Origin: Asterochloris sp. CNOR1 | Taxonomy: Eukaryota; Chlorophyta; Trebouxiophyceae; Trebouxiales; Trebouxiaceae | Assembly: GCA_963969365.1 (NCBI GenBank) | Contig: OZ017755.1 | Span: forward strand, 124,001-188,000 | DNA length: 64,000 nucleotides | Reading direction: 5' to 3' | Part shown: in pieces, positions 1 to 64,000 of the stretch | Layout: the number at the start of each line of letters is the position of its first letter | Position numbering within the stretch: the stretch's first letter is position 1 | Made by a program: the position numbers and the translations under genes | Notes under the pieces: generated by a model | What the model was told of the DNA's origin: nothing | The model's input: the letters and a program-made list of their open reading frames with translations, nothing else | Database searches by the model: none

Positions 1-3000
1 CACAGGGCTCAGCAATTGCCTGGATTGCATCAAATTTGCATAAATTTGAAATGCCTGGTGCAGTGGCCTGCCTCCAATGTGTATCCGGCGAAGCCACAAC
101 ACTGGAAACTCCAGTTGCCATTATAAGTGGGTCTTGAATTGCTTACAGCGCTGAGTCCTGAAGGGCTCTTACAGCTGCTTCTTGGCTGCTGCTATGGGCC
201 TGGTATGCTCTAGTCCTGGCTGTGTCTCAGAGATGGCTGACTGTGTCTCTTCTGTAGGATGCATGCGGCCATGTCACCCAGAAATTTGCAGTTGCCCCGC
301 AAAGGAAACTCAAATCATTTACAGAAGGACCTACCTGCTCGTTGTGCCAGCTGAGGCCCTTTCATATTGCATGCCTGCAGGTGGCCCTGTCCGCCGATGT
401 GCTGTACTATTTTGTTGTGGATGGCTTCAATGGGGCAGCTGGAACCTGGGCCATTGACATTGAGGCAATGGACAACTCCACTGTCGCGGGGCAGCTCATC
501 TCTGGCACCTATGCTCTGGCAGAGTACTCAGCTAGCGGCAACAGCACCAACAGTGAGTCTGGTTGTGCTTGCTGCATGCTGCGGGCAGGGCAGAACGACG
601 TGCAACTGGGTGTCAGGGCGCATGCGGCTGCAGCTAATGCTGCTGCTGAGTGACTCTGCGGTGGGTGGCCGCATGACCAGCCGCCAGCCTGCTCATACCA
701 GCGAATTGGGCCAGGAGTACGCCAACAGCGGGCCATGCTTTTCTGGGAAACTCAGCAATCAGCTCAGCTCGGCTCGGCTCGGCTCGACTCGGCTCAGCTC
801 AGCTCAGCTCAGCTCACAATCAGCTCGGCTGTGGTGGGTGATCAGCTGCAGCCACTCTGGAACTTTATTGTCCTGCATGCCCTGCCTATGGCAGCAACTC
901 ATAGGCACCAGGCTGCACCAGCATCCACAATGTCTGACCCAGCCGTTGAAGGCTGCCGCGCTGGGGCTGGCAGCTCACAGAAGTCTCATCCGCCTGGTGC
1001 TGGCATTGCGAGAAAACGAACCCACTCAGCCCTGAACACGTATGGCTTGTACAGTTGCTGGCTGCCCACCCCTCATCATTGCAACCTCAAATCTTAAATG
1101 CTATATCTGTTTGTTCTGTTCGGCCCGTTTTAGCGCAACCGGCATCCCTTGCAAAGTCAAATGCCTTTTGCAGGCACCACGACCAGCTCTGTGGCAGACC
1201 CCCCACCAGAATCCTACCTGATAGCTCAGACCTGGGGCGACTGCCAGTGCGGGCAGGCCATGCAGGTACTGCGGAGCCTACACTGTGCAGAGTGCTTGCT
1301 GTTAGGATCAAGCCCTGCACCATGACTCCATGGGTTGCTGACGAGTGCAGCTCTGTGTGGATGGGGCTCACAGGACAGATGACAATGGCAGTCCAGAGTT
1401 GGGTCAGAGCAAAAGGGCTTGCATCTGAGGATGGCAGTCGAGTGATGGGCCAGATTGAAGGGCTTCTGACGATTTGCCACCTAATGCTTGACCTGCAGGA
1501 CACCTCAGCCACCTGCCACAACCTGTACCAAGTGCTGCCCCTGGCTGTGTGTGTGGACGCTGCCTCCACGCCAGCCCGCTACGAGCCCTGCGACCCCACC
1601 TGCCCCGCCAACAGCACAGGCAACCACTTTGAGCCTGATCCCTGGGGGGCCATCACCGCCCAGTGCAACAGCACCCAGCAGACGCGTACAGGTGGGCTGA
1701 CCAAGTCAAGCAAGTCTGTTGTCCTGCACTGCAACCTGTTGGAGGCCAGTGTCCGTGCCCTACCCTGGCCCTTGCTTCGGAACAGGGCTCAGCTGGGGGC
1801 TGGCTCATACCTGTTCTATGTCATCAGTCTGGAAGCTAGAGCATACGTGATGCAGCTTTGAGGTAGAGTTTGCACACGGAGCCGCTGAGTCCTGAGGCCA
1901 GCTGATAGTCTGAGTCTGAACACAAGAAGCTCTTGCTGCCAATTGGGTGGTCAACCCTGATCCCCCATGCACAGCGCAACAAGCTCTGCCAGGCGTGCAC
2001 GCTTCTCCATGCTTACCCAGCACGCTGCACTGCTGCCATGTGCAAGCCCCTGCCTGATCAGAAATGGGCCAGACCTTGCCTTGAAGCACCACTTGATCTG
2101 ACAAACACAACAGCTGTGGCCACAGCCTGGGTGCTGCTGCCTGCAGGTACCTGCCTGAGCAGCGCAGGCACTGCCACTACAGCCACAAGCTGCTCCTCAG
2201 CCGTGACCAGTCGCCCAGCTGCTACAGCCCCCTGCATACAGAACGTGTGGCAGGTGGCCGCCTGGAGTGCCTGCTCCAAGGCTTGCGGCAGTGGGGGCAC
2301 CCAATCTAGGAGCGTGCACTGTGTGCAGTTTGAGGGGCAGGACCAGACCACGGTGAGCAGGCCTCAGAGGTGCCCCTGGTGAGGATGCCATGCAAGAGGG
2401 TGAGCTGTGTGTTGTGCCTGGGCAGCAGAAGTGCAGGCCTGCACCACCAGGAGGGTATTGCACACATGGCTTTCTGCATGGGTAAGGCTGCGGCATGATC
2501 AGCAGGGCCTGGCCCTCCACAGCCATGCAGAAAAGCTTGTTCTTTCACATCTTGCAATACTTGATGTGCATGTGTTCACTGCAAGCACCAGTCTGCCACA
2601 GAAGCCTTCAGGAAATCGTGGATTCTAAGTTCCCAGCACAACAGCCTTTCACATCTTGCACTTGAACCAGTGTATGTGCACATGTCTGCCACAGAAGCAT
2701 CTGAGAAACCTGTGGAAGCTGCCCGCCCGGCATGACTTCCAAGATCTATGATCTGTTTGCCACTGGACCAGTGTATGTGCGCACTGCTGCAGGTAGGCGA
2801 CAGCCTGTGCTCAGGCACAAAGCCGGCCAGTACCCAGTCGTGCAACACGGGCACGTCCTGCAACTTCTGCAAAGGGCAGTCATGCAGCGGCCAAGGCACC
2901 TGCAGCAGCACCAAGCAAGCCTGTGTCTGTGACTCGGGGTACAAGGTGAGCCTCAGGGAGCATGCCACCCCGCAAGATGAAGCCCTGACCTGCTTGCAGG

Positions 3001-6000
3001 GGCTGCAAGAAGCTGTGACCTCCTTTCATGTTGTGGGTGTTGCTTGTACTTGACATGGCTTAACAAGACAGAGTTGCCTCGCACTCCATCAGACTCAAAC
3101 AACCTTGTTCCTGCTACATACCATGAGCAGCACCCCCATCAACTGCTCAAGCGCCCTAACAGGACACCAACCAGGCAGGCTCACACACAGCGCCTCCTGC
3201 AGGGCACCTTCTGCAGCGTCCCCATCAACTGCTCAAGCGCCCTAACAGGACACCGACCAGGCAGGCTCACACACAGTGCCTCCTGCAGGGCACCTTCTGC
3301 AGCATCCCCACCAACTGCACGGGCGCCCTGGACGCTGATGGGGCCTGCTGCGATTATGAGCTGACGCGAGCGGGAGTGTGCTGCCCATCTGGGCAGCTGG
3401 ACGGTAACCAGGACTGCTGCTCAGGGGTGGTGGATGCGGTGGGCGTCTGCGGCGGTGGGGCGCTGGCCATCGACTGGCAGGGGGACGCCTGTGAGGTCAG
3501 CGAGGCTGGGACCGAGCGTTTTGGTCAGAGGGCTGTCGTTCATGAATGGAGCGGCTGCCGTTCAAACCCTCAAAACCCCTCAGCCATGCTGCCACCGCCC
3601 TGCAGGGGACTCTGGACGCCCAGGGCCGCTGCTGCACAGGCATCCTCGACAGCTTTGGCGTCTGCAACGGCTACGACAGCTCAGGGGATATCCTGGTGTC
3701 AGCCTCAATGAGCGCCACCACCAACAGCCTGCAGGTCTCCCTTCTGGCTGGAGCACTGGGCATTGGCGCTGCCAACATCTCAGCCTACAGCGCGTGAGTC
3801 CTGTCCAGCTGTTGTCAAGCAATTGTCGCCCACGCACCCAAGAGTCCAAGCCGCAGTCCAGGGGACACTGCTCTGTGGGCTGTGGTGCAGCAGCCCCTGG
3901 CTGGCTGGGCAGCCTGAAATGCAGAGTCCGCTTGGTATGCCCCTGCTTGGTGTGTCGCTATGGTTTGTCCAGCCATTGGGCCGGCTCCAGCCATTGCCTG
4001 AAGCCTGAAGAACAGGTGGGGCATGGATTTAAAGGGGAACAGGCACCTGCCTGAACAGCCGCAGTGACTGAAACATGTGTGGCATGCATTCAGTAGGGGC
4101 AGGCACTTGCCGGGTGAGACGATCAGTTGGGGTGTACAACCTCGGTGCCACCCTGTAAGAACAGCTGTGCTGTGCAGCAGTGACTTCAGCATTGCCCTGC
4201 TGAGCAGCATCAGCACCAGGATGCCGCCTGAGACCCTGCTGAGGGTGTGCCATTCCATGCTGCAGGAGCAGCACCCCCACCAGTTCCACATCCCGCCGGC
4301 GCGCTCTGCTGCAGGCGGGCCTCACAGTGGACGGTTTAGCCGCGGCTGCTGTGCCCTCAACAACAACAGCAGCCCCTGCCACCACAGGTGCCATTGTGGC
4401 CAGCACTCAGGCAGTGGTTCAGTACCAGGTGAGCCGCTCACTCAGGCCTGACCTGAACATAGCAGCTGCACCTGCCGCTCTTTCTGCTGCTGACTGCAGT
4501 TACATGTGGAACACAACCATGCAGGCCTGATGTTGCCTCGAACTGATTGCTGCTCAATGACATGGTGCCTGCGGCAATCAAAGTGATGGTGATGCTGTCC
4601 GGTCGTAATGATGCCGTCCCAGCATCTGTGATTGCGCCTCTCAAGGGGGTTGGGTGGACCACTGCAGCTCGGTCCTTCATGGTGCTGTCAAGGTGTGGCA
4701 AACTGAAACATGCAGCCTATTGAAACATGTATAGTGCGGCCTGCAGGTGGCCACCCAGAGCCCCAGCAGCCTGCTCCCCTTTTCCTTCCAGTGAGCCAGA
4801 CAGGGCCCTCGCTCAGCAAAATCGCCGACATTTTGCTGTCCCTTTATGTGCCATGTTGATGCCTGCAGGTGACTGCCCAGAGCCCCAGCAGCCTAGCCAG
4901 TACCTCAGCTGCATTGTCTGTGGGCCAAATATAGCGCTCGCGCAGCAACATTCAGATATTGCATTGTCCCCATCAACTTCCCTAGTGCTGCCTGCAGGTG
5001 GCTGCCCAGAGCCCCAGCAGCCTTGCCATCACCTCAGCAGCCTTGACTGTGGGCCAGGCAGAGCGCCTGCTCAGCAACAGCTCCGACATCGCGCTGTCCT
5101 CAGTGCAACCCCTGCCTGTCTGCGGCAACGGCGTCTGCGAGGTTGGGGAGCGCCCCAATGTGGCGTCCGTGGGGCTCACAGCCAAAGGTGCGATGCCTCC
5201 AGGCCGCTGTAGGCCCCCACTGCTAGGCAGTGCTGGTTCTTTCGTACCTTCTTTGCATTGCACACCTGTTTTGGCACACCTTGAAAGTGCTCCTGGGCAG
5301 CAGCTGCCAACCCCTGTTGCCCCTGCCAAAGCTTGCAGCATCGCCATGTGCTGACATCCCACCTGCACTCAACGCCCAAGCCCTGCACCTCGGCTATGCT
5401 TAGACAGCAGCCTGGACCAGGAGACTAAGACTATATTCAAAAGGCCTTGACTACGACCTGGGTTTCACCGTGCATCCCTGGACAGCAAGAGTGATGCACA
5501 AGCAGGCTGCATCCTTGCTTGGATTAACTGCATGCCATGTCAAGCACTTTATCCACAATTGTGTGCATGATTTGGATGGTATGCTGCAAATCCGACTCTC
5601 AGAGCCTTTGTCTGGGATGCAGGATATTCTGAATCAGTGCACAAACCAGGGCGCTCACTTGCTCTGGGTTACCTTTGGTCAGTACAAACTTTTGCCTCTG
5701 TGCTGACATCTTCAAAGGCTGGCAACCCATCAGATGGTTTGGGCTCCCGTACAGGCTCCAGAGCAGGGCGCAGTTTCTGTCGTCACCATCTCCGGGCTGG
5801 TTCAGGTTGTTTGTTCACTTGCCACACCTGCAGGTGGGTGTGCGCTGGACTGCCCAGTTCCCTACACCTCCTGCCAAATACCCTGACGAGTTTCACCCTT
5901 TGATTCCTTGCCATGCCTGCAGGTGGGTGCGCCACGGACTGCCCAGTCCCCTACACCTCCTGCCCAATACCCTCAGGGTCGCTGTCCATGTGCGGCGGGC

Positions 6001-6839
6001 CCCCTCGAGGCATCTGCTCGACAGCCACAGGCGCCTGCTCTTGCAGCACGGGGTACAGCGGCTCAGACTGCAGCAGCTGCACTGCTGGCTACACCCGCCA
6101 GGGGACGCGCTGTATCACCACAGGTGGGGTGGCAGCAGGCAGCCTGCCGGTGCCTCAGCCAGCCAGGGCTGACCTACAGGGCTCTACTGCAGCAGTGCTG
6201 TGTCGGTGCCACCTGGGCTGTCTGTCGTTGCTGGCAGCGTACCAGAAGCAGCCGCCATTGCCTGCCCCATGTCTGTGGGTGCCTCGACCAGCCAAGGCGG
6301 GTGTACAGGCTTGTTTTGCAGCAGTGCTGTGACGTTTACCTGGGCTGTCAGTCATTGCTGGCAGCATGCAGCGAGCAGCCATCGTTTCAAGGTTCTCCAT
6401 GTGCTCTTGTCATGCCGCAGGACAGTGCATGTCAGCCTCTGTCCCTCTGCCATGCACCGGCACCCTGACAGCCAGCTGTGTCTGTGCAGGTGCCGAAGCA
6501 AGCTCCAGTGCGGCGGGTCTGGTGTGGTGGATCATTGTGATAGTCATAGGCGTGGGGGTGGTGCTGGCTGTAGCGCTGGCTGCGCTGTTCGTTGCCTGGC
6601 GCCTGAGGGCGGCCAGGCAGCGCAGAGCAGCCGCGTACGCAGCGACAGCTGACGCTAAGCTGCAGGGGCCGCCTGCAGCAAAGGCCCCCATAGGCCTCAG
6701 CGCCTATGCAGGTTCAGGCCAGCCACAAGGCTATGCTCAACCTAGGCAGCAGGTGGGGTATCGCAGCGCAGTGGCGGCGCCTCAGCAGCAGCAGCCTACC
6801 TCGTATGACTACCCTGGCCCCCGACCACTGCCAAGATAG
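1..6839 (+). CDS. Thrombospondin-1/EGF-type single-pass membrane protein, 5' end missing
   Basis: The 3' part of a multi-exon gene. Exons are read from tgcag acceptors, GT donors and coding content at about 383-550, 1498-1691, 2146-2353, 2796-2945, 3292-3495, 3605-3797, 4267-4428, 4999-5188, 5924-6123 and 6490-6839. The exon at 2146 carries a thrombospondin type-1 repeat (WSACSKACGSGGTQSR). The exon at 2796 is EGF-like (six Cys, CSGQGTCSSTKQACVC). Those at 3292 and 3605 are Cys-rich (GACCDYELTRAGVCC). The exon at 5924 has a second EGF-like module (GACSCSTGYSGSDCSSC). The last exon has one transmembrane helix (WWIIVIVIGVGVVLAVALAA), then a basic stop-transfer stretch and a Pro/Gln/Tyr-rich cytosolic tail ending in TAG. 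Inferred: a type I cell-surface or extracellular-matrix protein. No catalytic domain is seen. The signal peptide should lie left of the window. Exon edges are approximate. Confidence 0.7.
767..820. repeat. Pentanucleotide microsatellite (GGCTC/AGCTC)n
   Basis: A run of alternating AGCTC and GGCTC pentamers, about ten units, inside an intron of the surface-protein gene. It is self-similar by strand slippage and shows no coding signal. Confidence 0.85.
3134..3390 (+). repeat. 86-bp tandem repeat of an exon start, three copies
   Basis: The acceptor and first ~50 bases of the exon beginning near 3292 (GGCACCTTCTGCAGC..) occur three times at an 86-bp period: about 3134, 3220 and 3306. The first two are near-identical to each other. 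Only the third opens into the full Cys-rich exon. Repeats 1 and 2 keep CTGCAGG acceptor-like sites. Confidence 0.85.
4746..5188 (+). repeat. Decayed tandem copies of the exon at 4999
   Basis: CTGCAGGTG..GCCCAGAGCCCCAGCAGCC starts at about 4742, 4864 and 4995. The first two copies carry indels and substitutions that break the reading frame. The third is the intact exon (VAAQSPSSLAITSAALTVGQ). The order is the same as in the 86-bp repeat: ghosts upstream, functional copy last. Confidence 0.8.
5828..5990 (+). repeat. Duplicated exon start of the second EGF-like exon
   Basis: CTGCAGGTGGGTG(T/C)GC..GACTGCCCAGT..CCTACACCTCCTGCC occurs at 5828 and again at 5917 (89-bp period). The second copy is the true exon. 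A related ~129-bp duplication (GCAGCAGTGCTGTG..CTGGGCTGTC) lies in the next intron at about 6189 and 6318. Confidence 0.8.
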
Positions 6840-7457
6840 TGCCTAGGAAGTCACAGTAACTGCATCTGACAAGGCCCAGACAATGAATTGCCACACCACT
6901 CTCCGCTCTCAAACATAAGCTTGAGAGGGAGCCCCAACATTGATCAATGAGTGTAAAGACCTGATTGGATTAATCATTTCATTTGTACTGAACCAGCAGT
7001 GAAGGTCATTGCATGCACAGAAGACGGCCAAATGGGCTCACTGAAATTTGTCTGACTGACAGCTCATAAAGTTATGATCGCACAGGATGTTGTTGCTGCA
7101 TGTGCAGCACTCGCCACAATGCAGTGCCAACATGTGAACAACAGACAGTGTCTGGCATACTTCAGCCTGAGAAGGCACATGGGGACAGAGCCTCAGGAGA
7201 ACAAAATCAGATGTGAGTGCTCGGCCACAGGGAAAACCCGCTATTGGTAGAAGGGGCACGTATGAGTTTCCCAGGACCTGCCAGCACTGTGCAGCCTGCG
7301 TGCTGCTGGCTAGCGCGTTTGCCTGCTGTGACTGTGCGCATCCAGCAGCATGAAGGGCAGTCTGCAAGGCCTGCAAGATGGCTGCTGTGGTCACGCGCGG
7401 CTGCGCCTGCCCTGCAAAACCTTGAGGTCATTCCTGAGTCTGCTGCTGCTGGCAGCG
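6840..7457. other. Intergenic region between convergent genes
   Basis: Follows the stop codon of the surface-protein gene and precedes the stop codon of the leftward GARP gene. It presumably holds both 3' UTRs. I see no credible coding exon or repeat here. Confidence 0.6.
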
Positions 7458-8648
7458 TCAGTGTCTGTGGCCTGCATGGGGGTTGCCGGCAGCCATGAAG
7501 GCAGCCGCTTCAGCGGGGGACATCGCCTGCAGCTGCGCTGCGGCCTGCTGCAGCTGCACCGCCGTCAGAGGCTCCATGGCAGGCGCGCTCCGCACCGCAA
7601 GGGGTGACTGCGCCTCCAAGCTCTGCGCCCCCTCGCCCTGACTGGTGGGGCAGGCGACCGGGTTGGGCGGCCCCGCAGGCTCGTCCTCTCCACTGCGCCG
7701 GAGCTGCAGGCGGTACTTCTGGAGGTGGCTCGCCACGTTCTCGCGGGTCAGGCCGTCCACGCTCATCAGCTGCAGGCAGTGCAGTGCCTGGTTTTGGCAG
7801 ACACAGCTGCAGGCAAGGTCAACCTGCAAGAGGGTTTCAAAGCAGCTGCAACAGGCACCCTTGATGGCTGCAGGCAGCACAGGGAGCTATTTTCACTGTT
7901 GGCAACAACAAAGTGAAGCCAGTGCGGTGGATGAGCTGCACATAGAGCAGCGGCTGCATGGGCATGGGTGGCGACCTGTATGGCAGCCAGTGCGCACCCA
8001 AAAATACAGGCTTCCCTGTACCAAGGGCAGCCGCATCATCGACACTCCCTGTGAAGCAGCCCCTCTGGCCGCTCACACATTCTGAAGGTGCTGCCACTAC
8101 CATTGACAAAACCTGGGTCCATGCGCAGCGGCATAACAATAATGTCAGCAGCATCCCACCTTGGCCCATGCAGGCAGCCACCACCCCTCCCACCCTCTCG
8201 CTGAGTGGCTGGTGGTTTGTGGTACATTTTTAGCCTTCTGATTGCTCTACATCATGATCACCCAAAGGCTAAGTCTTGGGAATCTACTCATCAGACTGGC
8301 GAAGGTAGCGCCACCTTCAGCTGCCCAGCCCTGGCCTGCGCGAAACTTTTGAAGGCCCTGTTCGCAAGGCATTTTGCTCGACAGCAGTGCCCAAAGCAAA
8401 TCTCGGCTTGCCGGTGTGCCCCCTTTCCGCTGCTTCCCAGAGACACCCATGCTGACTCTCATGTTCAGGCAGCTGTGCCGCTTACAGCACCCTACCACGT
8501 GGCCACCTGCCCCTTACCTGCATGATGGTCTTAGGGACAGCGCTCTTGACGCCCAGCTGCTTGACGGCGTCCACAAAGCGCTGGTGCAGCTGCGGGGTCC
8601 ACACCAGCCGCGGGCGCTTGACAGCTTTAGCAAACTCGTCCTGGTCAC
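7458..8648 (-). CDS. GARP (MYB-like) transcription factor, LUX/PCL1 type, 3' exons
   Basis: Two exons are clear. The first, 8648-8518, encodes [19 protein letters not shown] and runs through SAVPKTIMQ to a GTAAGG donor. The second, 7769-7458, encodes [20 protein letters not shown] then LQLRR, and ends in TGA after a Gln/Ala-rich tail. Joined in frame they form a complete GARP DNA-binding domain, with the intron between Q and L in the last helix. The SHLQKYR signature and the [12 protein letters not shown] start match the LUX ARRYTHMO/BOA branch (plant evening complex; the alga Chlamydomonas has related clock GARP proteins). Expected to act in the nucleus as a sequence-specific regulator. Upstream exons are not resolved; a low-complexity exon around 9300-9420 (-) could be one. 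Confidence 0.85.
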
Positions 8649-10533
8649 CTGCAGGGCAGAGCCATCAGGCTGGTGGCTGTCCAGCCTAGATGCAGGCCAG
8701 GTCCTTGTCCGCTGCAGGGCGCATGCGCAGCCTTACTGAAGGATGTGAGTTTTTGATGCTTTGTGAATTTCCATACCTGCAGGTCAAGACATCAGAATGC
8801 AACAGAAGCACGTGACAGCCGAGAGTCAGGCTGGACAGCTTAAAGCTGCAACCAATCGCAGATGTCTGCAGACAGACGCTGCCCTGAGAGAGTTAATACC
8901 TCGAACTGCCAATATCTGGCCCATAATCCCTGCTGTGGGCAAGAAGTTGCGGCCAAGACCCCCTTGAAGCTGCAGGCCATGTGATGCAAACCTCACTGCC
9001 GCACTAAACAGGCCCAGCTCAAGGCACAGGAGCATCAGATTGCGCTGCAGCCGTCAGCGCCCGCCACCAATCGTGTTCTTGCCTCCCGTTGCGGCTGTGC
9101 AAGATCCGTGCAGGCACCCCCCAAGCGGGCGGCACCGGCAAGCTGCCAGGCTTGGGCGGCGTGCTACGGCTGTGACTAGTGGCTGCTGCAGAGCCTATGC
9201 ATGGCCCTGCTGCCTGCTCAGGGGGTGCAGGCTGAAGTCAGAGCATGCAGCCCTCCTCACATTGCATGAGCATCCCTGCAGGCTAAATTTCTTTCATTCT
9301 TCCTCCAGAGCATTCTTTCGCCCACCTGCTGCATCAGAGCTGGAGGGCTGCCCTAGACCTGTGTTCTGGGGCATCCCTGTTGCGTTGTTGGCGGGGTGGC
9401 CCCCACCGCCGGCAGGTGCCGCCTGATGCAGCTCCTCGCTGGACCGCTGCCGCAGGGGCTGTGGCAACGTGGAGGGTTGGGCGTTCTCGTTGGGCTGCCC
9501 TGACAAGCCCGTTGCCGGCAGCTGGCCTGCACAGTTCCAGGCTCCATGCTCAGCACTGACTGGCCAGCACCAACGCTCAGCAAAAGTGGCATTTGCTGAG
9601 CTGCCCTGGAAAGCCCTTGACCACCAGCTGGCCTGCACAGTTGAAGGCTGCATGCTCAGCACTGAGTCCCCAGCACCAATGCCCAGTAACACTGGCACTT
9701 GCTGAGCTGCCCTGTTATGCCCTGGGCTGGCAGCTGGCCTGCACACAGAAGCAGCAACTCACGCTCAGAAGTGACTGTTCTGGCCATGTCGGCATTCGCT
9801 GAGCTGCCCGGACAGCGGCTGCGAACAGCTGAGGCTGGTCATGCTGAACAGCAGAGGAGGTGGCTTGTGACTGGGTGCCTCTCACCGTGGCCAGATGTTC
9901 GCTGGGGGCTGCCCTGCAGGCTGAACACCCATTCCTGGGACACCGCAGGGCCCTGGCTGCCCCCAATGCCAGAGACGAAGCCTGGCAGTTGAGACTGCTG
10001 CTGCCGCTGCTGGGGTGGCTTGCTCTGCCCTGCAGGAGGATGATACAGACCTCAGACTCCAATAGAGGGCGCCTAGCATATGAAGAGTGCCAGATTCTTC
10101 ACCTGCCCCATCCCCCTGTGCCGCATCTGCCCCAGTGCTGCTGCTCATCCCTGGGAACGTCCGCAGTAGGCTGTTCTGCGCTGCTGCAGGCAGGTAGGCC
10201 AGGCGCATGCTGTCTCCATGACTGCCCGAGAGACCAGCAAAAGGGATGCCAAATGCGCTGGCCAGGGTTGGGCTGATGAGGGGCTGCAGCGCGCACAGCA
10301 GACATTAGGTGCAGTCCCCGCTGCAGCAGCAAGGCAGGAATGGTTGCATACTGCCCCAACCTGGTTCAAGGGAGCCAGCTCATGGCTGGCCGGCAGGCCT
10401 TGGGAGCCCTGCAGGACCTGAGTGTCGGTCATCCTGTGATGGTATTCCTGGATCTGTTCTAACGCAACAACCTGCGAGGGTCGGTCGGCATAGATATGAG
10501 TACCATGCAGACGCAAACCCGCTGTGGCCACAC
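8649..10533. other. Region upstream of the GARP exons, few supportable exons
   Basis: Probably contains 5' exons of the leftward GARP gene. A Gly/Ala/Asn-rich open stretch on the minus strand at about 9294-9420, ending at a GTGGGCG donor-like site, is the best candidate. Otherwise the region holds the 106-bp tandem repeat listed separately and no recognisable domain. Confidence 0.4.
9490..9810. repeat. ~106-bp tandem repeat, three to four copies
   Basis: Units begin GAGCTGCCC(T/G)G.. near 9497, 9598, 9704 and 9799, and contain GGCAGCTGGCCTGCACA and GCTCAGCACTGA. Copies differ by roughly 15-25%, and the fourth is partial. Same style as the exon-edge repeats elsewhere, but I could not tie it to a particular exon. 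Confidence 0.75.
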
Positions 10534-10604
10534 ACACTAGTGGTGTAGTGGTAACATAGATGCTTCCCACGCATCTGCCCGGGGTTCGATTCCCCGCTGG
10601 TGTA
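10534..10604 (+). tRNA. tRNA-Gly (anticodon CCC)
   Basis: A cloverleaf can be drawn by eye. The acceptor stem pairs ACACTAG with CTGGTGT (one G-T wobble), followed by discriminator A. The D arm contains GTGTAGTGGTAAC. The anticodon stem GATGC/GCATC encloses loop TTCCCAC with anticodon CCC. The T arm is CGGGG-TTCGATT-CCCCG. No intron. B box GGTTCGATTCC is canonical. It lies between two minus-strand genes. Confidence 0.93.
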
Positions 10605-11018
10605 GTAGTCCTAATCTGATCTTTTGGGTGGCTGTGTCAACATCGAAACGACAGGACAGTTGAGGAGCTTAAAACACGGCTTAAAATCACGGAGGGACAT
10701 ATAGGCTGGCACGTTCAAAATTCACAATGTCAGTCGTCCAGCATATAAATCAGCTCTGGCGCATGGTATCTAAGGGGTCTAACTTCCTGTCTACGGTAGG
10801 CAGCCAGGGGGTACACCGGAGGTCAGCAAGCATGTTACCATATGTCTTGCAAGATTCTGAATATCTGCCAAGCATGCCTGACGTGCCCCGTCGTCCTCTT
10901 GATAGCCAGTCAGAGTACATGCATTCCAAAAGTGCTGCCCGCACAGCAGGGCAGCTCAGCTGCCGCGGAGGGGTGCGTCCAGGGCACTGCTCAAGCAATC
11001 TCTGATGTCTGTGCCGAC
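10605..11018. other. Intergenic region between the tRNA and the exonuclease gene
   Basis: About 410 bp; the right part presumably contains the 3' UTR of the leftward exonuclease gene. No domain-bearing open frame or repeat seen. Confidence 0.5.
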
Positions 11019-14000
11019 TCAGGCATGCTGCAGCCACTGGGACGCAGGCTTCACAGCTGGGTGGAGGCCAGGTGCCTCCGGAGTGGCGGCAGCAGCAATT
11101 GACTGCCATACAACGTCCAGACGCTCCTGGTGCCTCCTGAAATCCAGCTTGGCAAATGCCTCTTTTGTGAGCCTGCGCGTCGCCTCTGAGGGGGGTCTGA
11201 GCTGTAAGTCCTCCAGCGGCCCCCTGTGCAGCGGCAAGCATGTGTCTTTAGGACAGCGCTATCTTTCAATGCCCCCCATGTGCTGGCACATTATGATTTG
11301 AGTTGAGGCGTAGCCATTGTGCAGCGCCAGCCTCCTCTGAGCAAGCACAGCACCCGCCTCAAGCCAGATTGTGCTGCCCAGCTTCATGTAGCTCTCTTTT
11401 CTCTAAGCACTGGAGAGCATCAAGCTGAGCTGAATGCAGGTGCAGACCATGAGTACACGCTGCCAGGAGCCCACCTGACGGGTGGAAGCTGCAGGTCGGT
11501 CTTGAGCTGCACCAGGCTCCTGCTGAGGTGGGCCGCCATGCGAGCCTCCTCAGACACCAGCTTCTCCCGCAGACCCTGCACAGCTCAAAGCGCTTCATGT
11601 CCTCAACCCTGGTAGCGCTGTAGACTTAAGAAACTTTTTGACGCTAGTCAGCGCTTTGACCGCTCTGTAAGCTTCACTCTGCAATTTCTTATGGCTGCAG
11701 ACGTCCTTTTCTGAGAAGGACGTCTGCAGCCATCACCATGCCAACGACCACCAAAGCTTGTGCTTGGCGCACAGCAACATGAAGCAGTCAGAATCTGCGG
11801 AGCCTGCTAGTGCCGCCAAGTGATGCTCTCAGAGCGCAGGTACCCCACCTTCTTCTCGATGCTGCCCGCGGCGTCCAGCACCGCGTCGAGGGTGCCATAC
11901 TGCTGCAGGAGGGGAAGGGCGGACTTGGGCCCAACGCCCCTGACTCCCGGGATGTTGTCCGAAGCGTCCCCCACCAGTGCCAGCACGTCCACCCACTGCA
12001 GCCAGCGCAAAGCTGTGCTGAGCTGTACAAGAGGGCGTGCTGAGATCTGAGACTGTTGGATATCCCCACCAGTGCCAGCACGTCCACCCACTGCAGCCAG
12101 GGCAAAGCTGCGCTGAGCTGTACAAAAGGGCGTGCTGAGATCTGAGACTGTTGGATATCCCCACCAGTGCCAGCACGTCCACCCACTGCAGCCAGGGCCA
12201 AGCTGTGCTGAGCCAGACAAGAGGGTGTCAAGAGACCTGAGACTGTTGAACGTCCCCACCAGCACACGCATACCCACCCACTGCAGCCAGGGCCAAGCTG
12301 TGCTGAGCTTGACAAGAGGGTGTCAGAGACCTGAGGTGGCCGAGGCGTCCCCACCAGCACTTGCACGTCCACCCAGTGCGTTGCGCAAGGACCCCAGGCA
12401 GTGCACCCACAAGCGTAGCAAGCAGAGCCCCAGCTTCAAGCGCTGCAATGGGCACGACACAGTTGCAGCAGCAAGAATATGCCATTGAGACAGGAAGGTA
12501 ATTGTCGAGGATAGGTGGGAGAGTTGCAACGTCATCCTTGAAACACCACCCTAGGTCAGAATCTGCAGGGCCTGCAGCAGCCTGCAGATGCAGCGCTCAG
12601 GGCCAGACCTGGTCTGGACGGACGCCCCACTCTGCCTCAAAGCTGGCCGCCGTGTAGGGCTGCATCCCTGCCACCAGCGTGTGGGGCTGGGCGTCCTTCT
12701 TGGGCAGGCGCAGCAGCTGCAGGCAGGGGCGCAGCAGCTGGAAGTAGTCCTGCAAGGCATAGGGACACAGTGTTGCTCGCGGGGCAGCAGCAGGAACAGT
12801 CCTGCAAGGCAGCAGGTGGCATCGACCTAAATCTGGGAGGGAGCGGCAGGAACCAGTCCTGCAAGGCAAGAGGTTGCATCACTTTTTGAAGTCCAGGACG
12901 CAGCAGCGGGAATCAGTTCTGCAAGGCAAGAGGTGACTTTCTTGCTGGAACGCAGCAGCTGGAAGTAGCACCTACCTTGTTGGGGAGGGCTGGACTGCGA
13001 CCTCCCTTCTGGTGGTCGCCACACCAGTTGCCACATCAGATGCCGCGGCAATCACAAAGCCCCAGCTCCCCAGTCAGCGCAGGGGCACCAACCCTAAACC
13101 CCAGCCCCAGCCCTACCTTGTTGAGAGCCAGCTGTGACTGCCATCCCTGCGGGTATGGACTTACCAGCCTCTGCTGCAAGCAGCGAGCCCCAGCCTCCCA
13201 GCCAATGCAAGGCGACCAGCCCAAGTCCATACATCCACCAAGCTGGCTAATGCAAGCCTCCAAGTCCGCCACTGTACACCCACCCATCCCAACCCCAGCC
13301 CCATTTATTAAGGGGTGGGAGAGGCAACTGCAATCTCCTTGCCTGCAGCCAACACACTGGCAGCCGCCACAGTCAGGGATCCCCCAGTCTCTTCCCAGCC
13401 AGTGCAAGGCACCGGCACAGGCACCCGCACCAGCCCCCAGCTCCAACCTTGTCAGGGGAGGCGACCGCAACCTCCATCCCTGCAGCGACCCCTCGCGTGG
13501 CCATGGTGCCGATCACGTCATCGGCTTCCACCCCCGGCACGGCCAGGCGCGGCACATCCATCACAGCCAGCAGCTCGTGCAGGCGGTGAACAGACTCTGA
13601 CACGGCCTCTGGGGTGCTGGGGCGCTGGGCCTTGTAGTCAGGGTACAGCTCGTGCCTGCAGACACAGTGGGCACGGGTTGCTGAAGGGGGTGTGCTGGCT
13701 GAGGTTGCCAGGGGAAGCTTGTGCCCCAGGGCAGGTTAGGGGCAGGCGCAGGAATGCAACAGCGGCATTTTGGCATGTGCAATAGGCCTGGACGTCCCAG
13801 CACAGCTTGCACCTGAAGGGCAGGGCAGGCGCAGGGGATTCTGTAGCAGCACGCAGGCTAGGCATGAGCTCTGCTGTCAGGGTAGAGCTTGTATCTGCAG
13901 GGCAGGGTAGGCGCTGCAGTGGCTGTATGACTGCAGGGGCAGAGGGCCTGGTGGTTGTGGTACAGCTTGCACCTGAAGAGCAGGGCACGCGCAGGGGATT

Positions 14001-14930
14001 CAGTGGCAGTGAGCTGGCTGAGGCATGGGCATGGCGGTTGCTTATTTGCTGCCTGCTGCGGCGCAGCAAGTGCAGGAGGGGGAGCTCTGCACGTGAGGCT
14101 GCCTGAAAACATGGTGCATCAAACCTTGTGGCGTGCAGGGCGCTGAGAGGCCAGCTGGTCCTCATGCATCCTTGCAAAGCTGTTGTGACACAGCATCTCT
14201 AGCTGTGTGTACTTGTGTGGAACTGGCAGGGCCAACATCGGGAATGCGCCTCACGATCAGTCCAGCTGCTTGTAGCCTGAACTGGGACACTGAGCACATT
14301 CACAGACCTGAAGGTGGCTGCATCTAAGGAGACTCGGCGGGGTCGTCGGACTGGGCGGGGGAATGCATCTTTGCCTTCTGGGGTCAGGGAAGGCCCCTCC
14401 CAAGGGGAGAAGCCAGCAGTGGTGGTGGTGGTCCCTTCTTCAAAGCTGCACCGCGCAGGGACGCCAGAAAACATTACGCGTATGTCACTTGCATCGCATC
14501 CAGCAGTGCAGCAGATGCAGTGTGCTGCTGCAGCTGTGGCGCCCCCAGGCTCAGTAGCAGTGAGATCTGCTGGGGGTGGCTCTACCCTGAGAGAGGCCTG
14601 TCGGATCGAACACAGGACTTGCGGGCAATCTGCAGGTAACCCTGCTGCCCCTAATTCAAGGATTTCCCCAAGCGCAGCACCAGGATGGCCCCACCTGAAG
14701 GTCTTGCCGGCGGCATCAAAGACGACGGCCAGGTGGGTGGGAGGGGGAGACAGCTGCAACAGGTTGAGCAGGGTTCCCACGAAGCCATACAGGATGGACG
14801 TGTCCTCGCCCAAGCTGCTGCTGAGGCGCACATCCTTGAAGCCAAAGTGGCCGCGATACAGCAGCGCCATTGCGTCCACCAACACCAGCCTGCGCTGGAC
14901 GTTGAAGATAGGAGTCACTTCTGCATGCAC
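11019..14930 (-). CDS. 5'-3' exonuclease, PolI N-terminal (FEN-like) family
   Basis: Six exons join in phase: to 14695 (VLVDAMALLYRGHFGF..VVFDAAGKTF), 13655-13448 (HELYPDYKAQRPSTPEAV..VEADDVIGTMA), 12749-12609, 11995-11849 (LVGDASDNIPGVRGVGPKSA), 11575-11480 and 11201-11019 (TGA). Family hallmarks are present: the DG/DA-type N-terminal metal site, arch region with YPDYKAQRP, VEADD acidic cluster, and the helix-hairpin-helix GDASDNIPGVRGVG. The protein would remove 5' flaps and RNA primers; in plants this family serves organelle DNA. The frame opening at 14930 begins with GTG right after a TGCAG acceptor, so an upstream exon, likely a transit peptide, is missing. The introns are full of ghost copies of these exons' edges. 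Confidence 0.88.
12064..12380 (-). repeat. Tandem ghost copies of an exonuclease exon start (four copies)
   Basis: The motif complementary to acceptor plus WVDVLALVG (CCACCAGTGCCAGCACGTCC..CTGCAGCCAGGG) is genuine at 11967-12003. It recurs at about 12064, 12158, 12254 and 12348 with 94-97 bp spacing. Each ghost carries the acceptor and ~25-35 coding bases, then diverges into GTTGGATATC or similar. Copies lie upstream of the real acceptor on the transcribed strand, and the farthest copy is the most decayed. Confidence 0.88.
12770..12965 (-). repeat. Ghost copies of the start of the exon at 12749
   Basis: GTCCTGCAAGGCA (complement of the acceptor TTGCAG|GAC of the exon DYFQLLRPCLQLL) and the adjoining AGCAGCTGGAAGTAG recur in decaying form at about 12798, 12856, 12916 and 12950. 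Confidence 0.7.
12970..13450 (-). repeat. Ghost copies of the donor end of the exon at 13448
   Basis: The exon end plus donor (complement: ACCTTGTCAGGGGAGGCGACCGCAACC) is echoed at about 12973 (ACCTTGTTGGGGAGGGCTGGACTGCGACC), 13116 (ACCTTGTTGAGAGCCAGCTGTGACTG) and 13313. So duplication also affects 3' exon edges with their GT donors. Confidence 0.65.
13790..14010 (-). repeat. Ghost copies of the start of the exon at 13655
   Basis: The true edge (complement GGGTACAGCTCGTGCCTGCAG) is echoed at about 13797 (CAGCACAGCTTGCACCTGAAG), 13879 (GGGTAGAGCTTGTATCTGCAG) and 13958 (TGGTACAGCTTGCACCTGAAG), each followed by GGGCAGGG or AGCAGGGCA. Confidence 0.75.
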
Positions 14931-16098
14931 TAGGGGCTCAGTCTATAAACATTGAGCAATGAGCTCAGCTTACAGACACAGAGCAAAGGACAGAGATTGT
15001 GGACACTGAACATGGGCAGACACAGGTGTGACAACGAGAGTGTCTGCGCACCTCTCAGCTCAGACCAGTCCTGAAAGCAGCTGCTGCAGCTGGAAACCCA
15101 TCACATGGCGCATGCAGCATGAAAGGGCATGCACGCTGCATTTCGCCAGCCCTCACAGGAGGCAGCATGCATGACTTAGTGACTGCTCACCTGGACCCCT
15201 GCAAGGAAAGCAAAGACGGGGCTGCCTGGTGAGGGTCTGAAGCCGCTCTCTGAATGGCTGATGTGGCCAGCTGACGAGCATCATAGCTGCGCTGTGGTGC
15301 TGTGCATAGCACTGAAGCCTTACAGAGCCAGCCTGAGGCTTGCCTGCTTACCTGCAGAGCAGCTTTGCAAGTTGCAGGCCTCTGCCCCCATGCTTGGGCC
15401 TGGGCAGAAACGCACACCAAGCGGAACTGCGGCTCGCTAAGTGCTGTGCGCATGTGCATGATCAGAGGCTGGCGCCAGCCCCTACTCCACATGAAAGCAT
15501 GAGCAGCAGATCAGCTGTGGCCGCTGCTATGCTCCAAGTGGGGCGGACATGCATGGGCCAAGCTCAACAACTTAGGCATTAGCGCCTGATCAGGGCTCTG
15601 TCCAATTCAACCTCAATCAGAGGTCATTATTTGAACGTCCAGCCCTCAGCTTGGCGGCAGCGTGGGTCATGAAGCGTGTGGGCCACAACTCCTGTCAGAG
15701 ATACCATGGCAGAAGGGCCTTCCTGTCTCTGGAGTACATTCTGATGACTTATCATTTCCACTGACTCTGGCCGGGTCACCCCCATCTGGATGTTTTGTGA
15801 CACTAGGCTCAACTCCCCACATTCCTTGATCAACCCCAAGATGAGGGCGTTGTTGCCAGGCTGGAGCCTCTCTGGCTGTTCAGGCTCTGTCAATGTCTGT
15901 TGCCAGTGGTCAGTAGCAGACACAACACTATTCTGAGCAGATCATGAAGAACACTTGGAAAGCTTGCAAGCCAATTGGGCCTGCTGGGGATATGCAGAGC
16001 AGCTGTTGGGAACAGAACACTTGGAGGGGGGCAACAGAACTGTGTGAATGCGTTCAGTTGCTGCACATCCTGCACATGCAGTAGGAAGGGCTACATAG
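14931..16098. other. Region with no recognised gene
   Basis: Should contain the 5' exon(s) of the leftward exonuclease gene and the 3' UTR of the leftward GT90 gene. A 98-codon minus-strand frame at 15627-15923 is open but matches nothing I recognise. Confidence 0.4.
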
Positions 16099-19000
16099 TC
16101 AGGGGGTGACAAATTTGTCAGGCTGAGACTTACGCTGAAAGTGTAACAGCTCAGGAAGCTGATCATGGTTCCTCAGAAGTTTACTGTATTCATGGAGCAG
16201 GCGCACTACATAGCACAACTGGCCCTTTGTAGAAAAGTGGTCTTGAGCAAACCTCATAGCGTTGCTCACAATTTCAGCTGTCTGCTGGGGATTCTGCACT
16301 GTCCAGGCCCAAGCTTCATGGATGTTGGTGCCTGCAAGAAGGGCCACAGCTCTGGAGAGGGCCACTGCAGTGGAGAATGCTGAGTGGCAGTGACAGGCAG
16401 CTGCAGGTAGTCTGCAAAAAGGGCTGCTGGGGGCTCAGCTTGTGGCCACACCATGGCTGATGGTTGCAGCTTGGCACATGGAAGCCTAGTGGCAGAACCC
16501 ACTCCTTTCAGCATGCAGCTACAGCGTGCCCAGCAGCAATGAGTTGTTCCCTCAGCAGGCTTACCACCTTCCTTGCTCCAGAATGTTGGCTCATACCTGC
16601 ACCTCAAGAGTGAACCTCAAGCAATGGTGACGCAGGCAGGCGAGCAGCAGGCACTCAGACAAACGTCATGCTGGTAGCGAATCTCATAGCGCCAACATTG
16701 CTAACAGCTCAGCTCACTCGACGGGAATATAGTGTACCCTGCAGCATAAAATCTTGTGTGCCACTCTTGGCTCCTGGTGTGCTGCATGAGCGTCATGCAG
16801 CTACCCATACAAAAGAGTTCAATCCTGAGGCCAACACCCAGTCAGAAGAGAGCGGCAAGCAGCAGCTATGTGCCTCACCAAGGCGTCATGATCGGATAGT
16901 GCCACAGCTCATGGCTGGACTGGACTGCCAGCACGACAGCATCGCTGCTGAGCAGGTCCTTCTGCCGCAATGCGCCACAGTGCCCATCTGCAAATGCAGT
17001 GCAGAGTCAATTGGCAGTGCTTTGAGTCTTCCCCAGACTGGAGAGCAACACAGACAGCACAGAGCAGATACAGGGTAAGAGTCAAAGCAAGGTCAGCGCT
17101 ACCAGACAGCCACTGTGAACCACATAAGCAGGCCTGCGGGCTTGTGTGCTCTTGCCTCCAGGGCAATCACTTGTACCACGCAGGTGACAGCGCCTGCCAC
17201 TATCTCATTGGACCCACCTACATAAATCAGTGACCTGAATTTGTCGACCTGCTCCTGTAATGTCATCTGATTTTTGCGGAACTGCTGCCACTCCTCCTGG
17301 CCCAGCTCCACGTTGGCATCAACGTGAGTCACCACTCCAGCATAGCTGCAGGCAGAGCCGGTAGCATGCAGCAGCTGGCTGGCTGCTGGCTGAATGCAGC
17401 TCCATAGGAGCAGCCTGTGACTAGCATGTAATGCCTTACAGCAGAGGACACCCTGCACAGGCTGGGCAGCATGAGCTCTGTCCTCAGCACCTGAGATGGC
17501 ACAGGCAACTGTCTGCGCAAGCTTTGGCCCTGGCATGCCAAAGAAATCTACACGTAGAGCACCACATGAGCATGCCACTCACATACGGTCCTCATACATC
17601 GTCCCAGCCAGACAGACTGCCCGCCTCCTGCCATTCTCCCAACCAGTGGGGCTGCCCAGGAAGACAGCTCTCTGGTCTCTCTGGTCGAGCGTGCCTGCCC
17701 GACTGCCGTTCAACTTGGACAGGAAGTAGGCGTCTTGGAGGTCCGCAGGGATGAGCATAGTGGAGGACATGCCTCGCCTATTACAGCAGCTGACATAGGG
17801 GAACTTTGGTTGCAGATGCCCCACCTGTAGGATTGGGGAGTGCCTTACAGACAGGGACACACATCATTGAGGAACTGAGATCTGAACAGCACACACAGGG
17901 GCCGCACCACTGGCATTGCGTAAGGAGAGTGAGCCAGCACGAAATCGTCCAGCCTGACGGTGGCTGCAGCTTCCATGAGCACTGCAGCAAGTGACAGCAT
18001 GTTGAGTGTGCAGCGTGCTGTCATGACAGCCTAATCAGGCACAGGGGAGGATGCTGAGCGCCTGCTGGCAGGTGCAGAGTATGCACAGGCATGGCGCGGC
18101 AAGCCCCGGCAAGGGCAATGAGGCAGCCATCTTGCTGCAAGATGAGCCTCGCACCAGGCAGATGCATGAAGCCAAAGTTCCCAAGTCCGGTGTAGTTGTT
18201 CTCTGGCACAATGAGGCCCAGGGGACTGATGCGGATGGTGTCATGTAGGATGAGCTTGCCCTTGATGTTGTAGACTAGGGGTAGACGGGCATTGCCCTTC
18301 TCTGTTGCAGACCACCCTGCAGGAGCATCATGCTTATGGCACATGAAGCAGTCTCAATTGCTGCAACAATGCTCTGCTTCAAATTGGAGCTGTGCAAAAG
18401 TGGATGCCTTTTCTGCTTCTTTGTAGAGCAGGTCAATTACAGCATGGGATGCATCAGATGCATCAACCACATGCAAGGCACCAAACTTCATGCCTGTTGG
18501 CACTTCTTGGGTGCGTGCATAGCAGTGATAGGCAGCAGTATACATGCCAGCAGCATTGCAAGCAGAGGAGTGGGGCATTATTGCAATGTTCAAGCCGGTC
18601 CATGCATTGCCAGCTGCAGCACTGTGGGCAGCATAAACAAATTGCACAGACAGCGTGGCTGGCTGGCAATGCCATGCTGCTGGGCATAGGCAGCAGATGA
18701 CTCACACTCGGGGTGATCAAATTTCACCACCTCGGATGCGTCAATGCCTCTGCTTCTGTATGGCTGCAGCCAGTGGTCCACCACAGCCTGATGGTCTGCC
18801 TCTAAAGCAGAGCAGTGCTGCTTGAGGAAATGTGCAGCGCCTGGCCTGGCATCCGCCCCTGCACATGGGCGCCATATTATGAGGGGAATGTAGCAATTGA
18901 GATAAATTGAGATAGAGTGGTATAGGCATCTGGCCAAGCGGCTGTGTATACAGGTTGAGCAACCACAGGCTGCAGGATACCTGCAGTATGCCTCGTGGCA

Positions 19001-19122
19001 TTGAGGAAAGTGCCCACCACCAAGAGCAGACACCCTGCTCCAAAAAGGCAGATCAAGCTGATCTTGGGGGCCAGGAGGACATCTTTCAACCCCCTTGGCA
19101 TGGCCTGCTTCGCTGGTGTCAT
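16099..19122 (-). CDS. GT90/CAP10-family glycosyltransferase, type II membrane protein
   Basis: ATG at 19122-19120. Exon 1 (19122-18981) encodes a short basic N-terminus and a signal anchor (ISLICLFGAGCLLLVVGTFL). Exons 2 (18858-18708) and 3 (from 18621) join in frame. Later exons carry family features in the right order: GSPTGWENGRRRAV (17590-17810), a segment ending DKFRSLIYV (17230-17340), LRQKDLLSSDAVVLAVQSS (about 16900-16980, the nucleotide-sugar site region), VHYIPV (about 16730), then the C-terminal helix NPQQTAEIVSNAMRFAQDHF and CYVVRLLHEYSKLL (16365-16099). The CAP10/GT90 family (LPS-modifying, Rumi/POGLUT) transfers glucose or xylose to glycans or proteins in the secretory pathway. 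Middle exon limits are approximate and substrate unknown. Confidence 0.75.
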
Positions 19123-19968
19123 CTGATCAGTCGTTTTGGCGGCTGCGCACCAAGCAGACAACGTCTGGCTGACTGACCGAGTGCCCCACAAGTGTTGCTG
19201 ATATTGTAGATCAACTCATGACTGTGCTTTCACAACTAACGCAAATATGATCAAAGATGTGTTTCTGCCCCTCACAGTGATCTACCACGTGTGTGGATCG
19301 ATGCAATGACCACAGCTAAGCCCCGCTGGTGCAGCGAGCCGGCGGTCTGAGCCCAGTCGTCACTCAAATATCTTCACGAAGATGATCATCCATTTGTCAA
19401 CAAATGCATGCAGACAGACTGGCGACTTGAGGGGGCTACTGGTGTGTTCACTGATGTTCACCATTTTCAGCATGTCAGGACATACTGGTGTGTGCATCAT
19501 CACCCAGGCGCAGTCTGGCGCAGTTCGAAGCTGCACTTGGCGCAAGGCTTAACCATGCTGACAGCGCTGGTGAAACACGACATGTTTGGACCAGGCCAGA
19601 ACTGGGCGCCGTCCCTTATTCATCACCTCTGAGAACGCGCCTTCCCGCCGGGGACAAGGGGTGGCAAGACATCCTTTTGTTGGATCCCTCCCCGCCCTTG
19701 GCCCGAGCCATCACTAACAAGCGCAAGGTCCACGCCCTGCAGCACATTCTCCACCCTCTAATCTGTCATGCTCATGCCGTCCCAGGTGCATCCCCTGCTG
19801 TCTGATGTGAGCGCTCAGCAGATGAGTGTGGCCTGGTCATGTCCACACTAATTCAGCTGCTGCCTGGCTGGCAGCTTGTTCAGATGAGGCATCAGTCAGC
19901 AGCAGCCTATATGTGCAGCCTGAGCTGCAGCGGGGAGCACTCGGGCAGATGACAGTCCTGGCGCTGAC
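19123..19968. other. Intergenic region between GT90 and DUF2854 genes
   Basis: About 850 bp: the promoter side of the leftward GT90 gene and the 3' end of the DUF2854 gene. A plus-strand frame at 19488-19805 is open but shows no recognisable domain. The last exon of DUF2854 may run on to 19837. Confidence 0.4.
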
Positions 19969-21545
19969 CTGCTCGGTGCTACTGATCTTTGCAGTCACGC
20001 CAGGACCAAAGAAGGACTCAATCTTTTGCTGCCTACTCGTCCACATGTCCAGGCTCATGTCCTTCTTTGTGGTGAACTCCAGAATCTGCAGCAGGGCAGG
20101 GACAGCCCAGCTCTGTTTGCTGCGTGTCTGCTGACAGCTATACACCATAGCTGCCTCAGGTGGGGCAGCTGCTGTCAGCAACAGCTGGCCGGGGTGGTGC
20201 AACCAGAGCAGGTAGCACTCCATGTCTGACCTTGCCAACAGGCACTGTAGGGCTCGATGTTGCTTGACACCACTGTTCCAACAGCTTATCGGCACACTCT
20301 CACCAGGGCATAGTGGTTGTCGACAACCTCCTCTCTGACCCCAACCAGAACGGGAGTAAGCCGCCGTGCGACCCCTTGTGCCTGCACGCAGTGACTGCGC
20401 TTGTGCAAGACACAACAAGTGCGGGAGAGGTCATGAGCAGGCCTGTCCACAGAGGCAATGGCAACCGGAAAAGCGCAGATAGCCAGCGGCAGAGACAATG
20501 AGCAGGCCTGTACACAGAGGCAATGGCAAACAGAAAAGCAAAAGTTAGCCAGACTCGTGACAAGTGCCTGGCTGAGCGAGAGCAGGCCTCCTATGTGCGG
20601 GACACCAACTTACCCTGTTGAACATGAAAACCTTGTTCAAGGCCTCGTCCAGGTGCTGCTCGTCTCCGTATCTGTACCTGGTCACATCCTCCCGCACCTG
20701 CAGGCACAAGACAGGTACTCAGCGACTTGGGCTGAGCACAAGCTGCACACAGCATGCTGCGGCATCAGGGTCACACGCCAGGTGGCAGCCGCTCAGCAGA
20801 AGACAGATTTGCTGGCATGCTGCACCAGTCAGCAATAATACCACCAACGGGGCTGTTGTTGCAGCTGCCGCTGGTGGCCAATGCATTGTAACTTGAGCTG
20901 AGCAGCTCTGCATGAACGGCCAGAAAGAAGCTCCAGACGCTGGCAGAGAAGCTGCATTCCAGCAGGCAAGGTTGTGATGCGTTCAGCATTGCCAAGTAGA
21001 CACCTCAAAGCTGATATCGCACTGGTCAGGCCATGCTGCTGGGGCCATACCTGCTTCTGAATGTCGGTCATCTCCCGCTCCCTGAGGTCAAAGGCGGCCT
21101 TGGTGGTCTTGCAGGGCACTGGCTTGAGCTGAGCATAGGCCAGAGCAAAGCCCAGCAGGGAGATAGGGAATCCATATATCAGCATGATGGAAGAGATGTC
21201 ACCGCCTGGCAGAAGGCCAAAGAAGGCCCCAAAGCCGTAGGACATGAGCCCGATGCCAATGGGAGACAAGATCTTGCCAAAAGAGATCTGCAAGTCCAGC
21301 AGTGGGAGGAAGAACAAGTCAGGCCCCTGCCAATGCTTGGTGGCACCCGCATAGCGGCCAGTCCAAGCAGCAGTTGCTGCACTCGGCACGATGGTGACCA
21401 CAATAATCGCCTCAAGCTAGGAACTAGATGAGGCTCAGCACACAGCTCTGCCCTGAACAGCTTGCCTGCTCGATCCTGAAGCCTGTGTCGGTGGGAACCA
21501 CCTCAGAGTTGGAGCTGGCAGCTGCTCTGTAGGCAAAGTGGGACC
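19969..21545 (-). CDS. DUF2854 family plastid membrane protein
   Basis: Exons read from coding content and splice sites: about 21545-21470 (SSNSEVVPTDTGFRIEQ, after a likely transit peptide), about 21370-21048 with two hydrophobic segments (SPIGIGLMSYGFGAFFGLL, SIMLIYGFPISLLGFALAYA) and AQLKPVPCKTTKAAFDLRE, 20697-20614 (VREDVTRYRYGDEQHLDEAL), about 20388-20302 (RRLTPVLVGVREEVVDNHYA), and 20085-19969 (TSRQQKIESFFGPGV). Two exons have exact codon multiples and fit their neighbours. The KPVPC, RYRYGDEQHLDEAL and SRQ-KI-SFFGPG blocks are diagnostic of DUF2854, a family of cyanobacteria and plastids with unknown biochemical role. Transit-peptide exon and exact stop are unresolved. Confidence 0.85.
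20440..20560. repeat. ~67-bp tandem duplication in a DUF2854 intron
   Basis: ATGAGCAGGCCTGT(C/A)CACAGAGGCAATGGCAA occurs at about 20432 and 20499, with matching 3' tails (AGAAAAGC). Intronic; no coding role seen. Confidence 0.75.
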
Positions 21546-21980
21546 TACACATGCAATTAAACAAGTCATCCCCACGACCACTACTAGCTAAAAGTCATTC
21601 GCACAAGACAGAACGGCCACACAAGAGTCTCACCGCCGTGCATGTTGCTGTGTGATGGCTTGTATCCTGCCACTTGAAGCACGCAAGCTCATGCGGTATG
21701 CTGCTGGGCTGCCCAGCCTGGAGACTGACAGCTGCATGTGCCCACACTGGGCCTGCATGATGTGCTTCTTCTGGTGACCAATGTGAGCCTCGCACTTGCA
21801 GCCAATTGAGCCTGCAATGAACTTGACAGGTTCGGCCTCGTGCAGCGACCTTGAGCTTGTGGCTGCGCTCTGGCGCACGGTGTTGGGCTGTATCCGTTTA
21901 TGGTGTGACTAAGATCTGAGACCTAAGTGATTGCGCAGCCACTTCCGGACGCTCTGCAGGATCTGCATCGGCAAGCCGGA

Positions 21981-23545
21981 ATGTGGCCCTTTAAGAGCAA
22001 GGCGCAGAAGGCACGGGAGAGGCAAGAAGCAGTAGCAAAAGCTGCACAAAGAAGGGAGGCCCGCTACGTAGAGGAGCGGGAGTACCTTGACAGGTACCTG
22101 CTACAAGGTAGGCTTTCGTCCTCAGCCTACAGACTGCATGTTACCAGAGGAGGCACCTGCATAGGGCGCTGCCAGTCCCTGCCCAGCACGCAAAGGATTG
22201 TAGCATGTACAGGCAACATGCAGGGTTGCCAGGCAGCTCAGTGGTAAAATGCAATCCCCAAAGCCTTGGGGTCCTGGCGAGCACGGCATCTGCACCTGTG
22301 AGGACCACTTGGCTGCACCCGCTCTGCTGCCTGCAGAGGCACAGCGTATCCAGGCCAGCAAGGCCGAGCAGGCCCCCGTGCAGCAGGGAGCACGCCCGGG
22401 GCAGCAGCCCCCCAAGCCAAAGCCCTACCAGAACACACACTATGACAGGCAGGTGGTGGAGTATGTGAGGAACGCCACAAGAGATAATGTCTGGTACTAC
22501 AGAGACAGGTGAGCCTGTTGCCACTATTGCTTGGTTCTCAGAATGGTCAGGTCCAAGCCACCATTGCTAAATCTTCAGGATATCCAGCTCCATGCCACTG
22601 CTGCTGCAAATCAGGACCTTTTTCCAGGCGTTGCGCATGAAGTTGGCTTGCTGAAGACACCTGCTTGTGCCAGGCCTCACTTGCTTCCCAGGGTGGACAC
22701 GAAGTGCTGTGGCTGCACGGCGCCACTGCTGGGCATACCTCAACTTTCTGCAGCATCTCAAAGCATCAGTCTAACACTTCTGCAACTTGCAGGCTCAATG
22801 TTGCACGGGGCCCCTGCACACTGCCTGTTATGAGAGAATGCTGGTGAGCTGTAGCACAGCAGCAGGGCCTGTGGGCCTTGTGGCTGGTCATCGGGTATTA
22901 GCGTGCACACTCCGCCCCCGACCGAAACAGACCAGCAGCTGCTGCCTGCTTGATGCATGTCGGCGCGTGAAAGGCAGCATTCCTGATTGCTGCCTAAATG
23001 CTGACGGCGGATGCAGCACAAGCGCTCAATGGTTGCTGCTGTCTGCTGCAGGGTGAATGGCGTCATTGATGAGAACACACTGGTCTGGGGCCAAGTGAGT
23101 CTCCCTGTCAATTGTGGTCTTCAAAGAGTCCTTTGGTGATTCATGGGCCTATGGGTCACACATACTTTGAGCCTGAAGCAGCCGTCCTGCTCAGCTCCTT
23201 GCCTGGCTGTGGTGTGCAGGGTCTCTTTGACTTCCTGCCCATATGCAACGTGAGAACATTAGTGCCGCAGATACGAACTGTGGAAGGTGAGGCCACTGCC
23301 AGCTCAAGCACGCAATGTCTTGGCGGGCAAGCTACTGCAGCAAACTTTTGTTGTTGCTCATGGATCCTGTCAAAGCCTGAGTCAGCCCTGATGCCCACTC
23401 CCTGCAGTCTGAGTGCTGTGCTGCAGTGCAACTTGTCACATGGATGAAGAAGAATCTGGTGCTTAAGCCAGCGCTCAAGAGGATCAGGCAGGAGCGTGCA
23501 GCCCAGAGGATACGAGCCACAGACCAGGTTGCTGACATGTACTAG
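21981..23545 (+). CDS. GYF-domain (DUF4339-like) protein, 192 aa, six exons
   Basis: Exons 21981-22107, 22337-22508, 22793-22843, 23052-23094, 23220-23286 and 23427-23545 use GT/TGCAG sites. They sum to 579 nt, an exact open frame of 192 codons plus TAG. Residues 1-45 are a basic/acidic helix (MWPFKSKAQKARERQEAVAK). The middle holds a GYF_2-type fold: DNVWYYRDRLNVARGPCTLP, then CWVNGVIDENTLVWGQGLF and FLPICNVRTLVPQIRT. A basic helix (KKNLVLKPALKRIRQERAAQ) ends the protein. The W-Y-Y...GP..LP...G.I...T.VW pattern resembles the domain in plant plastid proteins; GYF folds bind Pro-rich peptides. The virus is inserted 104 bp after its stop codon, so its 3' UTR or terminator is probably affected. 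Confidence 0.85.
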
Positions 23546-23643
23546 CAGCAGCGCCCTGATTGCAGTCCGCTTGTGTGTTATCTTGCTCTGGCAGGTCTGG
23601 TGCTGAAGCAGTGTGCAGGGCACCAGTGCATGCAGCGTTGTCT

Positions 23644-23649
23644 GTGCAC
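23644..23649. repeat. Left target-site duplication GTGCAC
   Basis: GTGCAC lies directly outside the left terminal repeat and again at 47834-47839. Six bases is the usual Polinton/PLV duplication length. The site is a perfect palindrome, so it also extends the inverted repeat visually. Bases further out (TTGTCT left, CATCGC right) do not match, which fixes the boundary. Confidence 0.8.
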
Positions 23650-23815
23650 ACGTACGATTCAACCTGGGTTCCCGTATATTCCCGCATCCCTGGCCGCCCA
23701 TCTGCAGTAAAACCTACGAATTTCGCTGAAGCCGGGCACCTCTCCCATTTGGACTCCCATTGGACTTCGGCAGATATCGTTGGAAATCGTTGGAAGTGAC
23801 CTGCTGGCAGGAGTT
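23650..23815 (+). repeat. Left terminal inverted repeat, 166 bp
   Basis: Starts ACGTACGATTCAACC and ends CTGCTGGCAGGAGTT. I compared it base by base with the complement of 47668-47833 and found no mismatch. Inward of 23815 the two arms stay recognisably similar for another ~28 bp (AGGCAGGTG, CATGA) with substitutions, so the perfect part may have been homogenised. Confidence 0.95.
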
Positions 23816-24021
23816 TGACTGAATTAGGCAGGTGGCATGAGGCCCCCAATCCCGCAGACTTCTGGGGGCTTATTGGGGCCCTGCATGCTTAGGAACGGTT
23901 ACACAGGTATCATGCAAAGATCGTGTCTAGACCTTTATGTTCAAGCAAACATTGGTAAAAAGAGTGAGGCTTACTGATACAAAGAAAAGTTTGGCATGTC
24001 GAAAGCCAGCAGAACACTGAT

Positions 24022-24450
24022 CGAGCCAAGCCAAAACATTAAGGCTGACAGCCACCAGGCACTGAAGCAGTGACATTCAGCCAAGCCATCAAGGCTAGCA
24101 CATACATCAACATAGAGTCAGTAGCAGCTTCTTGAGACATGAAGTGACTGGAGGACTTGCATATGTTCTGCATGAAGTGAGGGCCTTGCATATGTTCTGA
24201 TAGATCAGTAGGGCAGACAGAGGGCACTGAGCCAAGCCATCAGGGCTGGCACACACTTTAACACAGAGACTGCAGCAGTATCTTGTGACATGAAGTGACT
24301 GGGGGACTTGCAAGCGAGGGCCTTGCATGAGTGCTCATAGATCAAGGGCTGTGATAGTGGAAATTGAGCCAAGCCATGAAGGCTATCAGAAACATCAGCA
24401 GAGAGACTTCAGCAGCATCTTGAGACATGAAGTGACTGGGGATTTTTTGG
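24022..24450. repeat. ~140-150-bp imperfect tandem repeat in the left viral arm
   Basis: GCCAAGCCAT.A.GGCT occurs at about 24024, 24080, 24231 and 24368. CTTG(A/T)GACATGAAGTGACTGG occurs at about 24131, 24282 and 24419. Units from 24080 are ~151 and ~137 bp, plus a partial third. No convincing ORF. It lies between the left terminal repeat and the first arm gene. Confidence 0.85.
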
Positions 24451-24475
24451 GCCTGAACAGCAGAGAACAAAGGGC

Positions 24476-25724
24476 TCACAAATATGGAAGCCCAGCACTG
24501 AGTGGAGCAGATGGGATAAAGGTGCTGAAGGACTCCTGAAGTTGCTGCTGAAAGTGCAAGTCTGCCTTGAGGGCCGAATTGTCAGTGATGAGCTTGCACA
24601 CCACTACCTCTGCGTTGCTTCTGTACGCCAGCAGCTGTTTCAAAAGGAGTGCGTTGGTCTCCCGCTTGCTGACCTGGAGCTGCAGGACTTCGGCCCGCAA
24701 CGAAGAGTTCTCGCCCTCCAACCTGTCGACACGAGCCCCCTGGACGGCAGCATCTCTCAGAGGAGCCCCGTCAGCTTGAAGTGGTCTGCAGCGGAAAGTG
24801 CAACAAGTGTAAGTATGCCCTGTCATGCAATGGATTTAAACTCGCCCACCTGCTCGTGTTGGCCTTCATGCTCATCCCATGGTTTGGGTGTGAGATTTGG
24901 AGTGGGTGATGAAGAATATCCCAATGAGATCTGGAATGGGGTGATGGAGAATATCCCAATATTATTATGTCGGCATTTCAGCATGTCCCACACAGAATGC
25001 CTCCTTGACCCCTTACATATCAAACAGCTCAGTCCAGTTGAAAGGCAGCAGCTTGAATGTTGGTGCAGGCCAGAGATTGATGTTCCCCTCCTGATAGCAT
25101 GTGCTCTGCCAGTCAATCAGAACTGAGTGGTTCAGCTGGTCTAACAGGTACATGTGTGCCAAGTTGCTGATGATGCAGATCTTCCCATTGGCAATGTGCT
25201 TGACAACATAAGCTAAGAGGGAACTAAGCTCAATTTTGCCCTTGTACAACTGCTTTTCTGGAAACAGCAAGTGCAACACCATAACAGCTGCCTCAGAAGC
25301 AGCTTCCATGCCTGCTTTGGGCTCCAATGTGTTGTCCTCCATCACAGGAGTTGTGTATACCAAAGTCAGCCACTCTGCAGTGAGCTATGCAATCCAGTCA
25401 GCTGGTGTCTGCAGTGAGCCATGCACTGTACTGTAGCTATCACTGCAGCTTACCAGTGAAGTCCAGCAGGTAGCTCCACTGCAGAGTTGTGTTAGTAATC
25501 TTGTCATCCATCTCATCCACAGCAGCTCTCACAAGTTCCCCCAGGTCTGGAAAAGCTGACTGTGGCACCCTCCATGTCCCTGGGCAGAGCTGTGTGGTTC
25601 TGGGTGTTTTGATGACTCTCTGCAGGTGTTTGCAAGAGAAGCGGAGCTGCACCACGTCGTAGTCCCCCAGGAAGGCCGCTATGCACCGCAGCAACTCCTT
25701 CTGCAGAGCTGTGAGGGATGCCAT
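24476..25724 (-). CDS. Left-arm cargo gene: F-box-like plus coiled-coil protein, three exons, 312 aa
   Basis: Exons 25724-25454, 25374-25017 and 24785-24476 use GTAAGC/CTGCAG and GTAAGG/CTGCAG sites. They total 939 nt, an exact frame of 312 codons plus TGA. Residues 1-36 (TALQKELLRCIAAFLGDYDV, then VQLRFSCKHLQRVI) read as an F-box-like helical motif, which in other proteins docks to Skp1 of SCF ubiquitin ligases. The middle part is unassigned (SYLLDFTGEWLTLVYTTPVM). The last ~100 residues form a leucine-rich coiled coil (RLEGENSSLRAEVLQLQVSK). It lies inside the virus, faces outward toward the terminal repeat, and has spliceosomal introns, unlike every core gene. I read it as captured eukaryotic cargo; function unknown. 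Confidence 0.72.
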
Positions 25725-26052
25725 TCACATCTCATAGCTTCGCTTTGACCAACCTGAAGTCAAAGTCCTTTACAGATTCAGTCCATTTCATGGGCTGCAT
25801 CTTGAAGAATGCGGGAGTCCAACAGGGTTCTCATTTGAATTCCGTGAGGGTTGGCATGGTGGGTTCGCGTTGACCCGTTGAATAATGTAATAATAATGGT
25901 CAACTCTACTCTAGTATTTTGTTATTCGTAGTAATTTGTTATTTGGGTCAACATGAAGGCACATAGAGGCCTCCCTCCTCACTTCCAACACAACCTCTCC
26001 ACAACCTCCAAACAAGGACAAATTCCTGCAACCTCTCTACCTCTACACAAAC
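25725..26052. promoter_or_regulatory. Divergent promoter region between left-arm gene and viral core
   Basis: A 328-bp gap between divergently transcribed starts. It changes from host-like to AT-rich sequence near 25850 and contains an 8-bp inverted repeat, GTTGACCC (25869-25876) and GGGTCAAC (25945-25952), with a third GGTCAAC at 25898, flanking TAATAATAATGG and TTTGTTATT tracts. A pyrimidine-rich leader (CAACCTCTCCACAACCTCC) precedes the ATG at 26053. Confidence 0.45.
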
Positions 26053-26445
26053 ATGTCGGTCTACACTTTGTTCAGGACAAACAGTACGGTAGAGGTGCTC
26101 GAGATCAGTAGAGAGGATCAGAAGTCGAACAGAATCGTCGAATACCTGAGGCAGTTCATTGTCGATCGGTGGCTCGAGATCAATGTTCGATTTAGAATCG
26201 GCAAACAGGCCTGTACCATCTTCATGGCAGACGATGCAGAAGGCAGAAACACCAACTTCTTGGTCAACCAGGCCTTAATCAACTCCGCCACCAAGACCAA
26301 CTACAACAGAAAGTATCTGGACCAATGGGGCACCATCAGCCTCAGGGGTGACATAGTGATCAAGACCACAAAGCCCATAGATCCCAAGTTCCTCAATGTG
26401 CCAGAAGCTATGTTCCCTGACACTGCCTCTGATGAATCTGAGTAA
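26053..26445 (+). CDS. PLV core protein of unknown function, 130 aa
   Basis: First gene of the viral core, ATG 26053 to TAA 26445, with no upstream in-frame ATG after the leader. Mixed alpha/beta composition, start MSVYTLFRTNSTVEVLEISR, acidic tail DTASDESE. It is followed after 77 bp by the 144-aa gene. No domain recognised. The charged core (RWLEINVRFRIGKQACTIF) and acidic tail would suit a DNA- or protein-binding factor, but that is a guess. Confidence 0.7.
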   Translation: MSVYTLFRTNSTVEVLEISREDQKSNRIVEYLRQFIVDRWLEINVRFRIGKQACTIFMADDAEGRNTNFLVNQALINSATKTNYNRKYLDQWGTISLRGDIVIKTTKPIDPKFLNVPEAMFPDTASDESE

Positions 26446-26522
26446 ACCATTATGAAAGTCAACTCTTCACATGTAAATGCTCGTTTTGATATAGACAGAA
26501 TTGAGGGAATCATGTCTATAGG

Positions 26523-26957
26523 ATGCAGAGTGTACCATATGAAGTCCAACAGCTGGTCCTTTCCAAGATGTCTATTGATCGTAGAGTGAGGTTCAAGGTG
26601 CCGCCTAAGAAGCTTGTACTCCCAGACATAAAGCTCAGTAAGCGAGAGCCCTCAGGACTGTATAGAACAACGTATGATTGGTTTACAAGTCAAAAAAGCA
26701 GAAACTGGCCTTTCTACTACAATCATTGGGAATTCTATGCGACATATCGAAAGTTGACATGTCATGCCGAACTACACAAGATGTTCCACCGAAGACGAAA
26801 GATAGCTCACAAGGCCAGGCTCAAGGAGCTGGACAAATGGGTTAATGATCACCGCAATTACAGCCCTGGAGAAATTGACAGAATCAGAGAGAAAGTCCTA
26901 GAGAACATCAAGGAAGAACAGACTGGAATGCCTGAATGGCATGTGAATGACATGTGA
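26523..26957 (+). CDS. Small viral protein with N-terminal F-box-like motif, 144 aa
   Basis: ATG 26523 to TGA 26957. The first ~30 residues (VPYEVQQLVLSKMSIDRRVR, then FKVPPKKL) follow the pattern P-x-E-[VI]-x-x-x-[IV]-L-x-x-[LM]-x-x-D-x-R common to F-box-like leaders of small proteins in algal DNA viruses. The rest is rich in aromatic and basic residues (WPFYYNHWEFYATYRKL) and ends in a charged helix. It converges with the next gene across 108 bp. Role unknown; could be a virion protein or a ubiquitin-system adaptor. Confidence 0.65.
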   Translation: MQSVPYEVQQLVLSKMSIDRRVRFKVPPKKLVLPDIKLSKREPSGLYRTTYDWFTSQKSRNWPFYYNHWEFYATYRKLTCHAELHKMFHRRRKIAHKARLKELDKWVNDHRNYSPGEIDRIREKVLENIKEEQTGMPEWHVNDM

Positions 26958-27065
26958 GAGACTAGTGCTTGCCAAGAGATTCCTCTAACTTATGGCATCG
27001 TCTATGTAATTCGAAGTTCACTAGAGCCTGTGAAGCCAGCAGAGCTATCAGCAACCAAGGCATTA

Positions 27066-27395
27066 TTACCTATACTTCGAAATTATTGGTGGCACTGTCC
27101 CGCTATGACCATATCGCTCTAACTGGCCTCCAATGTCTGCTGCCTTCTTAGAATACTGTGACGCTGCATCTATACCTTTCAGAACCGCAGAACCACCCTT
27201 CAGAGCCGCACTACCAAAAGGTAGAGAACGAACGAAATCTGACGGAATGCCACCTAGACCCTCGTCGAAACTGCTAGCAGCATCTTTGATGCTATGACCC
27301 ACTGACCCGATTCGCCTCAAAACATTATGAGAGGTGCTCCCGATTCTGTTTACCACCTTTCCAATACTGCCTATCGCTTTCTGGAAGAACCCCAT
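27066..27395 (-). CDS. Small Gly/Ser-rich putative virion protein, 109 aa
   Basis: ATG 27395 to stop 27066. Amphipathic, Gly-rich segments (MGFFQKAIGSIGKVVNRIGS; FGSAALKGGSAVLKGIDAAS) and no long transmembrane helix. In many adenovirus-like lineages a short amphipathic protein of this type is encoded beside the penton gene and acts in membrane disruption or core attachment. That role here is inferred only from character and position, 34 bp downstream of the penton-like gene. Confidence 0.6.
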   Translation of the reverse strand: MGFFQKAIGSIGKVVNRIGSTSHNVLRRIGSVGHSIKDAASSFDEGLGGIPSDFVRSLPFGSAALKGGSAVLKGIDAASQYSKKAADIGGQLERYGHSGTVPPIISKYR

Positions 27396-27429
27396 TTAGA
27401 GTGTGCTGTGAAAGATTTTCTTGGAAGCC

Positions 27430-28674
27430 CTAGTAAGTGTCTTGTGTAGATTTATCTAGGTATCTCACTTTTATCACTGCATTCCAATTCGTGTCTGCTG
27501 TGGCGGCCAACGGGCTGTTATATTCGTCAGTCAGCCACATTCGCATATTTTGTAGTCTGTCGACTCCGAGCTCGAAAGTAAACTCCTCAGCAAGACTTCT
27601 GAATGAAATCAAACTACCATTATCGCAATCCACGGGAATACGCGCAAAAACGTTAGAATGCTTGAAGAATCCTAGATTGGAAATAGTGGTAGAATTGACG
27701 TAGTTGTCAAGAACCTGATTCACATGCCTTGCAGGACAGTCGATATGCAGCACCAAGTTCGATACCTTGGTGAGATTTATCTCCTGGTCGGAGGTGAATA
27801 TGTTTGAGTTCCCATAGACATTCTGACTGAAGCCTAGAAGGGTGTTTGTAGACCTTGCGGTCACATGAGGAGAGTTAAACACGAATTGGACCTCTGGGAA
27901 GGTTTGTGGTGTTCCATCGAAGGTAATGAAATTTGTCACATCATCTCCTGTGATAGTCCATGCAGGATAGACAGTAGAATCTCCTGGCAAACTGCCTCCA
28001 CTGAAAGGAAACTGGTTTTGTAGAGTGGTCGTCATTCTGTCAAAATCATAAAACCCCTGTGGGAGCGTGACTATTGTGGTGCCAAAAACGTTGTCTGCAA
28101 GATTGGTGGTCTCAGCCTGATATTTGGCACTTGGAGTGGGGACGCCATAGGTCTGCTGCTGAAAGCCTAGAGTTTTGCCTAGAGTTGATACAGAGAAGTC
28201 TAGTGTATAAACCTCAGTTGCCGTTGAGCTTGTGTCTGTGATGGAGTAACTGTAATACCCTGGTGAGACCTGACCATATACGACTTGGAAGATGTTTCCA
28301 GTAGGTAATGCGTTTAATAGTGTTTGGATCGTGCCAGCCAGGCTGTTCAAGGTGTAATAACGCCATGGGACCACGATGGTGTATGTCTGAGCACCCACAG
28401 TCCCTATAGTAATGTTGAATGAGTCATTGACTCCTAGCTTGATCTGCGGCCCATAAGTAGGATTAGGTGGCTCTACCACGAACGAGTCGTTAACCGAAGA
28501 AACTACGTCGTAATAACTGTTTCGCTGTACGAAATCTACCAGCTTCAACTGGATAGTCTCGTTTCTCGCAGCTTTAATCAAATCACTGTCAAATTGGAAA
28601 GAACAATCTAGAGATGTCCCTCCCGTTCTATTGGCGGATTGCAAAAAGATGGTTTGATCTCTCTTGATGCTCAT
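27430..28674 (-). CDS. Minor capsid (penton-like) protein, 414 aa
   Basis: ATG 28674 to TAA 27430. Start MSIKRDQTIFLQSANRTGGT, then a beta-rich, Asn/Thr/Ser-rich chain with few lysines, and a C-terminal block (FRSLAEEFTFELGVDRLQNM, NWNAVIKVRYLDKS). This architecture, length and position next to the packaging ATPase and major capsid genes match the penton protein of PLVs and virophages, which carries a jelly-roll N-terminal domain and fills the fivefold vertices. The start codon abuts the stop of the upstream gene with no spacing. Identification is by pattern, not by alignment. Confidence 0.72.
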   Translation of the reverse strand: MSIKRDQTIFLQSANRTGGTSLDCSFQFDSDLIKAARNETIQLKLVDFVQRNSYYDVVSSVNDSFVVEPPNPTYGPQIKLGVNDSFNITIGTVGAQTYTIVVPWRYYTLNSLAGTIQTLLNALPTGNIFQVVYGQVSPGYYSYSITDTSSTATEVYTLDFSVSTLGKTLGFQQQTYGVPTPSAKYQAETTNLADNVFGTTIVTLPQGFYDFDRMTTTLQNQFPFSGGSLPGDSTVYPAWTITGDDVTNFITFDGTPQTFPEVQFVFNSPHVTARSTNTLLGFSQNVYGNSNIFTSDQEINLTKVSNLVLHIDCPARHVNQVLDNYVNSTTISNLGFFKHSNVFARIPVDCDNGSLISFRSLAEEFTFELGVDRLQNMRMWLTDEYNSPLAATADTNWNAVIKVRYLDKSTQDTY

Positions 28675-29358
28675 TTATGTTTCAGCAGACAAAGAAATGG
28701 GAGCGGCTCCCCTAGCATAGGGCAATTCGGGAGCTGTGTCGGATATCTCGATTGCTCCATAGAAATCCTGAGGAGGCAGTTCCTTAGGCTTTGGCAGACT
28801 CTTGCTGTCTATGGGCATCATGGCCTTCAAACGGCGTTTCTCTGAGCCTGTCAAAGGCTTTTTGCTTTCCTCTGGAATGCACCCGGCGGCCCACATTCGG
28901 GCTATCCCTTGTCTGATGGAATCGTGCATTTCTGGTAGGTCCTGTCTGAGTTTAGCTAGCATGTCTTGTGCTTTTTCGGAGTCGAGAAGATCTGTCTGTT
29001 TCTCGGGTCTCTCGGATTCGACCATGAGTTTCTTACATTTCCGGTAGGTTTTTCTATTAGTGTGCTGCACGAACCCCAAGGTGTAGAATACATCTAGCAT
29101 ACCCAGGAGATACGGCTCGTATGAATGCCACCATCTCTGAGACAAGTACTGTCCCAAGAACTGATTCGCAAAGGCTCTCTGTTCCTTCACACTTTGAGTC
29201 TGCAGATGATCGAAAGTGAGCATACATACGTACTCGTGCTCAGCATTCATCTCCTTTTCGCCGTCAAACGCGATAATGGGCTTGTCTAGTTTATGTCTTT
29301 CGACATAATCTAGGACTTTGTTGGAATTTACGTACATCAGCCTGCTAGCTCTAGACAT
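28675..29358 (-). CDS. PLV conserved-type protein of unknown function, 227 aa
   Basis: ATG 29358 overlaps the end of the ATPase gene by 8 bp (ATGTCTAG). Mostly helical and charged: MYVNSNKVLDYVERHKLDKP, an aromatic segment (YLSQRWWHSYEPYLLGMLDV), a basic patch (NRKTYRKCKKL), and a Pro-rich C-terminal third. No protease triad (H..D..C in adenain spacing) is visible, although this is a position where a maturation protease might be expected. Unknown function; linkage suggests packaging or assembly. Confidence 0.65.
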   Translation of the reverse strand: MSRASRLMYVNSNKVLDYVERHKLDKPIIAFDGEKEMNAEHEYVCMLTFDHLQTQSVKEQRAFANQFLGQYLSQRWWHSYEPYLLGMLDVFYTLGFVQHTNRKTYRKCKKLMVESERPEKQTDLLDSEKAQDMLAKLRQDLPEMHDSIRQGIARMWAAGCIPEESKKPLTGSEKRRLKAMMPIDSKSLPKPKELPPQDFYGAIEISDTAPELPYARGAAPISLSAET

Positions 29359-30247
29359 CTTTACTAGAGTGGTTGAGATAAGTAGCGAACGATCTACGAA
29401 CGATGGGTGAATGCTGAGATCTATTGTCGATGTTCAGGAAATCATGGGGATTATCAGTGCTCAAGGCATGGTTGTAGAGCTCTAGGAACTTCTCTCTTGG
29501 CATCCCTACTTCGTCAGCCAGCTCGTCTTCAGCGCCTGATCTGCTTTGCTTCCATATCATCCAGTTGGACGCATTCTCACGAATTCTCTTCGGACATCCG
29601 GACTTCATGGACTGAGCTGCATAATAGGCTATAATCCCCTTATGGCGGTTAAGAATGAGTGTCTGAGCCAGTTTAGAAGCTCCAGTTGAGGTCAGTGCAC
29701 CGCTGCCTTGCAAATCATCTAGAATCAGATGGGTTATAGCAGGCCCATTTGGAAACCTTGGCTTTTCTGGCGGCTGGAAGTCTCTAGCAGCAATATCCAT
29801 CCTTTCTTCTGGGGTTAAAGCCTTGGGTCCATGTTTCATTAGCTTCTTCCATATGCCTTTCTGCTTATGGTAGTCTAGAGTCTTCTCCTTTTCTACCTCG
29901 ATGGAATGCATGATTTGCTCCATGAGGCCATCTGAGTACTCTGTATGTATGTCGTCGGGATCAGCTTTGAGAGCTTCGAAAATGGCTTGGTCATGCACAG
30001 TTGGACTTATAATAATTACTCGTTGATCTCTATTCTTGCCAGTGACAGCATCTCTGATGCCCCTATGCTGATACTGATGAACGGCCTTTACGATAGAATA
30101 CGACTTGCCGCTTCCTCTAGGGCCGATTGCAAGCATTAGTGGAAACATTTTTGCTGCTTCAGGGTCATTTGGAATGGGGTACCTTTTCTTCTTGTGGGGC
30201 ACAGCTGCATCTGTCCAAGTCCTACTCCTTTCTTCAACGATAGGCAT
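29351..30247 (-). CDS. FtsK/HerA-type genome-packaging ATPase (A32-like), 298 aa
   Basis: ATG 30247 to TAG 29351. Walker A is GPRGSGKS (residues 42-49) after the hydrophobic strand MFPLMLAI. Walker B is HLILDDLQG (residues 173-181). A strand ending in Gln (GIIAYYAAQSM) gives the sensor position. Size and motif spacing match the A32-like ATPases that pump DNA into capsids of PLVs, virophages and large DNA viruses. Basic N-terminus (PHKKKRYPIP) and central charged insertion. It sits between the core proteins and the capsid genes, as in many PLVs. Confidence 0.9.
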   Translation of the reverse strand: MPIVEERSRTWTDAAVPHKKKRYPIPNDPEAAKMFPLMLAIGPRGSGKSYSIVKAVHQYQHRGIRDAVTGKNRDQRVIIISPTVHDQAIFEALKADPDDIHTEYSDGLMEQIMHSIEVEKEKTLDYHKQKGIWKKLMKHGPKALTPEERMDIAARDFQPPEKPRFPNGPAITHLILDDLQGSGALTSTGASKLAQTLILNRHKGIIAYYAAQSMKSGCPKRIRENASNWMIWKQSRSGAEDELADEVGMPREKFLELYNHALSTDNPHDFLNIDNRSQHSPIVRRSFATYLNHSSKDV

Positions 30248-30252
30248 CTATA

Positions 30253-30729
30253 TTAAGATCGGCCGAAAAGATGGTATGCCAATTGCTCGTGATAATCTTG
30301 TTGAGGCTGAGGAGGTTGCACATATTGCTGGGCTTTTTGCTTAGATTTCTTTGGTGGCGGCTGCTCATATTCACTCTCCGATGAGCTGGATTCTACGATG
30401 ACTTTCTTTGGCTTCTTCACCTTCTTGACATGCTGCTTGGCCTTCTGCATATTCTCGATCTCCGCCTCTAGCTGCTTTACCCGAGCAGCTCGAGAGGCCG
30501 ACTCTATTTCCTTGCGCTTCTTCTCGAGTTCTCGCTCCTTTTTCTTAGTGCCAGTTGCATTCTGTCGTTTGTCTAATGCTGCCTGCCTGGCCACAGCGAG
30601 TTTAGCCAACATCTCGGGTGTCATGGTACGTTTTTTTCTAGCTTTCTGGGGCTGTGGAACTATTTCCTCTTCTGAGCTAGTCTCGACTTCTTCCTGAGTT
30701 TCCTCCAGAATTTGCTTCTTTGAAGGCAT
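30253..30729 (-). CDS. Highly charged Lys/Glu coiled-coil protein, 158 aa
   Basis: ATG 30729 to stop 30253, ending 5 bp from the ATPase start. Acidic N-terminus (EEVETSSEEEIVPQPQ), basic patch KARKKRT, a long charged coil (KKKERELEKKRKEIESASRA), a second basic cluster (KKVKKPKKV), a Ser/Glu acidic run, and Gln/Pro-rich tail. Such proteins typically bind nucleic acid or act as core scaffolds; here the evidence is composition only. Confidence 0.62.
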   Translation of the reverse strand: MPSKKQILEETQEEVETSSEEEIVPQPQKARKKRTMTPEMLAKLAVARQAALDKRQNATGTKKKERELEKKRKEIESASRAARVKQLEAEIENMQKAKQHVKKVKKPKKVIVESSSSESEYEQPPPKKSKQKAQQYVQPPQPQQDYHEQLAYHLFGRS

Positions 30730-30774
30730 AGAGCTTTCAGAGAAATTAGAAAATAATACAGACTCACTCTTCTA

Positions 30775-31074
30775 TCAATACGGACTGAACCCAGGCTTGG
30801 GCCTTGGAATACCAACTCTAGGTGGACCTGGAGGCGGGGCTGGGGTTGGTTGTCCTACTCTACTATCGTTCCCCTGGTAAGGCTGGATCTGCTTGAATCC
30901 AACCTTGATATCAGGTACAGTCCTGATAGGGAAAGGATAGAGAAAGGCGTTCTGACCCCACCGCCGGTCTTCTAGATCTGCATAATGAATGGGCCTATTG
31001 AGGGCCTGTGCAGGATCTCTGCTGAGGCCTCCGATATAACTGACTGGGTAATTGATTGCATCGATGTTGCTCAT
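30775..31074 (-). CDS. Small proline-rich putative virion protein, 99 aa
   Basis: ATG 31074 to TGA/TAG-type stop at 30775, 18 bp after the major capsid gene stop. N-terminal half polar (INYPVSYIGGLSRDPAQALN). The C-terminal 30 residues are Pro/Gly-rich (TPAPPPGPPRVGIPRPKPGF). No domain recognised. Its place immediately downstream of the capsid gene suggests a capsid accessory or cement protein (inference). Confidence 0.6.
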   Translation of the reverse strand: MSNIDAINYPVSYIGGLSRDPAQALNRPIHYADLEDRRWGQNAFLYPFPIRTVPDIKVGFKQIQPYQGNDSRVGQPTPAPPPGPPRVGIPRPKPGFSPY

Positions 31075-31092
31075 ACTTTGTAGATCTATAGA

Positions 31093-32517
31093 TTAATAAA
31101 TCACAGAGACGAGCCGGCCACTCTCTATTTGTAAAACTGAACTACATTTAACATAAACCGTCGGTTCCCTGGCCATCCCAGCGTACCCGATGTTACCACC
31201 TGCAGGATTTAGAGCAGAATAAGTCCCGTCACCAACTGTTTCGAAGGTGAAATTTGCATTTGTATTGCGACACGAATACCCAGCTATCAATCGACTCTCA
31301 GGGTCACTCGAAGGAGCCAACATGACGGGAGCAATCCAGTGCCCCTGGGAGAAGCGGTCTAGAGTTTTACAAAACGGCGTGAGAGTCCCCATCTGGTCAT
31401 GTGCGAGCCCCATTGCCTGACTTGCAAACCAAAATGCACGCGAATTAGAGACCGGCCATTGAGGGATTTGGGTCCCATTAACCCCGAACACCCATGTCTT
31501 CACCCCATAGCCATTTCGCTGGAATACGTCTACTGTACCAGTGCTAGCTCCAGACACTGTGGTTAAGGCTTGATTCTCGTTATAATGCCCAAGAGTAGAC
31601 TTAGGACTCGCATTACGGAAAGAACCAATAAGAAGGTCTACCGAGTCGCTATTGAGAGTGAATCGAGTTTGCTGTGTTGGGGTTTGATTACTAGGTACTA
31701 TTGGTCCAGGGAATGAACTCCAGTTGTCGAACTTCCTCCGAATAGCTCTCCCTGGCGCACCGTTCAGATAGCTTGCCTGAGAGGCGAAATACTCAGCCGG
31801 AAGAATGATCGTATCGCAGGTCACATAGATGTTCGAAAGCTGGTAAGTTTGGCCCGCGGCATTCTGAGCGATGAGAATTTCGGGGCCAGCGCAAGTTAGA
31901 CTGATCTTGAGATCACCGACAGCATCCACATCCAATAATTCTGAAGAATTTAGGAAACCCAGCCAATTCCACATGGAAATATCTGTGTTAGACATGACAT
32001 ATGGCGCTGTCATCGCGTTAGTACCGCTCTGCAGCACATAGATCTCCTTGTCGATCGCAGGAATTGCACTTCCGGCTACGCCAGTTGTTGCAGCGGTCCC
32101 TTGCGGGGTACCGGCATTGAATCTACCGAGGTTGAGAACAGATCTGTCAATCGCCGAGGCGCCCATGGTATAGTCCTGCAGGACATTCCAGATGTGATTG
32201 TAGTTTCTAACCTCTGCTAGCTGCTGTCCGTTGGCTGAAACAGCGACTGAACTAAATAATGATTCCACCCCTTGTGGGGGAAGCACACAGGAGTAAGATT
32301 GCGTATTATCTACAGTTGTCCCAGAAGTAGTGAACTGACAATGCATAGCGATAGAACTAGGGTCAAGTAACTGACCAGGAGGCAGTGAGAGAGTGATTAC
32401 AGAATAAGGCCCGGCGGTCTGCTGATTTTGAGGGAAAAGACGAACGGTTTGCTTGGAGAAGCCGGAAAGTCTGTGGATGAAAGACTGCATCGCAGAGCTG
32501 TAGAAGTTTTGGGACAT
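31093..32517 (-). CDS. Major capsid protein, double jelly-roll PLV type, 474 aa
   Basis: ATG 32517 to TAA 31093. N-terminus MSQNFYSSAMQSFIHRLSGF; overall beta-rich with many Ser/Thr/Asn/Gln and few charged residues. Landmarks: QGVESLFSSVAVSANGQQL and NYNHIWNVLQDYTMGASA (helix between strands), NTDISMWNWLGFLNSSELLD near the end of the first jelly roll, RAFWFASQAMGLAHDQMGT in the second, and a hydrophobic end (SVLQIESGRLVSVIY). The ~470-residue size, the SLF..v..NG..l element and neighbourhood fit the capsomer protein of Polinton-like viruses. Trimers would tile a T-number icosahedron. Called by pattern and context. Confidence 0.8.
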   Translation of the reverse strand: MSQNFYSSAMQSFIHRLSGFSKQTVRLFPQNQQTAGPYSVITLSLPPGQLLDPSSIAMHCQFTTSGTTVDNTQSYSCVLPPQGVESLFSSVAVSANGQQLAEVRNYNHIWNVLQDYTMGASAIDRSVLNLGRFNAGTPQGTAATTGVAGSAIPAIDKEIYVLQSGTNAMTAPYVMSNTDISMWNWLGFLNSSELLDVDAVGDLKISLTCAGPEILIAQNAAGQTYQLSNIYVTCDTIILPAEYFASQASYLNGAPGRAIRRKFDNWSSFPGPIVPSNQTPTQQTRFTLNSDSVDLLIGSFRNASPKSTLGHYNENQALTTVSGASTGTVDVFQRNGYGVKTWVFGVNGTQIPQWPVSNSRAFWFASQAMGLAHDQMGTLTPFCKTLDRFSQGHWIAPVMLAPSSDPESRLIAGYSCRNTNANFTFETVGDGTYSALNPAGGNIGYAGMAREPTVYVKCSSVLQIESGRLVSVIY

Positions 32518-32560
32518 CTTTACTTGCGTTTAGAAACTAATTCGGGCAGATTGGCAGTGT

Positions 32561-34084
32561 TTACCTGCCACCTCTATTCTTTGCAATCACCCCTCTCTTA
32601 CCGGCATTGTTAGATTCTCTTGTATATTGATTCAGCCTCTCTACCTCAGATCTAACCCTACCTCTGACAGGTGGAATTGGAGGTAGCCCAAGATTAGGAT
32701 CTGGAACAAAGTGAGGCATGTTCGGCTGCTCATCCTCTTCGATTCGCTTCATCTTGGCAACCCCACCATAAGGATTGTCTCTCTTTCTCTTGCCTAGAAT
32801 GTTAACGATTGGCCTCTTATATCCCACAGGATTTGCAGTGCCGGTATTTCCACCAGTCTGGTCTTTTCGACGTTTGCCGAGGATGCTTGCAGGTGCCATC
32901 ACCACATCTCTACGAGGTTCTGGTGGGGGATCGTACTGGGTTCCTTGCGAAACTATCGTAGGCCTGCTGGTCTGAGTGCTATGATTTCTCACTCTAGGCC
33001 TATCGCTTTGAGTTCCATTGTCTTGATAAGCAGGGTGGGGCCCCACGGGGGGACTTTCCCCATCAGTTTGAGCTGCTCCATCTACAGCATTGGGCGGCTC
33101 TGTCTGAGTTTCTATAGTATTATCTCTACGCCTAGCTGCATCGTTAGCATGAGCAAAATCGATTCCCATGCTGAGGCTATCAGCTTCATTGTCCGGAAAG
33201 CCGGATGGAGTGTTCCCAGATAAGTAGTCAGAAGCAGGGTGATACTTACCGGTCTCTCTTGCCCGGGCCTGATCATTAGCGTTCGCGAATTGAACAGCAG
33301 TATCTAGGCCGTCTGCTTCAGTCTCAGAAAAAGGGATGGGATCTGCCTCAGGTGATGTCTGTGCCTCTGCATGTGCGATATCTGTTGGGGTAGGAACACG
33401 AGCCCCTAGATCTGTCAATGTTGAGACATCTCTTTTGCTTGGTTCTTGGCCTGCCTGCAGATCATCCTCAACTTGTGTCTGGATGTGTCTTACTCCAGCC
33501 CTGACTTCTGCCGATCTATTGGTATCCCTTAACTGAGCAGCAGCATCAGCATTCCTTCGTTCGAACACATCAGGATCTCTATACGTCTCAGGCACTTGTC
33601 CTTCCTGTTTGATGTCGTGATCTGGCTGGGGAATGCTGTCATCCACTCCGTATTTGCGCTGAATGTACTGGTTGGGCCTGTAGTCCCCATAGCGAATCTT
33701 CAGATATCTGTCCATGAGGTCATTGTGCAGATTATCCTGATCTTCAGTTCCGATTTCTGAAGGGTCCGTCTTCACTGATGCTTCGTCATTTGTAGCCTCA
33801 GGGATTTGAGATGCCATTTGCGGTGGATTATATGCAGGTTCTGGCGGTGGTAGATACTGGTCATTGAAGACTCTAGGATTAAGGCTGGTGAAATTCAGCG
33901 GCACAGATGGAGCTGAGTTATAACTGACTGGATGGCTGCCTGCCAATCGCTGGGATCTGCGTTTCACATGAGGTGATTCTATACTGTTAGAGATATTGAT
34001 CACTATGTTTTTAGAACCAGAAGCCGTTATTGCCGTAGAGCTGGGCTTATGGCCTTTCGAAAGGGCGGCATTAGTTCTACTCAT
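32561..34084 (-). CDS. Large disordered viral protein with repeated TQT-type motifs, 507 aa
   Basis: ATG 34084 to stop 32561. Mostly disordered: Pro, Gln, Asp, Arg. A conserved-looking short segment near residue 25 (KNIVINISNS) precedes basic RRSQRL. Two homologous ~21-residue units occur (ADGLDTAVQFANANDQARAR and ADSLSMGIDFAHANDAARRR). A series of short QT motifs runs through the middle: HIQTQ, EAQTS, ETQTE, AAQTD, NGTQS, HSTQT, QGTQY. Two copies of ILGKR(K)R(K)D lie near the C-terminus, which has NLS-like clusters. Repeated TQT motifs are the known recognition form for dynein light chain LC8; that role is inferred. It starts 23 bp from the divergent fibre gene. Confidence 0.65.
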   Translation of the reverse strand: MSRTNAALSKGHKPSSTAITASGSKNIVINISNSIESPHVKRRSQRLAGSHPVSYNSAPSVPLNFTSLNPRVFNDQYLPPPEPAYNPPQMASQIPEATNDEASVKTDPSEIGTEDQDNLHNDLMDRYLKIRYGDYRPNQYIQRKYGVDDSIPQPDHDIKQEGQVPETYRDPDVFERRNADAAAQLRDTNRSAEVRAGVRHIQTQVEDDLQAGQEPSKRDVSTLTDLGARVPTPTDIAHAEAQTSPEADPIPFSETEADGLDTAVQFANANDQARARETGKYHPASDYLSGNTPSGFPDNEADSLSMGIDFAHANDAARRRDNTIETQTEPPNAVDGAAQTDGESPPVGPHPAYQDNGTQSDRPRVRNHSTQTSRPTIVSQGTQYDPPPEPRRDVVMAPASILGKRRKDQTGGNTGTANPVGYKRPIVNILGKRKRDNPYGGVAKMKRIEEDEQPNMPHFVPDPNLGLPPIPPVRGRVRSEVERLNQYTRESNNAGKRGVIAKNRGGR

Positions 34085-34107
34085 TTAGTCTAACGGTCTA
34101 ATAAAAT
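34085..34107. promoter_or_regulatory. 23-bp divergent promoter gap between two start codons
   Basis: Only TTAGTCTAACGGTCTAATAA plus AAT separates the ATG of the leftward 507-aa gene from the ATG of the rightward fibre gene. It contains a near-repeat TAGTCTA/CGGTCTA and an AT-rich TAATAAAAT. Both large transcription blocks of the core meet here, so core promoter elements must overlap coding sequence or act in both directions. Confidence 0.5.
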
Positions 34108-36285
34108 ATGTCTTTCGGAGGCGGGTCAGGGTTTAATAGTAGTTCTGGCAATACGAAGCTGGCATTGACATCTGTGAACTTCGGCAAGCTCCTCATGAAA
34201 TCACAGGGATTGTACTTCGGAACCAACGTGATATTAGATGGAACATCAGGACTTCTTCCTCCACTGGTGGATGCCTCTAATCAACTTAGTGCTAGCCTGA
34301 CGTCTGCCAGCAGCAGTCTATCCTCGCAAATCACAGATGGATTGAGTTCAGTGAGTTCTACCCTTAGCTCACAGATTCAGGCTGTCAATGCTGCTCTGCT
34401 GGGTACCCTTACGTTGTCTATAAGTGATCAAGATGCCAAGAGGCAGGAAGACTATACAGACCTGACCAATATCCAAAACTCTGATTTCGAGGAATTAAGC
34501 AACCAGATTGACTCTTTGGGATCGAATACTCGAGCTGAAGTAGGCAGCCTGTCCGATTCATTGACACAATCAGTAGGAAGCTTGGCTGACGCCACCTCTG
34601 CCAGATTTGTGATTCAAAGTGGATCCCTCAGTCAGCTATCCAGCTCTATCTTCAATTTGAATTCTCTAAATGCAAATCTGGACAACAGGGAACAGCTTGA
34701 CTATGCAAACACCTGTAGCGTGACCTCGGCACTTTCGGGAAGTGTGTCCAATCTAAACAGTTACGCTGTCAATCTATCAGCATCCATCACAGGCCTTAGC
34801 ACGATATCGTCGAGTCTTGCAAGCAGCATAAACAGCATATCTGGAAGTCTGAGTCAAGTCAGCACAGAGCTCAACAGTAATTATGCTCAGATGGTTGGTT
34901 TGCAGGGTAATCTAGCAACCTTGAGGGACACAGTACAGAGCTATAATGTCGCCGAGATGAGCCAGTGCTTGGCCATTGCTGGTAGTGTCAGTACTCTGTC
35001 AGCCACTTCTGGCTCACAGACGAATTCGATAGCGTCCCTGACCGGTTCCCTAGGTACGATTTCAATCAATCTTCAAACTTTGTATAGTTCATACTCAGCA
35101 TTTACTACCAATGTCTTCCTTGATCTTTCAGCTAAGAATGCATCATTGTCTGCTCTAACTGGCAACCTAGGTACTGTGTCCAGCAATCTGCAAACTCTTT
35201 CAAACATTACAACTTCCTCATTGTCTGCACAACAGGGTTCCCTGTCTGGTATCTCGCAAACCCTTTCGCTAGCCTGCAGTTCCATCTCGAGCTTGACCAT
35301 TGCTACTGGTAGTCAAATAGCATCGCTATCTCAAAGCATTGCCAGCAATGGGTCAATGATATCGAATTTGCAGGTAGCATTGGCAAGCTCAGTTTCTAGT
35401 CTTCAAAATTCAATTGCGAATGCTGGTAGTGTGACGACAGCAAACACCACTAGTCTGACGGCTCTTCCGCTGATAACTGCATCTCTGACTGGCATATCCA
35501 GTGTCTCAGGACTTCAAGGCACTATATTGGCTTCTCACACAGGTAGCATAGCTGGATTATCACAGACTGTCACACAGAATTTCAGCAGTCAATCCCTGAC
35601 AAACTCCGCCTTAAGTGGATTGCTGACTTCGCTGAGCACAGCAGTAGCAAGCTCAGTGACGGGATTATATGGATCCATAGGCAGTCTAAATGGATCGCTG
35701 AGTAGCCTGTCCAGTGCTATTGCTGGCTCATTTTCACAGATAGCAACTCAAATATCAGCAAATTCAGCAGGGATTTCTCTGAATTCTGCTAATGTCTCTA
35801 GTCTTTCAACAAATATTGCTGGGTCTATCACAGGAATCTACTCATCTATTTCTGCAAATTCAAGCTCTATCATGAATCTCAGCCTAGCCGTCAGCAGCAC
35901 TATAACGAACCTGTACAGCTCGATCACTTCACTTGCTACTGCGACTGCAGGAACCTTTTCTAGTCAGGCCGCAGCATTAGGTACTCATACAACTCAGATC
36001 TCCAATCTTCAGAGAACAGCACCTCAGCTAGTGATGACATCTGGATTGTCCGTCACAGCTGTTCTAGGCGCCGTCGCCAACCTAAATGGAACTCTGACGT
36101 TCGGCTCTATAGGTAGTCTCGTGACCCTGCTAGGAAATGTCAACAAAGCTTCAGGTGTCATAAAGAACGTATATTCAGTGGCCTACAGCAGCTATACTGG
36201 CACTTCATCAGTGTATACCATCATGGCTAGCGGTGGAAACTCCGAGGCAGGCCTCAGTCTGACATCAGCAATTTACCAAGTCTAA
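34108..36285 (+). CDS. Long Ser-rich fibre protein, 725 aa
   Basis: ATG 34108 to TAA 36285. Residues ~24-48 (NFGKLLMKSQGLYFGTNVIL) match the N-terminus of the next gene and probably anchor the fibre to the capsid. Then ~560 residues of Ser/Leu/Ile/Asn quasi-repeats (ASLTSASSSLSSQITDGLSS; SSLASSINSISGSLSQVSTE), with hydrophobic residues at coiled-coil or triple-helix spacing, form a long shaft. The last ~90 residues are less repetitive and may form a tip (GAVANLNGTLTFGSIGSLVT). No S74 domain. Likely a trimeric receptor-binding fibre. It ends 21 bp before the second fibre gene. Confidence 0.75.
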   Translation: MSFGGGSGFNSSSGNTKLALTSVNFGKLLMKSQGLYFGTNVILDGTSGLLPPLVDASNQLSASLTSASSSLSSQITDGLSSVSSTLSSQIQAVNAALLGTLTLSISDQDAKRQEDYTDLTNIQNSDFEELSNQIDSLGSNTRAEVGSLSDSLTQSVGSLADATSARFVIQSGSLSQLSSSIFNLNSLNANLDNREQLDYANTCSVTSALSGSVSNLNSYAVNLSASITGLSTISSSLASSINSISGSLSQVSTELNSNYAQMVGLQGNLATLRDTVQSYNVAEMSQCLAIAGSVSTLSATSGSQTNSIASLTGSLGTISINLQTLYSSYSAFTTNVFLDLSAKNASLSALTGNLGTVSSNLQTLSNITTSSLSAQQGSLSGISQTLSLACSSISSLTIATGSQIASLSQSIASNGSMISNLQVALASSVSSLQNSIANAGSVTTANTTSLTALPLITASLTGISSVSGLQGTILASHTGSIAGLSQTVTQNFSSQSLTNSALSGLLTSLSTAVASSVTGLYGSIGSLNGSLSSLSSAIAGSFSQIATQISANSAGISLNSANVSSLSTNIAGSITGIYSSISANSSSIMNLSLAVSSTITNLYSSITSLATATAGTFSSQAAALGTHTTQISNLQRTAPQLVMTSGLSVTAVLGAVANLNGTLTFGSIGSLVTLLGNVNKASGVIKNVYSVAYSSYTGTSSVYTIMASGGNSEAGLSLTSAIYQV

Positions 36286-36306
36286 TTTCTGCCAACATTA
36301 GAAAGA

Positions 36307-39300
36307 ATGAGCTATAGATCAGACTTCAACTATAACAGCAGTCAAAACAGTGCGGATTTTGATAGACTCAACGTAGGCAAGTTCACCCTCACAGCAAAGG
36401 GTCTATTTCTAGGGACCAACCTGCTGATTGATGCCAACGGCAATCTTACTGGAAAGGTCGTCTCAGGTTTCGCAAACGCGCTGCCCAACCAGCTACCCAA
36501 TGTATCTCAAAATGGATTGTTCACAGGAGTCAGGCAAACTAATCCACAAGCCACTTTGGACGTCAGTGGAACAGCAAACATTTTAGGAAGTATAACTTGT
36601 GCATCCACCATCTCGGCCATCGGAGGTAGCATCACCACTCTTAGGTGTTCTACCTTGACGGCCAATAATGTTAATGCTGGCACATACAATCAAAGCCTTA
36701 GTATTCAGAGTAGTGGCGTTGTGACCATAGGCAGTATATCGACAGCATTCGTACCCAGCTTACAATTACAGTCTTCCGCTGGCGGCAGGTCTGGCATTGG
36801 ATTCGGGACATATTCCACCAACCCTGGATGGGTGCTCAACACGAATCGTGGTGGCTCTAATCCTGGCACCAATCTGACTGATTTCTACCTTTATAACTAT
36901 GCAACTGGGCAGACTCCTCTTCAGATCAGTGCAGATACAAACAATGTCACCATCAACTCCAGCACTCTTACTTGCAACACTATTTCGGCAGGGTCATACC
37001 TCGGTCTCAATCCGACTTTTGTTGGAAGCGGCAGCAGTTTGTTATTACAGAATGCTTCTGGAACTCACCTGACTCTAATAAACCCTACAGGAGGGGGCAC
37101 GGTTAGCTTTGCCGATATAGACTTTGCAGGCTACAGCTCACCAGCCTTCACCAATGGCGCTCCCATGTCGATCAGATTTTGGGACGACTATGCTTACTCT
37201 GGGATCATGTCCCTCAGGGCCAAAGCGGCTGGATCACCTTCTAATGCACAGAGCGAGATACTAAGGGTCACACAGAACGGCATCTCTTCTGTTGGAACTC
37301 AGACAAATGCTTTTACCCTCATCAATAGCCCAGGCGGCGGTGGTGGAGCTATCTATGCTGATTCCAATAATGTGCTTAATATTTGTCAGTATGGTACCCA
37401 AGTGGTCACTAACCCTCAGACTCCTACTTCGAACACCGCATACAACAATTATGGCACATGGACAGCGCTCTCTAGCTCTACTGGCGGAACTATTGCACAG
37501 GCCTACCAGGCTGTCAATGGAAGCGTATCGACTACTGCGTGGAGCTGTGCTGCCAACTACAGTTCAAGTACGGGTGCATATCAAGGTACTGTCAGCACCG
37601 TCGTATCGGGCAGCAATGTGACCGGAGAGTGGTGGGGTCTTAATACAACCACACCGTTCTATCCTAGGAGTGTATACACCGACTTCTTTAGCTCTAATTA
37701 TACCCCTAAGTCCATAGTATGGGCTGGCAGCAACGACGGGGTCAACTTCACCAACCTAGCAACAGCCACTCTCCCAGGCAGCCTGACATACAGCGACTGG
37801 ACTCCAACCTCTACCTCAACCGCCACGACTGCATATTCCAACTACAGAATCATCTGTACATCGACTGCGATGGCTGGCCTCGCGGCTCCCGCATATTGCA
37901 GAAACTTCGGGATGTGGAGTGTCATATTATCAGGTCTACCTGTCAGCTTAGTGAACCCACCCCTGAACTCTGTCATAGCAGTGACAAATAATTCCGTGGG
38001 CATCAACACCAAAACTCCCCAGTATTCTCTAGATGTTGCAGGCACAAGTCGTGTGGTGAATCAGAGTGCTGGAGTCGGCGGTACCTTCTTAGCACTTGCA
38101 TCTACTGCCGCTAATCGCATACTGTTCGTAGATGAGACCTCGAACGGCGGTACGGTTGGTGCTTCTATGCGTCTGTACTCGGGATACACCAGTCAGATTT
38201 CCAGCCAAGGCAACTTGGCCCTGATGCCGGGTTATGGCAACCTAGGAATCAGCAACACAAGTCCAGCTTATCCTTTGGACGTAGCTGGTCAGGGTCGTTT
38301 CGTATCGAATGGAGCAAATCAAGTTATAGTACTGAACACCTCTACGTCCAACTCTACAGACGCATGTGAAGTGAAGTTCGATCGAACTGCAGGCCTTTCT
38401 ACAGCTGTCAGTGCCGTGGGGGTAGGAGCCTCGACCAGGGGTGCTTATTGGTGGGTAAACGGCAATGATCGCATCAACATCAATGCAAGTGGCCAGGTAG
38501 GCGTCAACACAAGCTCCCCTGGATACACGTTGGATGTGAACGGCAACTTCCATTGTAACTATGCGTACATTGGTGGTGGCTCCCTGTCAAGCCTATTCAA
38601 TTTTAGTCAGTCTGGTCAAAACGGACTCACATGGGGTCCCAACACAAACAGCAAGATCGTCGACGATGGAGATCTCAGAATCGCAACAGACGACAACATG
38701 CACTTCTACACTGGCTGCAACAATTCGACGTATGGCACGGAACGCATGACCATAGCTAATGGAAACGTAGGTATCAACAACACAAATCCTTCCTACACTC
38801 TAGATGTGTCTGGGGGTATTCGGGGGTCTACATCAGGCGGGTTCTTCAATTGGGGTGGAAGCGGATATCACCAGTGGTACAGAAGCGATTCCTCATCTGG
38901 AGATGGTCTATGTGACTACTATTCGGACGTCGGTGGAGTACAGACCAACATTGCGAGAATCAGTTGCGGGGGCAGTTGGAGTAATAAGACGGGGTCCTAT
39001 AACACTTTATCAGATGTTCGGAAAAAGAAGAATGTTAGAGATGCGAGGAAGTACCTAGACTCTCTATGCAGGCTTAGAGTTAGAAAGTACTCTTGGGATG
39101 ACGAAGAGGGCACAGAGCCCAGCCAGCTCGGATTTATAGCACAAGAAGTGGAAGGTGTAATGCCTGGCCTAGTAGAGACATCTGAATGGGGCGATCTAAA
39201 AGACTTCAAATCGTTAAAAACAACGATTCTGATACCCATGCTTGTCAGTGCCGTCCAAACGCTGGCTGAGCGGCTGACTGCCCTGGAAGGCGGACAAGCG

Positions 39301-39348
39301 GCCTCTGCCCCTGAGTCCTGCCCTGAAAGCAGCCCTGTATCAGCGTGA
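36307..39348 (+). CDS. Tail-spike-like fibre with S74 intramolecular chaperone domain, 1013 aa
   Basis: ATG 36307 to TGA 39348. N-terminal anchor (NVGKFTLTAKGLFLGTNLLI) shared with the preceding fibre. Five repeats of the type VGINTKTPQYSLDVAG occur near residues 71, 563, 644, 730 and 820, as in phage fibre stalks. Residues ~370-548 resemble an F5/8 type C (discoidin) carbohydrate-binding fold (PKSIVWAGSNDGVNF..WTPT..NYRIICTSTAM). The C-terminal ~112 residues are a peptidase S74 chaperone: LSDVRKKKNVRDARKYLDSL with Ser902-Asp903, then LGFIAQEVEGVMPGLV. S74 domains trimerise the fibre and cut themselves off at that Ser. Likely the host-attachment protein. Confidence 0.88.
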   Translation: MSYRSDFNYNSSQNSADFDRLNVGKFTLTAKGLFLGTNLLIDANGNLTGKVVSGFANALPNQLPNVSQNGLFTGVRQTNPQATLDVSGTANILGSITCASTISAIGGSITTLRCSTLTANNVNAGTYNQSLSIQSSGVVTIGSISTAFVPSLQLQSSAGGRSGIGFGTYSTNPGWVLNTNRGGSNPGTNLTDFYLYNYATGQTPLQISADTNNVTINSSTLTCNTISAGSYLGLNPTFVGSGSSLLLQNASGTHLTLINPTGGGTVSFADIDFAGYSSPAFTNGAPMSIRFWDDYAYSGIMSLRAKAAGSPSNAQSEILRVTQNGISSVGTQTNAFTLINSPGGGGGAIYADSNNVLNICQYGTQVVTNPQTPTSNTAYNNYGTWTALSSSTGGTIAQAYQAVNGSVSTTAWSCAANYSSSTGAYQGTVSTVVSGSNVTGEWWGLNTTTPFYPRSVYTDFFSSNYTPKSIVWAGSNDGVNFTNLATATLPGSLTYSDWTPTSTSTATTAYSNYRIICTSTAMAGLAAPAYCRNFGMWSVILSGLPVSLVNPPLNSVIAVTNNSVGINTKTPQYSLDVAGTSRVVNQSAGVGGTFLALASTAANRILFVDETSNGGTVGASMRLYSGYTSQISSQGNLALMPGYGNLGISNTSPAYPLDVAGQGRFVSNGANQVIVLNTSTSNSTDACEVKFDRTAGLSTAVSAVGVGASTRGAYWWVNGNDRININASGQVGVNTSSPGYTLDVNGNFHCNYAYIGGGSLSSLFNFSQSGQNGLTWGPNTNSKIVDDGDLRIATDDNMHFYTGCNNSTYGTERMTIANGNVGINNTNPSYTLDVSGGIRGSTSGGFFNWGGSGYHQWYRSDSSSGDGLCDYYSDVGGVQTNIARISCGGSWSNKTGSYNTLSDVRKKKNVRDARKYLDSLCRLRVRKYSWDDEEGTEPSQLGFIAQEVEGVMPGLVETSEWGDLKDFKSLKTTILIPMLVSAVQTLAERLTALEGGQAASAPESCPESSPVSA

Positions 39349-39394
39349 AAACCACATAAAGAATGGCCTGGACTTGTCATTCATACCTCCAACA

Positions 39395-39640
39395 ATGGCC
39401 ATCTATCAGGATGAAAAAAAGTTGCACAAGTACATGATCCTAGACAATGAAGTGTTTATCTGTCCCACATACGAAAAGTTCGATCAATTGAGATCTAAGC
39501 GTGAAGCCTTGGAGAAACAGTATGCCAACGTGGCAAAGATGGATGCAGCCCCCAGGAAGATGGCGGCGAAACTGCAGAAGAAGCTAGAGGACCGAAAAGC
39601 TGAACAGGCTAAGAAGAAACTGCTAGAGCAAAGCACATAA
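39395..39640 (+). CDS. Small basic coiled-coil viral protein, 81 aa
   Basis: The first ATG is 39395; the frame is open upstream only from a TTG at 39374. Ends TAA 39640. Start MAIYQDEKKLHKYMILDNEV, then a Lys/Ala/Glu helix (KMAAKLQKKLEDRKAEQAKK). No domain recognised. It lies 46 bp after the fibre gene and 41 bp before the next small gene, in the rightward block. Confidence 0.6.
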   Translation: MAIYQDEKKLHKYMILDNEVFICPTYEKFDQLRSKREALEKQYANVAKMDAAPRKMAAKLQKKLEDRKAEQAKKKLLEQST

Positions 39641-39681
39641 AGCGTTTCGATCTCACAATAATATAATCTCCAAACAATAAC

Positions 39682-39945
39682 ATGAGTCTGCATGCACACT
39701 TCGACTTGCCTAGCCCCAAGACACTAGAGTACCCCACCTTTGACACATCCATAGAAGATCAAAAAGAGAGGTTCAAAGATTTCCAGAGAAGGGTGTATAG
39801 ATTCAATAGACAGACCGAACCTACTGCTTGCAGACGGAAAGACTACCTCAAAAAGCTGAATACTGGCAAAATACTTAACTACCAGCAGTCTACCATCAAG
39901 AAATACGACCTGAAATACGATGAAACCACCAAAAAGTGGTATTGA
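39682..39945 (+). CDS. Small viral protein, 87 aa
   Basis: ATG 39682 to TGA 39945. Start MSLHAHFDLPSPKTLEYPTF; Arg/Lys/Tyr-rich C-terminal half (KKYDLKYDETTKKWY). Unknown function. An AT-rich leader with ATAATATAATC precedes it. Confidence 0.6.
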   Translation: MSLHAHFDLPSPKTLEYPTFDTSIEDQKERFKDFQRRVYRFNRQTEPTACRRKDYLKKLNTGKILNYQQSTIKKYDLKYDETTKKWY

Positions 39946-40028
39946 ACACTAAGTACTTTATATTGTTTGCGTCTAAAACCATATAAAGATTCTCTCCATA
40001 CATAATAGCAACTTCTCTCCCTTACCAT
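39946..40028 (+). promoter_or_regulatory. Promoter-like leader of the replication gene
   Basis: 83-bp AT-rich gap with CATATAAAGATT at 39980-39991, a TATA-like element 48 bp upstream of the ATG at 40029, followed by a pyrimidine-rich stretch (CTTCTCTCCCTTACC). Confidence 0.5.
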
Positions 40029-43000
40029 ATGCCTAAGTTTACAAAGAAAGAGATTGAAAAACAATTGAAGAAGGAATCTATCGCCAAGCTTCCTGTCTCA
40101 ACCTTAGAAGATATTTACGGGGTTCCGAACGGATACGAATTCGTCAGGTCGAACGGAAGGGTCCAACTAGAAAAGACAATCGTAACCCACAGTCCTTTGA
40201 GGAAAACGCCAAAGGCCCTCAAGAAGATGGATGACAACTATGCCAAGACGAACACCAAGGCTGTCTCCGCTCTAGTCAAGTCGGTCTTCCAGAAGGTGCT
40301 CAGAGAAGCCCAGGATGCAGAAGAACGAGATTTTGAGAAACTTCGAAAGACCCAACAGGTCTCCTGCAATGTGGCCCTCTACAAGGAGAATATCAGAGAA
40401 GACCAAACACAGTACGGCCCTGTCCATGTCATAGATGGCGTTCCATGCAGAGAATCTCATTGGAACATTACTGCCGTCATCCCTAAGAGTTGGTATACCA
40501 CAGACTACGTCCTCTTCGACTCTACTCGGTACCGTGATATGAAGCTCTATCGACCTGCATTCGCAGCTGCCATGCGAAACTACGAATACGAGCTGATCGC
40601 CATCAAACTCTCTAATCCTGTAGAGATGGGGCCCAATGAGTTCGAGCCCTCTACCCAACCCGTGGGCTACGAAAGGAGCAATGCTGCCCTCAACAACAAG
40701 CTGGTGAGAAGGCCTGTTGTGAAAGGTGCATCCTATGCTGAGATCTCTGGAGGTGTCAAGAGTTTCGTTTGGGATATCATAAAGCGTAGACCAGATTGCT
40801 GTCTATACGATGTGATCGTAGAGCATCTATCGGAGCATCTGGGCCATAAAAAGGCTCATTCAACAGAGCTCATCAACCGATCCCTTCAGAACCTCGGACA
40901 GAAATGGGACTCACAGAGGAGGTACGAGGACTACATCGATTATGAGGCTTTAGATGAATTCCCAGGGGTGTGCAGTCTAGAGTCTATGCGGAATGTCTTC
41001 GAGACTCTAAGGCTACCTGTCATCGCATTTAACACTATCAGCCAGCCGGTCTTCCAACATCATGTCAAGTCTCGCAAGGAGGATAAACTCCCCATCCTCA
41101 TCCTATTCCAACAGGACGGTCATGTGCGAAGGGTCACCAGATCCCACCAATCCATCTTCCAAAAGTTGGTTGTTAAAGGGGAAGATCAGCTCTACACATC
41201 TCGTACTCAACCCATTCATTCTGTGCCTGTGAGCGATAGATGGTCTTTCGTCAGAACCCGCCCAACAGATGCACCCCGATTCGTGTACGGCAAAGACGAT
41301 GTCTTCGCTATCCTTTTAGAGATAGAGCAATCCAAGGAGTATACGAGGCACGTAGCCTGGACTTTAAAGAACAATGCCTTCAACATTTTCGAAGAGATGC
41401 TACCCTACCACCATGCGGAGGTGATGGACAAGCAGTTTCTATCAATCAAATTCGTATACGAGCAGGGTACTCTAGTCATTAAATCTCTTGGAGTCGAAGA
41501 TGACACTAATAAAGACATACCCACTGAGACGGCCTTCCAAGCCTATCAGATTCAATCTCATGAGTTCAACTCTGCTATATTCCAACCAAAACACATTTCA
41601 TTCTACAAGGACATCATCCAGGATCTCATCACCCACACCAAACAACCCCTCACTCGATCACTCATCGTCAATGGCAGTATGGTAGAAGCGGTTGGTGTGG
41701 ATGTGGTGAAACACTACACATCTGCTCTCATGATGCTGGAGAAGATCCCTGTGCGGAATGCCTTAGACAGCTGGACCAGGTACCACTCGTGTGACGGAAT
41801 TCAGGACTACAATCTCTACTACGTGGAGTCCCAAATTCAGGCAAATATCCTCTACTTCGACAAACGATATACTATATGCTTTGGGATGGCTCTCAAACAG
41901 TTTCCTAGCGATACCTTCAAAATCATCGAAGTCCTAAGGCCTAGCCTCTTGATTCCAAACCCGTTGCTCAAGCTCATCAAGGATACCTACGAGAACCCCG
42001 AGCTGACCATGCAGATGGTGAAGGATATCATAAATCATTCTATCGGAATCTGCGGGAAGATCTACAATTCCACCCTCAGGACCCAAATGTTTCTAAACGA
42101 AGACGAAGCCGTGTACTATGCAGACCTGATGGAGGCTGTCCCTCACAAATACGAGAAAAAGGCCAATGGTAAGGACATATATTTTGTCACACAGAGCAAT
42201 CAATGCCAGCTCGTGGAGGGCTTCTATCTGCTCAGATTCGCTATCTTGGACATTGCTCGAGCAAATATGCAGATCTTGGTGAATCAGGCAGAAAATGCCG
42301 GAATGCAAGCAGCCTACATTGCTACAGATAGAGTAGATTTCGTCACAAACGGTTTAGATCCTGCTGAAGTGTTTCGAGACAAAATGGCAGCTCCCAAAAC
42401 TCAGAGCCCAAAGGAGGAATTTCGGCAGATCGGCAAATTACGGCTAGAATCAAAGAAGAGGCGGGCGACCACCGTACACGAATTCATGACAAACCAACGG
42501 GTAACTTTCGCAACTCTCGACCGTCCGGTACACGAGATTAGAGATAACCTATCAGAGGTAACCACAAGACATCCTGGTGATCCCTTTTGCGGCTTAGAAG
42601 AACTGTTTTTCGATGAGTATGATAAGGATGCGGTGGCAGATCAGTTAGAGAAGTATCGCCACCAAGGTGGCACCATGGTGAAGGCCTCTAACCCAGGGGT
42701 CGGCAAGACACAGGCAGCAGTTCACTTGCTGAAAAGAATGATCGCTGCTGGCCAGAAAGTCGCGGTGTCCCTCCCTATACATAGACTCAGGACAGAGCTA
42801 GTGGAGATGGGTCTACCTGAAGAATGCATCATGACTTTCTGGGAGCTGTTTGGCGTGGACGGGTGCGGTAGAGACAAAAGGTGTGGCAGCAAGTTCGATC
42901 AGTACGATCATGTCCATTTCGAAGAGGTATTCATGGCCAGCATGGCCTTCGTCAGTAGAATTCACAGAGATTCGTGTAGTTTTCCCCATGTCTCTATCTC

Positions 43001-44075
43001 AGCAACCGGAGATCCCTTCCAGACGAAAGCAGTCCTAGACGTTTTCACGGAGTATGGTAATCATGGGGGATCCGCAGACGTAGAGAGAGAGATGCGTATT
43101 CGTAGGCTGGATGTGGTGTTCCCAAACCAGTTCGAACTGAGGATACCCAAGCGTTATTCTAAGGAAGACGTAGAGATTCTGGAAAAGGTGAAGCTAGATC
43201 TTTTTCAGCCATCTGACAACCATGCCGATCAATGCAAATCTGTGGCCTCTAAATATTTCACAAAAATTGCGAACCCGCTCACTACCGGCCAGATCGAGAT
43301 GCTTAGAGAATCTATGGTCGTGGCCCAACATCTCGTCACCATCAACCTCATCAACCATCGTCTAGCCACCCACAATAAGAAGGGCGAATTCCGATTGGTG
43401 GTAGGAGACAAGCTCAAGGTGAAACACAGGGATCCTGCACATCAATTACAGAAGGACGATCTATATCGAGTCCAGAAGATCATCAAGGGGTCTAAAAGGA
43501 ATGCGGTCAGGCTCGTGAACGAGTTCGGCCGTGAAATAGAGGTCCTCGGCACACACAAGGAGGTGTTGGAGAAATTCCCATACGCCTTTTGCATGTCTAT
43601 CAATTCGGCTCAAGGTCTGAGCTCCAAGCCAGGCCAGGACACCTTCGTATTCGACGTCGGAAGCCCTTTCATGTGCAAGGAGAACTTTTGGGTAGGATTC
43701 ACTCGAGCTAGACAATTGGGAAACGTTAGGTTTGTGGCAGATGAAGGGACGGTCATCAAAGATTTCAAAAAGCAGATTCGAACCAGAGTTGAGGGCCATG
43801 GTCCCACCAAGTTCGCTCCTCGAGTAGAGAAAACGGCTGTGGCAGAGGCAGTGGCGGTAAGGCTCAAAAAATACAATTTCTGCTGCCCTGGAATCAGAGA
43901 TAGCCCATGTGGAACCCCGCTGATAGATGAGAAGACCATGGAGCTCAGATGCCACTTCGACAGAGATTGCGCAGATCTAGCCTTGACCCCGGAAAATGCC
44001 ATCCCAAGATGTGAAGATTGCAACAGAGCCAAGTCATCCTCTGATCATTTGAGGGACCCTATTATAGATGACTGA
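40029..44075 (+). CDS. Replication fusion protein: divergent PolB-like palm, SF1 helicase and HNH-like zinc module, 1348 aa
   Basis: ATG 40029 to TGA 44075. Residues ~310-780 resemble a family-B polymerase of the protein-primed/plasmid type. Motif A-like is GVDVVKHYTSAL (Asp558). Motif B-like is KDIINHSIGICGK (665-677). Motif C-like is YIATDRVD (763-770), where the usual D-T-D reads A-T-D. No exonuclease D-x-E motif was found. Residues ~880-1245 are a superfamily-1 Pif1/RecD-like helicase: Walker A NPGVGKT (888-894), motif II HFEE (963-966), motif III SATGDPFQ (991-998), motif V NSAQG, motif VI FTRAR. Residues 1285-1340 have Cys pairs and the HNH-like end TPENAIPRCEDCNRAKSS. It should drive viral genome replication. 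The next gene overlaps it by 8 bp. Confidence 0.82.
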   Translation: MPKFTKKEIEKQLKKESIAKLPVSTLEDIYGVPNGYEFVRSNGRVQLEKTIVTHSPLRKTPKALKKMDDNYAKTNTKAVSALVKSVFQKVLREAQDAEERDFEKLRKTQQVSCNVALYKENIREDQTQYGPVHVIDGVPCRESHWNITAVIPKSWYTTDYVLFDSTRYRDMKLYRPAFAAAMRNYEYELIAIKLSNPVEMGPNEFEPSTQPVGYERSNAALNNKLVRRPVVKGASYAEISGGVKSFVWDIIKRRPDCCLYDVIVEHLSEHLGHKKAHSTELINRSLQNLGQKWDSQRRYEDYIDYEALDEFPGVCSLESMRNVFETLRLPVIAFNTISQPVFQHHVKSRKEDKLPILILFQQDGHVRRVTRSHQSIFQKLVVKGEDQLYTSRTQPIHSVPVSDRWSFVRTRPTDAPRFVYGKDDVFAILLEIEQSKEYTRHVAWTLKNNAFNIFEEMLPYHHAEVMDKQFLSIKFVYEQGTLVIKSLGVEDDTNKDIPTETAFQAYQIQSHEFNSAIFQPKHISFYKDIIQDLITHTKQPLTRSLIVNGSMVEAVGVDVVKHYTSALMMLEKIPVRNALDSWTRYHSCDGIQDYNLYYVESQIQANILYFDKRYTICFGMALKQFPSDTFKIIEVLRPSLLIPNPLLKLIKDTYENPELTMQMVKDIINHSIGICGKIYNSTLRTQMFLNEDEAVYYADLMEAVPHKYEKKANGKDIYFVTQSNQCQLVEGFYLLRFAILDIARANMQILVNQAENAGMQAAYIATDRVDFVTNGLDPAEVFRDKMAAPKTQSPKEEFRQIGKLRLESKKRRATTVHEFMTNQRVTFATLDRPVHEIRDNLSEVTTRHPGDPFCGLEELFFDEYDKDAVADQLEKYRHQGGTMVKASNPGVGKTQAAVHLLKRMIAAGQKVAVSLPIHRLRTELVEMGLPEECIMTFWELFGVDGCGRDKRCGSKFDQYDHVHFEEVFMASMAFVSRIHRDSCSFPHVSISATGDPFQTKAVLDVFTEYGNHGGSADVEREMRIRRLDVVFPNQFELRIPKRYSKEDVEILEKVKLDLFQPSDNHADQCKSVASKYFTKIANPLTTGQIEMLRESMVVAQHLVTINLINHRLATHNKKGEFRLVVGDKLKVKHRDPAHQLQKDDLYRVQKIIKGSKRNAVRLVNEFGREIEVLGTHKEVLEKFPYAFCMSINSAQGLSSKPGQDTFVFDVGSPFMCKENFWVGFTRARQLGNVRFVADEGTVIKDFKKQIRTRVEGHGPTKFAPRVEKTAVAEAVAVRLKKYNFCCPGIRDSPCGTPLIDEKTMELRCHFDRDCADLALTPENAIPRCEDCNRAKSSSDHLRDPIIDD

Positions 44076-45252
44076 AAAGGCAACCGTCCCCGGTTTGCCC
44101 AACCCATTGGATCTGATAAGTAAAGCTAGACTTGTAAAAAAGTTGAAAGAGGCTGGTGTTGCCAATCCTAAGAAACAGGCTGAGAATGCTCTAAAAGATT
44201 ATGAAGTTAATCAGATCAGAAAGCCAATCAAAGTGACTAGAGATAGGTACTTTAAAATAGTGGGGCAGATAGGCAGCTATCAGGCAGACATAGCATTCCT
44301 TCCTCAATACCGGGTAGAAAACGGCGGAAAGACTGCTTTTCTGCTTTTAGTAGAAGTGCCCACTAGACTAGCATATGCTCTACCGCTGAAGAACTCCACA
44401 GGCGCAGCGATCTCTAAAGCTCTTCAAACACTTGCTAGCAAAGTAAAGAATCCCATCATAAGTCTAACAGGAGATGATCAGTTCAATCAGCAGAAGATCC
44501 AAGACTTTTTGAAGGACAAAAAGATAGAGCTCTACACTGGAATAGCAAAAGATGACCACATAACCAAATTCGGCGATCGTTTGGGCATCGTGGATTCCGC
44601 CGTAAAGAACATCAAGACCCTTATATCCAAATACATAGATCATACGGATAGACTAGACTGGACCTCTTATCTACCTTCTATCATGCACGTCTACAACGAT
44701 TCACCTCATTCCACTCTAGACTCTACGCCGGATGAGATCTCTAACTCCGAAGCCTTAGACAATCAGGTGAGCAAAGTCCAGGCCAACAATGCGCTCTATC
44801 AGAGCCAGCGTGTGAAGCTGGGTGATGTGGTTAGGATCACTGTACCCAAGGAGACCTTCTCTAAGCAGTCTACTACCTTCTCTAAGTCTACCTACATCGT
44901 GGATAGCAGGGATGGGTACAGCTGGAAGCTGAGAGACTCTAGCAATCATGTGCTGAGAAGGAGATTCAAGGACTATGAGCTGCAGATTGTGAACACAGCC
45001 ACACTCAAGAAGGCCATAGAGACGCCTAAGAAGGACAAAGCACTGGCTGTGCATGCACAGGCTCAGAAGCTGATCAGAGGTGCCGGCTTGACGACCAAGG
45101 AAGCATTCCAGCAGGCAGCCAAGGGCCAAGAGAGACAGGCAGAGACTGTGAGCGGCAACAGGAAGAGCGGCAGAACAACTAGAGAAGTCGGCAGCTACTC
45201 TAAGGCTGCTGAAGGTAGAAAGAAGGGAGTCGTAGTGCGCCAGGTAGGCTAG
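44068..45252 (+). CDS. Retrovirus-like (rve) integrase, Polinton type, 394 aa
   Basis: ATG 44068 (ATGACTGA overlap with the replication gene stop) to TAG 45252. RNase H-fold core: YQADIAFLP (Asp74), LLLVEVPTRLAYALPLKNST, SLTGDDQFNQQKIQDFL (Asp136/137), and GIVDSAVKNIKTLI, where Asp176 stands at the usual catalytic Glu position. A Pro-Ser-Leu helix (LDWTSYLPSIMHVYNDSPHS) and SH3-like C-terminal domain (YIVDSRDGYSWKLRDSS, RRRFKDYELQIV) follow, as in Polinton and retroelement integrases. The N-terminal zinc-binding HHCC is not seen. The Lys/Arg-rich tail probably binds DNA. It would insert the virus using the terminal repeats and make the 6-bp duplication. Confidence 0.88.
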   Translation: MTEKATVPGLPNPLDLISKARLVKKLKEAGVANPKKQAENALKDYEVNQIRKPIKVTRDRYFKIVGQIGSYQADIAFLPQYRVENGGKTAFLLLVEVPTRLAYALPLKNSTGAAISKALQTLASKVKNPIISLTGDDQFNQQKIQDFLKDKKIELYTGIAKDDHITKFGDRLGIVDSAVKNIKTLISKYIDHTDRLDWTSYLPSIMHVYNDSPHSTLDSTPDEISNSEALDNQVSKVQANNALYQSQRVKLGDVVRITVPKETFSKQSTTFSKSTYIVDSRDGYSWKLRDSSNHVLRRRFKDYELQIVNTATLKKAIETPKKDKALAVHAQAQKLIRGAGLTTKEAFQQAAKGQERQAETVSGNRKSGRTTREVGSYSKAAEGRKKGVVVRQVG

Positions 45253-45319
45253 AGCTGACATAACATAGGTCAAGGTATATTGGAATATTCTCCTTCACTC
45301 AACCCTTATCACTCGCACC
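45253..45319 (+). promoter_or_regulatory. Leader of the right-arm gene
   Basis: 67-bp gap after the integrase stop with AGGTCAAGG, an AT-rich GTATATTGGAATATTC and pyrimidine-rich TCCTTCACTCAACCC just before ATG 45320. GGTCAA recalls the GGGTCAAC element at the other core-arm boundary. Confidence 0.35.
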
Positions 45320-47504
45320 ATGGCTCTCACCGCTCTGCAGAAGGCCATCGTTGAGTGGCTGTATGTATGCGCTCAAATGCCTGCTGGCACGATCAAACGG
45401 CGTGGGGTGGAGCAGCCTAATGACTGGCGGCCTCTCAACGAGGCCAGCCATGACAGCAGCTGTGCCTATCCACTGGGCGCTTACTTTAAAGCCTGTAGGC
45501 GCCTGGACCACAGGCAGCTTAGGCCCCATGCCAAGACAGGCCTCGCTGCTGCAAGCTTCCAGGCCATGCTCGCAGTGGCGAAGACCCCTCAGATCACACG
45601 CAGTCAAGCACAGGATGCAGCATTCACAGCCACGATCCGCCTGCTGTTCAATGCTGGCATCCTGACCAGCACAGAATCCACTGACGAGCTGCACGATCAC
45701 CACAACCCCAACCTCTCACATGGTGTTAAGTGGCCAACTGGTGTGCCAACCACTACCATCAAGTGTTTCCCTCTGCTCAGGTGTGCAGCTGTACACATGA
45801 GATTTCTTCTTGACTTATAGCACTCATTCTAAGGGGTTGTACTCTGTTGCAGGATCTGGTGTGAGAAGCAGAAGGCTGACACAAGCAGGATCTATGTGAT
45901 ACAGCCTGCTGACTATCAGAGGAGGAGGAGGCAGGTTGGTGGCTGCAGTCACTCATGCTGCAGCTTGCATCTGCTGGATCCAACAAACACAGCATGTCTG
46001 CAGGGTGGTGGTGGTGCTGCTGCTGCTGCTGCTGCTGCTGTGCCAGTCTTGGAGTCAGACAGTGAGGCAGGGTCAGACAGTCAGGCAGCAGCAGACAGTG
46101 AGGCAGAGCCAGAGCAGCAGGAGGAGGATGCCATTGAGCTTGATGGCACACCTCCTCCTGAGGCTGCTGCTGGTGCTCCTCAGGCTGCTGCTGCTGGTGC
46201 TGCTCAGGCTGCTGCTGCTGCTGAGGGGCCTTATATGGCCATCTGGGATCTCAAGGTAAGCTGCCTCTGCTGCTTTGTTGTGCTGCACTGGACTCTGCTG
46301 ACATTCCAATCCTGCTGCTGCAGTGCTGTGGCTGCTACAAACCTTTCAAAGAGGTTGAGCAGCCAGGGGGTACTGTTCCCACCTGGCATGCCTGTGTCTC
46401 TGGCCTTGACTGTCATCATGATGGTGGGCCAGCTCTCTTCTGCTATCATTGCCACCAACACTTGAGAACAGAGGTGCAGGTGGCAGAGCATGAGCTTGTC
46501 AGATACTTTGAGTGTGACAGATGCTGGGTAAGTGCCATGCTTTCTGTCAGTGATCCAGCCTGCATGATCTCATGCTGATGCCTGCTGTATCCTGCAGGAA
46601 CTGAGGCTCCTCAAGGTCTACATCACCTTGGCACTGCAGTGGGTGGAGCAGCTCAAGCACAGCCTGCACAACCCACCACCAACAGGGGTCCCAGAACAGC
46701 ATCTGGGGGATGGCTACATGATACTGGCCTCAGTCTGGTTGGCATCTGGCATGAGGTGGCAGCTGCCCTTTGAACTTCCTGGGAAAATCATCACACAGGC
46801 CATCTCCAACCCAGTGGATGTCACTGCATATATGGCTGTCAAGGTATGTTGTCTGCTGTTGCCTGCTGCTTGCCCACACAATGTGTTATGCTGATGTGTT
46901 TTATGCTGCAGGATGTTCCTTATCAGCCACCTACAGAGGAACCAAGCAGTTTACCTTTGGCTGCTCTTCCTCCCACACCTGGTGGTGCTGCTGCTGCTGC
47001 TGAGGGGCCTGCTGGTGCTGCTGATGAGCCTGCTGATGGGCACACTGAGTCCTCTTCTCATGAGGAATCAGAGTCTGATGATGGGAGTGCTCCTAAGCCT
47101 GCTGTAGGGCCTGCTGAGCAGCTGGCTCAGACCCATGCTAGGATCATTGGAGAGCAGCTTCAGCCCCCTCCTGTGGTCATGGAGCAGCCTGCTCCTCAGG
47201 CTGCTGTTGCTGATGGGGAACCTCCTGTTGACACATCTGATGAGCCTACCAAGGTGAAGTGCAGACTGCATGTGCTACAAACCTACATAGCACATGCTAA
47301 CTCTCATTTTAACTGCAGGACAATGAGAGACAGTCTCCTGAACCTACACTGACCAAAATAAACCCACTCAGTGGAGCAGACAGGAGAATCAGAGAGCAAG
47401 CCAAAAAGAGGAAACAGGCTGCTAAGACTCTAGCAGAAAAGGAAGCAGCTGCTCAGGATGAAACAGCTAACAGGCAGCTTGCCAAGAGAATCAAGCCCAT
47501 CTAA
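45320..47504 (+). CDS. Right-arm cargo gene: Ala-rich protein with Cys/His zinc-type cluster, seven exons, 590 aa
   Basis: Exons 45320-45780, 45853-45934, 46004-46255, 46324-46527, 46598-46843, 46912-47253 and 47319-47504 all use GT..TGCAG introns of 65-72 bp. Their sum, 1773 nt, is an exact open frame with TAA. Exon 1 encodes an alpha-helical region (TALQKAIVEWLYVCAQMPAG). Exons 2-3 have basic RRRRQ, then Gly/Ala runs from GCT repeats and acidic stretches. Exon 4 has a dense metal-site pattern (CCGCYK, WHACVSGLDCHH, CYHCHQHL, FECDRCW), PHD- or RING-like in spacing. Exon 6 is Ala/Pro/Glu-rich and exon 7 a basic coil ending KRIKPI. It lies inside the virus beside the terminal repeat and faces outward. 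Function unknown; nuclear regulator is a guess. Confidence 0.75.
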
Positions 47505-47667
47505 CTCTGCATGCTTGTCCTTGTACATCAGTGTACACTAACATTCATGCTCATTCTTTTCCCCTTGTGGTTGCTTGAGCCTGAAGCCCCAATTTCAATC
47601 TGATTGGCATTCATTGAATGAAAGTGAGTGGGATGTGGGTTGTCATGGCACCTGCCTGATCCTGTCT
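47505..47667. other. Right-arm tail between cargo gene and terminal repeat
   Basis: 163 bp with no ORF; probably the 3' UTR of the cargo gene. Its last ~28 bp (CATGGCACCTGCCTGATCC) are imperfectly complementary to sequence just inside the left repeat. Confidence 0.6.
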
Positions 47668-47833
47668 AACTCCTGCCAGCAGGTCACTTCCAACGATTTC
47701 CAACGATATCTGCCGAAGTCCAATGGGAGTCCAAATGGGAGAGGTGCCCGGCTTCAGCGAAATTCGTAGGTTTTACTGCAGATGGGCGGCCAGGGATGCG
47801 GGAATATACGGGAACCCAGGTTGAATCGTACGT
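47668..47833 (-). repeat. Right terminal inverted repeat, 166 bp
   Basis: Exact reverse complement of 23650-23815. It ends GGTTGAATCGTACGT at the host junction. Confidence 0.95.
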
Positions 47834-47839
47834 GTGCAC
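47834..47839. repeat. Right target-site duplication GTGCAC
   Basis: Direct copy of the hexamer at 23644-23649, immediately outside the right terminal inverted repeat. Confidence 0.8.
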
Positions 47840-48211
47840 CATCGCACAGGTCTGTGTCAGTTACATTTTGGCAGCCCCTTCCCGTTCTAAGAATCCCACC
47901 TGATATGTGCTGCTTCCCTTCCTTACATCGAAAGGCTTGAACACTATATGTGTCGATTCTGTAACCGAGGAGCCTTCTCTGCGAAAGTGCCAGTGACTGG
48001 GCTGTGGCGAACCTTGCAAAGCCAATGAGCACAGGGGGGAGGGGGCCATGGGTGAGTTCCTCACACAGTGTGCTTTGGAGATCCCAATACTGCAGGCCAC
48101 ATATCATGCAGATTGTCAGGCGAAAGCAGGCCCTGTTGCCACTACCTGCTCCTGCCTGCAGGTTCTGTACCATCCAGCATTGCTACCAAAATCACTGTCT
48201 GTGGTCTGCAG
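47840..48211. other. Host flank right of the virus
   Basis: No confident exon. An open plus-strand frame from ATG 48048 runs into the exon at 48212, but the reading frame and low-complexity content are not persuasive. Confidence 0.35.
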
Positions 48212-51200
48212 GAGCCAGATGTGGAGCAGCAGGTTCAGAACAGGCTCCTTGAGTTGGGCAAGCTGTATCGCATCAGAGAGGATGCCGTCCAGGTATTGTG
48301 CCATCCGCGACCTACAGGGTACTGTTGCAGAGCCTGTCTGCGGCAATGCTTGCTGCAGAATGCTGCTGCAGAACCTCCAGCATCACGAGCAAAGGCTGAC
48401 CGCCAGGGACGACACCTCAGCAAGCACTGTGCCGTTGCTGCCTTGCCAGCTGATGGCATGCTCACATGCTGCAATGCCCACGCCATTGACAGAGGCTGAC
48501 TACCGAGGCCGGCGCCACACCAAGCACTGCGCCTCTGCTGGCCCCGCCTGCTCAAGACACTCTCATGCCGCCACACCCCTTACATGTCAGTGCACTTCTC
48601 ATGTGAGGAGCTGCTGGCTGTCCTCTGATGCCACAGACGATGTGCTTTGGCAGGAGTTTGAGCGGAAGATGAGGGACTTCAAGAGCGGGGAGGCAGGCAT
48701 GGTGCAGGACATCCGCGAGACCGCGCGCAGAGGAAGCCCCAGCTTGCAGCAGGTGAGCATAGAGTGCAAGGACTACCCACAGATCTTGCAGAGAGCACCA
48801 TGCTGCATGCCAGTGCGGCAGGAAAGACAGAGACGATGCGCTGTCATGGTCGTCAAGCTGTGCTTCTCTGACGAAGTGACATCTGTTCCTTTGAGGATTG
48901 CCTTTCATTGTCTCGAACTGCAACCAGCTTGGTGTTGCGGTGCTGTTGGGCATGGTCTCATCCTGTCAGTTACTGGCGTGCAGTGGACGGAGGATCAAGT
49001 TTGGCGACTCCAGCTGCACAAGGACGCCATGCACAGCAGGCACGGGCCGGCCCCGCAGGATACTGTAGGTCAGCGTGGTGGTGGGCCATGCCCGGGCACC
49101 TCAGAGCTTCTGTGGAGTGGCGATGACCTTTTGTTGCACTGCTTGGTGGCTGCAGCCAAGCATCTGCTACTCATTTGTGTATGAGCTGCTGCTTGCCAGC
49201 ACTGCCTGCTGCAACTCTGTGGGACATGAGGCAGATGTCTGTCCTGTCTGCCTGCAGGGCCCATGGGCAATGGACAGGCGCCCCATAGCCGCCAGCAGGT
49301 CAGCCCGTAACTCTGTGTGCATCTGATGCGGAGTTTATTCACCAGCCCCCTGCCACAAAAGGCTTGACCTGGGACCCGCATCGACAATGCAGTACGCCCA
49401 CTTCTCTACTCTGCCGTCGCTGTGCTCCAATCAGAGTTGTCTGCACTGCATGAACTGCTGGAGCCCTGAACAGCAGTGACAGGGGAGTTGTCTTGACCAC
49501 ACCCCAGCAATTGGCTGCACGCTGTCGGAAGCCAGGCTGCGCTCCTTCTGCAGGGGGCGCCACCAGGTTTCCCCCGGTCCACCAATGGCACGTCCCCACA
49601 GGGATCCCATGAAAAGGTCAGTGAGGGGCCCTGGCCAAGGTCAATGCAGCAGGGGCAGACCCTCCAGCAGAGGCAGGTGAACGAGCCCCAGACGAGGGGA
49701 CGCCCAGACTCCTCAGTGAGTCCCTCAGCTATTGCCTTGGTCAGCAGTTTGCTTTACAGAAGCATCGTGCCTTGCAATGTTAAGCACATCTGCCAGCAGC
49801 CTGTTTAAAGATTGCCCAGACTGCTTGCCGGCGACATGACATGAGGTCTGTGGTGGGGCAGAGCTTGCAGGGCCTGCATGTGTGGTGAAGCTGCAGCACG
49901 CGCTGCACACTCAGAATGGCCTGCAGGCCATGCTGCTCCCAGCAAGACTGGGGCAGCGGCCAAGTCGCCCAGCGTTGCTGCTCCTGCCTCTTGCTCTCAT
50001 GTTTTGGCACTGCTGCACATGCGCCCTGCTTTGTGAAACCTGCACATGGACAACGCATCGCAGCGGCCCAGGTTCTGTGCACCCGCCTGCAGCCAGGCTC
50101 CAGTGTCGGCCACAGACGGACCAACACCAGTCGCAGGGACACATGGGCAGACTCCCAGGAGCTCAGGAGTGCCGGCGGCAGCCAGACCTGGGCACCAGGC
50201 AGCACAAGCTCACCCCATGCAGCCGCCAGCAAATGGGAGGAGGGCAGCGGTGAGCCCTGTGGTCATGCTGGATCCAATGGCCGGGCAGCTTGGCTGCAGC
50301 CTGCATCTGCAAGATCTCTACTCTGAAAGCTCACCAGTCGCAACACTTGCAGACGTCCTGCCGCGTGGACGGCACTGCTACTGGCTCATGCGTAACATAG
50401 TCGTGCTCATGTTTCCCAAGCAAGCCTGACAAGTCAGCGCGGCAGGCATGCTTTGCCCTCTTATGTGCAGCTGCTTTGTAGCATTAGTCGGCAGCTGCAA
50501 CAAGGCAATGCTCTCAGGGCCTTGTCCTGCCTGTGTAGACAGTCCCAGAGTCCCGGGCTTGCTTGTGCGCATTGACTCTCTTCCACAAGGTGCAGACGAC
50601 AGCGACAGCGCCCCGCCTGGCTTTGAAAGCCAATCCAACGGGTCCCTCTCGCCAGGCGTGATCAGAAACCTCTTGCCACAGAGTGCAGGTCAGAGTTGCT
50701 AAATTTTCCCTTCTGTTTGCCGCACTACTGAGCAAGCCTCGAGGCCACCCCGTCAGTGTCCTGAGCAATCCTTGCCGTCTGGCCGCAAGCAGTTGTCCTG
50801 CCTGTGTACAAGCTGCACACTGCAGTGCACGCATGGCAGGAACAGAGCAGCTCAACGCTCAACATTCGTGACTCAAGTTTCTTGCCCTACATCATCTTGA
50901 CTGCAGCTTGACATGCACCCTTGCTCATGACTTGTGCTGTCAGAGGCAGCAGCTGCTCACATCGAGAGCCACACTGCATGCCCAGCGGAGGCTGCCTCCA
51001 CCAGAATCTGATAGGCGGTGAATGCTGCAGGCGGTCAGAGTTCCCAGCACAATCGCTGGGAGGGCAGCCCTGTGGCGGCTGTGCCTCAGAGGCTGCAGGG
51101 CAGGCTGGGGACGCCAGCAGAGGCACCTGCACAGCAAGGGTCGCAGTGGGGCGGCTCAGGCGGGCCGGCGCCGCAGCAGGCCCCTCCACAGCAGAGGGCG

Positions 51201-53405
51201 CACTGGGGCGGCTCAGAGGCTGGCACCAGGCAGCGGAGTGCGCAGCAGCCACCTCCGCAGCAGAGGTCTCATCAGCAGAGGCCAGCAGCAAAGGCACCAG
51301 GGCCGGGGTGGGACAGCCCAGAGGCCCCTGTGCCTCAGAGGGCGCCGCAGGGGAGGCCAGCAGCACAGGCGCCTGCGCAGCAGGGGTCAGACTGGAATGC
51401 CCCAGTGGGACCTGTGTCGCAGGTAGCGCAGCAGGGGAGGGTGGCAGTAGAGGCGCCTGTGCCACAGCGGCTGCAAGGCAGGCCGGCAGCAGAGGCGACT
51501 TCGTCCCAGAGGCTGCAGGAGAGGCCGGCGGTGGAGGCCCCTTTGCCCCAGAGGCTGCAGGGGAGGCCAGCGGTAGAGGCGCCTTTGCCGCAGCGGCTGC
51601 AGGGGAGGCTGGGAGGGGCTCAGGCACCGCCACAGCAGGCGCCACAGCGGGACCAGCAGGCGCCGCAGGGGGAGATCGCCACCGCAGAGCCCTCTGCACA
51701 GCATGGGTCGTTGTGGGAAGAGTCTGAGCACGTGCACCAGGACAAGGGGCAGAGCACCTCTGGCTCCCAACAAAGCGGCGACAATGAAGCTCAGGTGCAG
51801 AGCCTGCAACCAAGCTCTAAGGCTCAAAGCTCTGTGGGGTCTTGACTCAGGGGCTGGCAGCATGTTGAGGGCAGCGGGGTCAGTGATTGCCTACACATAG
51901 TCCGCTTCTGTACGGAGCCAACAGGCTGCCTGCAGCTGGCGCTGCACAGGGGGGACTAAAGTATGGCTCCTGGCACTGTTACAAGCTGCCAGCAGAGGTA
52001 AGTCCTTCCCTACACAGCGTATAATGCCCATGCTTGATTTCCTCACTTTGGAACATGGCTTGCTGCAACTGACATAGTACCTTGCCAGGCTGCAGATCAC
52101 TGCGTGGGCACCAGCTTGGAGCCTGAACACACAATAGTAGATTGTACTGCTGTAGGAGCCGCGGCGGGCACAGGGCTTGCCTGGCTGTAGGCCACTCACA
52201 AGGCAGGAATGAGAAGCCTCCAAGCAGTAGCTGAGCATGCCTGTTGAGGCTGGCAGTGCAGCTCTGATGCCTGCAGATAAGTCGTGAGTCACAGCGAGGA
52301 GCCCACCCAGGCCCATCCGTTCAACGACTGCAGCTGGCACGTTTTGCCTGGCTGCAGATCACCTCGTGGGGCAGCAGCGAGATGCCTGAGCAGGATGACT
52401 TCCCCTCACTGGGTGGCTTCCCGGCTCCGGGGGGCCCCGCCCCCAGCCAGGCGCAGCCGAGGCCGAGTGGCGCCTGGGGCACCGGAGGGCTCACATCAAG
52501 TAAGCTGCCCCTGCAAGGCCCCAGTGAACGCTGCATCAGCAGGCATGATAGGGCGCACCCTCTGAGGGCTCCCATAATGGCTTCGTGGACCTGCGCTGCC
52601 GGCTTCTGCTTGATCTAGGGGTTAGGGGCTAGGGGCTAGGGTTGTTTGCGGCTCAGCAAGCCCCACCCACGCAGCCCGGTCCCTGTCAGCGCTCAACAGC
52701 ATGGCAGCTCACATGCCGCTGAGCCTGCAGACTCCTGTGCACTTGGCAGGTGCACCATCGCCAGCCATGCCTGTGCACGGCAAGTCCGCCACCCCCCAGG
52801 CAAATTTACAAATGCCAAGCTTGGCAGAAGCAGCCCCTCCTTGGCGTGACATGGGTATGCCGACCAGTGGCGTCCTCGGGCATACTCACAAATGCCAAGC
52901 TTGGCAGAACAGCCCCTCCTTGGCGTGACATGGCTCTGCTTACCAGTGGCGGCCTCAGGCAGACTTACAAATGCCAAGCTTGCCAGAACAGTGCCTCCTT
53001 GGCATGACATGGCTGTGCTGACCGGTGGCGGCCTCTGGCAAACTTGCAAATGCCAAGCTTGGCAAAACAGCCCCTCCTTGGCGTGACATGGCTATGCTGA
53101 CCAGTGGCGGCCTCTGGCAAACTTGCAATCGCCAAGCTTGGCAGAACAGCCCCTCCTTGGCGTGACATGGCTATGCTGACTGTTGCTGACCTGCTGCCTG
53201 CGGCCTGCATCACTCCGCCCCCTCTGGCAACTTTTGATAACCAGATTGGCAGAACAGGCCCTCCTTGGTGTGACATGGCTGTGCTGACCGTTGCTGACCT
53301 GCTGCCTGCAGCCCGCATCACTCAGCCCCCTCCTGGCACTCGCAACCAGCAGGAGCACAGAGTGGCGTCCCTGCTGGCCAGGCAAGCCCAGCCGCCGCAG
53401 CTACA
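48212..53405 (+). CDS. Exons of a long low-complexity protein, possibly the N-terminal part of the ALKBH gene
   Basis: Clear in-phase exons: 48212-48292 (EPDVEQQVQNRLLELGKLYR), 48654-48752 (EFERKMRDFKSGEAGMVQDI), 48984-49068 (WTEDQVWRLQLHKDAMHSRH) and 49258-49300 (phase 1 joined). Further right: about 50593 (DDSDSAPPGFES), about 51018-51845 (Gln/Pro/Ala repeat of the type PQRLQGRPAVEAPL, at least six copies), about 52365-52500 (EMPEQDDFPSLGGFPAPGG) and about 53310-53405 (Gln-rich). All are on the plus strand with tgcag acceptors. Low complexity and FPSLG resemble RNA-binding regulators. One gene with the downstream demethylase or a separate gene are both possible; the start codon was not found. 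Confidence 0.5.
52797..53290. repeat. ~79-bp tandem repeat, five to six copies
   Basis: AAATGCCAAGCTTGGCAGAACAGCCCCTCCTTGGCGTGACATGG (given here as overlapping blocks AAATGCCAAGCTTGGCAGAA and CCCTCCTTGGCGTGACATGG) recurs with CCAAGCTT at about 52815, 52894, 52974, 53053 and 53132, and a diverged copy near 53250. It ends next to the exon at about 53310 and again carries TGCAG acceptor-like sites in its last copies. Confidence 0.9.
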
Positions 53406-54155
53406 GCAAGGGGTGAGGAGAACACATGTAGAGCAACGTGTGCCTTGCATGCTTAAGCACGTGCGTTTTTAGTGCTGTGCACAGTGGTGTGTGAGCGAAG
53501 CACGCAAGAAGCACTCTTGCTTTGCACAGACGCAGTATGTGCTACTTTCAGGGCTGGTTCTGGAAGGGAGAGTCTCAAAACCCCAAAAGGGGAAGTGATG
53601 AGGCTGCAGACCCTGCCAGGGTCAGCATCCTGTCAGCACTGTGTGGCCTGTGCTCACTGCAAGGGCCCAGCCGCCACAGCTGCGTAGAGGCCTACACACC
53701 CTGCTAAACATCAGCATCCTGTCTGCAGGCTGTGGCATGCGCGCAGTGCACAGCGCCAGCCGCCACAGCTGCGGCAAGGGCGGAGGCATGCACATCCTGC
53801 CCTAGCTTGAGCTGCTGCAAGGGATGAGGCCTGCACGCCATGGCTGGACGCATCTTACATGTATGAAGCTTAGACAGGGCAAAAGTCAGTCCATTCATGC
53901 AGAAGGCGTGCAGGTACAGGCAGACACGCATCTGGCCGCAGATGTTTTACCAGCAGCATGTGCATGCCCCTGCTGCTGATCCCAATGAAACAACAGGTGC
54001 TGACCAACCTGCTTGGGTCAGCACCACAAACACCATAACTGTGCATCTGCCACCTGCAGGTTGTGGAGGCCAGGCTCCAGCTGCAGCACTTATCAAGATC
54101 TCAACACTGTTCTCACTCCCTCAACCCTAACCCTTACCCATGCCCCTGCTGCAGG

Positions 54156-57100
54156 TCCCTGTGGAGCAGCAGGAGGTGCAGGCAAACCTGCGATTGGCCA
54201 CAGATGGGACCAGCGACGTGATGAGGAAGAGCAGGCTGAAACAGCGGACCTTTGAGAACTTCGAGCGTGTCAAGAACCGTGAGCTTAACGTTGTGGAAGG
54301 TGAGTGTGGCTAGGCATGGTAAACTAGGCCAGCCCCCATCTGCTGTGCATTGACTTGGGTCTTGCCTACTCTACCTGCTTGGGGTGGTTGACTTGACAGG
54401 GCCCGCGTGCTAGCCTTAAGCATGGTATGTGTCTCTGCATGGCATGCTGCCAAGAGGATTGTGCAATGCTCAAATGCAGCAGCGAGAGAGAGATATACAA
54501 GTCAAGTCTGGGGGCCACAGTGAACTTGCATTGGATGGACAGTGCATAGAGTCAAGGCGGAGGCGACACTGACTAATCCTGAAGCAGTGCTGCACGCACA
54601 TGTTTAGCAAGCAGCATCGAGGGATGGTCAGCAAAGAGAGGTCTCCAGCTCCTTCCTGGTTGCTGGAGGGAGGAAGGTCTCTCAAACTCTGTCCTGGTTT
54701 CTGGTTTTGTTGGCCATGGATGTTGTGCAGGTCATTAAGCTGGGAACAGTGCACCCAGTTGTGCGGCAGGAGAAGGTGCCCATGCTGCGGCACAAGACAC
54801 TGATCGGCCATGCTAAGATAGCTGAAGCACTTCGATGTCTCCCAAATGCTACCCCGTGGGTCTGCTTGCAGGCTTAGAACTCCATGAGAATGTGCTGGAC
54901 CCATCAGAGCAGATTCGGATGGTTGAGAGCATTGAGGAGTGGGTCAGGCAAGTGAGTTCAAGCTCCATCTGACAGTGACCGCACTGCGCTTACGCCTGCC
55001 CTGATGCCTGTGCCCAAAGTCCATGTGGGTGCCAGCTGGAGCTGCATGGCTGGGGGCAGCTTTAGGTCTGCGCAGGCCGTGCTCTTGGTGATTGAATTGT
55101 AACCTGGACTCCAGGCAAGGGTGCTGCCAGCGCAGCCCAGGTGGACCTGCCACTGCCTGAAAAGGGCTTGTGCTCCAGTAAGAGGTCACTTGTGGCCTTT
55201 CAGCCTAGACAAGGCTGCTGGGTGGGCACCCTACTTGCCACTGCCAGTACAAGCAATTGCCACTTCTCAGGAGGCCTTGCAGTCAGGTCATCAGCACTGA
55301 GCCATCCCCCTTGCGTGGGGCGCGGGGACAGCCGTGCTTCCTCTGGTACTGAAATGAGAGCATTAGCATTCACTTGCTGAGTCTGAGTGCCGGCTTGCAT
55401 GTGAGCTGTTGGTGCAGAAACAGGAAGGGCAGTTGCTGGCGTGGAGCCCGGTTCAACATGCAACTGCTGCCAACATTCATGACCTTTGCCGACTATGAGT
55501 GGGACCCTAGTGCTGCAAAATGTGGGCATGCTACTGCAGTGCAAGCCTTCTGAACCTGTTACGGCACATGGCATTTGCTGAGTTTGCTTCACCTCCTGAT
55601 GCAGGGCTTGCGAGCTACTGCTGGAGTGCGCTTTATTGGAGTCCACCACTGTTGCTGGGACGTTGGGGTGCATTGTGCTGATCCTGTGTAAGCCTGTGGT
55701 GCAGGGGAGGGCAGGGAAGCTGCGGGGGCGGACTTTCTCTGCGCCAAAGAAGTGGATCAAGGGCAAGGGAAGGGTGACCTGTCAATTTGGTGCGTCGTCC
55801 CTGCTTGTTTGTTTTTGCCGACGGACGGGATTGCTGTGCTACATCCTTGCTCAGTGCTGTGAACAGGGGGTTGATCAAAATCCGCAAGCAACTGCTGTAG
55901 CTTAGGACACAGAAGAGCAAGGTTCAAGCAAGAGCAGCACGGTCAAGTGCTAGATGTGTGCCTACATAATTTTGGAGTTCCTGCCATGCTGAGGATGGCT
56001 GGCGCCCTCCCCTCATGCCTTTCCTTGCTTGCTGGGCAGAACTGCTGGCTGCACTGCATCTGTACTGCAGTTCCAGTGCCTGACTCCTTGCATGAGACGC
56101 CTGCGATGCTCTGAATGGGCATCACTTTGCTATGCAGGATGCTGCTACAACTACGCCAAGGACAGTCAGGGCAGGAACCCAGGTGGGCCCTGCACACATT
56201 GAACTCCTGCACACATCGAAGAGCAGCCTTCTTGGGAAGACCTGCCGGGCCCCAGACGCGGCCTCTGACTTGTGCACTGTCTTGGACTGGTTGCTGTTCC
56301 TGCTGTCTGAGCTGCACATTGATCATGGCAGCAACTCAACACTGCCAAAGTCGCGTGTGAAAGGGCAGCAGGGAGGCAGCTGTGTGGCAGGTGCCTCTCC
56401 CTACATGCATCCAGTGTTCAGCCTGGACAATCAGGCGGCAGCCCTATGCTATGCGAGTTGCTTGCTGGTGCAGCTGGCAGGGTCTCCCACCGGCAGCACC
56501 ACGTCTCCTGAGCTGCATAGCTCAGGCAACAGGCATGTGGTGACGCATGTATGACAAGGACAACAAAAGTCTGGAAAACCCTTTGCTCCTGCATGCAGGC
56601 ATCATTGCTGAGGAGGTAGTGGAGCCTTTGCCCCCGGCTCTGTTGGCTCTGTCCAAGCGCCTGGTCAGGTGGGCTAACATGAATGTCCTTTTGCTTGTAT
56701 GCACTGCACATCCAGTTGACGGAGCCCTTGCCACCAGCAGAAGGGGCATCCACCAACCCCTCTAAGTTCTCAACATCTGCCCAGACACAGACTTGATCAA
56801 AGTGAAGCTCCCATCATGCCTATTCTGCTTCTAGGGTTCCTGCTGCTGCTTCAGGTGGGGAATCGTCCCTCGCAACAAGTGCCCAGACACTGCCATCATC
56901 AACGTGTACGAGGTTGATGACTGCATCCCGCCCCACATCGACCACCACGACTTCGACAGGCCCTTCTGCACCATCAGCCTCCTTTCGGAGGAGAGCATCC
57001 TGTTCAGCAACCGCATCACGCCCGTGTCCCCTGGCGTGTTTGACTGCGACTACTCGATCAAGTTGCCCGTGGGTGAGAGGGGGCGTCTTTGCCTGTGCTT

Positions 57101-59275
57101 GCTGCTTGGGCTTGCTGGGGTGCTGTTCATACATGAGTGCCAAATTCATAATAGGGTGGTGGACGCTGTCTGGCAGTCTTTTGGTTGTTGGTTGTTTTTT
57201 CCTTGAGTGAGCTCATACGGCATGTTGGATTGTGACTGCTCTGTTGTCAAGTTGCCCATGGATAAGTGAGGGCCACCTGCCAGTATTTTAGCAAATTCGC
57301 TGTTACATGGTGTTGCTTGCAAGTGTCGTGCCTGCGTGTGCTGCAATGTAGCACTTAATGTACTGCAAGAGACTCACCTGAAAGCCATAGAGGCGCAGCC
57401 ACTGCTGATGAGATACAGCTACATGGGCTGTGCTTGTGGATGCTGTGCTTGCACATGGTGTGCATCCATGGGATAGATGCCCCAGCTTAATTGTCTGCAA
57501 AACTGATCAGATGAACTTCCACCTGTGTAGATCCTGTCAGCGCAGCTGATTGAGCTTGCACCTGCGTGAATCAGATGCCTGCCTGTGCATGAGCAGGAGT
57601 CAGCCGCCTCTGGTGCTGCTTGGGCTTATTGCCACCTGGCACGCCTGCCGGCGTGCTTGACGATGGGTTGATGCATCACGTGATTTTCGGTATAGCAGGG
57701 TCGCAATCTGCTTGTGCAGCCACTGTGCCTTTGCAACTTTGGCTGGATAGACTTGTGGAGCTGACACTGCCTGACTTGTGTTCTTGTGGCGTCTGACGCT
57801 GCCACAGTGAAGCACAGCTCAAAGCAGCCATGCCATAGCGCTGCCAGCCCCAAAACAGTCCTGACACAGTGTGGTGACTGCACTGCGATGCTTCCTGCAG
57901 GCTCCTGCCTGGTGCTCAAAGGGAACGGGGCTGATGTGGCGCAACACTGCGTCCCTCCCGTGAACCGCAAGCGCATGTCCATCACGCTGCGGCGCATGCA
58001 GGTGCAGGCGGCTTGACAACTGCTTGGGCTTGACTGCTTGGAGAGCAGGCTGTCAGAAAGCCTCAGCATGCAATTCATTGGCCCTGTTGCCGCTGCCCTT
58101 CGCTTTGCTGGCCTGTGTGCTTCCCTGTGCATCCTCTTCAGAACCACATCGGGTCCTCAGCAATCGTTTCTGCATGTTGACATCGCCAGGCTCTGCACAC
58201 TTCCTGTGCAGCATGAGCTACATATCAGCCTGCAAGAGGGATCCCACACAGCTAAGTATGCATCTGTTGCGGGTCTGGCAAGTTCAACGTACTGCGCAGT
58301 GCGTTGCAGTCCCTGCTATGTGTCGGTGAACATCGTGTGTGTCGGTGAAGGGTACGTGAGAAAACAGGACTGCTCCTGCTGCTTGCAGGGCTTCCATGTG
58401 CACCAAGTCCTGCAGCAGGCCTGCCACTACTCCATGCCAGCTTCTTGACTGCACACGTGAAGCTCACTGCCGACCCTTCATGCTGCAGGAACTCCATGCA
58501 CGTCAGGTGCTGCAGCATGTCCACGATTCTAGATTAGCTCTTTGCCTGCAACTGCAAGCCCTCATGCGGACTCCCCAAGGTCCAGAAGTCCAGTGCACGC
58601 CAGATTTCCACAGCACGACCGCAACACTCACACTCCTCCTTGCCTGCATGCCCAAATGTGACGGCTGATACCTCATGCTGCAGGACTACCATGCACGCCA
58701 GGTTTTGCAGCATGCCAATGAGGTGTGGAACCAACGGGGCCCCAGCGCTGGCCTGGCTCTTAGCGCTCCTGCTGCCCCTCAGCAGCCAGAAAGGTGAGCT
58801 GAATGGACAGCATCTAGGCTGGCACGCAACTGCTTTGACTGACGGACTGTGCACATACACAGATGAGCACATGGAGGGGTGCACTGCTTGTGCGCTGCTT
58901 ATGTGCGGCCTGACCAGTCAGCTGCACTTGCAGCTGTGTGCGCACCGACGCTGGTGCCAGTTGACCTGCTGTTGAACGGGTTTTTAGCAGATTGCAAGAC
59001 CGCCTATGTCAGGACTTTGAAAAGCAAACACACGCCCCCATGATGGAAGACTGTTGCTGTATGGGCGGGCATGTGCATTGACATTTGCTAGCAAACTGAC
59101 TAAAGTATGGGGGCAAATTGCAATAATGTGGGGCAAGGTCAGCAGACCCCAGCAGAGTGGCAACTGTATCCATGTTTCATGCAGGATGAGTGCAGACGAT
59201 GCCTGGGAGCAGGATGAGGCAGACGACACCCGCCGCAGGGCTGGCCGCCAGCGCGGCGGCCGTGGAAAGTGGTAG
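54156..59275 (+). CDS. ALKBH9/10-type 2-oxoglutarate/Fe(II) RNA demethylase
   Basis: Exons at about 54156-54300, 54873-54951 (GLELHENVLDPSEQIRMVES), 55705-55793 (RTFSAPKKWIKGKGRVTCQF), 56139-56184 (CCYNYAKDSQGRNPG), 56610-56668 (EPLPPALLALSKRLVR), 56837-57073 (NVYEVDDCIPPHIDHHDFDR, then PFCTISLLSEESILFSNRI), 57901-58002 (GNGADVAQHCVPPVNRKRMS), 58684-58792 and 59186-59275 (DTRRRAGRQRGGRGKW, TAG). The jelly-roll core has the iron ligands: HxD in PPHIDHHD, the distal His in AQHCVPP, and the 2-oxoglutarate Arg in NRKRMSITLRR. This matches plant ALKBH9/10, which removes N6-methyl from adenosine in mRNA. The C-terminal RGG-like tail would bind RNA. The 5' end is unresolved. Confidence 0.87.
58390..58792 (+). 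repeat. Ghost copies of the ALKBH exon starting at 58684
   Basis: GCTGCAGGACTACCATGCACGCCAGGTTTTGCAGCATG is the true exon start near 58679. Degraded versions occur at about 58383 (TTGCAGGGCTTCCATGTGCACCAAGTCCTGCAGCA) and 58485 (CTGCAGGAACTCCATGCACGTCAGGTGCTGCAGCA). Both lie upstream in the intron and both retain the acceptor. Confidence 0.85.
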
Positions 59276-60200
59276 AGGGCCTGGGCAGGTGCCTCTCTCC
59301 TCTGCCAGCGCCATGTCTGCTGCTGATGCTGTACTATGGATTTGTGCACAAGAGCCGTGGCAGTACCGGCACCTGTGGCCTCAGGCTGGCGGGCGGAAGC
59401 CATAAGTTCTGCACATGGGCTATAGCACTGCTGAGGCCTGACTTCATGTAGCGTGTTGAGCCCAGCATGCATTCACAGTTGTAGCACCTTGGCCCAGTCC
59501 CCAACTGACAATGAACACATGCTGGTCTGCTCCATGATTTTCTGTTATGCTGGCTCTTTGCACTACAAGTGCACTGAAATTGAGAGTGTGCCCCTCAGCA
59601 CAATATTGCCAGGCAAGTTGCTGGCCTGCCACACTCATTTTGGCAGATTAGTCAAAGCCACTTTTTCTGATGGAGATGGTCCTCAGGGCTGCTGAGACAT
59701 GTTCGCAAAGACAGATAAGAGTGCCACAAGTCAGTGCCACATAGGGGAAGAATACTCAAGAAGGTCCTGGGTTTTGCGACAGAGCTCGTTATGCAGTTTG
59801 AGCAGACATCTCTTCTTGGGAACTGCGCTTCTGCAGCATCAGGGCAAGCTTGCATACACTCAGCATGCCTGCTCCATGGAGACCAGCACTTCACCACCTT
59901 GCAGGTTGGGGTGAGGCCTTCACACTTTGTGTCGGGGGAGGCACCTTTCTGATGGAAAACTCCAGGCCTTCCCTGCCTGCTCTGGTCTCCTTGCTTGATG
60001 CTGCCTTGCCCTTGCCCTCACCAGCTGTTATCATCATCTTTGTTTTGCCCCACATATGCTTTCCCTGCTTGTTGGCATCCCTGTCATGCTCCTTTTCCTC
60101 TGCCTGTACTTCAAACCTCCTCCCCAGCTTCCTGTGTTGTGAGTGGCTCCTGAACTGAACTCATATAACATAAAGTGTAATGTCCCCTCAAGTGCCAAAG
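59276..60200. other. Intergenic region right of the ALKBH gene
   Basis: About 900 bp: 3' UTR of the demethylase and 3' side of the leftward LRR gene. No convincing exon. Confidence 0.45.
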
Positions 60201-60239
60201 TCAAATCATGGCAGCGCATGTATTGGCTGCGTGAGGGCC

Positions 60240-63200
60240 TGCAGCCTTGCAGATGCTGGTCTCGAAATGCTTCTGATCCACTCGCCTGACATCACAGCCT
60301 GCAAACCGGAGAGTTGAATTGCAGCCTGAGGCACACCCCAAGCAACAATGCCGACATCGAGGCGCACGAGGGCAGCCCAGCCTCACCTGCTTCAGGTGCT
60401 CCACCTCTGCCCCCACAGAGTCACCATGAGATGATTTGGGTAATGCAAACGACCTGCAGAATGGGTTGCGGACAGACTGCCTCTGCTGCAGGGCTGACAT
60501 GGCTTCAGCATCCTCTTTTCTTTGTGCTGGCCGAGGAGCCCCCTCCTCCAGAGCAGCATCTGTACCGCCAGCTGTGCCACCGCCGCCTTCCTGCAGCAGG
60601 CTGCCGCTCTGCAACACCCCAAGGGAGGCCCCAGGCTGCTGGACCACTGTAGCCACAGCTGTGGCTGCCTGCTGGCAAGCTGGGCTGTCCAGGTCCCGCT
60701 CTGCCAGAATGTCCAGCATGTCCATTGCTCTGTCCACCACGTCATGGCCTGCACAGAACGCCCCACTCGTTACCTGCTGTCAGGTGAGGATGGCCTGGCT
60801 GGCGGCTGAGCTTCCTGAGACGCTCTGCATGTGACTGCAGCAGTGCACCGGCAGCCATGTGAGAAACCCATGCCTTCGCAAGAAGTGGTGTCTGCCAGAG
60901 CCAGCAGGCATGCCAGCGCTCTCTCTCCTGATGAAGGGTGGACAGTACCTTCTCCAGCCTAAAAGCAGTGTACAGTATGAGTTGAGCTTCCCCCCTTTGT
61001 GGGCCAGCACAGGCACTGCAGCGCACACAGCAGCCACCAAACCAAAAGACCTCCAAAGTTCTTCGGTTCGACTGTGATAAGAGGCAGTGTGTTTGTGGGC
61101 AAGGCAGGACTCCTCATATGCATAACCCTGCTGGCCAGCATCGCTGCTGCTGATATGCGAGGTCAGTGAATGGATTGCATCTATCCTAATTGGCGATGGC
61201 CAGCTTGCAGTGCTACGGCACCCTATTTGGGAGTTGAACAGCTGATGTTAGGTGCTGGGCTGCCCAACCGCATTGCCCTGACCACCACTGCTGCTGCCAA
61301 TAGCTGCCGCCCCTGCACAGTAGCTCCCGCATGCCCTTTGCGTCTGCCGTTGTCCAGCATACAACTTGTCCCAGCATGCTTGAGTGCACTCTCCCTCACC
61401 CGCCTGTCGGTGCTGTTTTTCCCGCATCATTGCCACGGCTTGCCAGCAATCACCTCAAAATAACCAGCACTCAAACCACAGCAACCACCCACACTCTGTG
61501 CCTGTGAGCTGCTGTGCATGTTGTAAAAACTGCTTCACTACCAGCAGCTGGCAGCAGCTGGGTGCCTGGGCAAGCCTGCTCACCTTCCCTGCGCTGGTCC
61601 TCAGTGCTCCCCACTGCAGCTCCAGCACTGCTATCTGCCTCCACCTGCTCCGCTAGTGGGCTTGCGTCTTCAGACACTCCCTCCACGTCAACACTATCCA
61701 GCTGGCGCAGTCTCGGCAGCGCTGCCACCAGCTGCTGCGGCAGGCCTGGCTGCGCTTGGCAGGCCGGGTTGCTGTGTACCTGCAGATGCAGGCATCTCTC
61801 TCAATGTCTCAAGCAAGAAAAAGACATTGGATGCAGAGCTGGAAGCTCCTCTCACGCCATAAGCTGGGCCACAGAAGAGGCTGATCAGCAGACCACAATC
61901 ATGTATGCCAAGCTGCAAGTCAGGGCGTGGCTGGCGCAAGACAACAGCTGGCAACAGCTGGCAAGGGTGGGCTCAGAGACGCTGTCGTTCACAGGCACTG
62001 CGTCCTGCAGGCTGGTACCTAGCCCCACTTGGGGAGGGCAGCACTGGCCGCGGCAGCAGCATTCAAGTATCCGCTCTTGTGCAGAGACTCATCCTGGCCC
62101 ATGCTGAATATTCGATAACCCGCCAGTCTTGAGGTTTGGCACCTGATACCTCACTCTGTGTGTAAGCTGGTATGAGCAGTCACTTTGTGGGGGGTGCCCA
62201 TGAGCCGCAGGAGGGACAACATAGGCCACTGGTCAAGAACAGCTTCAGGGGTCAACAACTACAGAGGGTAGTCACGCAAGACGGCCTCACAGGTGCAGGG
62301 CAAGGCTCAGGATCTCGGGGTGTCAACAGCTGGCGATTCCAGCCCGCGCAAGCAGGCGGCATCGCGGGTCAGCTAAGATCAAGTATCGATCATCATAGCC
62401 TTGCACCTGACTGAGCGGCCTGGACACAACCCTGAACTGCAGTGCGCCACCCCACACCTCTGCGTTTCGTCAGAGGCCCCCAGAAAGTCACCACCCGAGC
62501 AGATGCTGGGCAGCAGGCGCCAACAGGCAGTGCTGATGCAGATGTGAAGCACGCCCAACTAATGGCCCACCAGACAGCTGACTATGGGGAGGGCAGGCTC
62601 CGCCTGTAACAGCATGCTCTGTAATCAGCGCAGCAAACCACCAACGCAGGGGCAAGCAGACTAGACAAGGCTGCCGTCATGTGCAGCGGGTGCTAAAAGA
62701 CCAGATTCGTGGGACCTGTGAAACATGCCCTCCCTTCGTGGCATGGCCTCTCACATATTACACACTGGGTGATTGCATTTGATGTGCATGTGCACAAAAG
62801 ATGAGGTCTGTTACATCTTGCAGTGTGGCAGCCCACCTGCAGAAAGGCGATGCTGGGCGGCAGAAGAGCGCTGTCGATGCTGTGCAGCTGGTTGTGGGAC
62901 ACGTCCAGGAAGAGCAGCTGCGTCAGGTGCTCCACTCCGCTCAGCTGCAGCAGAGAAGACCTTGTAATGTGAACCAGGCAGTTGGGCGCTCCACTCATCT
63001 CAGCTGCAGCAGTGTGGGGCAGAGTACGTGTATGAGTGAGTGCCATGTGCGGCATTTGTGTGTTGTCCCATGGTCAGTTTCCCAGTCCGCTCAGCTTCAG
63101 CAGGCGGTAGTCAATGTTCAGGACGCGGCCCTCTCGTGCACAATGCTGCGGAATGAACAGCTCTGCTGCTGCACGTGAGGCCGTGTGAGAACGATTGCAG

Positions 63201-63720
63201 CTTGCTTTCACAATTGTGTTGCTAGGCAATGTGGCCACGACAGTCAGAATGTCCATCAGAGGTAGCCTGCTGGTGGGGCCATGCACAAGCGGGACTACCC
63301 CAGCGTGAACGAGCATCCCAGACAATCCCACCTGTATCTGTCTATGGTGCGCCACAGTCAGGAAGTGCGGCACTGCAAGCTGACCAGCTTCCCCAGCGCC
63401 CTCAGCAGCTCTTGGTCGCAACCGAAACTCATGTGACTCACCCCAGTCAGCCTGTTGTGCGCCACAGTCAGAAAGCGCAGCCTTGTCAGGCCGGCCAGCT
63501 CCCCCAGCCCCCGCAGCCTGTTGCGCTGCAGGTACAGGCTTTCGACGCCTGCCAGGCAGGCCACAGCTGCAGGGCTGATGCTGCTGATGCGCTCGCCGTC
63601 GCAGTGCGCCTTGCGCAGCCCTGGCAAAATTGCCTCTGTGCTGCCTCTCGTGCCTGAGCTGGAGTTGCGGTCCTTCAAAAGGTCAAGTGTCAGCTCCACG
63701 TCTGGCAGGGCATCGGCATC
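60240..63720 (-). CDS. Leucine-rich-repeat protein (LRRC46-like arrangement)
   Basis: Leftward multi-exon gene. The exon at about 63720-63444 encodes DVELTLDLLKDRN and LRRs (SISPAAVACLAGVESLYLQR, LGELAGLTRLRFLTVAHNRL). The exon at about 62950-62838 encodes HLTQLLFLDVSHNQLHSIDS. The exon at about 61782-61588 encodes an LRR cap (VAALPRLRQLDSVDVEG) then an acidic region. Exons at about 60957-60785 (RLEKVLSTLHQERERWHACW) and 60745-60430 (AMDMLDILAERDLDSPACQQ) add a helical tail. The LTL..L..RN lead-in, four LRRs and LP.L..LD cap resemble LRRC46-type proteins, several of which are ciliary. LRRs bind proteins; the partner is unknown. Boundaries are approximate and a 5' exon may lie to the right. 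Confidence 0.6.
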
Positions 63721-64000
63721 TGCCTGGGGGCAGAGACAGCAGCGCTTAGTTGGAAGGGTAGCAGCTGTCTCTGTGCGCACTGCCCTGCCAGCACGGGACA
63801 TGCCCTCAGCCACGACCTCTAGCGACAGCTCCTGGTCTTGCAGGGCATCTGTTTGAGCCTATAGCTGGGCAGCAGCGCTTGACTGTGGCCCATTGAATGG
63901 CACGGCTGTCATTGCGGTTGGTGCCCTGCCTGCGCTAAAGTGGCGATCAGCCAGGGTGCTCTGGCAATAGCTTCTGGTTGGCCAGGATATCTGCTGCTGC
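63721..64000. other. Right edge, upstream of the LRR exon
   Basis: Intron or 5' part of the LRR gene. A short duplication of CAGACAGCAGCGCTT/GGGCAGCAGCGCTTGACTG near 63730 and 63866 continues the tandem-duplication theme. No exon called. Confidence 0.4.

Follow-up and report, generated by a model that had tools for sequence, protein, structure and literature searches.

What is the element that occupies part of the window (the whole stretch of 64,000 nucleotides analyzed), and which enzyme moves the non-viral elements of the same genome that share its ends? In protists, PLVs (polinton-like viruses) are known to occur as proviruses and may have an antiviral role. In a preliminary description, the DNA at 23650-47833 was read as a complete Polinton-like provirus in a green alga, recently inserted and possibly able to form virions. 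The present analysis identifies it as an integrated PLV which, as a PLV, is of an already known kind. It is rather likely that this virus with its Tlr-like gene set was inserted by its own rve integrase and that the same enzyme, or that of a close relative, moves non-viral elements in trans. A RuBisCO small-subunit gene on contig C1 supports the green-algal host; three pieces of this gene were matched, of which two exceeded the cut-off.

Structure and boundaries of the element

The element measures 24.2 kb and possesses terminal inverted repeats at both ends. Its arms, starting with ACGTACGATTC, are identical over 166 bp, as previously stated, and chance is excluded by a BLAST E value of 6.5e-92. 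Beyond this point the similarity fades across approximately 50 bp, a 218-bp arm pair being 94% alike. Zero differences in 166 bp bound the divergence of the arms at roughly 1.8% (rule of three). Identical arms and a target duplication support the claim of a recent insertion. The described flanking hexamer was indeed found on both sides and reads GTGCAC. It is palindromic (its own reverse complement) and, taken alone, could equally represent six extra bases of the inverted repeat. It was regarded as a target duplication because other elements with the same end motif are flanked at this position by 6-bp duplications that are not palindromic. The gene core has a GC content of 0.474, compared to 0.58 in both flanks. 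No further CGTACG is present inside the element, and inspection by eye revealed no old end between the fibre and polymerase genes (39349-40028). Elsewhere in the genome, the right end zone gave matches only to repeat stretches of up to 60 bases.

Table 1. Features of the integrated element and its flanks
Position	Strand	Feature	Evidence
23644..23649	.	Left flanking hexamer GTGCAC (target duplication)	Flank comparison
23650..23815	+	Left terminal inverted repeat, 166 bp, identical to right arm	126-179 bp matched at 17 other genome places
23816..26052	.	Left end zone, GC 0.497; at 24074-24449, three mutually similar stretches (about 88 bp or longer)	
25016..25724	-	F-box gene, at least two exons (25443-25724, 25016-25384), GTAAG donor visible	PF00646, E 2e-4, over cut-off
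26053..26445	+	130-aa ORF	
26523..26957	+	144-aa ORF without family match; N-terminus resembles F-box, by eye only	
27430..28674	-	Candidate penton, 414 aa	phmmer 2.8e-8 to counterpart in second PLV
28675..29358	-	227-aa protein, weak counterpart in second PLV	
29351..30247	-	Packaging ATPase, 298 aa, P-loop, terminase-like	PHROG terminase large subunit, 7.6e-5
30253..30729	-	Lysine-rich protein, 158 aa	ORF
31093..32517	-	Predicted major capsid protein, 474 aa, double jelly-roll	Homologs P0002-P0009; fold search of poor model
32561..34084	-	507-aa ORF	
34108..36285	+	Repetitive fibre-like protein (by eye), 725 aa	
36307..39348	+	Fibre, 1013 aa, C-terminal Peptidase_S74 chaperone domain	PF13884, 1.5e-11
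40029..44075	+	Replication protein, 1348 aa: polymerase-like part, SF1-like helicase, HNH-like C-terminus	
44068..45252	+	Predicted rve-type integrase, 394 aa, D74-D136-D176	Profile and model
45253..47667	.	Right end zone, GC 0.537, low-complexity repeats	
47668..47833	-	Right terminal inverted repeat, 166 bp	
47834..47839	.	Right flanking hexamer GTGCAC	

Capsid, packaging and accessory genes

The 474-aa protein is predicted to be a double jelly-roll major capsid protein. Its model is poor (mean pLDDT 40, TM-scores about 0.2-0.35), and all 50 PDB matches listed by the fold search came from viruses of the double jelly-roll class, virophages first (best E 5.5e-6). A search of the PDB sequences with the capsid profile found nothing; a fimbrial protein, the only sequence match of the capsid alone (E 0.0084), was taken as chance. 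Scans of IMG/VR with the capsid protein and with alignments of the capsid, integrase and replication protein yielded no relative. Close relatives (80-86%) exist on other public contigs. The 414-aa protein is a penton candidate due to a weak similarity to the second PLV of the genome (see below) and its position in the gene order. In Pfam, NCBIfam and PHROGs, neither a capsid family for the 474-aa protein nor a penton family for the 414-aa protein was matched, one of the outcomes that the preliminary description had named as refuting its reading; the capsid was recovered only by its fold, from the poor model. Of the profile searches proposed there, the one with the 298-aa ATPase gave a match to a PHROG terminase. 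In Pfam, this protein matches thymidine kinase best (3.6e-4), through the P-loop; it is 38% identical to its counterpart in the second PLV.

No adenovirus-like cysteine protease was matched by Pfam among 20 ORFs scanned, a method that missed the capsid too. For the F-box gene, related copies were detected in the host genome on C13 and C15 (77-85%). It is probably a captured host gene with an intron, whose splicing is suggested by the visible donor. The ORF of the second PLV that corresponds in position to the 144-aa ORF has an F-box match that stays below the cut-off.

Replication protein and integrase

The helicase and HNH-like region of the replication protein were assigned by their motifs and are presumptive. 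Motifs A and B of the polymerase-like part align between both PLVs, while motif C is degraded. Its position reads ATD instead of DTD in all three close sequences (this PLV and two relatives; assigned by eye), and thus the first, catalytic Asp of motif C seems to be missing. AAA matches were below the cut-off, Pfam gave no match to the pPolB family, and nothing was found among PDB sequences with the protein alone or as a profile. The replication protein looks Tlr-like, and an active protein-primed PolB seems rather unlikely.

Profile and model place the 394-aa protein among the rve-type integrases. The modelled core has the retroviral arrangement with Asp replacing the third catalytic Glu; D176 lies near a helix start and aligns with the Glu in Ty3 integrase, to which the profile match was 0.0045. 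The protein itself has no Pfam match, and its relative P0010 matched PF00665 below the cut-off (E 1.3e-3). The modelled integrase core and the capsid fold matches support the Polinton-like provirus. The claim that the element is complete is supported only in part. All core ORFs are open (414, 227, 298, 158, 474, 507, 725, 1013, 1348 and 394 aa). By contrast, a protease was not recognised, no family was matched by the penton candidate, and the first Asp of motif C is apparently missing.

A second PLV and related viruses

Genome-wide, two integrase and two capsid genes of the PLV type were detected, which are those of the window PLV and of a second PLV on contig C6. The latter has identical terminal repeats of 567 bp and a circularly permuted gene order, with polymerase and integrase at the opposite end. 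Apart from the first 9 bases and a single 9-base word, the repeat of the second PLV has little in common with that of the window PLV, and no other copy of it exists in the genome.

In the relevant parts of PMC4028283 and PMC12721341, the Tlr elements of Tetrahymena resemble the window PLV in their rve integrase, capsid and packaging ATPase. They also have a penton, for which the window PLV offers a candidate, and an SF1 helicase joined to a truncated polymerase in place of an active pPolB, to which the presumptive helicase and polymerase-like part would correspond; a protease is lacking in them and was not recognised here. They differ by a GIY-YIG region in the fusion protein instead of an HNH-like one, while the green-algal host, the S74 fibre and ends common to non-viral elements set the window PLV apart. 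PLVs integrated in chlorophytes (PMC10120064, in part) are similar in size (15-30 kb), capsid, terminal repeats and, in some, an rve integrase; their GC content can differ from that of the host, as it does here. Unlike the situation proposed for this genome, a satellite family with shared ends is not described in that part. Polintons/Mavericks (PMC4028283, in part) also have an rve integrase and capsid genes, but encode an active protein-primed PolB and an adenovirus-type protease, neither of which was recognised in the window PLV. The 6-bp target duplication, used to define Polintons (Mavericks), is found here as well and is reported for rve PLVs in a part of PMC12220804.

Non-viral elements sharing the ends

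Seventeen other genomic places match 126-179 bp of the end of the window PLV (E 1.7e-26 or better), and paired matching ends bound non-viral elements of 5.8-48.5 kb. In a test that was not blind, since flanks were inspected before the end positions were fixed, eight of ten paired elements including both PLVs showed exact 6-bp target duplications and two matched at 5/6; for the non-viral elements the values are 6/8 and 2/8. This set covers elements for which both outer ends were available. It leaves out the single-ended places C17:110894, C17:1430511, C5:336880, C13:427700 and C15:146868 and also C10:623646/630662 and C14:148066, where the sequence compared stopped short of the outer ends. ACGTACG begins both PLVs as well as two non-viral elements, those of C17 and C3; the other end of the C3 element has one change. 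The end pattern at up to two mismatches gave 24 matches but a control pattern gave 11, and therefore matches with two mismatches mean little.

Comparison of the window PLV with ten non-viral ends (a single end from each element, without the more divergent ones of C3, C13 and C15) revealed 111 of 164 sites conserved at 80% or more. These sites are arranged in blocks (50 runs versus 72.7 in shuffles, P 5e-5, the shuffle ignoring relatedness). Identity of the non-viral ends to the window PLV is at most about 85% over 150-220 bp and 86-93% in shorter stretches. The conserved sequence reaches up to about 216 bp, where similarity between PLV and non-viral elements stops on both sides; a PLV nested in a foldback element was rejected on these grounds. 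Among the non-viral arms about 70-98% of the sequence is shared; with the PLV they have none in common beyond that point. Within elements, arm identity is 99-100% in five, which reflects recent activity, 98-99% in C7 and 92% in C17; not all elements look recent. The outer ends of the elements C6big and C6s are 77% alike and their inner arms about 91%. Hence, the ends have been exchanged or are changing faster than the arms.

No match to the window proteins was found in 16 non-viral stretches, and Pfam detected no integrase or transposase in 86 ORFs from nine stretches. Since these ORFs were delimited by stop codons and not by gene models, and the PLV capsid too escaped Pfam, a transposase that is divergent or spliced might have gone undetected. 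Non-viral elements sharing PLV ends are not described among the matches listed from the open-licence literature.

Origin of the shared ends

The rve integrase would act on ACGTACG termini, produce 6-bp target duplications and have inserted the PLV. The integrase of the window PLV or of a close relative probably moves the same-ended non-viral elements in trans, which would make them satellites of the virus. The observations behind this reading are the shared ends, the duplications and the fact that no viral genes were found in the non-viral elements; the single copy of the PLV as opposed to several non-viral elements counts against it, as do the limited identity of the non-viral ends to the PLV (at most about 85% over 150-220 bp) and the divergence of the outer ends between C6big and C6s. 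An unrecognised host DNA transposon could own the ends instead; the PLV would then have gained them through recombination, and its integrase would have no connection with the non-viral elements. That the ends behave as exchangeable modules would fit, as would the PLV end zones, which are nearer to the host GC and one of which holds the host-type F-box gene with its intron. The dissimilar, otherwise uncopied repeat of the second PLV and the opposite position of its polymerase and integrase point the same way. Nevertheless, this explanation is rather unlikely: a transposase was not found in the ORFs scanned, and the 6-bp duplications and the ACGTACG terminus, which are present in both PLVs, fit rve integrases.

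Shared ends would also be expected if the non-viral elements were PLVs with internal deletions. This is improbable in view of arms that resemble each other and not the PLV past about 216 bp, the absence of any viral protein trace from the 16 stretches, and the fact that no element was seen in which remnants of PLV genes adjoin foldback arms. Open core ORFs and identical repeats are in line with an ordinary autonomous, virion-forming provirus and nothing more, as the preliminary description had assumed. Such a provirus leaves the shared ends unexplained, its polymerase-like part seems to be deprived of the catalytic Asp in the PLV and two relatives, and it must be considered very improbable. 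An assembly artefact is practically negligible, given duplications at independent elements and close relatives on other public contigs.

Returning to mobilization by the PLV integrase, a more tentative extension is that this enzyme serves a genome-wide non-viral foldback family, one member of which has 48.5 kb. The satellites could possibly be co-replicated or packaged and carry host DNA between cells, and exchange of ends could mean helper switching. The non-viral elements can be likened to transpovirons, which are linear, have terminal repeats and are linked to a virus. Transpovirons possess a helicase fusion of their own, whereas none was found in the non-viral elements. They are also named in PMC12721341. 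Pack-MULEs, according to a part of PMC6431247, likewise contain host DNA between terminal repeats and use the enzyme of another element in trans, but the presumed enzyme source here is a capsid-encoding virus. If the PLV integrase drives the non-viral family, the influence of PLVs on host genomes extends far past the places where they insert themselves and includes the ability to move host genes. A single-copy PLV, several same-ended elements and measurable 6-bp signatures make this a testable system.

Site-specific insertion was considered for LINE copies in non-viral elements; the five junctions compared differ. An ORF of the 48.5-kb element (L016:3071-3838), which has no family match, resembles a tnp2-type transposase by eye, which speaks against movement by the PLV integrase. 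This element also has other transposons inside.

Elements sharing the ends of the provirus

The provirus itself (window 23650-47833) belongs to an already known kind of element, a polinton-like virus (PLV); the novelty lies in a satellite-like family with PLV ends, of which no earlier description was found among the matches listed from the open-licence literature. In the searched genome (56.4 Mb, 21 contigs; window at C10:124001-188000), 17 other places match 126-179 bp of the end of this PLV, corresponding to both ends of seven elements (14 matches) and three single ends. A more distant subgroup of ends was detected by a pattern search on contigs C3 (a 2.4-kb element), C13 and C15. The inverted arms of the seven elements measure 0.35-3.6 kb, and arms of such length and identity point to either fold-back replication or conversion between the arms.

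Non-viral elements with inverted arms ending like this PLV (C, contig; C6big and C6s, large and small element of contig C6)
Element	Position	Length	Ends matching the PLV end	Arm identity
C6big	C6:2348770-2397292	48.5 kb	both	99-100%
C12 element		10 kb	both	99-100%
C10 element		5.8 kb	both	99-100%
C6s	C6:504708-512345	7.6 kb	both	99-100%
C14 element		7.6 kb	both	99-100%
C7 element		13 kb	both	98-99%
C17 element		8.6 kb	both	92%

Using 14 window proteins as queries against 19 fetched stretches of the genome, tblastn matches were confined to two of the three stretches of a second PLV. In a Pfam scan of 86 ORFs from nine non-viral stretches, two matches were to reverse transcriptase, one to endonuclease/exonuclease and one to each of the trypsin-type families; neither a transposase nor an integrase was seen. 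C6big (stretches L013-L017) has 353-bp identical ends, a GAGATC duplication and LINE pieces inside; one of its ORFs (L016:3071-3838) resembles tnp2-type transposases by eye and has no Pfam match. LINE copies about 99% identical occur inside several elements bounded by terminal inverted repeats (L017, L023-L024, L027, L028, L046, L047), and since the junction sequences compared differ, a fixed target sequence is not apparent.

Target duplications and conservation of the ends

Eight of ten paired elements compared, both PLVs included, carry exact 6-bp duplications directly outside the A[CG]GTA[CG]G end, in a comparison that used the same motif position for all ten and was not blind, the flanks having been seen before the positions were fixed. 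By chance, a single exact hexamer would be expected at a given position in 1 of 4096 cases. In the C7 and C10 elements, the duplication agrees at five of six bases, that of C10 being exact with a one-base shift. When this PLV is compared with ten non-viral ends, at least 8 of 10 sequences are in agreement at 111 of the 164 sites. By a shuffle that ignores relatedness, these sites are clustered (50 runs versus 72.7 expected, P 5e-5) and their longest block is extended (23 versus 11.0 expected, P 0.003). C6big and C12 have in common an end module that measures about 350-370 bp and whose similarity to this PLV extends to about 212 bp. Over 164 columns, the ends of these two are 79-80% identical to this PLV compared to 76-77% for C6s, C14 and C7; in its inner arms, however, C6big shows a likeness of about 88-91% to the latter three. 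Judging from these sequence comparisons, the ends thus appear to behave as exchangeable modules.

Integrase

For the 394-aa protein four relatives were found, and a profile of six integrase sequences matched the Ty3 integrase in PDB (0.0045). In this alignment, D176 stands opposite the Glu of the Ty3 S-E-R-T stretch, which we take to be the catalytic one; D74, D136 and D176 are invariant in all six sequences. In the structural model (mean pLDDT 65.3), D74 lies in strand 70-77, D136 adjoins strand 132-135 and D176 is close to the start of helix 174-193, the core blocks having mean pLDDT values of 72-90, but 44 at 161-170. The modelled core has the arrangement of the retroviral-type integrase family (rve) with Asp instead of Glu in the third position. 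Duplications of 6 bp are described as typical for rve integrases in section 10 of PMC12220804. The ends, duplications and gene content are observed; in the proposed mechanism, the integrase of this PLV or of a close relative would bind the conserved end blocks, join target DNA at a stagger of 6 bp to the ACGTACG termini, and act likewise on the non-viral elements.

The second PLV

The second, divergent PLV (C6:1550076-1571115, stretches L029-L031) is bounded by 567-bp terminal repeats without mismatch, which have no other copy in the genome, and by the target duplication TTTGTT. Identity to the proteins of this PLV is 29% for its capsid and 38% for both its ATPase and its integrase. Its genes begin with polymerase and integrase, followed by small genes, penton, ATPase, capsid and fibres; in this PLV, polymerase and integrase come last and the others precede them in that same order. 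A circular permutation and a relocated two-gene block (polymerase, integrase) account equally for the difference. Genome-wide capsid and integrase searches yielded no PLV beyond these two.

Virion and replication proteins

The preliminary description had proposed a 474-aa capsid, a 298-aa ATPase and a 414-aa penton for profile comparison. For the capsid, profile searches gave no family match and the support came from the fold. AlphaFold2 produced a poor model of it (mean pLDDT 40.0, pTM 0.36), which gave 75 Foldseek matches against PDB at E <= 0.001, the best 50 of which are all capsids or scaffolds from viruses that we assign to the double-jelly-roll class (top matches Sputnik, 5.5e-6, and mavirus, 1.3e-5), with low TM-scores of about 0.2-0.35. 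Although derived from a poor model, these matches are good evidence for a PLV-type capsid. Eight relatives besides the protein itself (identity 51-86%) were found among 5.8 billion proteins, some of them encoded on contigs between 0.7 and 2.8 Mb long. The ATPase was borne out by a PHROG terminase family (7.6e-5). The 414-aa protein found no family match; its similarity to the counterpart in the second PLV (2.8e-8; 14 versus 16 proteins compared) weakly suggests a candidate penton. A Peptidase_S74 domain (1.5e-11) is located on the 1013-aa protein.

For the 1348-aa replication protein, two relatives of about 80% identity were found, and its AAA_19 match (0.014) lies below the cut-off; the replication protein of the second PLV gave AAA_30 (0.0011) and HNH (0.0035), also below cut-off. 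Polymerase-like motifs which we presume to be A and B can be aligned between both PLVs, but the presumed motif C position is ATD in this PLV and its two relatives, and the second PLV does not conserve it. In this the protein resembles the Tlr-type fusion described in PMC12721341, where a truncated polymerase is joined to an SF1 helicase. Due to the apparently degraded motif C and this likeness, this PLV is probably not self-synthesising.

Boundaries and host DNA

The terminal arms of this PLV, starting with ACGTACGATTC, are identical over 166 bp, in agreement with the preliminary description; further inward the similarity fades, the 218-bp arm pair being 94% alike overall. The flanking hexamer and open core genes described there were also recovered: GTGCAC occurs on both sides and the core reading frames are open. 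Being palindromic, GTGCAC taken by itself could be either a duplicated target site or part of a longer repeat, and the boundary was settled by the duplications at other elements with the same end. The gene core has a GC content of 0.474 and the host flanks one of 0.58, with the left (0.497) and right (0.537) end zones in between. Just within the left end, three stretches of about 88 bp that resemble one another follow at intervals of 137-151 bp (window 24074-24449) and may be binding or origin repeats.

An F-box gene (PF00646, 2e-4, above cut-off) lies on the minus strand of the provirus end zone (window 25016-25724), with a GTAAG donor between two exons marking an apparent intron. Related copies are present on host contigs C13, which has two (77-79%), and C15, where the match is shorter (85% over 216 bp), suggesting host DNA captured with introns whose splicing is predicted. 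On contig C1, a RuBisCO small-subunit gene was matched as three pieces, two above the curated cut-off; a nuclear gene of this kind with introns is consistent with a green alga. The right host flank contains a repeat array with 42-bp spacing within a long open frame (window 51344-51615).
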